Source of the DNA: Isoetes taiwanensis
Taxonomy: Eukaryota > Streptophyta > Lycopodiopsida > Isoetales > Isoetaceae
Direction: 5' to 3'
NCBI GenBank assembly: GCA_021234155.1
Contig: JAJEKV010000011.1
Span: 14,983,255-15,047,254, forward strand
DNA: 64,000 nt
Positions within the stretch are counted from its first letter, which is position 1; each line of letters opens with the position of its first letter. The notes beneath the pieces were generated by a model, which was not told where the DNA came from, did no database searches, and saw only the letters and a program-made list of their open reading frames with translations. Made by a program: the position numbers and the translations under genes. Shown in pieces: positions 1-64,000 of the stretch.

Positions 1-238
1 TTGCTTTCTTGATACTACCCATATCTGCATTGACGCAATTGGGATCATAAGCAAATAAGAAATGTAAACACTTGATTCAGAATCAAGGGGAGATGTAGAG
101 TATATAGAAGCAAAATCTGAAGAAAAAACAATCACATGCAAATCAAAACAGAACAAATGTTAATTACATGCAAGTTTAGGCAAACTTTCTGCTGATAATG
201 TAACGACAAAATAGAAGTACATTAGTGTGCATAGCTAT

Positions 239-450
239 CAGAATGTAAAGGAAAACCAAATACTAAATTCAAATGCATTTCAGAACATATGTAAAATGTA
301 AAGAACAAAATATTTTATCAATACACCCTATCAAATACATCATTCAGCATTGAATGTAAAGGAAAGTCAAATAGTAAATTCATATGCATTTCTGATCACA
401 TGTAAATGCAAAGTACAGTCATATGCAATACACCCTATTAATACACCCTT
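239..450. repeat. Degenerate tandem duplication, unit about 113 bp
   Basis: Two diverged copies begin near 239 and 352. Both run GAATGTAAAGGAAA, then an AATAnTAAATTCA block, a CATGTAAA-type block and AATACACCCTAT. A weaker third piece lies near 480. I see no gene in 1-600, which is AT-rich and otherwise featureless. Confidence 0.6.
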
Positions 451-874
451 TAAAGGAATTCCAGAAAAGCACTTCATGGCACATGTAAATGTAAAGAACA
501 GAAGCAAATACATTTCCTCTTTACAGTAAAGACAAAACCACGCCAAATCAAATGCTAATACAGTTATGTACATGATGGAAACTAACTACATCTAAGTACA
601 CTCAAACTAATTATGTAATAAAAATAGAAATAGATGTACCTTCAGAAGGGATTCCTAAGCAGTGCCGCAGGTCCTCGGACCATGAACAATCATGTACACA
701 TGTATTCGTTGTTGAAACCCTGAATACAAGACAAAATAGACAATATGTATGACCACAAAGTGGAGATATTACCATGGTTGAGTCAAGGCAATCATTGCAG
801 CTGCTGCAAGTATTGGTAATATGTGAGGATGAAGCTTTCCGCCTTCTTTGCGGTATGGGAGCTGGCTGCGCAGC

Positions 875-1718
875 CTATCGGTCTGATCTTTCCAAATGCT
901 TAGTCATCTCCTTTATTCTATTCTCACAGTTGGAATTAACTTCCATATCCTTGCTGATTTTTTCAATGGCAGCTTCTAATTCTTGCAAATCAGCCTTTAA
1001 ACAATCAATGGGAATCATTAAGTCAGCAATATAACTTGATTTCTCCTCCTCTAAATGGGATGCCAAAGCCATTTGCACATCAGTTGGCTTCCCGCTTGCT
1101 TTTAAACCTGCCATAATGCTGAACTGCTCACATATTTTTGCATCTTTATTCTGCACAAGTCTTGTCAAGAAGCTCTTATCACTCTCATGCTTCAACAGCT
1201 CAATTTCCATTGTTTTTCTTTTCTCTTTTAAAGTCTATATTTCATCAAGCATGGAGGCAGAATATAATGCTCTTCTTTCCCTCCACCTTTTCACCATTTC
1301 CAACTGCTGCCCCAATTCTACCTGAGGCATACATTTAATAGCTTTAACATTGGAAGACTTTACTGTAGCTAATTCTGTCAGGTCAGATTCTTTTTGAGAG
1401 CCTTTTGAATGAAGACTTGCACTTGCTTTCACCTCATCCCAATCAATGCTTACTCCTTTGTAATGAAGTGCATATGCTCGGGCAAAATACAATGGAATGT
1501 GATGATTTGCAATGTCCTTCATACAAAAAACGTGCTCATATACAGAAAAAAAAATCTTCCATCCAAATAGGCTTAATCCTGCACTCTTGATAACCCCTAA
1601 CAGCAGGGGCTTCAGAACCCCAAACATCCTGCACTATTTGCATTAGCCCTGGAAACATGCTATCAAAATTGTTGCTCCTACGCTGCCTGATGCTTACCTT
1701 GTCAAACTCGGGCGGCAA
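875..1718 (-). pseudogene. Unidentified coiled-coil-rich coding remnant
   Basis: About 280 codons can be followed on the - strand but not in one clean frame. The 5' part (1,536-1,718) contains FPGLMQIVQDVWG. It passes into the frame of 1,235-1,627 (VYEHVFCMKDIANHHIP, ARAYALHYKGVSIDWDEV) across a run of nine A, where one fewer base would restore the frame. An in-frame TAG at 1,235 then follows, and the same frame continues through 875-1,210 with charged, heptad-like helix (LQELEAAIEKISKDMEV). It could be a decayed host gene or a cellular ORF of an unknown transposon. I recognise no family. The homopolymer shift could be a sequencing error, but the TAG is a second lesion. The region from 1,640 to 1,850 upstream also contains possible N-terminal codons. 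Confidence 0.4.
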
Positions 1719-1856
1719 GACCTCTCAATCTGAAGAAGACCCACTCTTGAGTTTTCGGGCGGCAGTTCTAGTGGGAGACCTTAGATTTTCTTGGAGATGT
1801 CTTTGTTCTAAGCTGCTTCGTCATGATCTCTTCCCTGGTGCTTCAGCTCTCTGAAA

Positions 1857-1945
1857 ATGCAAGCTTTTGGCTATGGAGGTCCCGATCTTGGCTATGGAGG
1901 TTCGAATATGGATGTCAAGCTTTCGGCTATGGAGGTTCGAGCGGG
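1857..1945 (+). repeat. Short GGCTATGGAGGT repeats
   Basis: Three copies of TTGGCTATGGAGGT or TCGGCTATGGAGGT occur within about 80 bp, separated by AAGCTTT and TCGAA(T/G) spacers. They lie just upstream, in - orientation, of the coding remnant at 875-1,718. They could be promoter repeats, but nothing proves this. From 1,990 to 2,680 I see only AT-rich sequence without a gene. Confidence 0.4.
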
Positions 1946-2689
1946 AGGAGGTTGAACAGAGAGCAGGAGGAGAGTTCAAAATTATTTGCCCTATTAATGA
2001 CTCATTCCAAGAATAATAATTTCTGGGGGGGGGATGGATTTCCTTATATTTTGAATCTGTAAATGTAAAATACTGGCACTTTTTTTGCCCACTCTTTCAT
2101 GCTTCTACCCATTTAAATGTTTGAATTACATCTTGTAACTTGGTGGAGTGAAGCCAAATATTAATGGCTAATATCAACAAAATTCAATGATGCCAGAATC
2201 CACAGATATGATCAAAAGTCCAATGCGGAAAGCTTAGTTCCCATCTATAATATTAACATAATGCCTCTCATGGTCTATTATTATCATTATGGTGGTAATT
2301 ATTGTTGTGCTTTCTAGATGAAGCAAACATGTTCATGCATAAATATAAACACAAGTAGGGATTATTATTGTATTAATACCCGTATTTTTATAAAATATTT
2401 TTTTTTTCGATACAAATGTATTTTACGTATGTATGTAAAAACCCTTGGTCAAAATTCGACCATTTCTTTTGTTTTTATTTTCTAAATACTTTATTTTTAA
2501 CCATTCTTGACTACATTTATGTGCATATATTTGCTTGAGTCAACGTGCAAGCATCTGGAGCCAACATTTAACATATTTCAAAAATCATTTCAATTAAAAA
2601 TAAAAAAATAAATAATTATCAAAAAAAAGTTTTTGTTAAAAATGTTTGTATCAATACAAACTTGTACAAAACGTTTTTTATAAGTTTTT

Positions 2690-2935
2690 TATATATATGT
2701 ATGTAACGCATGGGACAACACTGGCAGGGATGTTTTGAAAGATTTTATTCCATAATTGTATCGAATGGCTATCTAGAGATTCGAAAGCATACATAGAGTC
2801 AGTGAAGAAATAATGAGGTTGTGTTTTAGTCCTAGATAGCAATTGGCTTGTTGTGCTCATTCTTGTATAGGGCCCAAGAGACTTTCTAGTCTTGTGGACG
2901 ATAAAAGTCAATTCCATTCAACTCAATTTAATTCA
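2690..2935 (+). mobile_element. LINE 3' end relic
   Basis: The segment ends in GTGGACGATAAAAGTCAATTCC and a loose AATTC-rich tail. The same ending (GGACGATAAAAG plus a short tandem tail) closes the LINE pieces at 25,518-25,760 and 31,510-32,208. Upstream codons are degenerate. It is read as a 5'-truncated, old LINE insertion. Confidence 0.5.
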
Positions 2936-3126
2936 TATAATCTCCCGTAAAATGTAATGTAAATGTAAGTGGGCATAAGCATGCTACACCTACCACCTTT
3001 AGAACCTGCCAAAGCATCTACACTAGGTACTTCTAGAATGAATGTTATTTTCTTGTTCTTTTTATCAATTTAATTTAAAAGTTGAAATAATATTCAAACC
3101 ATGTTAATAATAAGGTTAAGATAAAT

Positions 3127-3270
3127 TGAATTGAATGAATTGAATCGAATAGTCATCCACATAGTTCAATCAGCTTATGGGACCAAAAAAGAGAGCGTTG
3201 AAGAGATATTATTGTCCGGATTAAGTAACCTTTATCCCGAAGGTTTTCGAGGGAAAAACTGTGGTAGTAA
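3127..3270 (-). mobile_element. LINE 3' UTR and AATTC tail
   Basis: Read on the - strand this gives TTTTTCCCTCGAAAACC, GGTCCCATAAGCTGATTG, GTGGATGACTATTCG and then GATTCAATTCATTCAATTC. It is the same layout as other LINE 3' ends here (TTTTTCCCTC, then GGTCCCATA, then TGGACG-like, then tail). It is the expected 3' end for the LINE coding sequence at 4,165-5,900. Confidence 0.6.
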
Positions 3271-3349
3271 TAAAAATATTGATATACTGGGACACCTTTA
3301 TACCATTTTTGAGTGACAGTGGGTTAGAAAGCATTATATACAATGCAAA

Positions 3350-4150
3350 ACACTAGTCACAAAGAGGAGATGCATGCCTGGGCCCAGTAGTTGCACTTAT
3401 TTAGGGTCTTGGTGGAGCCCGTTCTTTTATACGGGATCAAAGTCTAGGGCCCATTGGTGTTCCTTGCTATCTGGAATGACTTGGAGCAGGTGTAGAAAGC
3501 TTTCTTAGCACCTACACTGGAGTGATATCTACGGTCCCATATCACTCCAGATTCTACTGCAGGAGACAGATTTCTTGCATCTTCAGAGAGAAGATCTTGA
3601 TCGCCACATTGTCTACTTTTAGAAGGTGGTCAATGTGAATGACGCTCATCTCCTCAACCTAGCTTAGAGCGTGGCAATCGAGAGGGCTCAATGACTAGCC
3701 AGATGGAATGTGCAGAGGCACAGGTGCATAGAGCTGCAAACAGAAGAGGATTGACATAGCTTCAAACAATATCTTGACCCTTGATTTCTTAGCAAGCTTT
3801 GGGATTAGCGCAGTCAAGACAGACATATTACTAGCACCACATAAATCCACACTAGAACATGGCCCACAACCCTCTCTACATATGCATTTGCATATGAAAA
3901 GGCACAGACTCAATGCCTAAATTCGCACATGTGCGCATCGTCTTTGAATTGCGACAGGTAGATGGATTGGAGAGCCATGCCAAGGCAGGCTTTGTTAGTG
4001 CTGCCCAGTGGGAGCCACTGAGGATGACCGCCACACTCTTCAGAGTTGTCGGACATATGATCACATCAGGGTATGCTATGTTGAGTTGGGCAGGCCCAAC
4101 CAGCCGCTGCATGTGATATTGAGCAGGATTTCAGTGCAATTGCTGGGATC
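3350..4150 (+). mobile_element. LINE ORF2 C-terminal domain, inverted relative to its LINE
   Basis: On the + strand degenerate codons match the zinc-knuckle C-terminus of the LINE at 31,510-32,208. Here CCPVGATEDDRHTLQSC with DHIRVCYV corresponds to CCPLGVVEDESHDFQSC with SQIRARYI there. Stops and frameshifts are common. The piece sits between - strand RT codons (4,165 upward) and a - strand 3' UTR (3,127-3,270), so it looks like an internal inversion of one LINE rather than a separate insertion. Confidence 0.6.
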
Positions 4151-4164
4151 ATATGTTCAAGAGA

Positions 4165-5950
4165 TCATGGATATGCGGGCTTAGCTATGTCCTCAGACAC
4201 TGTCTTAACATGTACCACAATATTCTTCGTGATATATTTATACATAGAAGGAAACTCCACTCGTAAATACTTGTAGATGTGTGTCACTTCTACATTCTGA
4301 CCTTGGTAAATGAATGGGGGAAGTCTTGGATGATGTGAGGATGAGATGAGCATCACCTTAGTCTTTGCCAGATTGGCACACATGTAACCAGATGGCATCG
4401 CATGTCTTTCGGAGTGTAAGCTACGAGGTCCACATCATCAACATATACGAGCTGCCTAGTTTATGGTGCAAAGGTTGAGCTTCGCTGCCCCCATTGTTAG
4501 CAAGTCATCTTTTCAACTGATCAGTGTAGAACTCAAATAGTGTTCAAGAGAGAGGTATACCACATTCTTTAGATCCACAGGGACCCCCAGCTGTGGCAAC
4601 CTTGCTCATAGCTTTTCCTGAGGTGTAGTGTCAAAAGCCTTGACGAAGTCGACAAAGCAACTATATAAGTCTTGCCGACGGATACTGTTATCTTCATCTA
4701 GAGTCCGCAGCGTAAAGACATGTTGAGTGTCGGGGCATGAATCCCACTTAATGAGGGCTCACACCTCTGCTGCTTCTGCCCATCTCATCAACTGCCACTC
4801 GAGAACGCTGGCTGGCAATTTTGCAAACACCGAATTGACCATGCTTGTTCATAATTAGTCGGGTAGTGTGGGCCACCTGCCTTATAGATGGAAACAATAC
4901 TGTTAGTGGTCCAGGGGGGAGCCTTCTTGTAATGCCCTATTGAACAACGCAGTTAGGATCAGCACCATGGACGGCCTTGCCCACTTGAGCAACTCTGCCT
5001 GCATACCGTTTAGGTCTGTCGCCTTTCAGGGCCTGACGAAATCCGCCTCTGTGATTTCTAGCGCGGGGCTTTCCTGGTGGTTATTGCTGCTTATGCGCCC
5101 TGGGGATCATAGAGCGGCTGCAAATATTGCACCCACTGCTCGAAAGTAATATTTCCTGTAGGTTGTATTGGCTTTATGAGCATCCTTCACCAAAAGGTCC
5201 TGGGATGACGCGGTCCAGGAGATAAAAATTTTCCTTTGACATCACGCGACGTATCTGGCTTTCTTATCTTTGAGAAAAGCACCGTACTGTCTGGCCTTGT
5301 GTGGATGTAAAGCAGGATCTGTGACTTGGCAGAGCCACCATTTGAGTTCTTTACACTCAACATCAAACCACCAGTTACATGGGAAGGTTGTGGTCTCCGA
5401 GACCCATCGCGGGCAACTTCTCTCAAAGCGTCTTTCTGCAGCAGTCCCAAGCACTTCAATCAACTAGCCCATCTGTTGCTCTAGTATAAAAAGCTGTAAA
5501 ATTATTGCCAGATTACCTGTGAACATCCGCACATAAGCCTTTACATGCTCGTAATCCAAGCAAAGTTGAGGAATGCGAGGAGCTACAACACAGGGTTCCA
5601 GTTGCAGATAAAGTGGTAGGCGGTCTAAGTCGACTCTTTATCTCTAGTATTTGTGCCCATCCAAAAATGATTGATCACATGCATAGCCTGCTCAGCTAAA
5701 TACATAGTCCATCACAATGGATCTACCTCTCTGTTTTTCCTGCCTGCAAGTGTACCTATGGAAGGTTGGCGGCTGCGGTGCCCATGACCAAGCCACTTCT
5801 GCAAGGGGCAATTATAACACATTGTCATCCAAGGGGTGAAATTTCATGGGTTGTTCCACCCCTGTGCATGCATTAAAGTCTCCAAGGAGTATTACATTGC
5901 CAACTTACGCTTGTGTTGTTGTATGCCATCGTATAGATCGACATAGGGGT
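4165..5950 (-). pseudogene. LINE ORF2: endonuclease and reverse transcriptase, decayed
   Basis: The - strand carries recognisable LINE ORF2 motifs in order. Endonuclease GDFNACTG lies near 5,860-5,890. A WWFDVECKELK linker lies near 5,340. NGMQAELLKWA follows near 4,960. RT motif A is CFVDFVKAFDT near 4,650, and RT motif C is VYVDDVDLVAYTP near 4,420. The thumb-side stretch AKTKVMLISSSHHP lies near 4,350. Several in-frame stops and frameshifts break it, so it is not active. Normal ORF2 proteins of this class exceed 1,000 residues; about 550 can be traced. No ORF1 is seen upstream: 5,950-6,420 is AT-rich. Confidence 0.8.
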
Positions 5951-6426
5951 CCAGTCTATCCACATCGGAGTGGGTGTGATATGTACAATACAGTTGGAGA
6001 CCAAAATGAATGGATCCATTTCACACACATTAGTTCTTTCCTATTTTCAGATATGGCCTTTTTTGAGACCCCATATTATATCTCTAATGCTAAGATAGTT
6101 TTGACACGTTCCTACCCATACATGTTTTTGCCTCACGATCTTCCATTTGAAATTTATATGTAGCATATTAACATGGGGTTTCTTTGGAATGTTGTACCTA
6201 TTTTGCTATGGTTTTCATATGATTTGATAGGCATATTGGCCAAGGCCTACTAATCAATACATCTAGAGTGCACATCTTATTCTCATATTTGAATAGCATA
6301 TTATCTATAGTTCTGCATTGTATATTTTTTGCTTAAATAATCAATTAGTTTTTAAATTCCAAAAAGAACATGCAAGCATTGAGCTACTTTATTTTATGGT
6401 TCCTGGCCTGATTTGAATTTGATTTT

Positions 6427-7480
6427 TAGGGCAGCAGTATTTCTTTCACTCATTCACAAGTTGAAGCCTGCAGCAGAGATACACCCACATACGGCATGTA
6501 TTTGGATCTGTAAGTTGGGATTTTTGTTTTTATTTTTTCAAATGTAAAGAGGTTTACTTCTTCGGAAAAGGAAGACCATTTCATCTCCTGCTTGGGAGAT
6601 GTTGTTTCATGCTAGTTGTATATTTGTTAGATGATTGTATCTTTTGTATAGTAATTGTACAGACATAATTTTAAAATAAGAAGGCAGTGAAAAAGCTCAA
6701 ATTAAGCCAGAGTTGGTTGGTTGAAAGATGATCAAAATCTATTTGAAAGGGCTGATTTGCACCCTAAATGGCTGAATCTAGTGATAAGATGCAGTTCTGG
6801 AATCATCCTCTGTGCTGCAATTGAAGAAAAAAGTTAGTTTTGTTTTTGTCCACTATTTCAGTTCTTGATGTTTGAGGTAATTGTTGATAAGTTTTTTAGT
6901 TAGGTTAGGGGATGTCTACAAAAAGTCTTTGCCTTTCAGTTGCATTTATTTTAAATGAAGCTAGTGCTCTTCTTACTCTATTTTTTACATTTCCCATCTA
7001 AAAGACATGTAAGATCCATGCACTAGAAGTTCAGTCCATATATTGAATGTCATTGAGAACCACTAGCCACTATTCATAGTAGCGGCGTCATGGTATGGAA
7101 CTTGAATGCACTATACCGTGCAAAACCATAGCCTTTATATTGCTATACACACTGTAGTACGACCAACTAGTGCAATCAGCTATTTCCTTTCCTTCATCTC
7201 TATTTTGCTTGCACAGGTTTTGAACTTGAAGAACCACTAAGGTTGAAGATTGTGCAGCTTTTTCGTTGCTTTTCTGGGATATAGATGCTTTTGGAAGTGG
7301 TTCAACACTGGAGTTTTAAAGCTTCAGATAAATAATCATTGTCGAGTTCAGAGAGGAAATGTGTTGAGCCAAATTTGTGCTAATCAATGCCTTTTAGAAG
7401 ATAATGTGTTGATCCAGATTGCAGATTTTCTACAATGGTGGATAGTGGGTAGCCGCACACATGCGAACTACCCATAAAAA
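6427..7480 (+). other. Stretch with one possible isolated exon, otherwise no gene
   Basis: A possible exon lies at about 6,430-6,509 (TTTTTAG acceptor, GTAAGT donor). It is open in one frame and encodes FTHSQVEACSRDTPTYG. A second open block near 7,219-7,300 (ELEEPLRLKIVQLF) follows a GCACAG acceptor, but the phases do not clearly agree. No family is recognised. The rest of 5,950-7,490 shows no coding, repeat or RNA signal that I can support. Confidence 0.2.
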
Positions 7481-7489
7481 ATAAAGGGA

Positions 7490-8400
7490 AAATCCAATTA
7501 TATCATTTGGACCCCAACAAAATACAATGCTAATAGAGACTGGGCTAGTGTACCTGCCGAAAGCTTATCACCGGGATTAAAAAACCCCGCCCTTTCGGGT
7601 TTTCGAGGAAAAACCCTAGTGATAAGCTTTCGGCAAGGGGCTTGGACAAACGGAAGGCATAAAAATCGCTCCCAAAACCCATGAATGGAAAAGTCGAAAC
7701 AGATGCCGCTCGCTAACCTGTACCTGCACATCACCAACAAAACAACAAGACAAAACAAACCTCCCAGAGTGGAGGGGTTGATTCTGTGGCGTGCCACGCG
7801 ATAAAAATACAATAACAAAGAAGGGGGAGGGTGGGTTCAAAGAGAATAAGGTGCACTGAGAGAAGAGGAAGCCCGATGAGAAGTCGGGCGTAAACGCGCT
7901 AAAATAGCGAACGCCCAACCGAATGGGCATCGCGCCCGCATGCATGCAAAACATGCATGCTCGTCCCATTCTAGAATGGCGATCCGATGTCTCGGATCGA
8001 TGGGATTCTAGAATGGGACTCGCATGAAACCAACAAACCACCCGAATACCAAAGGACTTCCTTAACAAACTAGGATCGAGGACGAAGGTCACAGGATGAA
8101 GGCTAAAGGCCGAAAAGGACAGCATGAAAGAAACGCCAAATTGGCCAAACCAGGCAGGAAGAAGCCCCTCCCCTGCCTGGAAACAATTCAAAGAGAATAA
8201 GGTACTGCTCAGAGAGAAGAGGAAGCGCCGATGAGAAATCGAAGCAGAAACGTGCCTAAAATAGCGAACGCCCAACCAGAATGGGCATGCGCCGCCCGCA
8301 TGCATGCTCGTCCCATTCTAGAATGGCGATCCGATGTCTCGGATCGATGGGATTGTTGTGAATTGAAGAAGCAAATATTAGTGCTCAAAACACAAAATAT
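7490..8400 (-). mobile_element. LINE 3' UTR-like segment with internal duplication
   Basis: On the - strand the end reads GGTTTTTCCTCGAAAACCCG, GGGGTTTTTTAATCCCGG, GGGTCCAAATGATATAATTGG, matching the 3' UTR layout of the TTCC-tailed LINEs at 25.6 and 32.1 kb. Further in, a block of about 100 bp (GAACGCCCAACC, GAATGGGCAT, GCATGCATGC, TCGTCCCATTCTAGAATGG, CGATCCGATGTCTCGG) occurs twice, near 7,908-8,010 and 8,265-8,352. The long open frames on the - strand here are by-products of this GC-rich repeat. From 8,400 to 9,200 I see no feature. Confidence 0.45.
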
Positions 8401-9205
8401 AGGGCCTAAATGTTAGCATAGCAGATTTAGTTGTTTACTTACATTCCTCCCTTCTTGCATCTACACGTGTTGCAGAAATTTTTAGAAAAATATGCTAAAT
8501 TCTGTGGGTTGTAAACATTGTGTTTTCACATACGCGATCCTTGTAGAAATGCAAGCATAATTACAAGCAAGTGAACAAAGGTAAAATGGGAGCTTAGCTG
8601 AAGTTTCAACCTTTGTAGATTAATATTATTTTCATGTTTCCAGTAGTTAACTGCCTCTTCTAATAAATGCAATTGCTAGCAGACATAAAGCATGGCAGAG
8701 CTTTTACAGTTACAAATGATTACCGTCCCAGCCTTGCAATGGAGTTTGCAATTGGTAAATAGTTCCTCCTCGTACAATTACATCTCAGCCCATATCCATG
8801 GAAATAGGATGGATGCATCTTGTTGAAGATGTATATGTTTTTTTAGTATACTCTTTTCGCTCTACTTGCTTGTTGGATATAATCGTGTGATGTATTCCTC
8901 ACTTTGGATTTGATGATAGTATGTTGTATTCCTGATTCTCAAATCCAGATGGGGGCTGCATAGAAGCTGGAAAAAGCTCTTATTTTGGATAGTCCGGTGA
9001 TATTATTAGTTGAACGCATTACATTCAAATGCTATAGTGCTTTATTTTCACAAAACACTTTATATGACGTTGATGTATGTGTGGTTTTAAATCTCATAAA
9101 TCTCACAATGATTTAATAGAGTATTTATGCACCTGGCTTAATTTTATATAGTAAATAATGATTTTGGTTATACGCTCTTTCGTTTCTCACAATATACTGG
9201 GACAC

Positions 9206-9206
<1 letters not shown>

Positions 9207-9299
<93 letters not shown>
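9207..9299. repeat. TATC tetranucleotide microsatellite
   Basis: About 23 uninterrupted TATC (CTAT) units lie between GGGACACC and TCGTATATATAA. The run is perfect, so the locus is probably length-variable. Confidence 0.97.
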
Positions 9300-9403
9300 C
9301 GTATATATAATTTGCACTTAATTTTATCATAGGGTTCATTTGTATCTAGAACATTAACTTATATGCACATCGGTGTTTTTAGGCCCTGAAAGAACAAAAA
9401 AAA

Positions 9404-9487
9404 CAAGGTGCTGTGCACGGAGGGTTGCCCTCCATGGCCGGAGGGTAAAGTGGCTTAAATCATACTTCAAAGTCATGTTTTTACAAT
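9404..9487 (-). repeat. 3' end module of the Helitron-like family
   Basis: The module of about 84 bp runs, on the - strand, from AAAACATGACTTTGAAGT through TTTAAGCC and CCCTCCGGCCATGGAGGG to the hairpin GGAGGGcaaCCCTCC and the end CAGCACCTTG. Close copies are at 21,849-21,935 and 58,666-58,743. Confidence 0.85.
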
Positions 9488-9551
9488 CAATCAAAATTTC
9501 TACCAACCAATCCAAACAGTTATTCCAAATGAAGAATGATATGCTCGTAGG

Positions 9552-10172
9552 ATGCAAACTAGTGTGACGTCACACAAATTTAAGGAAGTTTATATGGAGG
9601 TTAAGGCATATGTGGTAAAGGAAATGTGGAGGCTCGAACCTGACAAGGATGTTAAGAAAAGGTTCTATCTTGATGACATCAATAATTTGGACACATATGA
9701 AGAACAAGATTATCTGCTTTCTAATATCAGCAGAAAAAACCGCATATTGATTTCTCAATTGCGGTTATCATCACACCACTTACACATTGAAACAGGTAGG
9801 TGGAATGGTACACCTCGTAATGAGAGATTTTGTTTAGGATGTCTAGACCTTGAAATTGAAACAGAGAAGCAATGTTTTTTTGGAATGTTCAGCATACGAG
9901 AACATCAGAGATAGATATGGTATACAGGGTCAGACTTTAAAAGAACATTAGATATGCCAGCCCATAGATTGAGTACATATCTTAGGGATGTTTGGATGGA
10001 GCGTACAGATATCATAAGCTTGTTTAACCTCATGGAAGATTTTGATATTTCAGGCGCTTCGGATTGAGTGCCTATATATATTCCATGATTGTATTTTGTA
10101 TGTATCTGTTTGCCATAGAGGCCCGGGGGCCTAAAATGGCTTGATCAATTAAATTAAATTAAATTAAATTAA
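9552..10172 (+). pseudogene. LINE ORF2 C-terminus, 3' end and AATTA tail
   Basis: One frame of 120 codons (9,552-9,914) shows the C-terminal knuckle region shared with other LINEs here: LSSHHLHIETGRWNG, then ERFCLGCLDLEIE. After a frameshift the text AYENIRDRYG follows. The 3' part contains GAGGCCCGGGGGCCTAAAATGG and ends in AATTA repeats at about 10,147-10,172. It is a 5'-truncated insertion, opposite in strand to the surrounding Helitron-like element and abutting the DET1 remnant. Confidence 0.8.
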
Positions 10173-10207
10173 TAAAAAAACATAAAAGTACAAAGTTTGT
10201 GAGTTAC

Positions 10208-11460
10208 CTGGTTTAATCTTGAACCTCAGCACATTAGGACGTCTTGTAGAAGTGAACTTGATAGGATTCTCTATGCCAGTGATATGACACTCTAAAGAAT
10301 CTACAAGAACAAAAGTAGGCACAACTTGGTTAGCAAAGAACAGCTCAACAATCAATTTCCTAAAGACAAATATATTCCTTTAAACATGAATCTATGGTGC
10401 AATTATTTCCTTTGCTACTAGTTTCATTGTTGATGCCATACCTTTTCATCAGAATTAAAAAGTGAATGATCTAAAAACGCCAATGGGTTTTGTGATTGTG
10501 CATTAAATGATAATATTGCAAGTGTCCTAATAATAACCTGCAAATGAGCAGCATCAGTAACAAAGATGATACAAAGACCTCTGGATGAATTTGCCTGTGC
10601 ATGATGATATATCTTTGCAAGTCTCTGCTTTCATAGTTGGACCCGCAAAAAAACATTATTTGAATATGACGTTATATATCGCATACTGTTGGGGTACACA
10701 AAAAAAATTGCAGAAATTTTCATAAAAACCAAGAAACTCTTCGATGAATTACATCAATTACCAAAGATGCAACATGTTTTCAACCCTTAAAATAGTTGCT
10801 AAGAGATTCAAAGTCACAAACCTGCTCAAATTCTAGAATTTCTGTTGTCTCAAAGTTGTAAACCATGAAAATTAATGTCTGCATATCTGTATTGCGTGAC
10901 CCCTAATATAAGGAGAATATAAACTCAATGACATTCAAAAGATGTAAATCACCTCAGTACTTCCAAATCTTATCAGCAAATGATGTTGATCCAGAAACTG
11001 TACCTATAACAGATAATAAAAGCTCTATTTATTTTTTCTCCACATAAATGAGCAAAGTAAAACAAACAAAATACCTTTAGCATAATCAGGTCTGCATATT
11101 GCTGAAACTGATGATAAAAGCGCTTGAGTTGTTGAGCCTTCTCCAAGCCAAATATCAGTACTCGCAAGTGCCAATAAAACAACCACATAAACATTTGAAT
11201 ATGCTAAGTTGATGGGAATACCGAATAGGATCTTGTTCCTGATTCCATATGGATTGAAATTTAAAGGACAACAGACGTCGTTTAATGCCTCCAAGAAGCT
11301 TTCCTATCCCATCTGTTGAGATGATCTTCCTTCACTGGGCTCAACCGCAGTAGAAGCTCCGGCTATACTTTCTGTGCTTCGAGGTCTTATATGACCATTT
11401 TCTGATGCGTTTCCAAAATTTCTAGCACTTAAAACCGAATCTCTTTGTTGTAATGTCTCC
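10208..11460 (-). pseudogene. DET1: DET1 (de-etiolated 1) C-terminal half, decayed
   Basis: DET1 is a nuclear regulator of light signalling that works with DDB1 and COP10. On the - strand its C-terminal exons are recognisable in order: GIKRRLLSFKFQSIWNQE near 11,209-11,310; FYHQFQQYADLIMLK ending at 11,075 with a GT donor; VQFLDQHHLLIRFGSTE at 10,953-11,003; MVYNFETTEILEFEQ in 10,822-10,902; TLAILSFNAQSQNPLAFLD in 10,442-10,537; ENPIKFTSTRR with VLRFKIKPG in 10,208-10,300. Splice sites flank several exons. Decay is clear: the exon expected between 10,540 and 10,820 has in-frame stops beside the recognisable MRYITSYSNN, and a one-base shift lies near 11,310. The N-terminal half and the last exon are absent. 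It lies inside Helitron-like copy 1 on the same strand as the element, so it is read as a captured fragment. The assignment rests on remembered family sequence. Confidence 0.8.
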
Positions 11461-11658
11461 TTGTGCTCTCTTTGAAATATTTATATTTGAATGAGATGTT
11501 GTTTATTCCAAGCTGTGTTGAATTTGAGACAGAAATCATTAATTCTTAGTTAGAAGAATTTGTTGGGAACAAGAACTCCTCAACCACTATGCCAAAATTA
11601 GAAAATTATGGAATCAACTGCTCAGACTTCATAAAGAGATCTCAGTTAACTCCATTTA

Positions 11659-12186
11659 TTGGCTAATGTATCCCTATCTTCTAGTCGAATGTGGAAACCT
11701 AGAATTATAAACTTTTTGTTAAAGACTGGCAGATCAACTTTTGACACATTTCAACTATGCTTTCGTAAATGGAGCCCTTTGCTTCCCATCAATGAATTTG
11801 GTAAATTTTACATTGCTTCTAATATGAGTGAATTATACCCCATATATTGAAATGAAGATTGTTTTTCTGCCATTTTCAACTCTATTGGAACTTATATTAC
11901 CTCTGAATATTCTCCATATAAGCCTCCCAAATGTTTTATTCAGTTCGACATCTCTTTCTATTTACCACTCTTTCTCAAACGCTTTGCCAAGTCTGCCACA
12001 ATTCTGATGCCCTCCATTGGTTTTCAAACTTCGTATTGGGTCGTCTATAGACCATTTTGGTCTCCATGGACCCAAAAATCAGTTCAATTCTACATTCCCT
12101 ACATAGAAACAAAACGTTGTATACAACATGGAATCCAAACACGCTTACTCTCTTTCATTTGCAAAGCGGACTTACAAAGAACCTAA
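11659..12186 (+). pseudogene. Unidentified coding-like stretch in Helitron-like copy 1
   Basis: A single + frame stays open for about 175 codons with one internal TGA at 11,848-11,850. It begins with NVSLSSSRMWKPRIINFLL and passes through FIQFDISFYLPLFLKRF and FWSPWTQKSVQFYIPYIE. Composition is protein-like (aromatic, few low-complexity runs). A second open frame just upstream (ELLNHYAKIRKLWNQLL) may belong to it. It runs against the DET1 and PAM16 pieces. No family is recognised; it could be another captured fragment or part of a different transposon. Confidence 0.35.
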
Positions 12187-12568
12187 ATCTGCTTTGCCTA
12201 TTTCAAGCGTCAACACACCCCAATGGCATGTAAAACAAAGCATAACCTCATGACACACAATAATACAAGCAAGAGAAGACATAAGAGTTCAGTATTACAT
12301 GGCAAACATCTTTTGAGATCCTATTTGGGTACAGTTGCTTGGCACGTCCATGCACAAAACCCAATTTGGGGAATGCAATTACTACAATTTTAATTGGTGG
12401 TTGAACCAATTAAGTTTACTTGACCAACATTCAACAATTTAAGAACAGAATGATGGCCATGCTTATTTACCTTGCTGTAAACAGGATCGACTTCATTCTG
12501 TTTAGATTAAGATAACATTTAAAACAGCAGGACCAAATATAAGCAGCTTACAAGGCAATTGCCAGAGT

Positions 12569-12951
12569 TCACGCCTGCTCTCTTGTTGCAGATTCTAAAC
12601 ACTCCTTTGCTCTTTGCACTTTAGACTGCAAATAAAAGCTCCCTATCTTGCCATTTCTCTCAAAAAGATGATTGTATCTCTGACTTATTTGCAAGACGAA
12701 GACATGTATTGGGGTTGAGCACCAATGGACTGGTGATGATCTCTCTAGTCTAATAATCAGGAATTATTTGGGTCCAAACTTTTTGCGGACCTTGCTTAAG
12801 TAATGAATAGAACCTACCTCCAAGACTTGCTCCCAAGGTGTGTTTTCACTGACGCCTAAAATCAGCCTTGCCTCATGCTCTGTCATAGCTTTGCTACCTT
12901 TCTTTATCCCATTTTGTAAAGTCTCTTGAGCTACTCCTGTCTTATTAGCAT
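12569..12951 (-). pseudogene. PAM16: PAM16 (Tim16) C-terminal two exons
   Basis: PAM16 is the J-like partner of PAM18 in the presequence translocase motor on the matrix side of the mitochondrial inner membrane. Two exons on the - strand encode the J-like domain. The first, 12,818-12,951, carries ANKTGVAQETLQNGIKKGS and MTEHEARLILGVSENTPWE. The second, 12,569-12,679, carries RYNHLFERNGKIGSFYLQS and KVQRAKECLES, and ends in TGA. The splice sites (TGTAG acceptor, GTAGGT donor, GTCAG acceptor) and phases fit. As in the family, the usual J-protein HPD is replaced. The N-terminal exon with the membrane-associated segment is not found in or next to the element, so the piece is probably non-functional although its codons are intact. 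It lies inside Helitron-like copy 1, next to DET1 and on the same strand. Confidence 0.82.
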
Positions 12952-13286
12952 CTACAGCGAGAATTGTAAATGTCAGACACTTCATCATCTTAACAAACAT
13001 AATGAAGAAGCTTGCAGTATAACATGTTATGACATTTGTTAAACCCATACAACTGCTAAGTTTGTTATTGGTTTGCGCGACATGTTCTTTGCTTATTTCT
13101 TGATATTGCAAACACCACATCCTGTGATGTAAAGCCCCAAAATGGAGCAGCTTCATCTGTCCAAAATACTGATCACCAACCTGCAATGGGCATAAGAAGG
13201 TGATTCTTAGCATTTTGGAAGGTTTGCCAAGCTTGGAGTTGTTTAACAAACATCACATGTGGTTAGTTATAAATCAGCCTATGATG

Positions 13287-13393
13287 GGTTTTTAGCAGTC
13301 ATTGGCATATTCTGGGTATATATTGGCATATACCTAGCATATGCCACAAACCCACCTCAACAAGGGCTTGCCCCCTTAGGGGCAACCCAAAAA
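13287..13393 (-). repeat. 5' end module of the Helitron-like family
   Basis: On the - strand it reads TTTTTGGGTTGCCCCTAAGG, then AAGCCC, GTGGGTTTGTGGCATATG, TATATGCCAATATA and GACTGCTAAAAA. Copies are at 27,598-27,691, 54,545-54,652 and 58,587-58,665. The module contains its own TTGCCCC/GGGGCAA palindrome next to the terminus. Confidence 0.85.
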
Positions 13394-13420
13394 AAAGCAA
13401 CATTTCCATTACATTCTACA

Positions 13421-13754
13421 CTTCTAAATTAAAATCCCCCTTAAACCTCCTTTGGTTTGGGTGTACACTCACATGGCGAGTTGACGTAGAGCAGTGAGAG
13501 CCTCTAATATCGTAAATGTATAAAATCAATACGATCAGTACATGCCTCAAATCTTCTAATATTTCACAAACCCCATTATATAGTATATCAAAATTTGTAC
13601 AAGCATATCCCATAAGAGGATCGTTATCTACTATTTAGATCAAGGAATAACTTGCGAATATGCCTGTCCAATAGCTCTTGATGTCCAGAGTCACCCCCTA
13701 TGTGAATATGCACCCAAACCAAAGGGGGTTTAAGGGACATTTTAATTTGGAAGT
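13421..13754. mobile_element. MITE with TIRs of about 55 bp
   Basis: Left end: ACTTCTAAATTAAAAT, CCTTAAACC, TTTGGTTTGGGTGTA and CACATGG. Right end, reversed: ACTTCCAAATTAAAAT, CCTTAAACC, TTGGTTTGGGTGCA and CACATAGG. Total length is about 334 bp with no coding potential. A TA on each outer side could be the target duplication, but I cannot settle it. A single related end lies at 18,905-18,990. Confidence 0.8.
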
Positions 13755-13814
13755 ATGAAACTCTTGTGTGTCAAAATCGGTGAAGCTGATTGTCCTGAAG
13801 CTACGCAAAAATAA

Positions 13815-14225
13815 GAGTAGATGTGCAGGAAATACACAAAGCATAAGCTGAAATGTTAGATATACTTGATATAATTGAGCAGAATATAAGGTCGAGCTAA
13901 AAGCTCAAGATTGGCATTGAATCGGAATGGTTTGACAAGAAAGGGACTCCTCTATGTATATCTAGTCCAATTGTCAAGTTTGCACCACTTTAATAGATGA
14001 GATCGTGCCAAGTGTCACACATGCACGGTTTGGAACCTCCTGAAAATCATATACAATTGAGAAAGATGCAAGAGAATATCCACAATGAATATAGGTAGTT
14101 CAATTGGCAAAGGTATGTGGCTTGCTATTAGAAAGTTGCAAGTTCGAATCCAGACTTGTATAGAATATTTTTTTGCATCCGTGTGACGGCCATCTTTGTA
14201 TTATACTCGTATGGTTGTCACACTA
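13815..14225 (+). repeat. Dispersed repeat with tRNA-like boxes, copy 1
   Basis: This block of about 400 bp has a second copy split by Helitron-like copy 2 (21,780-21,848 joined to 27,692-28,090). Shared text includes ATACTTGATATAA, TGAGCAGAA, GATTGGCATTGAA, CCAAGTGTCACACATGCAC and the tRNA-like part. It is not recognised as a known family. Confidence 0.7.
14094..14160 (+). other. tRNA-like segment (A and B boxes), not a functional tRNA
   Basis: GGTAGTTCAATTGGCAAAGG resembles a tRNA A box region, and GCAAGTTCGAATCC, about 35 nt on, resembles a B box. The acceptor and anticodon stems do not pair properly. The repeat at 27,962-28,035 has the same part, with the A-box half doubled. It is probably a SINE head or a decayed tRNA. 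From 14,230 to 14,530 nothing else is seen. Confidence 0.45.
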
Positions 14226-14539
14226 TCCCCCTCTAAACGATGATGGCTTTCTCTTCAATGATGAGTAGGCATAATATTATTTCCTTAGGATCAAACAACC
14301 ACCAATCATCATGAATGAATCATTGTAAAGATCTTTGTCTAATGTGAGATCTAGACATATAGCAAGGTCTAATGTAGGGGCAAGATTTGGAACATAAGCA
14401 GAGAAGTCGCATTTAATTAAAGTGGGTCAAATCTCGAATTTTGGGACTCAGACTGAAAATGGGACTCAGACTGAAGAAAAAAATTTGGAGTTGAATGCTT
14501 GAATAGAATTACACATCATACACTAATAGAAATTCACAA

Positions 14540-14835
14540 CTAGTTCACCGGGAGAAGAGTGGAAAGGAAATGCCCATGGAGGGGTGGCTAGCCAAGGGGC
14601 AAAGGGGCACAAGGAGGGGCAAAGGGGGAGGGGGTGGGCAAAAGGCAAATCGGATGGCAAGGGAGGGGCAAAGGGGCACATGGAGGGGGAAGGATAATAA
14701 GGAGGAGGGGCAAACGAGATAATAAGGAGGAGGGGCAAAGGGGGAGGGAGATGGCAAAGGGGATGACAATGGAAGGAGGAAAGTCAAGAGGGGATGGCAA
14801 AGAGGAAGATGGCAAGGGGGGGGGGGAAGGGGAGA
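14540..14835 (+). repeat. Purine-rich GGGGCAAAGGG tract
   Basis: About 300 bp on the + strand is almost all purine, built of loose repeats of GGAGGGGCAAAGGGG and AAGGAGGAGGGGCAAA, ending in a G run near 14,818-14,825. The Pro/Leu/Ser-rich open frames on the - strand are by-products. AT-rich (AATA)n sequence follows to 14,960, then a TTTC repeat and the hairpin TTCTCGCC/GGCGAGAA at 14,986-15,008. Confidence 0.8.
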
Positions 14836-15008
14836 GGGATGAATCCAAAAGTAAGGATTATAAATAATAAAATAAATAAATATAATAAATACAATATAAT
14901 AAGTAATAAAATTAAAATACAATAAATAATTTAATAAATACAAATAAATAAAATTAATTAGATATTTTTTTTTTCTTTCTTTCTTTCTCGCCCCGCGTGG
15001 CGAGAACT

Positions 15009-16780
15009 GTGCGTTGTGTTTCAATCTGGTGCTGGAGCAATGGAGGGCAGCCTGCTATGTTCCCCTCTTTCTCCTAGATTGGGCTTCTCCAAGAACATTT
15101 GTGGGCCTCAATCCGTTGTTCTAGCATGCAATCCCTGTACTAGGAAGAAATCCCTGTACTAGCATTTCTTCCGTACTAGGAAGAAATCCGCTGTACATGC
15201 AGAAAAAGAATTAAGCTTAGTACAGGGCTTTTACTTTGTATGGTCGTCATTTCTTTTGCTAGTCGAAGCAGCCAAGACCCACATCTCCAAAGATGCGGAT
15301 ACAATAAGAATGGATAATCTGAACCTCGGCCCTTCTGAATAAAAGCGTGAGCCAAATGAGGAGTTGTCCCAAGAGCTTGGCATACAAACCAAACATGTTT
15401 CCTTGAATGCTAATCTCCAAACCGGACGCATTTTGCAACTGGGCTTTTCTGCGGCTTCCATTGCTTAGTAATCTGACTGAAAATTGGGATCCAAGCGGGA
15501 AATGAAGAAATTGGGAAGAATGGTCTGCAAAACGTATCGGATGTCCGAAGTTACTGAAGGAGAAAAAGGGCGTGGGCGATCGGAAAATGGGCAAATTTTA
15601 GAATGCCGACGGATCTGAAGCTGGAATTAAGCTCGGGGGCGGGCTAGGAAGAAGAAAATCGGGCCCGCCTCTTCTACTTTAATCAATCGATAAAAATATT
15701 ATATCACCTCACGGGTGTTATATAAGATCTTCGAGGCTAACGTGTTGTTTCTAAATCATTGGTCACAGTGAGGAGCCTTGGTCGCAAGCGGTAACCTTGG
15801 TCGCGGCGGGAGCAAGAGCGTGCTACTCATGCTTTGCTCATAATAATCTTCACCAAGTGCTTGCCCGAGCATTACTCCCTCGGATCTTTCTATCGCCTTG
15901 ATTCTGGAGGCCGGTAGTCCATGAAAGAAATGGCGGATCCTCCATCACTTTGCTCGCCCTCGAAATGCGATTATAGATCCGGTGATCAAGAGCCCCTGCT
16001 TCTCATCTTTTTCATCCTCAGTTTTCATCCTCTGTTTTTTATTCGAGCTCTTGGCAGCGGAAGAAACAGCGGAAGAAACTGCATGAATGACGACTAGCAA
16101 AAGAAATGACGGCCATACCTTATAAAAAGATCTGCCATAGCCTTCTTGCTCCCGATCTTTCCTATTCTTTTTCTGCATGTATACCCTATTCTTGCTCCCA
16201 GCTCTTTCGATTCTTTTTCTGCATCTTTCCATGGTACATTCGGCTGGAGAAAACTACGTCTTACCAGCCATAGCCAGGGGCTTCGATGCCATAGCCAAGA
16301 TTTTGGGTGTTCTCCATCACGATTCGGCGTAAGTGTACCAAATCTCAGCAGTGACACATGTCTTAAATCTCTTGTTCATCAAAGGTATGTACCAAAATTC
16401 CCACCCTTTTCAAATTTCAAATTTGAATTTAAGCATGGGGAGAAAAAAAGCGGGATATAGAGTGTACCTAACAAAAAAAAGCGGGGTATAGCATGGCCAA
16501 TGGGGGGCCAATGGGATATTTATCTAAGGCCAATGGGATATTATAATGTCTATATTATTTTAGCTCATATTATATTAGGCTAGGATATAATTGTGTTTAA
16601 GTCAAAACATTGACATCTTGGGGGGGATGTGATAAAACAATAAACTAAGATGAGAAAAAAATAATAAACTATGGTGTTTTAGAGCTGTATTTTCTATGTT
16701 TTAGAACTATGGTGTTTTGGCATTTAGAAAATATATAGGATAGGATATTGTATTTATTAGAAAACATTGACATACTAAAA
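15009..16780. other. Stretch without a supported gene
   Basis: Open frames exist on the - strand at 15,259-15,594 (contains MFGLYAKLLGQLLIWLTLLF) and 15,945-16,357, but neither shows splice structure or a recognised family. The first has a hydrophobic segment faintly like a PAM16 N-terminus (AKLL..LLI); I do not think the match is good enough to call. A short repeat, CTAGGAAGAAATCC with CTGTAC, occurs twice near 15,135-15,195. Confidence 0.3.
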
Positions 16781-16793
16781 AGGGGAAAAGGCG

Positions 16794-16815
16794 GGGGGGG
16801 GGGGGGGGGGGGGGG
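16794..16815 (+). repeat. Poly-G run of about 22 nt
   Basis: An unbroken G run follows GGGGAAAAGGC and precedes TTCTATTTTTTGG. Such runs are prone to length error. The surroundings (16,600-16,960) hold several near-repeats of TTTTAGAACTATGGTGTTTT and GAAAATATATAGGATA. Confidence 0.9.
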
Positions 16816-17164
16816 TTCTATTTTTTGGTCTATGTATACATAGAAAATGCATAGGTATGGTGTGCACTTAGAAAATACATAGGATATGGTGCAACTAATA
16901 ATGATTTGCACTCTATGATATTGGAGGTAGAAAACTATGTTTGTAGGCAAGTAGGTTCGCCACATTTGTTGTATGTTTCATCACATTTGAACAAATGTAT
17001 AGTATTATGATATGATGTTTGAAAGTTATTCATTTTTTACCTCCTCGGACCTGTTGTGTTTTTCACTCTAAATGGCCTTAGACCTGTGTTTTTCATCTTG
17101 AGGAGCTTTAGACCTGCGTTTTTTTATTTTGGAGGGCCTTACAATGCATTTTTTCACTCTGGTG

Positions 17165-17760
17165 CCTTTCTCGACTCACAAACTTGCGTTTTAAACTTAA
17201 GGCTGCCTTGACCCCTAAAACCTGCGTTTTTCGCCTTGAGCTGTCTTTCTCGACTCGCGAGTCGAGAAAGGCCTTCTGACCCTTAAAACCTGCGTTTTTT
17301 GCTGCTTTGGTACCTTTCTCATTTCGCGAGTTGAGAAAGGCCTTCAACCGCTAAAACACGCATTTTTGCCTTGAAGCTTTGTCTTTCTCGACTCATGAAG
17401 TCGAGAAAGGCCTTCCTCCTAAAAACGCATTTTTTAAGCTTTGAGGCGCCTTTCTCGACTTCGCGAGTTGAGAAAGGCCTTCCACCCCTAAAACTGCGTT
17501 TTTTGCCATGGTTCGTCTTTCTCGACTTCGCGAGTCGAGAAAGGCCTTCCACCCCTAAAACACGTGTTTTTGGCTTTGGTGCCTTTCGACTTCGCGAGTC
17601 GAAAAGGCCCTATGACCCTAAAAGCTGTGTTTTTTAAGCACTTTGAGCCTCCTTTCTCGACTTCGCCAAGTCGAGAAAGGCCCTATGACCCCTAAAACTT
17701 GTGTTTTAAACTTTGAGTGCCTTTCTCGACTTCAGCGAGTCGAGAAAGGCTCTCTTTACA
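17165..17760. repeat. Array of eight hairpin units (CTTTCTCGACTTCGCGAGTC family)
   Basis: Eight palindromes of the form CTTTCTCGAC-TTCGC-GAGTCGAGAAAGG are spaced 60-75 bp apart (starting near 17,251, 17,320, 17,383, 17,450, 17,517, 17,584, 17,652 and 17,721). Spacers read CCTTCCACCCCTAAAAC, TGCGTTTTT and CTTTG. Weaker half-units extend back to about 17,040. Both arms are kept in nearly all units although loops vary (TTCGC, TTCGCC, TTCAGC, TCATGAA), which suggests paired arms have been kept or copied together. No coding is inferred; open frames across it are artefacts of the repeat. Confidence 0.9.
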
Positions 17761-17844
17761 TTTTCAAAAATGGCCCTAAGAACTGTGTTTTATTTTATTT
17801 TTTTAGCATGTAGCATCACTTGACTAACTTGATTTTGTCTTTTG

Positions 17845-18060
17845 CAGTCCTTATCTCGACCAGATAGTACATGCTTGGGAGCAATGAAAAGACCAGTTCA
17901 TTGAAGAAAGATGCCGAGAAGAGGGTGGTGACATCAGTTGGACATACAAGCACGTGGCCTATGAAGGAACTCCTCATACAAATTTCTATCGTCTGTAAGT
18001 TGCTCCGTGACTTGGACAGAGCTCCACGCGCCGTTTGCAGTAGGTTGGTTCATGTGTGAA
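17845..18060 (+). other. Possible exon downstream of the hairpin array
   Basis: After a polypyrimidine stretch and TTTTGCAG at about 17,847, one frame reads HAWEQ-stop-KDQFIEERCREE, GGDISWTYKHVAYEGTPH and NFYRL, with a possible donor GTAAGT near 17,995. One in-frame TGA (17,886) breaks it. It looks like old coding sequence, perhaps from a transposon, but the family is unknown. Confidence 0.25.
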
Positions 18061-18373
18061 GAGGGTGTTTTCATTGTGATAATACGACCACTATGGTCTC
18101 TTCACCCACTGTAATGTATATTGTAATGAGCCCATTTATAAATATAAGGCATCTCAAAGCTAGTATTTTTTGGTGATTAAGTAAACAATTTGCTTAATTT
18201 TTGTTGGAATTTATGATCTCTTGTCTACCCACCTAAGAAAATAGAGCCAAAAAGTCTTGGTAAAGGAATTCACCCTCACGCGAATAACTCTTATTTTGAA
18301 TGACAAATAAGCCCCAAAACAGGGACTCGACTCGATATCCAAGAAAATTGGGAGAAAGCTTGGATGCACAGTT

Positions 18374-18883
18374 TCAGACAAAATTTCGAATTAAGGACAA
18401 TTTTCGGGTCGGGTTGCTCCTTTCTGTGTAAAATAACAGGGTTCCGAAAAAAAGTGGGAATGGAATGAGTCCCACTTTAATTAAATACGACTTAGAGACT
18501 AGAGTTGATTTTGAAGCAAAACTTGGAGGATCTAGTACAGGATAAGAGTCTAGATCATAAGTAGGAATAGAGACATGAGCATACTCCAGAACTAGAGGAG
18601 AAACAAGACCAGGGCTAGAAACGGAAGTATGAACTGGAGCAGAAGTAGGTGCTACCTCAGGATCGAGATGAAGAACTAAATCAGGAGCAGGATCTACAAT
18701 TGAAGGAACATGAGAGCTGTTGGATAGGCATATTCGCCCCTTATTCCTTAATCTATACCGTACATAAAGTTCCTCGTTTGTGGGGTATGCAAGTACAAAA
18801 TTTGCTATACTGTATAACAAGATTCGCAAAATACTATAAGATTTCAAGCAGAATACTATATGGTGTTGATTTCGTACGTGCAA
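18374..18883 (-). other. Unidentified 169-codon open frame
   Basis: The frame is rich in Val, Pro, Ser and Leu in the middle (PEVAPTSAPVHTSVSSPG, VLEYAHVSIPTYDLDSYP). A segment of similar style lies on the - strand near 21,430-21,590 (PVSILNSIPVPVLDPIIV). No start context, splice site or domain supports a gene; composition could come from a diverged purine-rich repeat (GAACTGGAGC-like on +). Confidence 0.2.
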
Positions 18884-18904
18884 AATACAATTATGAAGGC
18901 TCTC

Positions 18905-18990
18905 GCTGCCCTACGTCACCCCCCGTGTGAATATGCACCCAAACAAAAGGGGGTTTAAGGGGGAATTTAATTTTAAGTTGTGTAATGTAA
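18905..18990 (+). repeat. Single end of the 13,421-13,754 MITE family
   Basis: GTGTGAATATGCACCCAAAC, AAAGGGGGTTTAAGGGGGAA and TTTAATTTTAAGT match the right TIR of the MITE at 13,421-13,754. Just after it the phrase GTGTAATGTAATGGTTTGTG and a GCCCCTTCGGGGC hairpin occur, with a second, weaker copy near 19,075. No partner end is found. Confidence 0.65.
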
Positions 18991-20019
18991 TGGTTTGTGT
19001 TATAACTTTAAGAAAATTTTGCCCCTTCGGGGCAAAAAACAAACAATATAATATCACACTTGGAAACATTAGATGTAATGGTTTGTGTTAAATTAAAAAA
19101 ATTTGGCCCCTTCAAGGCCTTGCCTAAAACAATATAGTCGTGAGAGCACTTAAACCAATATAGTCGTGAGGCACGTATATTTAAAAAATGCCATATATGT
19201 TGTGGGGAATAATCAAACATCTCCACAAGTGGATCGTGTTATAGCATTGCAAGGCAACTTAAATGGATGGGCATAAACTCTGAAATGAACGTAAATACTT
19301 GAGCACTTCAGCTTCAGAATAAGCACAACTTTTACAAGAACTCACAAGAAATAGACATGGGAGTATTCTTGTCCAATAACACTTCTCTAACTTCCAACAT
19401 AACCCATTACAAAATATCCCCAATATCCCCAATCATATGAACACTGCAACCTATTCCATTCCAGGTACAACATGCCATTCTAGATACAACATAGTTGTCA
19501 CGTTATGGACGCCAATTTGGATGTCAATTTTCTGTGCGTCAAGTAGCCAAGCTATAGAATTCATCTTTGATTATTTCCAATCTCTACTTGATAGGTCCTA
19601 TGTACACGAGACGACAAAATCCATAGAAGCTAATATGTCATGCTAGATATTAATATTTGTAGGCAATGCCCCTCAGATACAAAAAAATGCCAAATGATCT
19701 ACACAATTGGAGACAAAGAAGATATACCAACAAGGAAACAAACATATTAGCATATCGAAAATGCCAAAAGATCTACACAATTAGAGACAAATAAAATATA
19801 CCAACTTAGATTCATGCTCATCCGCACCAAGTAGTCATCATGTCAATATATATATCAATCATATCTATACTCAAGGGGCTCATACCGTATTTAACAAGCA
19901 TTTACCGAAGCCGAAAAGAATGCTAAATTTGTACAAGACTAAATTTTAAATTTAACGTGAACTAAGTTTTGTGTCAAGACTCAAGACACATACCGAGGAT
20001 GCAACTACTGGAAGGCTTA

Positions 20020-21000
20020 AACGGATGGCCTTCATATCCCAATCAACAAGCATATTGTCTATACATGAAGGGGCGTGTCTTCCGTGCCTAAACTTGTAAC
20101 ATCCGGGTTTAATTTATCGAGTGTACGATTATCAAACACAATTCGCGGGCTTAAGATCAAGTCGGCGGGGAGTTTGAGCTCTCTTTCTATGACACGTGAA
20201 CCGCTCTTCTCAAAATGTAAAATCTTTTGATATGAATTCCTTGGGCAGTGAAGCCAACTTCGTTAAGGTGCATGGCGTTTATAACAATGAGAAGATTGCA
20301 TCTCTGCTCTGAAACATGCAATTTCGAAGAACTTCCAATACAAGAGTCCAAAAGATATTCAGGTTGTGGCATATATTTTGAAGAGACGGGTTTGCTGGCA
20401 ACAAATAACTGATGTGCAACTTCATTGATCAGTGCTTTCTGTAAAATGCCTCAGGCAAAGCATTTATCTTTGGAGTTTGCTTCGACAATCTAAAACAATG
20501 AAAGCCAGTGATCTCTAGGAGGTAAAGGCATTAACACTTTAAACCAGAAAATATCTAAGATAAACAGCTTCTGTATCAAATATTGGCTTGAGAGATATTC
20601 AAATTAATCACATTGGAACTCACAATTACGCAGCTTAGAGATCTCATGCTCATCTGCGAGATAAGGATAGGAAGATAATAGCACACAATACAAATGAAAA
20701 TTGAGAAATAGTATATAATCTAACAAATGAATAAATTGGAGTATGCCTTATATTGCTGCATGCCCTGTATTGCCATCAATTTCTCTCATTTCCTTAGCGC
20801 AGTTCAGGCAATAAGAATGGCTGCTGCCGTATCCTTCAGCCAGAGTAATACTTAACAAGTGGAAAAATAGGGCAGAGCTGTGGAAGCATACGATCTTCAT
20901 TTCTATAAAACTAATGAACCGCTGAAACCGGTCGAGCATTATGTAAAATGGGCATGCAAATGGAGCTGTAAACAGGGCCGGCATACCTGATGGATAACTA
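20020..21000 (-). pseudogene. Unidentified gene remnant, several exon-like blocks
   Basis: Exon-like blocks follow one another on the - strand: MPALFTAPFACPFYIMLDRF near 20,900-20,984; SYCLNCAKEMREIDGNTGHA near 20,755-20,815; then LFVASKPVSSKYMPQPEYLL, GSSSKLHVSEQRCNLLIVIN and MHLNEVGFTAQGIHIKRF (20,235-20,410). After a frame change come ERELKLPADLILSPRIVFDN and LDKLNPDVTSLGTEDTPLHV (20,060-20,175). The blocks are protein-like, but a frameshift near 20,215 and an early stop make it doubtful that it works. A further block, RCREDCSTFYQRYSELKRNV, lies at 21,577-21,768. I do not recognise the family. Confidence 0.4.
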
Positions 21001-21848
21001 GGCGTCTGCTAGATCTGACCGTGCCATACCATACTCTGATGCAGACGCTGCATCCCCAGCACCGCAAACCAATCTGTGGGCCTCGAAACCCTAAGCTGAA
21101 TGGCCTCCAAACCGTAAGCTGAAGGGCTTCTACATGTAAGAATGGTTGCTGCCGTACTTTACAGCTTCTCTAAATAATTTTTTCAATCTGGATATCGAAG
21201 TGCTTGCCCTAGATATTAAACCCTAAAAAGAACCCTAAAAAGAACCAGCACAAAAACCACCACAGGATTTGCCCCTTTCCTAAAATCAATGGCTCACAAA
21301 AGATTGCACTCTAGAAATACTCTTTAGTACACCTGGATGAATACGGCCACCAAATCATATAAAAACCTTAGAGAAAACAGTACAAAAACATAAAAACAAC
21401 CCCCCTGTTATTTTGCTACATATTTGAGCTCAAGCTTGAATCCAAGATTGAACAAGCAGTAGAGGACGAGGTCTCTCCAACATCATGAAGTGCAGGAACT
21501 ATAATTGGATCAAGAACTGGAACTGGAATTGAATTTAGAATTGAAACTGGAATAGAATCCTGAACTAGAAGTGAAGCTAATAGTTGGCCATCCAATTGTC
21601 TTTGTTGTTGTCCCTCATCAAGTGCTCAACATTCCTCTTTAACTCAGAATAGCGTTGATAGAATGTACTGCAGTCTTCTCTACATCTTGCTAAATACTTG
21701 CCAATTAATTCTCCACGATAGAAGAAAATTCTCCAACTAATTAGAACTGAAAAAGGATTCAGGTTCAAATTATCATGAACCTATGAAAACAAGAGAAAAG
21801 ATGCAAGGATTACACAAAGAATACGAAATGTTGGAAGGATTACACAAA

Positions 21849-21935
21849 CAAGGTGCTGCGCATGGAGGGTTGCCCTCCATGGCCGGAGGGTGAAGGGGCT
21901 TAAATAATAGTTCGAAGTCATGTTTTGATAATCAA
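21849..21935 (-). repeat. 3' end module of the Helitron-like family
   Basis: It is a close copy of the module at 9,404-9,487: GACTTCGAACTATTATTTAA, CCCTCCGGCCATGGAGGG, hairpin and CAGCACCTTG. It starts the element at its 3' end on the - strand. From 21,940 to 22,870 no gene is seen. Confidence 0.85.
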
Positions 21936-23141
21936 TTCAAAGCCATAACCCTGAACATTTGGAACAAAATCTATTTGTTTACATGATCGTGGTTGTTAAA
22001 TAAGATGCCTCTAAGGGGAGAGGGAGATTGTGTAGCTGATAAGAAAAAAATGGAAGGCATTAAAGACAATGAAATATATGCAAGTATTGTTCACATAAAA
22101 CCAAAGATTAAGTCTCGTCATTTATAGCATGCTTCCATCAAAGAACAAGGTCCTTGTATCTTTCAAGTAATCTCGATAAGGAAAGGGTGGAAAAGAAAAA
22201 TGTATCTATCGATCCACTTATGCCAACCCTATCCTTCACAGGTGGATTGCAAGTCCTCTCTTACATTGACCCTATATTCTAAGTTTAAGCCATTCGCCTT
22301 TGAAATCCTGCGCCAGACTGCGAGCCATTACTGGCAGAATTTGCCACCGCGTTTGTTGAGTTCTTCATGATCTTGATGCCCAGGTGAAGAAAAATGGTAA
22401 AGCTGACATCATCTCCTCGATGTAAAGAATATGGTACGAAACTTCCATGTTAGGTCTCAACCAGATGCACTGCTCCATATAACTAGGGTGAATTTTTGCA
22501 TGATGTTGACTCCAATATAGCAAAGGTCATGCTAGTTGTATCATTATTCTACACTGCTCTTCCACTGTTAAATTTTATTTTTTGTACATGGAAACGTGCA
22601 AGTGATTGACCATGTATGCGTTGGTTGTCGATCATTTTCCATATGCCAAAGTGAGTTGCAGATATGTAAGCAGAACATTTGCTATGAGAAACCTTAAAGC
22701 GTATTTTCCTTAAAGTCTTAGTTGGCATCTAGAAAGGATAAACTATCTTGATTCTAAAATTGTAATCCCCAAACATTAATAAATTCTTATCAATGTGCTA
22801 CATTAAAGGTATCTAGCAAAATAAACCCCCATTCAAAAACCCTTAAAGAGCATGTCAAACAAAAGATTGCCCTCATGCAAGAGGAAGGAAGGAAGGAATT
22901 TTTAACGTCCGCGGAACCCAATCGGGTTATGGGACCCAATACAAAAGAGAGGGCAAAAGCCCAGACTGAAACTCGGGGACGAAGCCCCGTGACCAAACCA
23001 AAAAGGCCGAAGCCAAAATCAGACGTGGGGGCTGGCCCCAGTACACAAAACTCGGGGGACTATGCCCCATAGCAAATCACAATACTAGAATGAAACAAAA
23101 CAAAAGGGCATAAGCCCAAGCAGATCGCGGAATCAAGTCAA

Positions 23142-24170
23142 CTACCCAGACACTGCCCATGGATCAAGTGGCCAGTGATCCCGAATGATAGCCTGGCCGC
23201 CTCTATACACAGCCCACTTCCGGTGCAGACGAGCCTCGCGGACTCGACATAACTCATCCTTCCGCCGGCAAAGCTGTGCTGGGGTAAGGTCTTCCTGGAC
23301 GGAGAAGGAGGTCCCTTGCAAATGATTGCCATGGCGGAGGATGTGCAGCCGGGACAAAGCATCCCTGAAACTGACCAGCAAATGACGGGGGCGATCAGGC
23401 CGTGCTGCTCCAACTCGACGAGCCGATAGAATGCCATCTGCCTGTAAGTGCATCACCTCTGCAAAGAAACGGGTCGCCTCAGCTGCCCCATGAGTGTTGC
23501 TTGCTTCCTCCAAACCCACAATGCGTAGGTTCAGGGCTAACGGGTGCGCTGTGGCCTGGTCAAGCTTCGAAAGCGGGACCTGTGCAGTGGGCAAACAATC
23601 CTCGGATGACAGCCGTGTGGGCATAGGTGTGGTATCATCGGTCTGGGACGTAGCATCCACATGCTCAGAAGGTGCGGGTGGAACACTGCCGTGCTGCGGT
23701 GAATCAGCTCCTGCCGACTGTAGCAGCATCTCTAGAAGCTGGACCCAGCTTCCCAAGGGCAACTGAGCCGATGTTCCTGTGAGTGTGACTGTCGATTGGA
23801 TCGTGCGGATCCCAACCAACAAATCCGAAGGCAAACAATGGATCTGAGCATCGATCCTGGTCAAGTCTGCAGCCAAAGATACATCTGGAGCGGATTGCGT
23901 GTCTGGTGGTGTGCCTGGGTCTGCCAGTATAGGACGCTGAGGCCCAAATGATGGGGCTGCCTGAAGATATGGCGCAATCGCGGGGTCATAGGGCCTATTC
24001 AAGACTGGCTCCGGCAGCCTAACGAGATTCTTTTCTTTACGGGTCTCCCTGGCCATGCGCTTGATCTGACGAACCATTGAGAGCAACAAGAGGATGGGTG
24101 AGCAGAACTGCTTATGAGAACAGAAGGGAGCTCCAAGCTTCAAGGAATCGAAATTGTAGGATACAGCCAC
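23142..24170 (-). CDS. LINE ORF1 protein (L1-type, RRM-like)
   Basis: An intact frame of up to 342 codons. An internal Met (MVRQIKRMARETRKEK) may be the real start, giving about 311 residues with a basic N-terminus. The middle is Pro/Ser/Thr-rich. The C-terminal half has the L1 ORF1 RNA-binding fold: LNLRIVGLEEASNTHG, EATRFFAEVMHLQ, AARPDRPRHLLVSFRD and FSVQEDLTPAQLCRRK. Such proteins coat LINE RNA and act as nucleic-acid chaperones. No coiled coil is obvious. No stop or shift interrupts it although the element lacks ORF2, so it is either young or was kept. Confidence 0.75.
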   Translation of the reverse strand: MAVSYNFDSLKLGAPFCSHKQFCSPILLLLSMVRQIKRMARETRKEKNLVRLPEPVLNRPYDPAIAPYLQAAPSFGPQRPILADPGTPPDTQSAPDVSLAADLTRIDAQIHCLPSDLLVGIRTIQSTVTLTGTSAQLPLGSWVQLLEMLLQSAGADSPQHGSVPPAPSEHVDATSQTDDTTPMPTRLSSEDCLPTAQVPLSKLDQATAHPLALNLRIVGLEEASNTHGAAEATRFFAEVMHLQADGILSARRVGAARPDRPRHLLVSFRDALSRLHILRHGNHLQGTSFSVQEDLTPAQLCRRKDELCRVREARLHRKWAVYRGGQAIIRDHWPLDPWAVSG

Positions 24171-24338
24171 AAAACAGAAGGACCTCCAAGGGCGGACACA
24201 AAGAAAGTAGAGCCAATAGCTGGGCCGGATTCAAGGGCTTCAAGTAATCGAAATTGTGGCTACAGCCCCAAAACAGAAGGACCTCCAAGGGCGGATACAA
24301 AGAAAGCAGAACCAATAGCTAGGCCAGATTCAAAGGGA
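24125..24338. repeat. Two tandem 5' UTR units, about 105 bp each
   Basis: The units share GGAATCGAAATTGTAG/GTAATCGAAATTGTGG, ACAGAAGGACCTCCAAGGGC, GGA(C/T)ACAAAGAAAG and CAATAGCT(G/A)GGCC(G/A)GATTCAA. They sit directly upstream of LINE ORF1, where tandem promoter monomers are found in other LINEs. Confidence 0.8.
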
Positions 24339-24741
24339 GGCTGTGAGTGACAAAGGGGGCCAGAGGTGGGCTGAATCGACTGCCAAGCCAAACCAAACCA
24401 AGTGGAAAGATGTGCTACCATACCAGAAAAACTGCAAGAACCGACAGGATGCAGTAACCGAGCTTGTGGCAGAACTGATCTGATGCCAATTCCGGTGGAG
24501 CAGAGCCAAAGGCAGAGAGCAAATAGAAGGAGATGGCTATGCCCAGAGTAGCCGGATGGTGCCGAACTGGGCCCCAAGCTTGTCCAAACCCTTGCCAACG
24601 GCAGATGCTTGGCTGGAATCGGAGTTCCGGAGCTACGCTTCTCCTCTTCTGCTGCTTGTAAGGTTGGCGCCGGTGGCGCCTAAGGGAGCCAGGTGAACTT
24701 AAAACAGTTTGTACCATCACTGAAACAAATAATTGAACGTC

Positions 24742-25346
24742 CATGCTTAACATAGCATGGCAGTACACTTCTCTTTTTGCATCTTTGTTTAAATATATCA
24801 AGTGCCTCTGCGAGTTTCCGATATGCATTTCCATATGCGAAGAGGCTACATACTCACCTAAGAGAAAAATGACCTCTGCGTTTTTCAAACTTTTCTCCAT
24901 CTTTATCCTGCAACTTTCTTCCTCTTACCTGATCTCTATATTGGGCTCTTCAAAACATAATTTTAATCCGGAAAGCGAAAAACAGAAAGCATTTAATTCA
25001 TGGATCTAAAGCATGCATCATGGTTTGCATAACTCTTCTTTTCTATTTATAATTACGCAAGAAGGTAGAAATAGATGATTGCAATATATGCTGTGATTGT
25101 ACAACATGCAAAGTATATATCAATCAGAAGCTATTGCTGATGAAAAATCAAATCCATATTAGGATAAGTAAAGTAAACAGCATAAAAGCAAGGAAAGATA
25201 TGTTGCAAGCAAATACCTTTGTGAAAATGATCGTCTAAATGCAACTTTGTATAGCTACAGTTAGGATTGCATTTGCATGCCATAATTTCTTCAAAGCAGG
25301 AAAACCACTCCAGATCATTTTTTAGAAATAGCACGAATGGCTGCAT
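24742..25346 (-). pseudogene. Captured exons, possibly PPR-like, unidentified gene
   Basis: Two exon-like blocks lie on the - strand. The block at about 25,215-25,346 begins ATG and encodes MQPFVLFLKNDLEWFSCFEE and MACKCNPNCSYTKLHLDDHF, closing at a GTATTTGC donor. The block at 24,742-24,860 follows a CTCTTAG acceptor region and in one frame encodes LFAYGNAYRKLAEALDIFKQ, then RCKKRSV, which resembles a pentatricopeptide repeat (YGK.GKLAEALDIF.QM). They lie inside Helitron-like copy 2, on the element strand, so capture is likely. The PPR reading rests on one repeat only. Confidence 0.35.
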
Positions 25347-25517
25347 TTATGAAAGGTTCTCGTCCTCTCTTCGCATGAATTAACATGATGCTCCTGTAAC
25401 TGGTCATAGCATAAACACATAAGATACTTTAGTGGAATACTTAAGCAAGTCCATGTACAAAAAAGGGAAGTCATGTAACTACATACCACTAAGAACTGTA
25501 TTTAAGAGTGGCATGCG

Positions 25518-25760
25518 AGGTTTTGGATCTGCTGACTCACCTCTGCCCCCGGGCGCCTATCTGAGGTGCCGGGAATTCATGTGTATATGTATATTTGTAC
25601 AGCTGTCAGCAGGCTTGTTGCTGCGACGGTTTTTCCCTCCTAAGGGGGGGTTTTTTAATCCGGGTAGCAACGGGCTTGCTGCACCCGTGTAATTTGGGTC
25701 CCATAGGCCGATTGGCCTCCGCGGACGATAAAAGAACCTTCCTTCCTTCCTTCCTTCCTA
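25518..25760 (+). mobile_element. LINE 3' end with TTCC tail
   Basis: It is nearly identical to 31,962-32,208: CTGACTCACCTCTGCCCCCG, GGTGCCGGGAATTCATGTG, GCTTGTTGCTGCGACGG, GGTTTTTTAATCC, GGGTCCCATAGGCCGATTGG, CTCCGCGGACGATAAAAGAA, then (CCTT)n. The high identity between the two copies suggests recent insertions of one family. The last ORF2 codons are included. Confidence 0.9.
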
Positions 25761-26719
25761 AGATAAAAATAAAGAAATAAATAAGATAAGCATGATTGTT
25801 CTGCAATTTTGTGGCAGATATGAACCAATTTCTCAAGATTCATGCGTGAAGAAATGGAGTAGCCAACATCCTGATGTATTTTTCTGAAAATATTTAATAG
25901 ACTTGAGGCAGCTGGATGTATTGATGGAAACCTGGTGTTGGATCAAACCACAGATGCAACCTTTCTTCCCGGCCTCTTGCTACGTTGCCATTGCCATATA
26001 CAAACATGTATACAAACATGCTGTAAACAAACATGTTGTTCATTATATATGAAGGGATCAAGTTGGACATACAACTGTTCGATGTTGTGAGCTGGCTTAT
26101 GATGATTTATGAAGTAAAAAAGCGTGATAACACAATCACAAATAGCAATATACGCCATGATCTGTAACTTGACTTGATAATTCCAGTTGATGTACAGTAT
26201 TTTGTAGATGCAATGGACTGCCAACAGCAACCACCCATTCCCCAGGCCTGAGATTCTGAGAAGACCCTAACTCCACCTTTGGCAGTGGTGATATTTAGAC
26301 TTTACTCTGAGCCTAATAGAAAAGGAGCAGAGGATGTGAGCTGTTGTGAGCAGAGAATGTGAACATAAAGGAGCAGAGAATGAACTTTTGTGGAAATGCA
26401 CTAACAATTAGAAGGCAAACAATACTCGTAGCAGAGAGTATTCTGGCAATAATTATTAACAATGATTAACAATATACATTAAGTGTTTTCATAGGGCTTT
26501 ACCACAGAGACGAACCAGCCTGATGCAGTTACTTGCTAGAGAGCAAACAATTAGAAATGATCTAAAGAAATAGTCCTTTGCTCCAAAGTCTGACTGCAAA
26601 CCTACATTGAGAAATTACTAAATGAAAACATAGCATGGAGCAAATAAATCCTTCCATGTTTTACCTTAATATAAAAGCAAACACCCAAATCGAAAAGATG
26701 AGGTGGCCCAACTGCAGAA

Positions 26720-27046
26720 TCAACAAAATTGCATGTAAGGCTCAAAATCCGAAGATAAAATGATTGAAAAAAAACTGGCTATAATACTTGCAGCAAGCTT
26801 CCTTTGAACACCGTATCCCTTGAACAATGTTTCTTTAAAGATGCCACAATAACCTAAGCAAGGAAAGCTCTCAATGAAAGGATAAAAAATTCCAAAAGCT
26901 TCAAAAACATAGAGGCCTGATTTGCAAACCTGCATCAGGAATCGAATACCATGCAATGAAAAGTGCAGTATTAGAATGGAAGAGCAGCAGATGAATCTGC
27001 CCCACAAGAAAAAGTTGAATGCCATCGTCATCGGTACTGCCTTCAA
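26720..27046 (-). other. Hydrophobic 108-codon open frame
   Basis: The frame encodes MTMAFNFFLWGRFICCSSIL and later FPCLGYCGIFKETLFKGYG. It lies inside Helitron-like copy 2 on the element strand. It may hold a captured exon, but no splice site or family supports this. The rest of 25,760-27,600 shows nothing I can name. Confidence 0.2.
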
Positions 27047-27597
27047 AAAGGAACTCTAGCGGAAATATCATCTCAGACGGTGAGCGTTTCAGAAAAAGCT
27101 ATCGTGATGGCCAAAAAAATGCCAAAAATCAGCCCATGAACCATTTAAAAAACAATGCCTGGACAATCATATCTTGGTGAAACCTTCAAACGCTCATAAC
27201 CTGCTCTGGAATGATCCTCCCAGAAAGAAAAAGAAGAAAAGAAATGGTCAAGCTGGAAAAAATGGGAAAAAGACACCACTGAATTTGAGCTTAGGAGCTA
27301 CCTGGTTTTAGACAGGGCAGATGCAGCTAATGCATTACTTTAAATGCATCATGCAAGAAGATCCTTCACAAGAAAACGTCCTTCAAAAACCTGCCCCGAA
27401 TATGAGAAACAAGCAAACACAGAACATTACAAATTATGAACACGAACCTGTGTGACAAACCGAAAGTCTGGGTTTGCTTGCTATGTTTCATCGAATCGAT
27501 TGATCAGAGTAGGGTTTGCCGGTTAGACGGTTTTAGAGCGGCTGCCTGGCAACAGGGGCAACCGACAGTTTATAGGCTACTGGGAGTTTGGAGCAGT

Positions 27598-27691
27598 TTT
27601 TCGGATGTTCTTTGCATATACCGACATATACCAGGAATATGCCAAAAACCCATATAAACAAGGGATTGCCCCCCTAGGGGCAACCCAAAAA
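27598..27691 (-). repeat. 5' end module of the Helitron-like family
   Basis: On the - strand it reads TTTTTGGGTTGCCCCTAGGG, CAATCCC, TATGGGTTTTTGGCATATTC and GGTATATGTCGGTATATGC. It matches the modules at 13,287-13,393 and 54,545-54,652. Confidence 0.85.
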
Positions 27692-28090
27692 TATGAAATG
27701 TTGGAAATACTTGATATAACTGAGCAGAACACAAGGACATGAATTAAAAGGCTTAGGATTGGCATTGAACTAGAATAATTCAACAAGAATGAGACTCCTC
27801 TAGATATATCTAGACCCATGGTCAAGATTGCACCACTCTAATAAATGAGATTGTGCCAAGTGTCACACATGCACCTAGGTTCTGAAATGTTCCAGAACCT
27901 CCTAGAAACTGATACGCATATGATAAAGGTGCAAGATAATATCCATAAAAAAAATAAGTAGCTTAGTTGGCAAAGGTAGCTCAGTTGGCAAAGGTATGTG
28001 GCTTGTAACTAAAGAGTTGCAAGTTCAAACTTGGCCTCATTCAACTACCTTTTTGTATTCATATGGTCATCATATCCGAAGGTATGGTAG
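27692..28090 (+). repeat. Dispersed repeat with tRNA-like boxes, copy 2 (right part)
   Basis: It is the continuation of the repeat begun at 21,780-21,848 and split by Helitron-like copy 2. It matches 13,842-14,225. The A-box-like phrase AG(C)TTAGTTGGCAAAGGTAG occurs twice in tandem near 27,958-27,995, and GCAAGTTCAAACTTGG stands at the B-box position. Confidence 0.7.
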
Positions 28091-29845
28091 CCAGGAGCTT
28101 GGCACTCTAGAAACTTTTTGATGTTGTTGATCAACAAATATGCTTTTCCATCGATGAAGCTTAATGAAAGGCTTCTAGATTTTGGATATCCCCTTTTAGT
28201 CTTTTTTCTAGCACCAAATTGATGCCGCAAGCTTTCACACCTACTTAGGTAATTGTAACGTTCGTATTCGACATGCCCGTAACCAACTGGGCAAAACTGT
28301 CTAGACGTTTATGAGTATTTGCTTCTACCCATTTATGTCAGCGTCTTGGGAACACGATACCCAGATCTACTCAAGCAGTCTCCCATGGGTCCGTTACAGT
28401 AATATTGCACTTAGCATACTTATTGGGAATAATTAGCGTGAACATTGTCCTATTCCACTGTGAATTACATTGTAAAAAGCATCTAAAAAGCATTCTGCAT
28501 TGTAGTACTTGACTTGAAAGAAACCTAATTGTCACTTCAATGCATAGTAAAATGATCCTATTGCTGACAAATTGCTATAATGATGATCATATTGAATTCA
28601 TTTGGTATGTTTGCTTTCTCTACCACACCTCATATCAAAATCTAACATTGATCAAGAAAGTTGTTTAAACTTTCTCTTTCGCAAAGATCCGACCAATTTA
28701 TAACCTGATCAAACCATGATCACTAAGAATTCAGACTTGTATCCAATAGAAGAAGCTATAATGCTTCTGAACTCGGCCAATGGACAAAATTTTTACAATC
28801 TAAACATGTGTAAAAGAAAGACAAATGACAAAAATGCAGGGTTGATGAAATGAAAGTGTTGCAGCAACAAAGCATCAGTATTTAAGTGCCCAGCTTTATA
28901 ATTATTTACCCATTTTGTGCAAGAAGGTAAATAGGGCCTCCTTTATTTCGTAACAGGGAACATGGAAGAACTTCATTTTCATGTTATCTTCAAAGACACC
29001 CTTTTGTTATGCTTAACAACTGAAGCAGCTGTGAGAATGCCAAGGCAGAGCTTAAGGAAGTGCAGTTGAGACCTCAATATATCCGCCCGAGCTTTTCTAC
29101 ATTAGTTTGTATTTCTTACAGTGGAATTTAATAAGCCTAATACCAGGATTTACTATGCGTTTAGATTTTTTCTGGGGAAGGTAACGTTTCAATGTTGTGG
29201 TATAGTTGAGAGTTCACAGATCGAGTAAAGTCCGTTTCAATGGCAAAACTCACTAGGTGCTTTGCAAACTATGGGCAATAAAGTAGATGCTCATAATGCA
29301 TTATTACAATGATGTGAATGTCGATTAAAGTTCAGAATGCATTTATTGCAGCAAGCATGAAAAATATATTTCAAAGAATGAGACCTAAGCAAGCAATCTT
29401 TACCAGATAGCAGGTAAATTCTGACCCCTTGATTTGAAACTATGGGCATTTACACTATTAATCTGACCTTATTTATCTCTTCTGCTCTTTGTCTGTAGTA
29501 ATCGAGAAAAGTTGAGAGACTTTTTTAAAAGTGTGGATTTATTTACAACGTCGATATACTGGAGGAAACAAAGGAAGAAGTTAGGATGAGATAAATATTT
29601 GGCTACCCTGGCTGAGGCATTAAAGTATAAATGATATGCCAGAGCTCCAATCACTATGTTCATGTCTTTCATGGAATTTTGGAAGGAAAGCATTTGTGCC
29701 ATTCTCAAGCTATTTCCAAAACAATGCGCTTTGATATATGAAATGTGTCCCTTAGGTGTAAAGAGTTTTAAAAGAAAATCTAAGGTTTCTATAATAGATA
29801 GCTATGCCAGTAGCCATGGCAAATCTATGGCACAATAGTACGACG
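28090..29845. other. Stretch without a supported gene
   Basis: AT-rich sequence. A 60-codon frame at 29,656-29,838 (MFMSFMEFWKESICAILKLF) has no supporting splice or family evidence. No repeat or RNA signal was noticed. Confidence 0.3.
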
Positions 29846-29847
29846 AG

Positions 29848-29910
29848 AAATATAGAATAGAATAGATTTTTTAGCGTCCAAGGAGACCAATTGGCCTATG
29901 GAAACAACAA
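29848..29910 (-). mobile_element. Very short LINE 3' end with ATTCT tail
   Basis: On the - strand it reads CATAGGCCAATTGGTCTCC, TTGGACGCTAAAAAATC, then TATTCTATTCTATATT. It carries the LINE 3' signature (CCCATAGGCC.ATTGG, GGACG.TAAAA, tandem tail) seen elsewhere here, so it is a severely 5'-truncated insertion. Confidence 0.7.
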
Positions 29911-30066
29911 AAGGATTTCCTTTTTGGAGGATAAATTTTTAATGTATGGGAAGTTGTGACAACGCATTTTTAAGAAAGACATTGATGTAGTTCCACGTGG
30001 AACAACATGAACATCTTAAGGACATGAAAATGTTGAAGTTGGAAATACATTCCATCATATTTTTTA

Positions 30067-31053
30067 GGGAAAATTGTAAAAATGCCCTTGTATTTTCTTA
30101 TAATTATTGAAATGCCCCTGTATTTTCATTATTTGTCAAAATACCCCTGTAGCGAACCTGTTCCCTGTAGCAACCCCTGTAGTGAACCTGTTCCTTATAC
30201 TCGCCGTTTCTTACTTCTGCACAAATTAATTACTTCTTCTCTTTCGCGTGCTCTAAGTTACACCATAAGCTTCAATAGAGTAGCAAATTGTAGCACCATT
30301 CCCAATGCTTGAAGGAGCCTCAAATTTCAGAACTCAAACTCTTGGAGACCGAATTACGGCTATGGAGAAATTCCGCCAGATACGTCAGAAGGAAGACTCT
30401 TTAGGATACCCAGTACAAATGGGCAGATTGAGGTTCTCAACTACGACAGTATAATCCAGGCCTCTAAGGATAGAATTGCAAATTCAAAGAGCAGATTCCT
30501 GCAGGACTTATGGCAAATCCGAACTGAAGAATAGATTTTTCTGCAAATTACTATTCGACTCTATGGGCATTAAACGGACTCGTTTGAAGTACTTTGCATT
30601 AGGATAGCTTAGAATCCACAAAGGACAAACTCCTTTTTCCTTCAGGAATGCCTTTTTCCCTTCAGTTGGATCATCATAACTAGTTTTAATCTCTGTTATT
30701 CTTGCAAACCAAATGCTTAAAGTGTCGGATTTGATAAAATACAGTGTCGATTTTACACAAAAATAGGATCCAAATATGAAGCTCGAATGCTTGCTAATGA
30801 AGAACAGGAGTACAACTCAAGCATTCAGATTCTAAACAACCCATATCAATTATAGAATGAGATTGATTATAGAATAAGAACAACAAAGAACCAGGCAAAT
30901 TTGACAATTAAACAAGTTTGCTACAGGGAACAGGTTCGCCACAGGGGTTGCTACAGGGAACATGTTCGCTACAGGGGTATTTTGACAAATAATGAAAATA
31001 CAGGGGCATTTCAATATTATAAGAAAATACAAGGGCATTTTTACAATTTTCCC
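30067..31053. mobile_element. Mutator-like (MULE) element, 987 bp, long TIRs
   Basis: Ends GGGAAAATTGTAAAAATGCC and the reverse complement extend as TIRs of about 130 bp, including AATGCCCCTGTATTTTCATT and the doubled GAACCTGTTCCCTGTAGC. The flanks TATTTTTTA (30,058-30,066) and TATTTTTTT (31,054-31,062) form a 9-bp target duplication with one mismatch. GGGAAAAT ends and 9-bp duplications are MULE features. The interior lacks a transposase but has a protein-like open frame, so it may be a Pack-MULE. Confidence 0.85.
30313..30534 (+). pseudogene. Coding-like fragment inside the MULE (possible captured exon)
   Basis: A 73-codon open stretch after an upstream TGA ends at TAG. It encodes SNSWRPNYGYGEIPPDTSEG, RLFRIPSTNGQIEVLNYDSI and SKSRFLQDLWQIRTEE. 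It has no Met near the beginning. Composition is that of a normal soluble protein rather than translated noncoding AT-rich DNA. It could be host sequence taken up by the MULE. I do not recognise the parent gene. Confidence 0.4.
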
Positions 31054-31145
31054 TATTTTTTTTTTTTGAAGAACGTGTTTTACTTCATATTATACACTCA
31101 AAATATTACAAAGTACTTCCAGAAGTAAGAAATGTCCCTGAAGCA

Positions 31146-31385
31146 TCAATCATTTAGATGATCACTCCATATTGGAATTTTAATACGATCAGGCCAATTG
31201 GAGATCTGAAAGCAATTATACAACTTCTTACGAATTTCTTGAAGCACCATCTTAGAAGAAATACGCTTATCATAAAAGACCTTTCTTCGCCTTCGCTTCC
31301 ATACACTCCATATTAGCCAAGACTTTGCCATGTGAAATCTTGAACATCTTAACATCTTGAAGTTGGAAATGCATCCCATCATGTT
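31146..31385 (-). pseudogene. Reverse-transcriptase-type retroelement C-terminus relic
   Basis: In - frame, WLIWSVWKRRRRKVFYDKR and VLQEIRKKLYNCFQIS match the W.IW..RN.R.F..K...L.EI pattern at the C-terminus of many plant LINE ORF2 proteins. The frame ends in TAG at 31,146. Sequence near 30,005-30,062, on the other side of the MULE, resembles 31,330-31,388 (AACATCTTAA, TTGAAGTTGGAAAT, CATCATGTTTT). Confidence 0.5.
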
Positions 31386-31509
31386 TTCGGTGTCCAATTC
31401 CGTTTCTACCAAATGACATACGCATTCACTTATGTGTCTTGTGGGCGACAATACATTCACATTACAAGATTGTGTGACGATTGTTATTAACTTTGGATGT
31501 GGTAAAAAT

Positions 31510-32210
31510 AAGCCAAGACCTTGCACACAGACGCCGGCCGGGATAGGCTGAGGGGGTACTTGGACTCTTGTTTCCTGGGGAAACTCTGGGACCACCATGC
31601 TCTGGAACAGGTAAAGGTGGCACACTACAAACAACACATAAACCCCACCCTGGTTCGAGGCCCACAGCTCTACCTGCGTTCTCAGTTGCCCATGAAGAAG
31701 CGCAGGACCATCGCGTCCATTCGAACAGGGGCCCACTATCTTCGGCTTGAGACGGGTCGGTAGGTTGGAGAGCCGCGCCAGGACAGGCTTTGTCAGTGTT
31801 GCCCACTGGGGGTTGTTGAGGATGAAAGCCATGACTTCCAGAGCTGTCCAGCCTATAGTCAGATTCGGGCTCGCTACATTCTCTTGGTGCGACCTGGTCT
31901 GCCCCTGCATGAGCTACTCAGTACGCCGTCAGTTCGATCCCTTGGCTCCTACCTCCAGGAGGTTTTGGATCTGCGGACTCACCTCTGCCCCCGGGCGCCT
32001 ACCTGAGGTGCCGGGAATTCATGTGTATAAGTATATTTGTACAGCTTCCAGCAGGCTTGTTGCTGCGACGGTTTTTCCCTCCTAAGGGGAGGTTTTTTAA
32101 TCGGGGTAGCAACGGGCTTGCTGCACCCGTGTAATTTGGGTCCCATAGGCCGATTGGCCTCCGCGGACGATAAAAGAACCTTCCTTCCTTCCTTCCTTCC
32201 TTCCTTCCTT
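31510..32210 (+). pseudogene. LINE ORF2 C-terminus, 3' UTR and TTCC tail
   Basis: The frame passes through QVKVAHYKQHINPTLVRGPQ, MKKRRTIASIRTGAHYLRLE and TGRW to a zinc knuckle (CCPLGVVEDESHDFQSCPAY) with SQIRARYILLVRPGLPLHEL. One shift or stop follows GRW. The 3' UTR and tail (32,180-32,210, eight or so TTCC units) are almost identical to 25,518-25,760. It is a 5'-truncated, fairly young insertion about 460 bp upstream of the DUF1995 gene. Confidence 0.85.
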
Positions 32211-32667
32211 TATAGATAAAGATGTAATACACATTAAATAATGCAATCAATGCAATGCCTTCAAAAGTTACATGGTGTTGTTCACAACACATTCATAGCC
32301 ACAACACATCCACATTCATAATAAAGCAGCAAGAGACGGTGTCTATATGAAATTTGGTAAACAACTGCAACAACTCATAGACATGACCACTTGCATTCTA
32401 AAAGTTCTCAAAATGGTGAACGTCCCAAAACTTACTCTACAAATTCCAAAAAATGATTCAAAGGCCTAGAAGTCACTCTATGCAAATGCACAACTTCCCA
32501 ACATTTACAATATCCCAAATTACGCCCCACACCGCTGGGCACCGTTACTAGTATCTCTAGAATGTTCGAAACCAACCAAAATGCACTAGCATAGGCACTT
32601 GGCGCGGCAAAAGTTGCTGACGTGTACCTCCTATTATCCAAACGTTGAGCTCCAAGGAGACACAGCT

Positions 32668-35600
32668 ATGGCACTTCTCAGCTCTTATACGTTCGTCTCC
32701 TCTTCTCTTTTCTCTCTTCATAGTAACGTCAGAGCTGTGTTCTGCCCGCTTCCTCTTTCCTTGCTTTGTACATATTCCAGCTATGGAACCATTTGCTTCG
32801 CACCAGCTCCTCGCACTTGCGTAGTCAGACTCAGCTGCAAAGCTCAGAATATTACAGACGAGCTACAGCCCATATCCGGAATTTCTCTATATAACCCTTC
32901 TTCTTACACCGAAATTGTCAGAGGTATGCATGCATAATTATTTGTCAAATAAGTAAACTATGGCAGCAACATCCCTTTGTTAACAATGCCAGATTCAAGA
33001 GATGCACTGCTTGCTGCCCTTGATGACGGAAAAATCCGCATGGAAGTTGAGTTTCCGTAAGACTCTTGTACAGTATCAAAGTAAATTTTGATCATAAAAT
33101 TCAAGCTTGGAAAATGTGTTCAGTTAGAAATTCAAAATTTCTTTGGTGGAATCATATTCAGCTTCTTTAGTTTGGAAGTAAACATAACAGGATGTGTAAT
33201 ATCAAACTATCGTATAATGCATGAAATAAGAGTTTTATGACCATATTGAGGACGGGTATGATCAGTTGTCCTTTTTTACAACTGACATATGGGCCATTAA
33301 GGATGCTGAGACTGTTGATAACCAGACATGCCTTCATGCACTGTATAACAACGTGTCAAATTGCTGTGAACATGAATGTGTTTGTTGAAATAATTTGTAC
33401 TTGTATCTGGTAAAAGAAACTCGTTTAGTAATGTTCTACTCAATTCGTTTGCAGATCTTTGCCAAGTAGTACCTCCGGTTATAAGGTAATTTTTATACCT
33501 GAGTTGGCAAGTTTTGTCATTGCACATCTATTATTTCCATTCAATGCTAGTGCAACATTTGTTCTTCATGTTTCTAAATTAATTCCAGGGATCATCGGAT
33601 GAGTTCATTGATGCCAATATTCAACTTGCACTAGCTCTTGCCCAGAGGTTACATGAAGCTAGAGGCATCAAATCTAAACTTGTACGTGTCAAAATATGAT
33701 TTATATCTTAGGACAGAAGATGTAGTAGATTTTAACATGCACCTCCTTTGACAAGGTATTTCCTGACAATCCGGAAAGGCGCAGAGCATCGAAACTGTTT
33801 TCTTCAGCTCTTGAACTGGTAGGTATCAATTTGTGATTCCTACTCTCCTTGATTGGCAAAAGATACAATGTTTGTTATAAGCAAGAAAATATTGATAGCA
33901 CTGCAAAGCAAATACCATCCTATTTCCCTCCCAACTGAAACTAGTGAGGCACAACAATCAGTAGCAGTCAACAATGTGACGCCATTCTTCAATAATTTTT
34001 TGTCAGATTTTTGGCGCAGGCCAAGCTGTTTTTTTTCTTCTGAAAAAACCATGTTATGTCACAGACCAATGCCCTCTATTTATAAGTATGCCCTTTACAG
34101 AAAGGATGGCTACAGGAGGGTATAGGAATAAGAGAAGGAATGCATCTAGTGGGAGTCCATAGATGCTGCAATGTACCCAAAAGGGTCACACAATGCAGTT
34201 GGCAGTTATGTAAATTTCAGACTTGTGCAATTAAGCAAGAAACATAAATCCTTTAAACACTTATTTATGATTTCCTATTGCCGCAAAACAAAAGGTTCTA
34301 TTCAACTATCGGGGATTGCTAACCTTCTATCCTCATGGTTTGGTTTCCCATGCTTTTTCATGTAGCAGTTTTTGTCGAGACTAAAAGGAAGTATCTGCTT
34401 GTAATTTCAGGTTGAAGGTATAAGCCTCGGCTCCTTGGATGATATTCCTGGAGCATCCAAAGGATTTTTTGGAGCGATTAGAAGTGCTCTAGATTTTGAT
34501 TTCCTTGGAGAAGTTGAAGGTTTGTGAATCCTAATGTATGGTCCTTTTAAGAATTGTAAAATAATTTTGTCTGTTTTGGTTTTGCCAAGCCCTCATTTAC
34601 TAGACGGGAAATTGAGATAAATGCTATTCTTTCTATTTGATCTTTATGGCATCTTACAGCAATAAATGAAGTTCCTCTTATTTTAGATCATAAGAAGACA
34701 GAAGTGATTCACTAGGAAAAATACACGTAAAGTATTCTAGTAACTATGTATTCAACTTCCTGTAAGTCCTCATATGCGCAAGTCTTTACATTTCATAGAA
34801 GTTGTGAAAGCTAAGGTGAGGTGGGGAATGAAGTAATTTGGTCGATTTTTAGGGTTTTGTTTACTTGAATAGATTTATGCTTTCAGCTGAGCGCTTTGTA
34901 TTCTTCACAGAGAAGTGGCTGGCACCAGCAGACACGTCTCTATACATTGTTCTTAATTGCAGCACCAACGAGCTTCCAGGTGTTGAAAAATATGTGGTAA
35001 ATACCTGTTTTTGTTCTAAGTTCAATAAGAATGATTATGACAATAATGCTAGATGATCCAGGGAGAATATGCAGTTGGCAATCGAAAGCTTATACCTAGA
35101 GCTAGGGTTGATCAGCATATGCGGTCAATGTCAACCAGCTTAAGATTGAAAGGCATTGAGGAGGTTGCAGTTCTACTGCTTTTAAGTCATCATCATCACC
35201 TGAACTGAAGAACTGAATGACCAATCCTTTTTAACAGGGGCAACATGGAACAACAGAAAATTCTCCCATCTATTCTTGAAGCACGAGCAAAGGTCTCTCT
35301 GTGGGTCCATCCATTACTTAGTTCGACTTGACTTCTGTAGTTCCGTGATTTACTGACATGATGCTCAAGAAAGTTTCAGTGACTTGCATAAAAAATCCTA
35401 GCAGCGGGCCCTTGTCATTGGATTCAGATGGGACACTTAAAAGGAATCCCTATTTTGGCCTGTTGGCTTAGGCTGTTACAATTAGCCGAGACACCCACAA
35501 ATTTATGCAATGCCACAGAATGATTTTCCTGACCTTCATGTGGCTGTGCTCGTTCTTCCTCTTGCATTGAGGAAACCAAGGTTCAGATTTTTCTAACAAT

Positions 35601-37368
35601 ACCAACTGATTTCTCGACCTCATTTTCAGCATGAACAGAGTTTACAACTTTCTTTCTACCAATAGCCATGTAAATTTTCATAAGCCAAAGTGATATTTGA
35701 TGGAAGCATCGTGTTACTAGCTCAGACTCTTCCATCCAACCTAGAGCCATTGGCTAAGTGCCTGGACAGAATGATCATGTGAAAAGCAGGATTGGCGACT
35801 GAGAAACCTTGTGTTCCCCCTCCACCAATATTAAGGTGCCATTTAGCATTAACATCACTCGTCAGCTACATATACACCTATTAAGGCATCCTTTTTGTAG
35901 GATGGCAACCAGTTCTGCTACAACCATAAGTATGTTTTGTAACATCCCAGGAAGGCATGAGCAGTAGGAAGGATAAAGGGATTGTCTTTTGCAAAGGAAA
36001 AGTCAAGCAGAATTTTACTATGGGTATTGTAATGTATATTGCGATTGATGTGAGACCAGAACATTATTGTTCACAGTCCAGAAAGCATATAGAAACGTTG
36101 ATGTTGGTAAAAAATGACTTATAACAATTGTCTAATTTAAACGTGTAATTTGTTTTTGCAGGATGCTGTTATAAAAGATAGTCCTGTTGTCCTCTTCAAT
36201 CTCGAACTTGATACCTTGAGGTATGGGAAACATAATAAAGAAGTTAAGGAAATTGTTTCCTGAAATTATCAGTTGTTTTGCAGGGCAGATCTTGGCCTAC
36301 TAGGGTTTCCACAGAAGGACTTACAATTTCGTTTCCTGTCACAATTCCTTCCAGTTTTTTACATAAGAACCAGGGATTATTCTAAAGTATGTCTCAGATC
36401 TGATAATGCATATCTAATAAAGGCATTGGTTACAGCATGGCCTGTCCCTATTCTACCTTTTTTTTTAAAGTCATCTTATTGTTCTTCATTTCGGTATAAT
36501 AATACGTCGAAATTGATGTGAACTCAAAAATGTCTTTTATTTCTTTCACACTTTGTTTTTTCCATTACAGAGCATAGCAACAGCACCTTTTGTGATTAAC
36601 TATAGTGGAGCACTATTTCGCAAATATCCAGGTGTCGTATTTAAAATAATGAAAATGACATGGTTGGACCAATACAAGAAAAGAATAAGCTTAAGTGTAT
36701 TAACAATCTACTAACAAAGCTGTATCTGAGCTGCATTGAACAATGCAACATCAATTATGGATGTGGCAAGCCCGTTGTCTATTCGTGCACCTATTTGTGC
36801 ATGGACTAATAAAAACCTATATTGGATTTCAAGCTTTATATTATGTGAACATGTTCCCAGGTTCCTTTTTGTTTCTGGTAGCTCGTTAGCATCTTTTTTC
36901 TGTTGTTTCTGAGTTGTTATCATCTCTTAAAATATTGAAATTTCAGGACCGTGGCAGGTCATGCTGAAGCAAACAGATAGCTCATATGCATGTGTAGCAG
37001 AGAATCCGCAACGTTTTACACTTGGTCAGGTGAGAAAACTCATGGAAGAGACAAAATATACCGACTTCATCTTATGTGCACTTTGACACTCTTTAAGTTT
37101 GTATTTAGACAAAAGAGGAACTACTTTCCACTCTTGGTCTCCAAGAAGAAGTGGGCAGCACAATGGAATTCCTTAGAAGAGGCTATAAGGTACATAAAGT
37201 GACAGACTTGAAGTAATGGCTAACTCTATCATGGGGATACATTAAATTCATTTTTCTCGCCCTTGTATTTAAGGAGATTACAGAGCATTTATCTCATATT
37301 TGTTTCAGACATCAACCTGGTGGGAGGAAGACACTAATCTTGAAGAATCATCCTCATGGAGAAGTTGA
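32668..37368 (+). CDS. Chloroplast DUF1995 protein (LPA3-related), 13 exons
   Basis: Exons, all GT-AG and in phase: 32,668-32,923; 32,993-33,056; 33,455-33,485; 33,589-33,681; 33,756-33,818; 34,411-34,519; 34,887-34,996; 36,162-36,220; 36,284-36,386; 36,571-36,631; 36,947-37,029; 37,109-37,189; 37,309-37,368. They give 390 residues. The first ATG fits; residues 1 to about 60 are Ser-rich and hydrophobic like a chloroplast transit peptide. The mature part is the DUF1995 domain: [97 protein letters not shown], then [16 protein letters not shown]. The family includes LPA3, needed for photosystem II assembly, and its plant paralogue (At5g48790-type), which this resembles more. The role is inferred. 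Intron 7 (1.17 kb) is the longest. No lesion is seen. The upstream 460 bp contains no clear TATA box. Confidence 0.88.
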
Positions 37369-37595
37369 TGGCAGCTAGTCAAATCTGCTGGAGCTTGATC
37401 ATCATATACAAGGGGATTTGCTGAATTACATTTTCATGAAATCATGAATGTTCATGCTGTACACATTATAGCCGCTTCCCTCCTTTTAAAATATATATCC
37501 CTGCAAATATTATGCATAATTACACTGTGCTCCCACGACTATCCCAAAGCAACCAGGGGGAGGGTTTAAAATCCATCCTTTTGTTAACTTCAACA

Positions 37596-37652
37596 CTGTG
37601 GCATTAAAAATAATAATAATAATGTGGCATAACAATTGAATTGAATTGAATG
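37596..37652. repeat. Short AAT and GAATT repeats
   Basis: AATAATAATAATAAT is followed 10 bp later by AATTGAATTGAATTGAATGG. The second is of the kind that ends LINE insertions here, but no LINE body is recognised. From 37,660 to 38,220 nothing is seen. Confidence 0.6.
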
Positions 37653-38224
37653 GACCAGTTCCTGCTGAATGTGAGAAGTGTGAGACACTAGTCACATGAT
37701 ACGTGGTGAAACATTATGCATATTTAACCAGCTACTAGTTTAAAATATCTCACCATTAGCAATCAAGGCAGTGCTCATGTTCATGTAAAGACTTGACTGG
37801 ATATGGACACGTCGGTGCTGGGCCTCTCAGCTGGATGCAAAACTGGGCTAATTGAAACATTGTTCTTAATACAAACAAGGCTGCTAAATCTATCAAAGTA
37901 CTATAGATACTCTCATTAGAATCTCATCATATATAAATACACAACATTGCCATTAATACGACGTATCTCCATTCCAATCTGCACTATTCCACTTATGCAT
38001 TCTAAGTTTAAATTTTGTTCGTTCAAAAATAATACAAGTTTTTCCAGCTTAAGTTCATTAATAATACATGTGATTTTCATCTTAAGTTCAGTAATAATAC
38101 AACTTTTTTAGAAAGTAATTTCCGCTGCATTCAAAAAGTTCCAAGTACTGATAGATTTGAGATAATTGATCTTCATTATAGTAAAATCAAAATAAAAAAG
38201 AGATCAAAATATTCAACATTTTTT

Positions 38225-38990
38225 CTTAAGGCCTTCGACCACAGAGTTTTTATCTTTCAGATCAACACAGCTGATGAAGAAGTTATTGATAGTTCCACCA
38301 ACAAATGACTGGCCACCAGAACTGGTTTATAGAGATATCCCTTAGCTCAGTTGAAATTGCCTTTCTACCTTCTGACCAATTTTAAGAGCCTCATCCAGTA
38401 AATTATTAGTAATACCATCTTTGGCATCGTAGTTCTCCTTCCCTACCATTTTCAAATCCTGTCTTGTCTTCTTCACAGTAGTAATCTGATTACTATCCAA
38501 TTCACTCAACACCAAAGCAGTACTACACTGATTACTGGATGCAAAAATAAGCCTATCAATACGAGGGATATGGCTATCACTAACAGGATTATCAACATGA
38601 GGAAGAGGAATATCAATAAGAGAAGCAGGTGTATAAGCAGGTATATGAGCAAGATTATCAGATAAGTAGTCCTCAGATTACTAACACTCACATTATCATG
38701 AGAGGAAACTAAAGCACACCCTGAAGAAGATGCACCTTGTAGATCAACCGCAACTCATTTTTTCTGCATCTCTTCCTCAACAACATCAACAAAAAGTCTG
38801 AGACTACCATTGTCATTAAAAGGTCTAGCCAAAATGCTCATCGTAGCATTGGTTTGAACCTCCCTAGATCTGTCATACATGCAAGAAAAAGCAATTAAAT
38901 GGTATAGAAAACAATTACAGAAAACTACATACTTTTGATAACCATCCAAGGTTTTATGACCAATCACAAGCATCCCTATTTCTGTTGGCA
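38225..38990 (-). pseudogene. Unidentified coding remnant
   Basis: On the - strand, blocks in changing frames look protein-coding: ATMSILARPFNDNGSLRLFV, DVVEEEMQKK-stop, then SEDYLSDNLAHIPAYTPASL, PLPHVDNPVSDSHIPRIDRL, FASSNQCSTALVLSELDSNQ and KENYDAKDGITNNLLDEAL. At least one stop and one shift interrupt it. A possible 5' block with IGMLVIGHKTLDGYQK lies at 38,925-38,985, and a like phrase, NLGHKTFSEANYGS, at about 39,735-39,785. No family is recognised. Confidence 0.35.
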
Positions 38991-39109
38991 CACCAGCAAA
39001 AGTTCTCCTTTAATGTCATGATTTATATCAATCAGATTAGTACAATTAACTTGCATCTCTTTAATAATAAAATAAAGAATAATGTTGTATGCAGCTGAGG
39101 AATAATTGT

Positions 39110-39490
39110 CTACCATATGGGTTTGTTCTTACATGTATTTGACCTATATGCTAACATAACTATACAGATGGTTATTGTCTCCAACGTAGCCCATGACCTA
39201 TGAAAACCAAATTGGTAAAAAGTAATATTGTTTTCTGCAGCTAGGAAAGTCTCTTTGCCATATGGGTTTGTCCTTAACATGCTGGACCTCTAATATAACT
39301 GTACAGAATGTTACTGTCTGCAGCACACCCTAGTAGAAACCAATTTGGTAATAAGAGAGAATAATGTTGTCTTATGTAGCTAGGAAAGTGTCTTTGCTAT
39401 ATGGGCTTGTTCTTAACTGTGACGGGCCTGTCTGCTGACATATGATGCAGATAGCTTTCGTCTACAACATAACCTAGTGGAAACTAATTT
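39110..39490. repeat. Three tandem copies, unit about 130 bp
   Basis: Each unit has (G/A)CCATATGGGTTTGT, a GACC or GGACC block, a CAGATGGTTATTGTCT-like block, CCTAGTAGAAACCAATTTGG and TAATGTTGTCT with a CAGCTAGGAAAGTCTCTTT joint. Units begin near 39,112, 39,257 and 39,387 and differ by about 20-25 percent. Confidence 0.75.
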
Positions 39491-40191
39491 GGTTCACCAT
39501 CAGTAAATGAAAATAAAATGGGCCTCGTCGATTACCTATTTTGTAATGGTTTATGTCCAGCTATACTCCAATGGCAAATGCTCAATTCTCAGTGTAAAAG
39601 CCTATATTATTAATGGGGTCCTTCAATATTACAAATGCTACTAGATTGCCATGCAATATATATCTCAACTGGTCCAACAACTCATATGTCTTCAAAATGA
39701 AAGAAAAGGAATCACAAAGAAGGAAACCTGTTTAGAACCATAATTAGCTTCTGAAAAGGTTTTGTGCCCAAGATTGTTCTGCCAGCCATCTGCAAAGATA
39801 AAAAATTATCATAGTCAAAACTACCATAGTCAGAATCATATGCATTCTTTTGAAGATTTTTGTGCAAGGATATGACCTAAATTTTATAGCATTAGAGGAT
39901 GAAATAGCAAGTTCTATTCCCTAACTCATCAGAAACCACTTGCTACTTCTTATTTACCAAATGTTGGGTTTCTTCATGTTCACAAGGCATGACGCCTTCT
40001 AAAAGGCCAACATTATTGTATTAGCCCATCTAGCAGGGGTTCTAGTTGGTATTCTACTACAACTAGAAATGCTGACCTCAAATGGATTCTCCTTTGTTCC
40101 ATGGTCTAGATCATAGTTAATAAAATGGTATAACTGATTTTTGAAGTATAGGAAAGAGCATACACATCTAATATATTCATAATTTACAGAA

Positions 40192-40916
40192 GGAAAATTT
40201 ACTAAAATAACCCTAATTGTTGATTTATTTCCCAAAAAGCCCTTGAAATTCCCAAAATGCCCTTATTTCTTAAGTATTTTCCCAAATAGCCCTTTGTAAT
40301 TTAAAAATCGCTAGAGATAAGCCTATCATTCTAATACTAAAAATGATCGAAGCCAACTAATTTAATGCTTTTACAAAAATCGTATTGAGGGAGAAACTTT
40401 GTGGGCATCTTGTGGAGAAGCTGCTTCATACCCATCCAGGTTACTTGTAGAGCTCATTTTGCTATTGATATGTTGGAGCCATTTATCCTCCAAATATTGA
40501 ACTTCTTGAAAATAATGAAATGCTGCCACTGCAACATGTCATCCTCCTGGCAGACCTAAAAGAAAACGGGATAAGACAGAAGATAGAGATAGAAAAAAGC
40601 ATGTGTACAAGTGCACACGTTGTGGTAATGCCGGACAAAATGGACGTAGTTGCAGAAATTCTATTTGACATTTCTGTTGCATATCTTTGTCATAATGATT
40701 TTCTGAAATTTATTTTCCAAATTATTGTCTCTATAAGAAACACTTCCCTTGTAAAGAATGATCTTCTATGTACGTACGTGCGTTTTGGTGATTTTTTAGA
40801 CACAAAGGGCTATTTGAGAAAATACTTAAGAATTAAGGGCATTTTGGGAAATTCAAAAATACAAAAGGCTTTTTGGGAATTAAGTGAACAATTAAGGTTA
40901 TTTTGGTAAATTTCCC
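40192..40916. mobile_element. Mutator-like element, 725 bp, with transposase remnant
   Basis: TIRs of about 110 bp start GGAAAATTTACTAAAATAAC on the left and GGGAAATTTACCAAAATAAC on the right. Both continue with CCAAAAAGCC and TTCCCAAAATGCCC. The 9-bp flanks are TTTACAGAA (40,183-40,191) and TTTATAGAA (40,917-40,925), one mismatch. The interior keeps the C-terminal zinc knuckle of a MULE transposase, so it is a deletion derivative of an autonomous element. Confidence 0.88.
40540..40668 (+). pseudogene. MULE transposase C-terminal zinc knuckle
   Basis: In frame to TGA at 40,666, the + strand encodes PPGRPKRKRDKTEDRDRKK and HVYKCTRCGNAGQNGRSCRN. This is the GRPKK(K)R linker and CxxCGxxGHxxxxC-type knuckle found at the end of Mutator transposases, with Q-N in place of the usual G-H pair. 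Earlier transposase domains (DDE, SWIM) are missing or unrecognisable. Confidence 0.75.
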
Positions 40917-41029
40917 TTTATAGAATCATTAATAGATTGTGACTTTCATATATAACAGTTTATACAAAATTATTCATCATGTTACCTGCATAGCTTTGGT
41001 GGAGATTCATCATAATCATGTTTTTCTGT

Positions 41030-41205
41030 ATATGCTTCAGCCTTAGAATAAAGAGAGTTTATGTTGTTGCTGCATGCTCATAATCAGAATTCTCTTTATA
41101 TGCTTCAGCCTTAGAAGAAAGAGAGTATGTTGTTGCTGCATGCTATAATCAGGGCTCTCTATATATGCTTCAGCCTTAGAATAAAGAGGGTTTATGTTGC
41201 TACTC
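41030..41205. repeat. Three tandem copies, unit about 65 bp
   Basis: Repeated phrase: ATGCTTCAGCCTTAGAA(T/G)AA, AGAG(A/G)GT, TATGTTGTTGCTGCATGCT and ATAATCAG. Copies begin near 41,032, 41,098 and 41,165; the third is cut off. Confidence 0.85.
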
Positions 41206-41518
41206 CCCTTCCACCCAAGTAGAGACATCAGTAGGACTGGCAGAAGTCGCTTGGCATAAAGATACTCGATTCCAAATAATAATAACCATCAAACAATCTT
41301 TCTTAGTAATCTTCCTACTTGGAAAGTTCTGTCAGGCCATTCTTAGAAAGATTTAATATTCAAAATCACGCTTCTGGCCAACATTTTGTTACTTCTGGTG
41401 AGTGAGTGAGGCATAGGCAATCTATAAGCTTTCAAATTGGCTTTACTCACTGCTATACATAGGGCAAATGCGTATTGCTATGCATGCCACTTCCTTGCGC
41501 CTCTTCTGCAAAATCAAG

Positions 41519-41918
41519 CAACAATATAGAACTTGGGTCGGTTTTTTTTCCTGGCTTGCATTTATGTGCCGCCACGTGGCACTCCCCTCCATTGCGGAAT
41601 GGAAATAGGGTTAATCCATTCCGCGTGACCGGGTGCAAAGGTTTCAACTTAGGTTTCGCTTAGGGTTTACAGCCGTCGAACTCTTCTTCGCAGATCAGTT
41701 CGCAGGTGCTCTGAGTTCGCCGGAGATCTGAGTTCTTCGCAGGTGCTTTAAGCTCTGTGTAGGTAAGTTGCCGGATTTGATCTCTGAGTAAAGTCTGCCG
41801 GATTTGATCTGTAGATAAAGTCTTGACACATCTTGAACTCTGTTTTGCTGCTTTGCTGCTGAAACGGGTGAGTTTATAGCTGAAATAAAAAAAATCCTCC
41901 CCAAGTTCTATATTGTAG
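41519..41918. mobile_element. Small TIR element (MITE-like), about 400 bp
   Basis: Left CAACAATATAGAACTTGGG and right CCCAAGTTCTATATTGTAG are inverted repeats of about 18 bp; T-rich or A-rich sequence follows each inward. The interior holds a second hairpin, GCGGAATGGA/TCCATTCCGC (41,593-41,626), and a tandem GCCGGATTTGATCT pair near 41,770-41,805. No target duplication could be fixed. Confidence 0.55.
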
Positions 41919-41955
41919 GGGAATGGAGGTTGGGATCTCCATTCCCCTATACATC
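41915..41955. repeat. Palindrome GTAGGGGAATGGAG / CTCCATTCCCCTATAC
   Basis: A stem of about 14 bp with a GTTGGGAT loop abuts the right end of the element at 41,519-41,918. The TAGGGG...CCCTATA ends resemble those of the fold-back element at 46,628-46,745, so both may be one MITE family with ATATTGTAGGGG ends. Confidence 0.7.
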
Positions 41956-42082
41956 ATTGCTCGTAGATACGAAGATCTCAATTAGGTCATGTATTTGTTT
42001 GGCAGTAGTTCTGATTGCCTGAATGCAGTAGAAGCGGCACTGTCTCCATCTAAAAATCTGGCAGTTCTTCTTAACAATATCA

Positions 42083-42568
42083 TTGTTGGGTCATTTTTTT
42101 AGTGAGTGGTGCATTTTCGTGATGCCACGTGGCATGCGCCAATATAACAGTTTACCTGTTAAAGAATTGGGTCAAAGAATTCTGGATTACCTGGTTAGCA
42201 GGTCATATCGAAACATATATAATCATACATCCTTTTTTGCCCCTTTTTTTTTTCAATCCTATTTTTTCTGGGTTCTGCCTCACGCGAAGTCGACACGTAT
42301 AGAATTTTTGGTTTTCTTCGGCTGCAAGCAAGCGGACTTACCTGGATTACTTACGATCATTCAAAACAATTTGCTTCTAAAATTGCCTGGATCCCGAAGC
42401 GATTGGGTTTGGATCCAGAGGCAACCCCTGTTTCAACTGCGGCAAGGGGCCCGATGGACGTCGCTGGGTCTGCCACTGTTTTTGGCGCAAAGCTGCTCTG
42501 GTTTTGGTGCTGCCAGCTTTAGCAAGACTTGCCAAGTAAGTTACGAATCCTTCTTTAGGGCTTTCTAG
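42083..42568 (+). other. Open stretch, no supported gene
   Basis: A 161-codon frame exists, but another frame carries a more protein-like piece, GNPCFNCGKGPDGRRWVCHC, near 42,415-42,475, which suggests an old zinc-binding coding relic. Neither is convincing. The region 42,570-43,150 holds nothing else. Confidence 0.2.
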
Positions 42569-43154
42569 TTCCAGCACAGACCAATACCTTGACGGATGAG
42601 AGTTTTATCAGACTCGAGCATTCAGGAATACATGCATCATCAAGATCGGCTCATTCAACAAGGGAAGGAGTCTATGGGTCGTCTCTTCTCCTATAGGTCT
42701 TCACAGATCTGGAAGAATTTAATTTCTAGCCGTTCTAATTCACTGCCCTATTGCTTTCTGATTTGGAAATGTGAAGCTCTACACTGAAATGGACAGGTTG
42801 TAGGGCAAAAAGGATCAGTGTTTTGCGTATCTTGCTTCTGAGAAACATGGGAGCCGTGCCGCCTCTTGAGCTCTGAGTATTACATGCTAATGGCAATTGC
42901 AACAACTGGTCCATGTACGATTTTGGATAGGATATGGGTGCGAGATTCTGCTGTGCTCCAGAACTATGATGGCATCCAGAGGTAGTTACCCAAAGGCTTC
43001 TTTCCAAGTCTCTATCTCCAGGTATTTAATTGAGCTATTTAAATGAACGGATTTCTTAAAACCAAGCATGTGGTGTGGTCTTACAAAAGCTCTTTTTTAC
43101 CATTCAATTAAAATATCATATTACATTACTGTGCATGTCTCCTTGCAGCAGAAA

Positions 43155-43885
43155 ACCGTGAGGTAGAGCAGATGCAAAAGTAGAAAACATTTTGTTCTAG
43201 GTAGGAATCACAAGGGATATTCAATTGCTTCTCTATTTTCCATGTTTAGCACCACCATAGTCTCCTGCCTTTGCAGAATCGTTGTGTGTTGCTATGTGCC
43301 ATGCAGGATGCTGATCCATTGATAATGCATCAAAAGAATGTATTCTAGCCTTTAGATTTATATAGTCAATTGTTGTTACACAGGCTGCAACATACATGCC
43401 TATTCATAGACAAGCCATGACAGACATGCATCATGGATAATGGGCTCTTCTACAGTTATGAAGACTTTGTTTGGTGTTTTTCTGCCCTGCTGCAAGCAAC
43501 AATACGTGAAATTAGTTTAACCTGCGAGTTAGAGCAGATGCAAGAGTAGTTTTTTTTTAGGTAGAAATCAATAGGGATATTTAACTATATCTCCATTTTC
43601 CATGCTCAGCACCATTATAGTAGTCTCCTGCCTATGCAGAACCATTGTGTATTGCTATGTACCATGCAGGATGTTGATGCATCACTAATGCATCTAAAGA
43701 ATGTATTCCAGCCTTTAGATTCATAGAGTCAATTGCTATTACACAGGCTGCAGCATACATGCCTATTATTCATAGACAAGCCATGCTAGACATGCATTAG
43801 GGATGATGGTGCTCTTCTACAAATATGGAGATTTTGTTTGCTGCTCTTCTGGCCTGCTGCAAGCAACAATTGTCAAATTAGTTTC
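43155..43885. repeat. Tandem duplication, unit about 365 bp
   Basis: The two units (43,155-43,520 and 43,521-43,885) share GTTAGAGCAGATGCAA-like text, TCCATTTTCCATG(T/C)T(T/C)AGCACC, TAGTCTCCTGCCT, CATGCAGGATG(C/T)TGAT, AGAATGTATTC(T/C)AGCC, TTACACAGGCTGC and CTGCTGCAAGCAACAAT. Identity is roughly 85 percent. Confidence 0.9.
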
Positions 43886-44434
43886 ACTTTCTTGATCAAT
43901 CTGAGCAGTCAAAGGTGTATATGTGAACAAAGTGTGTTTCTTAAGTGCTATATATTATGATGCCCTTACTTCGATTTCTTCTCATGTATATATCATCATA
44001 GTTCATTTTTACTTTTACTAGCTGAAATGCCCTTGCAGGAGAGGTGAAGCCCCTTCTCATCCATGAGACCTTTTCTTTTAGCATAACCATTATGTTCAGA
44101 ATTGTGTTTGAACTTTGCATCTTCCTAATTATTTGTTCTAATACATCAGCAGAACCCATAAAAAATTGGTAGATGCACTCCTAACAGGTACTTTTCCCCA
44201 TAGCAGAATTGATGTTTGAGCATACTTTTGTCTCTATGAATGCGTTACATTTGCATTTGCTCGTTCTTCGTTATGCTTGAAATTTAACTATGCAAGCTGC
44301 AGATACATGTCCATGGAACCTTTATTTCCTTATCATGTTGTATTTGGTTCTCAAGTCCATGTGCTAATATTCTTTGTTTTATAGGTGGCCGAATTCTCTT
44401 GCTGCCTTTGACCACATGTTGATTGTTAATTGCC

Positions 44435-44790
44435 AATTTGCTACATATTGAGATTATAAGTTATCTATGTGAAGATAGGTAGATTGAGCAAGCAGGAACA
44501 TCAAAGCGATGTCAGTAATAATCTGGAAGCTAATCAGTATCATAGAACAAATGCCCAGTATAAGAATCTTGGGCAAGAAGCTGGTTTGTGCCTTTTGCTA
44601 CATATTGAGATTATAAGTTATCTATGTGAAGATAGGTAGATTGAGCAAGCAGGAACATCAAAGCGATGTCAGTAATAATCTGGAAGCTATAATGCGGTAT
44701 AGAAGATATATGCAATCGCCAATCAGTATCATAGAACAAATGCCCAGTATAAGAATCTTGGGCAAGAAGCTGGTTTGTGCCTTTACAATG
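44435..44790. repeat. Recent tandem duplication, unit about 165-200 bp
   Basis: Two almost identical units: TTGCTACATATTGAGATTAT, AAGTTATCTATGTGAAGATA, GGTAGATTGAGCAAGCAGG and onward to AAGCTGGTTTGTGCCTTT. The second unit has an extra stretch of about 35 bp (TAATGCGGTATAGAAG and neighbours). Near-identity points to a recent event. Confidence 0.93.
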
Positions 44791-45282
44791 TAATGTTCTG
44801 TTATAATGCATACAATTTGCTTGAGCTTGTGTATTCAGCATACCAAAGTGGCCGGATTTGCCAATTAGAACATTTGTTCTTTGAAGATGAATTTTAATAA
44901 GACCTCTTTAATTGCTTCATTTCTAGTTTAATGTCAGCATAGTTTTCATAGTGCCAGATACACTATGGCTTTAATGGTGCCCAAATGCGTTGTATTAGCT
45001 ATGAAATTGCAAATTTTCTTTAGTATTTGCTAGCAGATTTGCATTCAAGTTATTAGGGGTTTGTTTGGTTATGCGAGGTAGAATATGCATACCAGCATAT
45101 ATTTCTTAGAGTTTATTAGAGATCCATTTTCTCCTTTTATCATAGAAACAACATAAAACCTACTCATTATTTTGTATTGCCTTTCATGGACTCAATGACA
45201 CAAATTGTTTGTAAAGCAAAATTCATTTCATTGTTTCTATCCTAAGTAGGATACAATACGTCAACAAAGTGCAGATGCATTG

Positions 45283-45378
45283 ATGATTGGAGAGTCATGT
45301 TGATAAATTGTTACTATAATATGTAAGGATTGGAGAGTCATGTTGATAAATTGTTACTATAATATGAAATGTCCTTAG
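45283..45378. repeat. Tandem duplication, unit about 48 bp
   Basis: GATTGGAGAGTCATGTTGAT, AAATTGTTACTATAATATG occurs twice in a row without mismatch, joined by TAAG. An isolated NotI-type GCGGCCGC stands at about 45,405. From 45,420 to 46,150 no gene is supported. Confidence 0.93.
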
Positions 45379-46151
45379 ATTACTTTTGGTGAAGAGAAAT
45401 GTTCGCGGCCGCCGCGATAAATTTCTTGTATTTATAACAGTTTAGAAACATTATGGACTGACGAATCTAGATCTAACTGTACTGAAGAGCTAAGCTTCGA
45501 CAACCATGGTTTGCATGGATTGGTAATGCATGAACTTTGCTTCACTTGTCTAATCACTAATGGAAGCCTCCTGCGCGAACCTAAAGCTGAAAAGCTTGAT
45601 CATTCTGACCCATTTGATACTAAAATTAATAGACCAAGCAGTGAATATTGCCGGCCGTTGAAATCCTGTGTATCTTATTTGCAGAACTGTAGAAGAAACG
45701 GTGAAAAATGACAGAACAAGCAGCAAGAAATACGCAAATACAAAGCAAAGCATAATATGAAGCAAAGCAAGCATAACAAAGGACTTAACAAGAAACTCCA
45801 AGACAGAACTCTCAGCCGGAAAAAAAGAAACACTAAAAGCGACCAAGATTAGGAACCAGGGTGAGAAACCAGAAAAGAAACACCAAATCGGAACTCCAAC
45901 TAGCTTCGAGCCCTTGGATATGGTCTGTCCGGCGGTATGCAGAGCACCACAGCCCCAAAATACAAAGAAAAGGCCGAAAAAACGCTAGAACCTGCCTCTG
46001 CAAGAAGAGATGGCATGAGCTCACATGAAGAAGAGGTCGCAGAAAAAAGGTCTCGTCCCAGAAGAAGAGACAGCGGCCGATCGTGGAGTCCAGGCGCCAT
46101 AGCCAACCCAAAACAGGGGCCACGTGAAACTGGGGAAAAATTCCCCAGCAA

Positions 46152-46470
46152 TGATATTGTTAGGGTAAGAGGCCCCTCACATGTAAATTTTTAGGTATTC
46201 ACATGTAGTTCATCTGAGACGGCGGGTTTGATGTCTGAGCCATTCGTTGCGGGTTTGATGTCTGAGCCATTCGTTCCTGAACTGCTGGAGCAGTTTACAC
46301 CTAAGCGTCTCGAACGGCTTGACGTCCGGCAAGTTTTTGCCGGTGACATGTGAGGCATCCCTAAGCGAATTGGTCCAACATTCCCCATTAGTTGCTCCGG
46401 GCTAACGCCGGTCGCAGCTAAACCGGGAATGTTGTCCTAATTAACTTACCCTATAACAATATCATAATCG
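46152..46470. mobile_element. MITE-like element with ATGATATTGTTA ends
   Basis: Left ATGATATTGTTAGGGTAAG and right (reversed) ATGATATTGTTATAGGGTAAG are terminal inverted repeats. Inside is a 29-bp direct duplication (GCGGGTTTGATGTCTGAGCC with ATTCGTT, twice at 46,222-46,281) and the hairpin CCGGCAAGTTTTTGCCGG. No coding is seen. Confidence 0.6.
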
Positions 46471-46627
46471 GGTCACATTCTATTCCGGTGGTGCATTCTG
46501 ATGCGCCCACATCGACTCAGCCAAGAACACGGAATTGCATTTGGGTTCTTCGATTCTGCATCACCGGTTGCGTAGGTTAGAGATCAAACAAAATCACCGA
46601 GTCATTCAGCTCCCGGATTATGATATT

Positions 46628-46748
46628 GTAGGGGTAACCGATCTGGCCCCCCTTTCTGTTCTTGGCAGGTAATTTCGCTCCCGGCTGCCGCCAGTCGCGA
46701 AATCGCCCTGCCAAGAACAGAAAGGGGTCCCAAATCTCCCTATACATC
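46628..46748. mobile_element. Fold-back element with 21-bp perfect stem
   Basis: CCCCTTTCTGTTCTTGGCAG(G) is followed about 40 bp later by its exact reverse complement. Imperfect pairing extends outward to GTAGGGG and CCCTATA, and inward to ATTTCGC/GCGAAAT. The left end begins TATGATATTGTAGGGG, like the ends of the neighbouring 46,152-46,470 element. It is read as a small palindromic MITE. Confidence 0.75.
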
Positions 46749-47086
46749 CATGGAAGTCAATATGTCATAGCAGACTCGTAGCCCTCTCTGCTTTGAAAAT
46801 ATAACACGTCCAAATTTCATGAACGTAATGACAAATCTACTTTCAAGATTATCCCAAAGTAAATTAGGCGCTATTGACTTAACAATAAAGAACGTGGAAT
46901 GGAAAACTAAGCCTTTAAGCATTCTTGCAGCCTATAAATTATAGACACGTTACAGACTAATATGCTCACAAAAAAAATGTTCCACCAAGAACTGGGTTTG
47001 AGAAACCTCCTAAAACTAGGTTCATGTTGATGGCATGACCCCATATACCTATAAATGCCTAGGAGAGTTGCCAACCATCAACTCTA

Positions 47087-48044
47087 ATGGCTAGGATTAT
47101 TCGACTTCTCGTCATAATCTCATGCATTTCTCTAATTGGATGTTCCGTTGGGAACAATGAAGTTCATACTCGAAAAGCTGGGGGCAAAAGCACAAATATT
47201 GAGAACGCGTTTTGGTGGTGGCATAAAGGGTAGCAACCCTTCTCTTCTTATTTCTCCTTTTTGAAGTCTGAACTTGACTAATTTGGTTCCTTTTTATATG
47301 CAGTGCTCCTCCTTCTCCAGTATATCCACCACGTCCTTTACCTGTAGTCACTCCCCCAATCACATCACCCCTGCCACCCAATCCCATTCCTCCTATGGCA
47401 AACACCCCCCCTCCATCTTTACCTCCACCTAAATACGACAATTCAACAAAGGAGGATTGGTTAAAACATTGGTGGTGGTGGCATAAATGGTAGCAAACCA
47501 ACCTTCTTTTTATTTCTCCTTTTTGAAAGTTTGTACTTCACTAATTTGGTTTCTTTTTATATGCAGTCCTCCTCCTCCAACATGTCCACCTCCTCCACCT
47601 CCTCCAACATGTCCACCTCCTCCAGTATGTCCAATTCCTCCACCATGTCCAACTCCTCCATCTCCAACCCCAACACCCAAGCCAATTCCTCCTAAACCAA
47701 ACACTGTGCCTTCACCTTCATCTCCACCTAAGGGTGACAATTCAATCCCGGACACCAACAATTCACTTCCACCTAATTATGACAATTCAATCCCGGATAC
47801 CAACAGTTCATCTCCACCTAATTATGACAGTTTAGTCTCAGACACCAACAATTCATCTCCACCTAATTATGACAGTTCAATCTCGGAGACCAACAATTCA
47901 CCTCCCCCTAATTATGACAATTCAATCTCTGGGACCAACAATTCGCCTCCACCTAATTATGACAGTTCAATCTTAGTGACCAACAATTCAACCTCGGACA
48001 CCAAGCCATTACCACCATCACCATATCAAGATACATCAAGCTAA
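47087..48044 (+). CDS. Secreted proline-rich (extensin-like) protein, 3 exons
   Basis: Exons 47,087-47,229, 47,304-47,489 and 47,567-48,044 (GT-AG, in phase) give 268 residues. The N-terminus, MARIIRLLVIISCISLIGCS, is a signal peptide. Exon 2 encodes a Pro-rich linker (PPITSPLPPNPIPPMANTPP). Exon 3 starts with CPPPPTCPPPPPPPTCPPP, with Cys spaced through the Pro run, then five or so NNS(P)PPNYDNSISDT-type repeats. It is likely a cell-wall or apoplastic structural protein; the exact role is unknown. Exons 1 and 2 both end in a Trp-rich (W)WWWHK and the same GGTAGCAACC-type donor, and both introns end CTAATTTGGTTCCTTTTTAT, ATGCAG, so exon 2 with its intron looks like a duplication. TATAAAT at about 47,050 is a possible TATA box but lies close to the ATG; TTG or a further upstream start was not seen. 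Confidence 0.75.
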
Positions 48045-48049
48045 TACTA

Positions 48050-51000
48050 CGGGAGATATGTGAACCTTATCCAACTATAGAAGACAAAATTGACACGGTA
48101 GCCATTCTAAACTATTAAGGTAGTTTTAAGATAGAAATGCAGAACACGTGTACTACTATATCACATATTGTTTAATAGTTTGATTAGAAATCAAGTTTCA
48201 ATGAATCTTCTCTATAACAATTTAGTAATGTTCTGTTCAAAAACATATTATATTTTCCAATGGTTGTTAGGTTATTTCATAGATACTAGAAACGTGTGAC
48301 CGACGATGCCGGACATTAGTTGTGGACATGTGGAATTAGTAGATATGAGGGAGCTTGTAGATGGAATAATAAGCTATAAATGTAGTCGTATTTGTAGATG
48401 CAATATACTGCCAAGTGTAAAAGGTTTAATGGATGCATTGTATTAGCCGTATGCACATGGAATGGGCATTAACATAGTGTTGAATAGAATACATAGATGT
48501 AATGAAATGTAGAGAGTTGGGTATTGTTCCCTGCTTGTGGTAGTTTATGGCTTTTGGAAAATCCCGACCAAATGCTCATGAATGAAGACATGTTTATGTT
48601 GGTAGATCACAACCTTTCATGTTGTTTGGCCCCGTGGAAACTGCATCCATTTTAATTGAAATAGCAATTTTGAGTTGCCTAGGATGATTGAAATGCATGA
48701 TATAGAAACATGCTCTCAAATATTTTCTACTCACTATCTCTATCTGCATCAAAGTGTCATCTTTCCTATTTTCACACAATTAGCCGAGTATCAATGCGCA
48801 GCCCATTCCTAGTGGAGATTGTCCAGTGTCATCTTTCCTATTTTCACACAATTAGCCGAGCTAGTGGAGATTGTCCTCTGATTCAAAAGTTAACTAATGC
48901 AACTTAATAAATTGCCATTTGAGCATGTGATGAGAGAGTGTTCCCTATATAGGAGCTGTGGTCAAATGTGGGCAACATTGTTTTATCAAATACACATCAT
49001 AGTGATTAGTGGTAGAATTTAAAATATACATGTAAGTTGTTCGTCGAAAAGAAGCGTGCGTGCGTGTGTGTGTGTGTGTTTTTTAATTTGGAGGATGTTA
49101 TTAGACTAATTGTAGTGCTGTGTTTATTTTATAGAGTTCATTTATGGAGGGGTCAAAGCAAGGAACCGGGGGGGGGGGGGGGAAAGGGGAAGGGGGGAAG
49201 CATTTTCGCGTCAGACAAGCACCCACTACGCATCCAGTGCTAAAAATATTATTTATTTTTGTCTTTTTTTTCTAAAACTCTTTTAAGGCTGAAGTTTTGT
49301 ATTCCAAGGTGTAATATTAATGTGCTTCAAGGAAAAATATCTAAAAGATAACTAGCTGTAGCACAGGCTTGGGAAAAAATAGCAAGTTCATGGATACATT
49401 GGGGAAGTAATATTGTGAACATTTTCTTACTTCGGAAGAAATTTGGAGTGAAATTGATATTTCAAATTCACGATTTAGATTGTCTATATTTTGAGCTATA
49501 CACATATATATATCACGCCTTATAATTTTTGTTGTCGTTCGTTCTCACATTAATCTTAATCATTAACAATTTACACTTGGGAATGACTTATGCATTGTCC
49601 CAATTCGTTAAGTCTGTAGCAAAATAGCAAAGACTTAAACAAGGTTACTAATATGCATGGTATTAGAGGCCCAAATTTTACTAGCCTAGATGTAGAGACG
49701 CATTGCAATATATGTTTGTATGACCCATCTTGCACCTTTGCATATATGATTCAGGTAAACTTGCCTCGGCATTCTCACACTAAGGATTGTCCATCAAGCA
49801 TTTGGAAGACTTTAATGTCATGAAGAACCTATAAGAATAGAATAGAATAGGTTTTTTAAGCTGGCTACGGATTTTTCCTTTCTTCCCAAAATTTGTAGTT
49901 GATTAGGAAAGGGTTCAATTGTAAAATCGTTCCTTTTCAAGAGTACATTGAAAAGGGTACATTGCAATTTAGTTTCAATGCTCAAATTTTTTTTTATTGT
50001 TCCACACATAAATCAACTAGATAATGAGGGTGCAATATTCAAATTAAAGAAGATCCATAGTTAAAAAAAGATAGTTTTGTATGGAGAAATTCAGAATAGT
50101 TACTCTTTGTTCATACTCTTGTTCGAAGACAAATGTCCTTGGACATATTGATCATTAAATGTGTACATTCTTAGATATATACTTATTGAAAGCACCAAGG
50201 AGTCATTTTCTGTCTTTATTCATACTTTTGTTCGGGTAAAAGACCAAATGCCCTTGGACACATTTATCAATACAAAAAATTTCATACACTTATTAAAAGC
50301 ACCAATAAATTTTTTACTTTTTGCAAATGTGGTGGAAGGATTTGGAACTTGCTGAGGTGGACTGCAACGTGGATATGCTAGAATTTGAGAAATTGCTGTA
50401 AGGAGGGTTAGGCAAGCCTGCTAAACATTCAAGTACAAGATCCAAGAGACTATATATATCAACTTATCCATGCACTATTCATTCAAATAGTACCAGAACT
50501 ATAATTATACCATTAATTATCACTATATCTATGTGATTCTTACATAGAAGGCACTAAAAGTATCAGGATGTATTATTTATAGATTTACATGTCTAGTTTG
50601 ATACTTCACAAGGAATTTATTGAAAATCCTACATTTCTGCCATAAGGAAAGCTCATCCTAGGATGCTATTATTTTCAATGCACAAGTTATCGCTATATAT
50701 TCTAAACGAGGTGCACCCTGGACTATCACAATCGTCGGATTCATTGATCCTATGGTATGTTGGAGCCTCTGAGCATCTCTCATTTCGCTTATGGTCATTT
50801 ATGATTGGGGGCGCCTATGCTTTTGAAATATGAAATACGAGTTTACCTAAGGTTTAATGAAATATCGATGTTTTAGAATATGAAATACAGGGGCTTGAAC
50901 CTCTATCAAAATAACTCAATGTTCTAATAAGCCTACTTTAACCAATTTAACCAGTGAGCTAACGTGATTATTTTTTATCTTAAATCTATGTTTTTTTTTT

Positions 51001-51230
51001 TTTTAACAGCTCATTCAATTATTTTTGGGATATACTTTATGGTTTCAGGAATTATATCCATATCAAATCCACCTGAAAGCCCTGTTATTATGCTATATTA
51101 TATACTAGAAAAAGTGCCCAGCATTGCTAGGCTTTTCGTCGGGCGCAAGTTCAAAAACTAATCAGGACAATGAGAGCATCCAAAGCAAGAGAGTTTGGCA
51201 AATGAATTCTTTATTTTAAATTGTGGGTCT
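48050..51230. other. Stretch without a supported gene; small repeats
   Basis: A 37-bp phrase (GTGTCATCTTTCCTATTTTC, ACACAATTAGCCGAG) occurs at about 48,753 and 48,826. A GT run (49,061-49,078) and a poly-G run (49,173-49,186) are present. GAATAGAATAGAATAGG at about 49,834-49,850 with TTTTTTAAGCTGGCTACGG is a probable LINE tail relic on the - strand. Otherwise the stretch is AT-rich and featureless. Confidence 0.4.
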
Positions 51231-51236
51231 ATAATT

Positions 51237-51262
51237 TAGAATAGAATAGAATAGAATAGAAT
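51237..51262 (-). repeat. (ATAGA)n tail of the split LINE
   Basis: Five TATTC units (- strand) directly follow GGGGCCTCGCGGCACAAGGG, ACATTAATG, the LINE 3' UTR. They mark the 3' end of the LINE that continues to about 60,050. Confidence 0.85.
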
Positions 51263-51503
51263 ACATTAATGTCCCTTGTGCCGCGAGGCCCCTGGACTTG
51301 TGTAGCATGGGCGAGCTCCCTAAAAGGGCGCTACTAGCGCATCACGCTGTAATGATGTAGCCTTTTCTGAAGGCTGACTTTTTTCTTTTATTACCAGCAT
51401 CCCGCTTTACCTCGGTTTCGTGGCCGTGCAGTGATGCGTCGTTATCAATCAGCTTTTAACTGAACAATTTGTATGGGGCTTTTATGACCCGTTTTTGTAT
51501 GGA

Positions 51504-54500
51504 TCATATTACGAGCCCTCTTTCACTGTGTACTTCTCTGTGTGTGGTCATCATTTTCTGGATCGCATCTGCCAAGTCTCGAAGTGATTCTGTTATTGTC
51601 ATCAGAATGTAGACCGGTTCCCCCCATCTTATATTTCTGTATTTGTCTCTGATGTCTCCGTAGATCGGGCAATCGTTGACCATGTGATTCTCATCCTCTA
51701 CTCTTCCATCATCACAGATTCTGCATATCCTGTCCTCCTTGTCTATCCCTCTCCACCTGTCTTTTTCGATTCTTAGGTCATGACTTTCCATCCTGAATCT
51801 AGCCAGAATGTCTCTTCTGTTTTTCCCCAGGATGTTATCCCGATACATCTGGTGTCCTATTTGCTGACCTGGGTTGAAAACTTGCATGAGCCAAGCTGTC
51901 TTGGGTCCTGTGTGTTTTTGCAGCCACGCTCTTGTGGCTCGGTCTGCCCACTCCTCATCCCACTGCCTTCCTTTATTAGGTCGCTCAGGTTTAATCCCAT
52001 CTCTCTGGTCCAGTTTGCCACATCTTTAAACCATCCACTGCCTATGAGGATGTGTGATTTTGCTGATTCGCTAATTGCAATACTAGACAATTTCCCTTGA
52101 ATGTCTCCTGCATTGTCCCTGATCAAGTACCTTATGGTTCTCTCCCATGCTCTCACCTCCATTGGTTTTTGCCCTGTTTCGAGGATCATGATTGTTAGTG
52201 GCGTATTTGTCCTTACTTTAAATTCCTGTCTGTCCTACTTTTCCCATTTTTCTGTCTGTTAGGCCTGGCCCCCAGGCTTCTGCCCCATATAGCTGAGTGG
52301 TGGCTACCACTGCGCTGTATAAGTAGCATTTGATGTCCCAGTCTATTATTCTGCTTCTGTTGCAGAAATTCTTCATGTTGAAGTAACTCCCTGTAGCTGA
52401 TTGAAACCTAGCGTCTGCTCCTTTGGCCCATTTCCCTGTACCATGTGCATCGTACCCTAGATATCTGTATTCCATTGCTTCCTCTATATCTTTTTCCTTA
52501 TATCTGAAGGGTCTATGCCTGTTCTTATGACCAAAGATGACTATCTTAGTTTTTGCTAGATTTACAGTCAGCCCTGTTTCTTCACAGAATTGCTCTAGAA
52601 TTTTTAGCAGTCTGTGCATCCCTTTGTTCTTTGTGGCCATCATACTTAGATCATCAGCATATAGCATAATTGGTACCTTTGTGTCTTCTAGCGTGGGGGC
52701 GTATTCGTCCCCTTGCTGTTCTGGTATATATCCCTGCAAAGCATCTATGTATATTCCAAACAGAGTTGGGGATAACGGGCAGCCCTGTTTTACGCCTGTG
52801 TCACAGATTATTGGCTGTCCTTCCTGTTCCATCTTAGCATATACCTTATGATATAATCTTGCAATCGACCCTACCATATTTATCGGGGCTTGCATGTCCA
52901 TCAATCTTTGTAATAGCTTCTCCCTTGGGACCGTGTCGAAGGCTTTCCTGAAGTCTACAAAGCAACAGATGATCTTCCTCCCCTGTGCTTTGTTCTATTC
53001 TAATCGGAGAGTCACTAGGTGATCGGTGGTTGAGTGTTCCGGCCTGAATCCTGCTTGTCCTTGTGCTCTCATGTTTCCTTCTTCTGCCCATTTCTTTAAT
53101 TTGTTATCCAGTACTTTTCCAAACCATTTTGCGAAAATGGAGCTCACCATTATCGTCCTATAATTCCCTGGATCCTGCCTGCTTCCTGCCTTGTGTAGAG
53201 GTATGACTCTATTGTATGTCCATCTGTCTGGAAGCCCTGTGTGTATGATGCCATTGAAAATGTCTGTGACCTGTCTGCTAATTTCTGGCTCGACACATTT
53301 CAGCAATTCCACAGTCAGGCCATATAGATCCGGAGCTTTATGGTTGGCCATCTTGTTTGGTGCTATCATTACCTCCAGCATATTGAAGCATGGTTTGTCT
53401 GAATCCTGTAACATTGGTATTGGTACTGGAGGAGCCCCTGTCTTATACAATTTATCCAGGTAATTCTCCCATCATGTTGTTCCAATACCGTCTTGTTCAT
53501 TCCTTGTTCTCACATTATTGTCCCCCCTCTTCTGTTTGAGTCCCCTCCAAAATCTTCTTGGCTGTTTCTTCAGCAATTTTCCCATATACCATTGGTGTTG
53601 TAGCAGATTATTGTACCGTTTCTTCTTTAGTAATCTTATGTATGCTGCTTTTTCTTTCAGGTATGTCTCCTTTCCCCTCTGTCCTTTTGTTTTCTTTTTT
53701 TGCTCCCTACACTCGTCATCATACCATACTGATGCTCTGAATGCCCTGTTCTTCCCGATCTTGTTCCTTTTGCCAAACACCTCTGTTGCTGCTCTTACCA
53801 TGATGTCATTGAGGGTATTTCCATTGTCATTTGCGTTGTGTTTCCCCCATTCCCATTTTCCCATTTCCTCCCTGACCCTTTGTGCGAATGTATCTGTGTA
53901 TTTCTCTTGGAATCGGATCCTTATTCTGTCTTTCTTTTCCTCGTTTCTCACTGTACTATTAGTCTGTGTCGTCTCATCCGTACTGAGTGTTATCTTGATC
54001 GGTCTGTGGCTTTCCCTTTTCCCAGTTGGCCATTCCTGCATCTTTAGATCTTCTATTCTTTCTACTGCTTGTTCATTCAAGATTACATAATCCACTATGC
54101 TCTTACCATGGGCATTCTGACTCGTAAAGTCCCCCGATCCCTTCCATTTCTTTACTCCATTAGCTATAATCATCCCTGTTGTTGTACAGACTTCCAACAG
54201 TAGTTCGCCCCTGGCGTTGACCTCTGCCTTATCCTCTGTATCTCTCTGCCATTCTTGTGTTCTTGCCTTGTACGTTATCTGCCCATCCTTTTCATCCGTG
54301 TTTGTGCTTTGTGCCTGTTCTTGCCTAGTTCTGGCATTTAAGTCCCCTACTAGTATCATTGGTCCCTGTTCTTTCCACTTCATCATATTTTCCCCTAGGT
54401 CCAGCAATTCTAGCTTTGTCACTGTTTGGTGGATAATATGTAATTATCAGGAATACATCTTGTTTGTTTTTCAATTGGACATTCAACACCATATGTCTTT

Positions 54501-54544
54501 TATTGATATCTGAATGTAACATACATGCGCTGTTAACTATACTA
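51504..54544 (-). pseudogene. LINE ORF2: endonuclease C-part, RT, zinc knuckle
   Basis: Frames follow one another with shifts near 54,420, 53,460, 53,000-52,900, 52,220 and 51,870. Endonuclease text includes MILVGDLNARTRQEQAQS, SIVDYVILNEQAVER and ESHRPIKITLSTDE. The RT includes NHKAPDLYGLTVELLKC, PDRWTYNRVIPLHKAGSRQD, NYRTIMVSSIFAKWFGKVL, QGQAGFRPEHSTTDHLVTL, GVKQGCPLSPTLFGIYIDAL and motif C IMLYADDLSMMATKN. The end has RFRMESHDLRIEKDRWRG and the knuckle DRICRICDDGRVEDENHM, NDCPIYGDIRDKYRN. All expected domains are present; only the shifts disable it. Reverse transcription of its own mRNA at the nicked target would have been its role. Confidence 0.9.
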
Positions 54545-54652
54545 TTTTTGGGTTGCCCCTAGGGGGGCAAACCCTCGTTTATGTGGGTATGTGGGCATAT
54601 CCAGGTATATGCCAGCATATGCCTAGCATATACTGGTGACTGCTAAAAACTG
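54545..54652 (+). repeat. 5' end module of the Helitron-like family
   Basis: TTTTTGGGTTGCCCCTAGGG, GGCAAACCCTCG, ATGTGGGTATGTGGGCATAT, CAGGTATATGCCAGCATATG and GACTGCTAAAAA. It matches the modules at 13,287-13,393 and 27,598-27,691 in inverted orientation and 58,587-58,665 in the same orientation. Confidence 0.85.
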
Positions 54653-55649
54653 GCTGGTGCCTGTAAGTGCTCGGTCATCCAGCCCATTATCCTCTGGTTT
54701 TTGCCCGTTCATCGCCATAGCCACTCTTTGGAGTTTCTTTCCGGTAGTATGAAGCAACGACAGCAATTTTCAAGTGCAGATCGGCCATTCCTAGGCTCTT
54801 ACCAACAGTTAGAGTATAGCTGCGCTATGGATTGAGCATGGCGTGCCAAATTCAATATCTGTTTAGGGATTGCCCGCTTGCTTGAAGCTTGTCTGTACGT
54901 TCTATGCTCATTTTAACTCAGGTTTTATAGCAAAGGTGCATTACTGACTTTTTGTTGTTGTTACAAAGGTGTGTTTTTGCATGCAGTTCCTTCAGCATTA
55001 GGCATAAAAAGCTATAGTTACATCTAGATTTAGTTCAGAATGGCATATTGTAGCAAACATTGGAATTCAGGGTTGAACTTCATGCACGAAAAGGCTATGT
55101 TGCTTATGATAATAATTCTAATGCAGGTTATTGTCACAGAGCAAGCCAGCTCAGGTTTGGACAATCATTCATCCTCTTATTCTGTCTTTTCAGCTGAAAT
55201 CCTAGTATAGCAATTCAAAAGGTCTGTTCTTTTCATCAGGTTTATCATATGATTCAACATTCTATATACGGGTAAGAATTTAACATGTTAAAATAACACA
55301 TGCTTCTAAATAATGGATAGGTATAGTGTTTGCCAGGTCCTGTAGAAGCGCTGTATAATGGAGGAATTATTTCAAACCCTGGATTTTAGCATGGTCTTGA
55401 AGGATGGAGCCAGCACAATGACTGTGACATACAGCTGGGATCTGTATATAACCTAGGCCAATATTGTGGCTGTTAACTAGAGGTCTTCTCATACAGAATT
55501 AAATAATGATGGTTTTTTTAGGATTTGAATTAAGTTCATTGAACAGACAAGCTAGCCACTTGCTTGTTTCACATGTCTCTCATCTATTCAACGTTAAGAG
55601 GAATAATTGCCTTGATTGCACACTGATAATTTGGCTGGTGCATTTCCAG

Positions 55650-56891
55650 GTAACAAAAGTGAGTGTGCTGATATCTGAGAAGCCTTGGAGAGGAATTAAT
55701 GTCAACGGCTCGCCACATGATCATGGTTTGTATCTGGTCCTGTTTGCTATTTCTCAATAGCAGGCGCAGTTCTGTTGTTGAATATTGTTTCCTGCCAGGA
55801 TTCAAGCTAGGGCAAGAGAAGCATACAGCCGAAGTAATCATTAGCCGGGGTGGACATGAGAAGATCACGTCAGGCATAAAGGGACTGAGTCTATTAAAGA
55901 CAACAAAGGTACTTGATGAGATAAAGAACATTTGATCATACGTGTCTCAAATATCACTCACATTTAGACGAATAAAACCTAATACTTTCTGCTGTCAAAT
56001 GCACCGTGGATGTTTTTTGGGGGTTTGGGGAGAGGGGGAGGACCTTTTATGTTCATTAGACTTCAAAGTTTAACATTCTGTTCTATTATCACATGCATTT
56101 AGACGGATATCTTGGTTGCAAAGACACCAACATGAACGATAAAGCTTTCAACAAGCTTGTTCTAAGATGGTGTTGTGTTTAGTCAGGATTTGTGGCGTTT
56201 GTTCGGGATATAAGTATACATTGCTTCCTGAAGTTGACGAACGCATGCTGGCATTCGAAATTAATGCATATACATGCGCCTCTTTAATGAGGAGGATCTT
56301 TTGAGTTCATCATGCATCTTCATGTAGAGGATAGTACTTTAGGCGTAGAGGAATGCATGTGCTTTAAATGGGTAATTAGCATTTTTATCCATAGTCTACG
56401 TCATATCTGCAGCTTTTCTACAAAGCCATGTTCATACAACAAGTATCATGATGACGTGGTTGGTGCACTTATAAATACCTTCTTTGGGCATCCATCTACT
56501 GGAGTCTACAGTCCATCTGTGCAGAATACACTTTATCTAATGGCTGCAGAAGTTCTTAAGAGGTGAGCAAGTTTTGGGGACTTGTTTTACGTTAAGATAT
56601 TATGATTGTTAATCATTTTAATAAAAATCTGTATTGTCTAGATTTCTGAAGATAAATTCTGTCAAACTCAATATGCCCAACCTTCATTTTGTACCAGTTA
56701 ATATGCCCTCTGTCGGTGCAGAGGTAAGTTGTGGTAAAATAAGTGTGAAGCTTGATTTGTTATTGTTACATGCCTATTAAAGTTTTCTTTTGTGATTGCA
56801 GTTTAATCATGATATATATTTGCCAATGGATGAAACCCATGGCACAATTGAAGCATGTTTAACAAGAAAAGGCATTTCGTCAAAGTTGTAG
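55650..56891 (+). pseudogene. UOX: Uricase (urate oxidase) C-terminal two thirds, captured and decayed
   Basis: Urate oxidase turns urate into 5-hydroxyisourate in peroxisomes. Exons: 55,650-55,725 (VTKVSVLISEKPWRGINVNG); 55,799-55,908 (FKLGQEKHTAEVIISRGGHE, GIKGLSLLKTTK); 56,183 to about 56,270 (SGFVAFVRD, then KYTLLPEVDERMLAFEINAY); about 56,390-56,562 (INTFFGHPSTGVYSPSVQNT, LYLMAAEVLK); 56,642-56,723 (LNMPNLHFVPVNMPSVG); 56,802-56,891 (IYLPMDETHGTIEACLTR). It ends in SKL, a canonical peroxisomal PTS1. GT-AG sites fit. Family positions such as the Phe/Arg urate-pocket region (FVRDKYT) and the Gln in SVQNT are kept. Lesions: a 2-bp insertion in GATATAAG at 56,208-56,213 shifts the frame; the N-terminal 100 or so residues with the catalytic Thr (TDTMKN region) are missing; the exon before INTFF is degraded. 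It is therefore a fragment inside Helitron-like copy 3. Confidence 0.88.
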
Positions 56892-56894
56892 CAG

Positions 56895-58585
56895 TAAGCA
56901 ATTGTTACCCTCAAACTATTGTATAGACAGTTGTACTCACTAGACCTGGAATGTGCTTGCTGCAGTTTGTTGCAATAACAAATAAAGTTATGCTTGGTCC
57001 TCTTTCCATTGTAATTTCAGTCTATGCTAATAGAGGATCACTGTATTCTTGAGAGAAAATAAGTATAGATCCCAGCTAAGGAACGAAACAAGGTATTTTC
57101 TTCACCTTGTTAAATAGCATGAGCAAAATACAAACTTGGAGATATTAGGGGTTATTCATTGCATTATTAAGTATTGATTATAAGTTAAAAAAATTTAGAC
57201 GGAACTTCACAATATTTCTGCTGAAAAATGTCTCTAGTGAAAAAATATTCTTAGTGAACTCGCTTAGTTTCTAGGTGTTATTGGGTCAAGAAATTGCATT
57301 TATTTAACTTCATCCTAGAATGCCAACAGATAAGCTGATCACATTTTCTACCCTAAACAGTAGAAAGGAAGAAATGCAGATTGAGAAATGACTTGCTGCA
57401 TATCTAGGAACGAGTTACTGCATGTGAAGAAGCAAGTTGCCTTGAGGATTGACCACGATCCCTCTTCTTGGTTGTATAGGTGGACATTTCTTTGGCTTCA
57501 GATGGCATTCTTCCAGTTAAATAGGCAGGACTGCATTCTCATAGAGTATCGAAGCATCCAAGATTTGATCTTTGAGTTTCTTATTTTTTTGATATATGCA
57601 ACCTCAACTTGGGATGTTTGAACAGAGAGATCTAGTGCAATGATTCACGTGGCGACGAAATTGTTTATCTTTATTTTCTAAGTATTATTATTTGTATAAA
57701 CACCGCATCCATCTATAGGTAAGATTCAAACCAAGCAATCAATAGGTACAATTGCAACCAAGCAATCCTTTTGCATTGTTTGGGTTTTTTGTCGCCCATT
57801 GAGGTCTCGATATTAAATACTTATGAAGAAGAATCTTTGCTCATCATTTTCGAAACAATTTGCTAGTGGTAATTGTTTGTTTCATAAGCAACTCTTTTGA
57901 TCTATATTTCATAATTGAAATTACAACTGTGAAGCAACTTGTTATCTACTCATTATTCCATATAGTGTGAACTTTCATGTAGCTCGAAGTGCACTATTTA
58001 CATTAGTTATTACTTACTGCTTTCAACATGTTGTTAAGGCTATGCATAATTGGACAAGAGCTCAAGAAAAGTTATTTTCTACTTTGTTTTTTGAAAAACA
58101 AAAGCTTCATTTCATGTCTAGTTACATTTGATTATTTTCTTAGCATATAAGCTGTAGACATTTAAACATTAAGTAGCTCGAGATTTTGATATTGCAATAG
58201 AATTTTACATGGCATATGCAAATTTGCAAATTTTTCTCATGTGAAGATATGCAATAAAATTAAACTGCATGTTATATACTTTCAAGGTCTTTCAATTGTG
58301 GCAAAATTATATCCCTCTTGAGGTTGTATTGCAATGGTATCATGAATAACGGATTCTACTAGGACCTCATCAAGGATTCCCGTGCAAGACTTGAGTTCCT
58401 GAAAGGATGGCTAGAAACAAGGGAAATATATAAATTGAACTTGAGCTTCAAATACAAATCTAGCAGATTATCGTCTATCTTGGATTGCTGGCTAATTTTC
58501 ATGTTAAAACATCCTTTGTACCGTTATTTTATTAGCTCCAGTTGCCCTCATGGAAATAGCATTCCACTGATATGTTTGAGTCCAG
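56895..58585. other. Rest of Helitron-like cargo, no gene recognised
   Basis: This is probably uricase 3' flank and older AT-rich sequence. The frame 57,388-57,621 (RIDHDPSSWLYRWTFLWLQM) is not supported by splice sites or a known family. The 54,653-55,640 stretch upstream of the first uricase exon also shows no N-terminal uricase exon. Confidence 0.35.
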
Positions 58586-58586
58586 T

Positions 58587-58743
58587 TTTTTGGGTTGCCC
58601 TAAGGGGAAAACCCTCATCCATGTGGGTTTGTGGCATATTCCAAGTATATGTCAGTATATGCTCGAAAACATGACTTTGAAGTGTGATTTAAGCCATTTC
58701 ACTCTCGGGTCACGGAGGGCAACCCTCCGTGCGCAGCACCTTG
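58587..58743 (+). mobile_element. Minimal 157-bp Helitron-like copy
   Basis: The 5' module (TTTTTGGGTTGCCCTAAGGG, CATCCATGTGGGTTTGTGGC, AGTATATGTCAGTATATGC) is followed at once by the 3' module (AACATGACTTTGAAGTGTGA, TTTAAGCC, hairpin, CAGCACCTTG). It shows the minimum sequence the family needs at its ends. It shares its 3' end with copy 3. Confidence 0.75.
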
Positions 58744-58965
58744 TTTACATAGCAGGCCAGACCTGCACTTCCCCTCCCTATCTTAAAATCCTTGTCTTTC
58801 CAGCACGTGAACAGTTGGTATCCTTCTTCCTCTGGCAGCCTCTTGACGTTATGCTCCCATGTTTCTGCCAGACAAATTATGTCGCAGCCATGGGCACTTT
58901 CTAGCCTCTCTCCATCGTCCCATGGGTACCCGGTACAGTTCCAGTACCATATTGTCAGCGTCTTT
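58744..58965 (-). pseudogene. LINE ORF2 N-terminal endonuclease segment
   Basis: On the - strand: LTIWYWNCTGYPWDDGERLE, AHGCDIICLAETWEHNVKRL and EEEGYQLFTCWKDKDF, then GRGSAGLACYV at the junction. WNC.G and ICLAETW are the N and catalytic Glu (LxETW/ LAE.W) motifs of APE-like LINE endonucleases. The frame resumes at 54,544 with NSIVNSACMLHSDINKRHMV. Confidence 0.88.
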
Positions 58966-59071
58966 TCCCTCGAGGTTGCTCCTTCGGGGTTTCCGTGCCA
59001 TCTATACCATTGCTTGTTCTTCTTGGTCTTCCTCTGGTCTTCATTGTCGGGGTTGGCCCTCCGATCACTTC

Positions 59072-60030
59072 TTATGTTGTTCGGTCTTCGCTTCCCCCTC
59101 TTCCGTTTCTTCCTGCTTCTCTGTTCTGACTCCCTTCTAAGGTGATCGTCCTCAGTGCTCCCCCCGTCAGTCGGCTCTCCTGCCCCTGTTGTATTGCCTT
59201 CATGGGGTGTATATTTTCCTTTCCTGCTTCCGTTGGTTTTGCTATCCCCTGCACCCCCACTGTCTGTTCTTGCGGTTGGGTCGTTTGTTCTCTTACCCTC
59301 TTGTGAAGGTAGACTTTGCCCCCCGCCTGTATCCTGACTGGTTCAGCTCCCTGGCTTTGGCTAACTCCATGTGTAGCCCCTGTCGCTGCATTACCGTTAA
59401 CGACTTCTGTACTTTGATTCCATTCCTCAATCTGGGTCTCATCCGCAAAATTCTTTCTTTGGATGCCATGTCTCTCAGTGTCAGGTTTATATGTCTCGAC
59501 CTCCCTCTCCATTGGCCTGACCGTATTGCCTTGACAATGACGCTCCTGTGTTCCTTGAACACTGTCTCTATCACTTCTGCAGTAACTCGATATATATCCT
59601 CATTAGGTCTCTCCGCTATCCCAATTGGCCTAACATCATGCTTAATTTTACTTTGCTCCTCATACTCCATTATATGTGGCTTTATCCTATCAAATGACTC
59701 CCATGCATCTAACTCAACATTTGATTTTTCTAATTCAACCAACCTTTGCAGAATCTTTGTTTTCTCCTCTTCGATCTCGTTCATTCTGCGCTGTATTTCC
59801 CCGTTTGTCTTCTCCACCCCTCCCAATCTCACGTCCATGCTAGCGATGGCTAGTTTGTTACTGTTACAAGTTTTGGCCAGCGCGTTGAGTGCATCCAGGT
59901 TCGGGATCTTCGATTCTAGCTGCTTGTCCATCTGTGCCAAGAAATCCTTGAGGTCCTGCTGACTCACTGGCGCTCTTGCTGCATCCATTCTCCTCTGCTG
60001 GCTGCTGTTGAAGCTGAAGCTGTCGGCCAT
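59072..60030 (-). pseudogene. LINE ORF1 protein with coiled coil and RRM-like domain
   Basis: It starts MADSFSFNSSQQRRMDAARA. A heptad-rich coiled coil follows (EKTNGEIQRRMNEIEEEKTK, ILQRLVELEKSNVELDAWES), then an RNA-binding part (IKHDVRPIGIAERPNEDIYR, RGRSRHINLTLRDMASKERI, NGIKVQKSLTVMQRQG). The frame shifts near 59,310 into 59,072-59,512, which encodes a polar Gln/Gly/Arg-rich tail (GGALRTITLEGSQNREAG). It is the nucleic-acid chaperone partner of ORF2. It differs clearly from the ORF1 at 23,142, which has no coiled coil, so at least two LINE families are present. Confidence 0.8.
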
Positions 60031-60429
60031 ATCTGTTTGTGATGGAGCTCTGTGGTGACTTTGGGCGATGGGCGCTCGTGCTACACTCTCTCTGGTAAGG
60101 TCGCCGTAATGCCCTTTACGGATATATATCTCCTTCTTCTAAACGGTATTTTTTATTTAAAATTACCGTTTTATTTTAAATTTCAAAATGTCCATTATTA
60201 TTCTGTCCGTCTCTTTTTATTGTTATTCGATCTCCTTCCCGGCCCTGTCACCTTTTCTTCCGCGTCCGTTGGCCGAGGTTGATCCTTTCGTGGCTGGTTA
60301 GTTCGGTAGTTGCCTACCTGCATTGATTATATATTTGTTTGTCAATATCCCATCCTTCTGTACTTATGTATCTCTGTATTTTTGTAGTTCTGTATTCCTG
60401 TATTTCTGTATTTCTGTATGCCTGCCATT

Positions 60430-60720
60430 TGGTGCTATGGGGACCAGTTGGGGGCCTTGCCCGCGCTATCCTGGTTTATGGCGGGGGTTAAACCCCTCAG
60501 TCCATAGTTTGCCCCACTCTCCAGTGTGTCGACAGTTTTCGACAAATGAGGTATTCTTCATACCCCGCTAGAAGTCATATGTTGTCCTCCAGATGTTAAC
60601 GAGTTTTTAGTGGTCCGGGTTACCAGTTGGTGGGTCTAGCCCTCGCTATCCTGGTGTATGGCGGAGGCCTAGCCTCTCTGTCCCGTAACTTGCCCCGTCC
60701 GCCTTTTACTCTGAGGTCCT
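60430..60720. repeat. Diverged tandem units in the LINE 5' region
   Basis: Two units share (G)ACCAGTTGG, CGCTATCCTGGT(T/G)TATGGC, GG(G/A)G, CC(C/T)C and TTGCCCC, near 60,440-60,515 and 60,620-60,700. They lie 400-650 bp upstream of ORF1 on the LINE strand and may be promoter monomers. A TTCTGTA(T)-repeat stretch is at 60,385-60,420. 60,720-61,380 is otherwise featureless. Confidence 0.5.
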
Positions 60721-61563
60721 TGTAGTCCTTTGTCTTATACCCTCACCGTTCCATTTTACCTTCACGCTGGTTGTTCCCTTGAGATTTTGTTCGTCCGACC
60801 TGTCACTGTTTCCTGATTTTCCTGCTTACATGTCTCCCTTTGTCCTTTATTTTTCCGTTTTCAACATGTCTGCCACCCCTTTTCGTTCAACTTCTGTACC
60901 TGCCTCCGTATGTTCCACCTTTCTTTGCTTTTTGTCTGTTAACTTTTTCTCGTCTATAGTCAAGTGTATCCTGTTATCATGTATCATACCTGTTGTTTAA
61001 ACTGGCCGTAGTACCAGTTTTGATACTCTCCCTCCTGTTATCACATGTCACCCGAAGTGTCTTGTTACCTGATCCTATGCTTAGTGTACAAAGATATCCG
61101 CAATTCCCCAACCATTTGTTATGGAGCATAATGTTTTAGACTATAATCAATTTATCATACGTTTGCAATTTAGGTTATACAATGAAGCTACTTCACCGGT
61201 GACAATCATTACTTCCGATTTACTATTCCAAAAAGGTTCTCAAAACTGAGATAATACAATCATGCACATATAACTGAAATACATTCAGCCATGTTTTGAG
61301 CATGGTATTTCACTTCATCTAAGCAGTCATACTCAGCCGATGGCTGTTACAGTTATCCATTTTTAATAATTGACAGAGATCATATCTAATGCGTACTCTA
61401 AAGAGAGGGGTGATTCAAAAGGAAGACAGAAACAAAAGCAGTAGGAAAACAAAAAGAAAAAGAAACAAAAACAAAAAGAACATAAGGTTACGCCCTATCA
61501 ATCTCGGGCATCCTCCACTCTTCCCTTCATTCTGCCTTTCCCTTGATGATTTATCGCCTGGAT

Positions 61564-62112
61564 CTACTTCTTTTGCTCCTTTTTCGCTGATGGCTCCCCT
61601 ATTTTCGCGACCTTTTCCAGGTTCCTGTGGCAATAAGCCTGGCATAAGAAGTCCATCGGATTCTTCTCGCAGCAGAAGATGCAGATTTTGCCATAATCGC
61701 CGACCATGAGACTATGTTGATATCTTTTGGACTTTTGTATCGCCACATGCATCTGCAGCCTGTTGAAACATTGCATAACTCTATCTAAATCTTGGCGCCT
61801 AACTGTGTCGTTCTTATCCGACAGAACCCCAAGTACTTCTAAGAGGCCGAGATTGTATCCGGCATCCTTCATGGACTGCGCATGATGAATGCGGTCGCAG
61901 AACAAGCAATGCACACGTCCACAGCTTATGCATGAACCTAAACCCTTATGCAAGCATAAGCACTCTGGATCACAGATGCACCAGGAATTCAAGTCTTCAA
62001 GATCTGGATTATAAGGCACGGTAAGGTTACCCGGCACTCCCGATCTCGGGCGTTTCCCGGCTGATTTCCTTTCCTCATCTTCATCTCTGACGATCCTTTT
62101 CCCTTTATCCAT
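61564..62112 (-). CDS. Unidentified Cys-rich 182-residue protein
   Basis: One uninterrupted frame, starting ATG after a GC-rich leader and ending TAA. The N-terminus is basic (MDKGKRIVRDEDEERKSAGK, RPRSG), a possible nuclear signal. Residues about 42-75 hold eight Cys and two or three His (WCICDPECLCLHKGLGSCIS, CGRVHCLFCDRIHH), a likely two-zinc module. A helical middle follows (DLDRVMQCFNRLQMHVAIQK). A second cluster has five Cys (GKICIFCCEKNPMDFLCQAY, CHRN). The tail is Lys-rich. The spacing does not fit RING, PHD or CCHC exactly, and I recognise no family. It lies on the strand of the LINE, 1.5 kb upstream of its ORF1, so it may be an extra LINE ORF, part of another retroelement, or a host gene. 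The intact frame argues for recent activity or selection. Confidence 0.5.
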   Translation of the reverse strand: MDKGKRIVRDEDEERKSAGKRPRSGVPGNLTVPYNPDLEDLNSWCICDPECLCLHKGLGSCISCGRVHCLFCDRIHHAQSMKDAGYNLGLLEVLGVLSDKNDTVRRQDLDRVMQCFNRLQMHVAIQKSKRYQHSLMVGDYGKICIFCCEKNPMDFLCQAYCHRNLEKVAKIGEPSAKKEQKK

Positions 62113-62114
62113 TT

Positions 62115-64000
62115 ATGGGCGCAGAAATCTGCTGGCGCTGGCGCTGGGTTTGGATCTGCACTAGAGTCGGAATTCGGGGAATTCCGAAAGCTGTGAGGGC
62201 TGTGAAAGCTTGGGCGCTTGGAGGCGGAGCTTCACTCTTCACCTTCTTCTTATTATATTCTCTCTTAGGGTTACGAAATCTGTCTAAATTCCCGCTTCTT
62301 TATTACGCCCGCCTGTCTTAATTGCTGGTCTTGTCTTATCCTATCCTACTTCTTTCGTATGCGTGTATCCGCCACCTGTCTACTGCCTGTTGCTCTGACA
62401 TTCGTATCATTCCCTCCTAGCTCTACAGCCATAATTATTTCCTTATTACTCCCCCCCGCCCCTAGGTCTGGCGCTTGTAATGATTACTCTGGTCCAATGT
62501 TAGGTGTTAATTCCCCACATTATGATTCATATATTCTCGCGCTTGCCCACAATTTGCCACGTCACCCCCTCCTTTGATGATTCACACACTTATGTAATAT
62601 TTTAGCATTACTTAATATTACTTTCTAGCCCCTTAATCGCTAGGATTTTAAATTTGAATTGAATTAAATATAATTAGATTTAACTGAACTGAAATTAGGT
62701 TAAACTAAGTTTAATTAAGTTGAATTGAATTGTATACTAACCTCCCCCCTTAACCTAAGTTAATTTGAATTAATTTAAATTAAATGCGGATCGTTCTAAC
62801 GGCCCTATATTTTGAATTCGCCGAAAGCCGGAGTTTCGTCCATCTTTTCCTATATTTCCCTGTAATTCCTGTAATTCCATGAGCTGACGATTTCCTTTTA
62901 CGCCTATGTCTCTGATCTTGGATCACAATGGTATCCCCTTGTTCCGACCTACTGCTTTTACTTCATTTCCCCCCTGATCATTTTGAGACCGTCTGAGGTA
63001 TTCATCTCAGAAGATCGAAGCATTGATCTTAAACGACATCACAATTTCGGTGTAATACATAATAATCCTATAATCTGCAGATTTACAATATCTACAACAT
63101 CTATAATTGGACCTAGGACTTAGGCACTTACCTGCCACCGCCCGTCTCTGTTGACATCGCCCATCGCCCATCAATCCAAATTTTGCCTACTTAGCTCTGT
63201 TATGTAAAAGAACTTGTCTATTCTTTTGTTCTTAAGTTGAGATGCTCTATTTTATTTATTTGGTTATTTCCAATTTTATCGAATTAAGTTAGTAGCATTT
63301 CCATTATTTTTTACAATATCTCGTGACTTAACAATATTTGTTCTTCGTATAATATTAAGTTCTTACTTGATTCCACATGAACAATGCTCAAATAACAAAT
63401 GGAGATTGTTGTAGCTCCAAGTCTTATCTATAAACAATATATTTTTGTTTTTACCATGTTGACATACATATCAACTAATATAGTCCCAATAAAATTTTCT
63501 CCTTCTGTTGTCTTAGCTCGGCATAAGCTTTCAGCAAAAGGTAAAAGTCATAGGATCTGCAAATCTTCTGCTAGTTCCAAGTGATTGAAATTGAATACCA
63601 TTACGGATGTTTAAGAAACACATCTCAGCCAAGCATAAAATCTCTCATCTTAGCCAAGCATAAAATCTTTTGTCTCTGCATGTGAGCCACAAGGAAGCTA
63701 CAAGCAAATGTGACTGCAAAAATTACGTTGAGTTGCATATAATTGAAGCTATCAAGTCAGAGAATGTGCATAGTGCCTAGAAAGACAATCATTAAAATTC
63801 CTAGCTCCAAATTCGGTCCATAGTAATTATCACATAATGGTGGTTCATAGATAAATATCATAAATAATTATCTTGGGATAGTTGCAAAAATAGCATAATC
63901 AATAGAAGGTGGTAATCAATAGAAGTTTTCACTTTCTATATCAATATCAAAGCTCCCAGCTTCCACATTTTCAGATGGACTAATTTTCTAAAAGGGCTTA
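62115..64000. other. Stretch without a supported gene
   Basis: 62,115-62,260 is GC-rich (GCTGGCGCTGGCGCTGGG) and is probably the leader of the Cys-rich ORF. 62,640-62,790 is an AATTGAATT/TAAATTT-rich low-complexity tract. A short duplication (TCTCAGCCAAGCATAAAATC with CTTAGCCAAGCATAAAATC) is at 63,625-63,668. Nothing else was recognised. Confidence 0.4.

Follow-up and report, generated by a model that had tools for sequence, protein, structure and literature searches.

Three long elements in the window (the whole 64,000-nucleotide stretch of the Isoetes taiwanensis genome analysed here) are very probably non-autonomous Helentrons, members of the Helitron2/Helentron branch, moved in trans by the Rep/helicase of long relatives that share their ends. 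Behind this reading stand the shared ends, the broken coding relatives, the empty sites, and a donor gene for one cargo. Helentrons are a rolling-circle type known mainly from animals and fungi, and here a known kind of element is found in an unexpected host, a vascular plant. The three elements are as follows:

9404..13396, minus strand: E1, non-autonomous Helentron-type element of 3,993 bp, with both end modules.
21849..27691, minus strand: E2, non-autonomous Helentron-type element of 5,843 bp, with both end modules.
54545..58743, plus strand: E3, non-autonomous Helentron-type element of 4,199 bp, with both end modules and paralogous empty sites.

The initial annotation had described shared 5′ and 3′ modules in these elements, and both were borne out. 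The 5′ module, TTTTTGGGTTGCCC, matched the window four times without mismatch (13380 and 27678 on the minus strand, 54545 and 58587 on the plus strand); none of 100 shuffles gave four matches at up to two mismatches. The 3′ module, GGAGGGCAACCCTCC, matched exactly at 9419 and 21864 (minus) and 58714 (plus), and its seven window matches at up to three mismatches were equalled by none of 100 shuffles. All three window 3′ modules run on into CACCTTG followed by TTT. Across the whole 1.66 Gb genome, exact 5′ ends numbered 8,551, compared with 10 for the control, and 3′ ends 5,115, compared with 0. The end modules are genuine, and the family comprises thousands of copies. As anticipated, the modules also pair in the correct order within 20 kb: when the listed 5′ ends were set against 65 of the 100 listed 3′-end rows, 30 of 100 had a same-strand 3′ end at most 20 kb downstream, as opposed to 3 of 100 for the other strand and 1 of 100 for upstream. 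Among 20 retrieved 10-kb loci, some overlapping, a same-strand 3′ module was found by score in 11 and by inspection in a further two (one of them damaged); an other-strand module was found in one.

The family's ends, TTTTTGGG ... CACCTTG, have neither a 5′ TC nor a 3′ CTRR, as the initial annotation had noted. E1 begins with a T-run of 8 and ends in CACCTTG followed directly by TTTTTTTT. The 5′ and 3′ ends are different sequences with only a 9-bp inverted core in common; they carry a short asymmetric inverted repeat, GGGTTGCCC at the 5′ end and GGGCAACCC at the 3′ end. Long terminal inverted repeats were not seen in the family, and twelve non-coding elements, when compared, had common sequence only near their ends. 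Of the hairpins proposed earlier, single-strand folding predicted those at the 5′ end of E3 (z = -3.8) and at the 3′ ends of E3 and E2 (z = -2.3 and -2.4, respectively); that at the 3′ end of E1 was weak (z = -0.9), an alternative stem being favoured. Insertion at T-rich sites, a hairpin at each end, and an inverted repeat that is short and asymmetric are published marks of Helitron2/Helentron elements (passages on ends in PMC5148889 and PMC4067079). The earlier proposal of a divergent Helitron group or another rolling-circle type was thus right as to rolling-circle movement, and wrong, or too strong, in taking the ends as unusual.

Paralogous empty sites were found for four insertions, with the sequence read for two and lengths alone for the other two. 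Of the best 40 rows in one joined-flank search, 39 spanned the joint for E3 (whose host sequence is a repeat resembling a LINE) and one that for the element at locus L027; of the best 40 in a second search, 37 and three, respectively, spanned it for the coding copies elA and elB described below. The other 10 of the 14 joined-flank constructs had no empty site among these best rows. At L027 the empty site reads CATGC-TTTTTT-ATAT and the filled site CATGC-TTTTT-GGG...CACCTTG-TTT-ATAT. The empty sites read were TTTTTT, TTCTTT, or TTCCTT, and the base six before GGG in 100 listed copies was A in 28, C in 30, T in 25, and G in 17. The target site is a T-tract. Insertion between A and T, the rule for canonical Helitrons in general (passages of PMC4067079) and the site proposed in the initial annotation, is left unsupported by these base counts and empty sites; its companion claim, absence of a target duplication, fared better, duplication amounting to at most two T in the two elements read. 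That annotation had also named target duplications, terminal inverted repeats, and unpaired modules as grounds for abandoning a rolling-circle origin, and on all three counts the result favoured rolling-circle movement. Intron-bearing gene fragments inside short-ended elements might otherwise suggest gene capture by Pack-MULE-like elements or by DNA transposons with terminal inverted repeats. We give that reading practically no chance: the ends differ outside their inverted core, the empty-site matches are too tight for a duplication of 8–11 bp, and the relatives encode Rep and helicase.

Helentron-type coding copies were located through DUF6570, a domain linked to the Helitron2/Helentron branch. 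Two of them, elA (C908; 10,374 bp) and elB (C1035; 12,311 bp), have T5-GGGTTGCCC as their 5′ end and CACCTTG as their 3′ end, and match Helitron_like_N (9.8e-19 and 7.5e-15, respectively), PIF1 helicase (4.8e-9 and 9e-8), and DUF6570. The expected copy with both Rep and helicase therefore exists twice over, each time broken by frameshifts and stops; no copy among those read was intact. In elA the Rep/helicase lies on the strand opposite to the element, and locus L020 derives from elA by deletion. elB has only the end motifs in common with other elements, with no match longer than 70 nt outside the Rep gene. Only weak DUF223 matches (E = 0.041 and 0.15) represented an RPA-like gene. The Rep motif of both copies is RGSPHDH. 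A serine between G and P marks Helentrons, and a leucine Helitrons, in the passages on Rep in PMC4067079; on that mark the Rep proteins of elA and elB are of Helentron type. Their match to the Helitron Helraiser was negligible (E = 0.86 for elA, none up to E = 1 for elB).

Rep matches of Helitron type are also numerous in this genome: of 1,813 candidates, 150 were scored, and the two Rep proteins read, L039 and L040, proved to be Helitron1-type. Their motif is RGLPH, and they match Helraiser at 2.6e-121 and 2.4e-80. As partners for the family they were rejected, since no full module was found in the 5–7 kb upstream of either. Maize gene-capturing Helitrons have canonical Helitron ends and insert between A and T, whereas the family here uses a T-tract and CACCTTG. 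Stepwise capture of gene pieces and elements with more than one terminus are common to both (passages of PMC3288121). A divergent group of canonical Helitrons (Helitron1) with altered ends would explain two features familiar from maize Helitrons, gene capture and a hairpin close to the 3′ end, as well as the abundance of Helitron-type Rep matches. It is nevertheless very unlikely: TC, CTRR, and the A-T site are all missing, the proteins between these ends bear the Helentron mark and scarcely match Helraiser, and no full module was seen in the stretches read upstream of the two Helitron1-type loci.

Within the favoured branch, a C-terminal endonuclease is a defining mark of strict-sense Helentrons. 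One piece of elB matches Exo_endo_phos weakly (E = 0.096), with other motifs recognised by eye; a PDB search with this piece gave no match, and its fold prediction was uninformative (mean pLDDT 32.3, with all residues at 50 or lower). A block comprising the helicase end and the endonuclease-like piece lies 3.5–6.2 kb downstream, on the same strand, at 18 of 29 DUF6570 places and is absent within 10 kb at the other 11, elA included; matches to it have open frames of up to 566 aa. A narrow-sense Helitron2, without endonuclease, would have the same asymmetric inverted repeats, paired hairpins, and T-rich site (passages of PMC5148889) and would suit elA and the 11 places without the block. The 18 places with it and the long open frames argue against this alternative, which we consider unlikely. 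As portrayed in those passages, Chlamydomonas Helitron2 and Fusarium FoHeli resemble the family in having terminal inverted repeats that are asymmetric and a hairpin at one end or at both; Helitron2 also shares the T-rich site. Their end sequences differ from those here, and the endonuclease block, seemingly present in this family, is lacking in Helitron2.

With the Helentrons of PMC4067079 and the non-autonomous HINE/DINE-1 elements that accompany them, in the passages describing both, the family shares the S Rep motif, the PIF1 helicase, and high-copy non-autonomous partners. Further likenesses to Helentrons in those passages are a palindromic repeat set a few bases in from the 5′ end, a 3′ hairpin, a T-rich site with flanking T and no clear target change, and a Rep/helicase sometimes on the opposite strand, as in elA. 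Three differences stand out in the same comparison: the family lives in a land plant; its 3′ inverted repeat sits within the hairpin, 12–14 nt from the end, rather than 38–60 bp in, as in mites; and cargo fills those non-coding elements that were read, whereas few captures are reported in the passages (Culex histone pieces and one Phytophthora gene piece). A 2014 survey reports, in its passages on plants, that Helentrons went unidentified in most of these genomes and that contamination was possible for the few hits (PMC4067079). We recognised no paper on a land-plant Helentron among those listed in the literature search, which covered mostly titles and abstracts, with two papers naming both Helitron and Isoetes outside its scope; it included excerpts of PMC4683698 (whose Helentron passages concern Drosophila), PMC3288121, PMC2575219, and PMC13317346. 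A count of the word Helitron in two papers on Isoetes genomes, main text only, gave 0, and the literature search found no paper containing the name DUF6570. The HELIANO survey reportedly covers the Helitron2/Helentron branch.

The claim that pieces of at least three host genes, with introns, had been gathered was upheld: capture is confirmed for Pam16, DET1, and uricase. The contents of E1 and E2 are as follows:

9566..10174, minus strand: separate repeat within E1 with an AATTT-repeat tail, 95–98% identical at 12 other listed loci.
10167..11331, minus strand: captured DET1 exons, in order, element-sense (PF09737).
12572..12763, minus strand: captured Pam16 exon, element-sense (PF03656, 5e-9, above the Pfam cut-off).
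About 12815–12952, minus strand: likely preceding Pam16 exon, recognised by eye, without a Pfam match.
23145..24230, minus strand: 362-aa open frame in E2 resembling a LINE first ORF, by eye.
26139..26294, minus strand: probable captured DEG/HtrA-like protease fragment, element-sense (Trypsin_2).

The DET1 match covers PF09737 profile positions 150–372 across four reading frames, with E values from 2e-4 to 0.06, all under Pfam's own cut-off. The Trypsin_2 match in E2 (E = 0.0067) is likewise under Pfam's cut-off, and capture of a DEG-like protease there is probable. Host-gene matches at E < 0.01 occurred only in element-sense frames (58 antisense frames were checked). A glycosyl hydrolase 16 match (3.6e-4) was seen in one of the 125 window frames, outside those 58. 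In the non-coding elements read, cargo, host gene pieces included, was unrelated between elements. E3 is built as follows, all on the plus strand:

54545..54838: 5′ terminal module, of which 54690–54838 is 97–99% identical at 15 other listed loci.
About 54550–54574: 5′ hairpin, by fold prediction.
54836..55443: fragment A, a separate segment of which other loci carry all or part (68–96%).
55442..58457: captured 3′ part of a uricase gene, its introns and 3′ flank included, by donor match.
58549..58743: 3′ cassette, the last 157 bp of which (58587–58743) run from a 5′-like module to the 3′ module.
58711..58731: 3′ hairpin CACGGAGGGcaaCCCTCCGTG, containing GGGCAACCC, the inverted copy of the 5′ GGGTTGCCC, 12 nt from the 3′ end.

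The uricase donor lies at C1018:22178938-22182024 and is 93% identical overall, 97–98% at the two junctions read. The captured piece starts in an intron; the first two exons (assigned by eye) are present at the donor and absent from E3. A Helentron 5′ end stands 32 bp beyond the capture point at the donor locus, and the E3 cassette was not found in the 1 kb read there. The 157-bp unit had been counted as a fourth element beside the three long ones, which stand. It does have both modules, and 170 such pairs occur genome-wide, 82 of 100 listed having the same 143-nt span, so an independent mini-element nested at the E3 end deserves some weight, though we lean against it. The 38 bp upstream of the unit in E3 recur at locus L016, and L027 carries the E3-type tail minus its first 19 nt; in these three copies, the only ones read, the unit is therefore a 3′ cassette, leaving the window with four 5′ and three 3′ modules.

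The proposed course of transposition is as follows: Rep would nick at the 5′ hairpin module, the helicase would peel off one strand as far as the 3′ hairpin, and the peeled strand would be inserted into a T-tract, approximately TTYTTT. Where the 3′ terminator is missed, copying would continue through adjoining host DNA to the next terminator, for example the 157-bp cassette of E3, and pieces of host genes would thereby become cargo. At TTCTTT sites, the insertion step may turn the C in third position into T; alternatively, the host copy of E3 may already have had TTTTTT by mutation, in which case the conversion idea falls.

We suggest, tentatively and as somewhat less than an even prospect, that T-tract preference steers both gene shuffling and captured-gene direction in Isoetes taiwanensis. 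Sense-strand T-tracts would be commoner in plant genes, Helentrons would therefore land mostly in sense, and run-on copying from there would pick up exons in the sense direction. The family offers several openings. Annotation that seeks TC...CTRR ends would miss it. Ordinary Helitrons share the genome with Helentron-type Rep genes and their thousands of partners, so that the two machineries can be studied side by side, and one donor gene has capture points that can be read. The direction of captured genes is given a reason that can be tested; if it is true, Helentrons would be a direction-biased exon-shuffling machine in Isoetes taiwanensis.

The 5' module occurs four times in the window and the 3' module, a hairpin followed by CACCTTG, three times, all with 0 mismatches and above chance, which bears out the shared ends described in the initial annotation. 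The modules delimit three non-autonomous, Helentron-type elements:

9404-13396, minus strand: E1, delimited by 5' and 3' modules
21849-27691, minus strand: E2, delimited by 5' and 3' modules
54545-58743, plus strand: E3, delimited by 5' and 3' modules

Inside E2, a LINE-like open frame was seen by eye (23145-24230, minus strand), bounded by GGAAGG-type repeats near 22.9 and 25.7 kb. The remaining 5' module (58587) is the start of the final 157 bp of E3, once taken for a separate element. The 38 bp preceding this unit recur at a second locus, L016, and in L027, a third element, the tail of E3 is present minus the first 19 nt of the unit; in the cases read (E3, L016, L027) it thus appears to be a 3' cassette and not a nested element. 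Genome-wide, 170 similar pairs were found (5' 14-mer and hairpin 100-130 nt apart; controls, 0), and 82 of the 100 cassette-type pairs listed have one span length, 143 nt.

The exact 5' 14-mer is present in 8,551 copies genome-wide, as compared to 10 for a reversed control, and the 3' 30-mer in 5,115 copies at ≤2 mismatches (controls, 0). The modules pair genome-wide in the expected order and at a spacing under 20 kb: at least 30 of the 100 5' ends listed were followed by a 3' end on their own strand within that distance, versus at least 3 with one on the other strand and at least 1 with one upstream, all lower bounds since they use the 65 of 100 listed 3' matches on contigs shared with 5' ends. 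Among 20 fetched 10-kb stretches, some overlapping one another, a same-strand 3' module was found by score in 11 (in L019 and L037 past a second 5' end) and by inspection in two more, L035 and, with a damaged end, L032; L034 had one on the opposite strand, and none was found in the remaining stretches. The final 2.9 kb of L022 consists of N (2,856 of 10,000 bases). A second type of 5' end, TTTTTGGGTTGCCCGAAGGG or similar, with the first 14 bases in common, was seen in L026, L029, L034, L045 and the coding relative elB. Two elements adjoin in head-to-tail order at L020:4764-4769 (C1:66222-66227), where the sequence reads CACCTTG-TTTA-TTTTTGGG and TTTA alone separates the first element from the T5-GGG of the second.

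A genome search for DUF6570 gave 29 matches from 37 candidates (E up to 0.1), and two of these places were read:

C908, 21,171,934 to 21,161,561, 10,374 bp, minus strand: elA, Rep gene on the strand opposite to the element
C1035, 4,731,977 to 4,744,287, 12,311 bp: elB, Rep gene on the element's own strand

Helitron_like_N, DUF6570 and PIF1-type helicase matches are present in both, as anticipated for a coding copy, but both copies are broken and no intact one was among those read. Their identity is 48% across 680 residues. Helitron Rep matches are also numerous in this genome: of 1,813 candidates, 150 were scored, and one of these lies in a 2,964-aa open frame. Two were read:

C224:469615-470130: L039, Helitron Rep match, Helitron1-type
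C1018:33465824-33466357: L040, Helitron Rep match, Helitron1-type

The Rep motif reads RGSPHDH in elA and elB and RGLPH in these two other Rep genes; S versus L at this position distinguishes Helentrons from Helitrons (PMC4067079), so elA and elB share the Helentron S, in contrast to the Helitron L of the other two. The known Helitron Helraiser matched the two RGLPH genes strongly, elA at 0.86 only, and elB not at all. Downstream (3') of its helicase, elB has an endonuclease-like stretch with a weak Exo_endo_phos match (E = 0.096) and, by eye and across frames, QE, DFN and SDH motifs; a PDB search with this piece gave no match, and its fold prediction was uninformative. Such a block lies 3.5-6.2 kb downstream, on the same strand, at 18 of the 29 DUF6570 places and was not found within 10 kb at the other 11, including elA. 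RPA-like frames gave weak matches only. Two DUF6570 matches on one strand, 2.1 kb apart (C930:7640953 and 7643045), are perhaps a tandem coding element.

We compared 14 elements: E1-E3, nine from the fetched loci, and elA and elB. Except for elB, they have about 70-190 bp in common at the 5' end and most have 80-160 bp at the 3' end; the ends of elB had no match >70 nt to the other 13, sharing the end motifs alone. Further matches >70 nt join L020 to elA and, within the Rep gene, elA to elB, and short pieces (<100 nt) slightly inside the ends also match between elements. Apart from these matches, the interiors are differing cargo. L020 resembles elA at 91% over 314 bp (3' end), 87% over 184 bp (5' end) and in two internal pieces, and is its deletion derivative.

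To find empty sites, the flanks of each element were joined and compared with the genome, using 12 constructs and then 10 (two of them new). Among the best 40 matches of each search, the joint of E3 was spanned by 39 and that of L027 by one in the first, and those of elA by 37 and elB by three in the second; the other ten elements had no empty site among the best 40. E3 is hosted by a LINE-looking repeat (51507-54443, minus strand), whose uninterrupted copies are the source of empty sites. Seven empty sites were read: TTTTTT for L027 and, for E3, TTCTTT in five of six and TTCCTT in one; a tandem copy within E2's own flank also reads TTCTTT. Because filled sites read TTTTT-GGG...CACCTTG-TTT, any target duplication is limited to two T at most, and the C of the site, present in empty-type sequences where filled sites have T, was replaced by T or lost in E2 and E3, provided that T was not already there in the host copies. 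Of 100 copies listed, 93 have at least five T directly before GGG, and in 71 the number is exactly five; all 29 readable 3' flanks start with TT. Insertion at A|T without duplication, as initially proposed, thus stands in its second half; since the base preceding the five T is near background in the 100 copies listed, A|T is not the rule.

Host gene pieces in the long elements were confirmed. E1 carries Pam16 (5e-9) together with parts of DET1 that follow the order of the profile (2e-4 to 0.06, none reaching the Pfam cut-off). In E2 a Trypsin_2 match of 0.0067, likewise under the cut-off, marks a probable DEG/HtrA-like fragment, and E3 carries uricase (2.7e-9). Among 125 window frames of ≥45 aa (67 sense, 58 antisense), one extra family passed 0.01, glycosyl hydrolase 16 (3.6e-4, position not located). 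Because the best antisense match was ArsD at 0.01, the Pam16, DET1, Trypsin_2, uricase and glycosyl hydrolase 16 families all fall within the 67 sense frames. Eight further elements (149 frames of ≥62 aa, 77 of them sense) yielded GcpE, NUBPL/ParA, PPR, LRR, kinase, MFS_5 and chromodomain at E ≤0.01, the last of which may come from a retrotransposon; a scan limited to the 77 sense frames returned all seven with unchanged numbers. Families found only antisense were a weak SLATT and DUF6570, a Rep gene remnant. A weak TPR match in elA (0.0029) is element-sense. This tally counts frames, not independent captures, and few genes may underlie the PPR, LRR and kinase matches.

TTYTTT is commoner on the element-sense strand within nine of 12 elements, with one tie and the opposite trend in two, totaling 177 versus 112 (two-sided Wilcoxon test over elements, p = 0.013), and the donor part read leans the same way (5 versus 1). 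On that strand T outnumbers A in 12 of 12 elements, in each of two overlapping sets. Such a strand asymmetry might account for the sense bias of captured genes; it supports the premise of that idea and not the mechanism, because sense-strand gene cargo would show it whatever the cause.

The interior of E3 consists of the 5' module, a fragment A also present at other loci, uricase and the cassette. The donor uricase gene, on C1018, has two exons (by eye) that precede the capture point and are missing from E3; identity to the donor is 97% (156/161) and 98% (122/125) at two junctions and 93% overall. At the donor locus, another Helentron 5' end follows the capture point at a distance of 32 bp, in the same direction. 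The E3 composite has itself spread, because stretches of 2.1-3.5 kb of its interior, including sequence past the donor match, recur at four other loci at 91-98%. E1 is likewise modular: by coordinates, its DET1 segment is also part of short elements (about 1.24 kb) on C24 and C28.

The proteins, ends and empty sites suggest that Rep/helicase acting in trans would move these elements by rolling circle; where a 3' end is missed, copying would continue to the next terminator, as E3 suggests. Helentrons, Helitron2 and gene-capturing Helitrons have all been described already, and a 2014 survey reported that Helentrons were not identified in most plants (PMC4067079, section 10). As far as the literature searched shows, the novelty here lies in the host and in the extent of gene capture.
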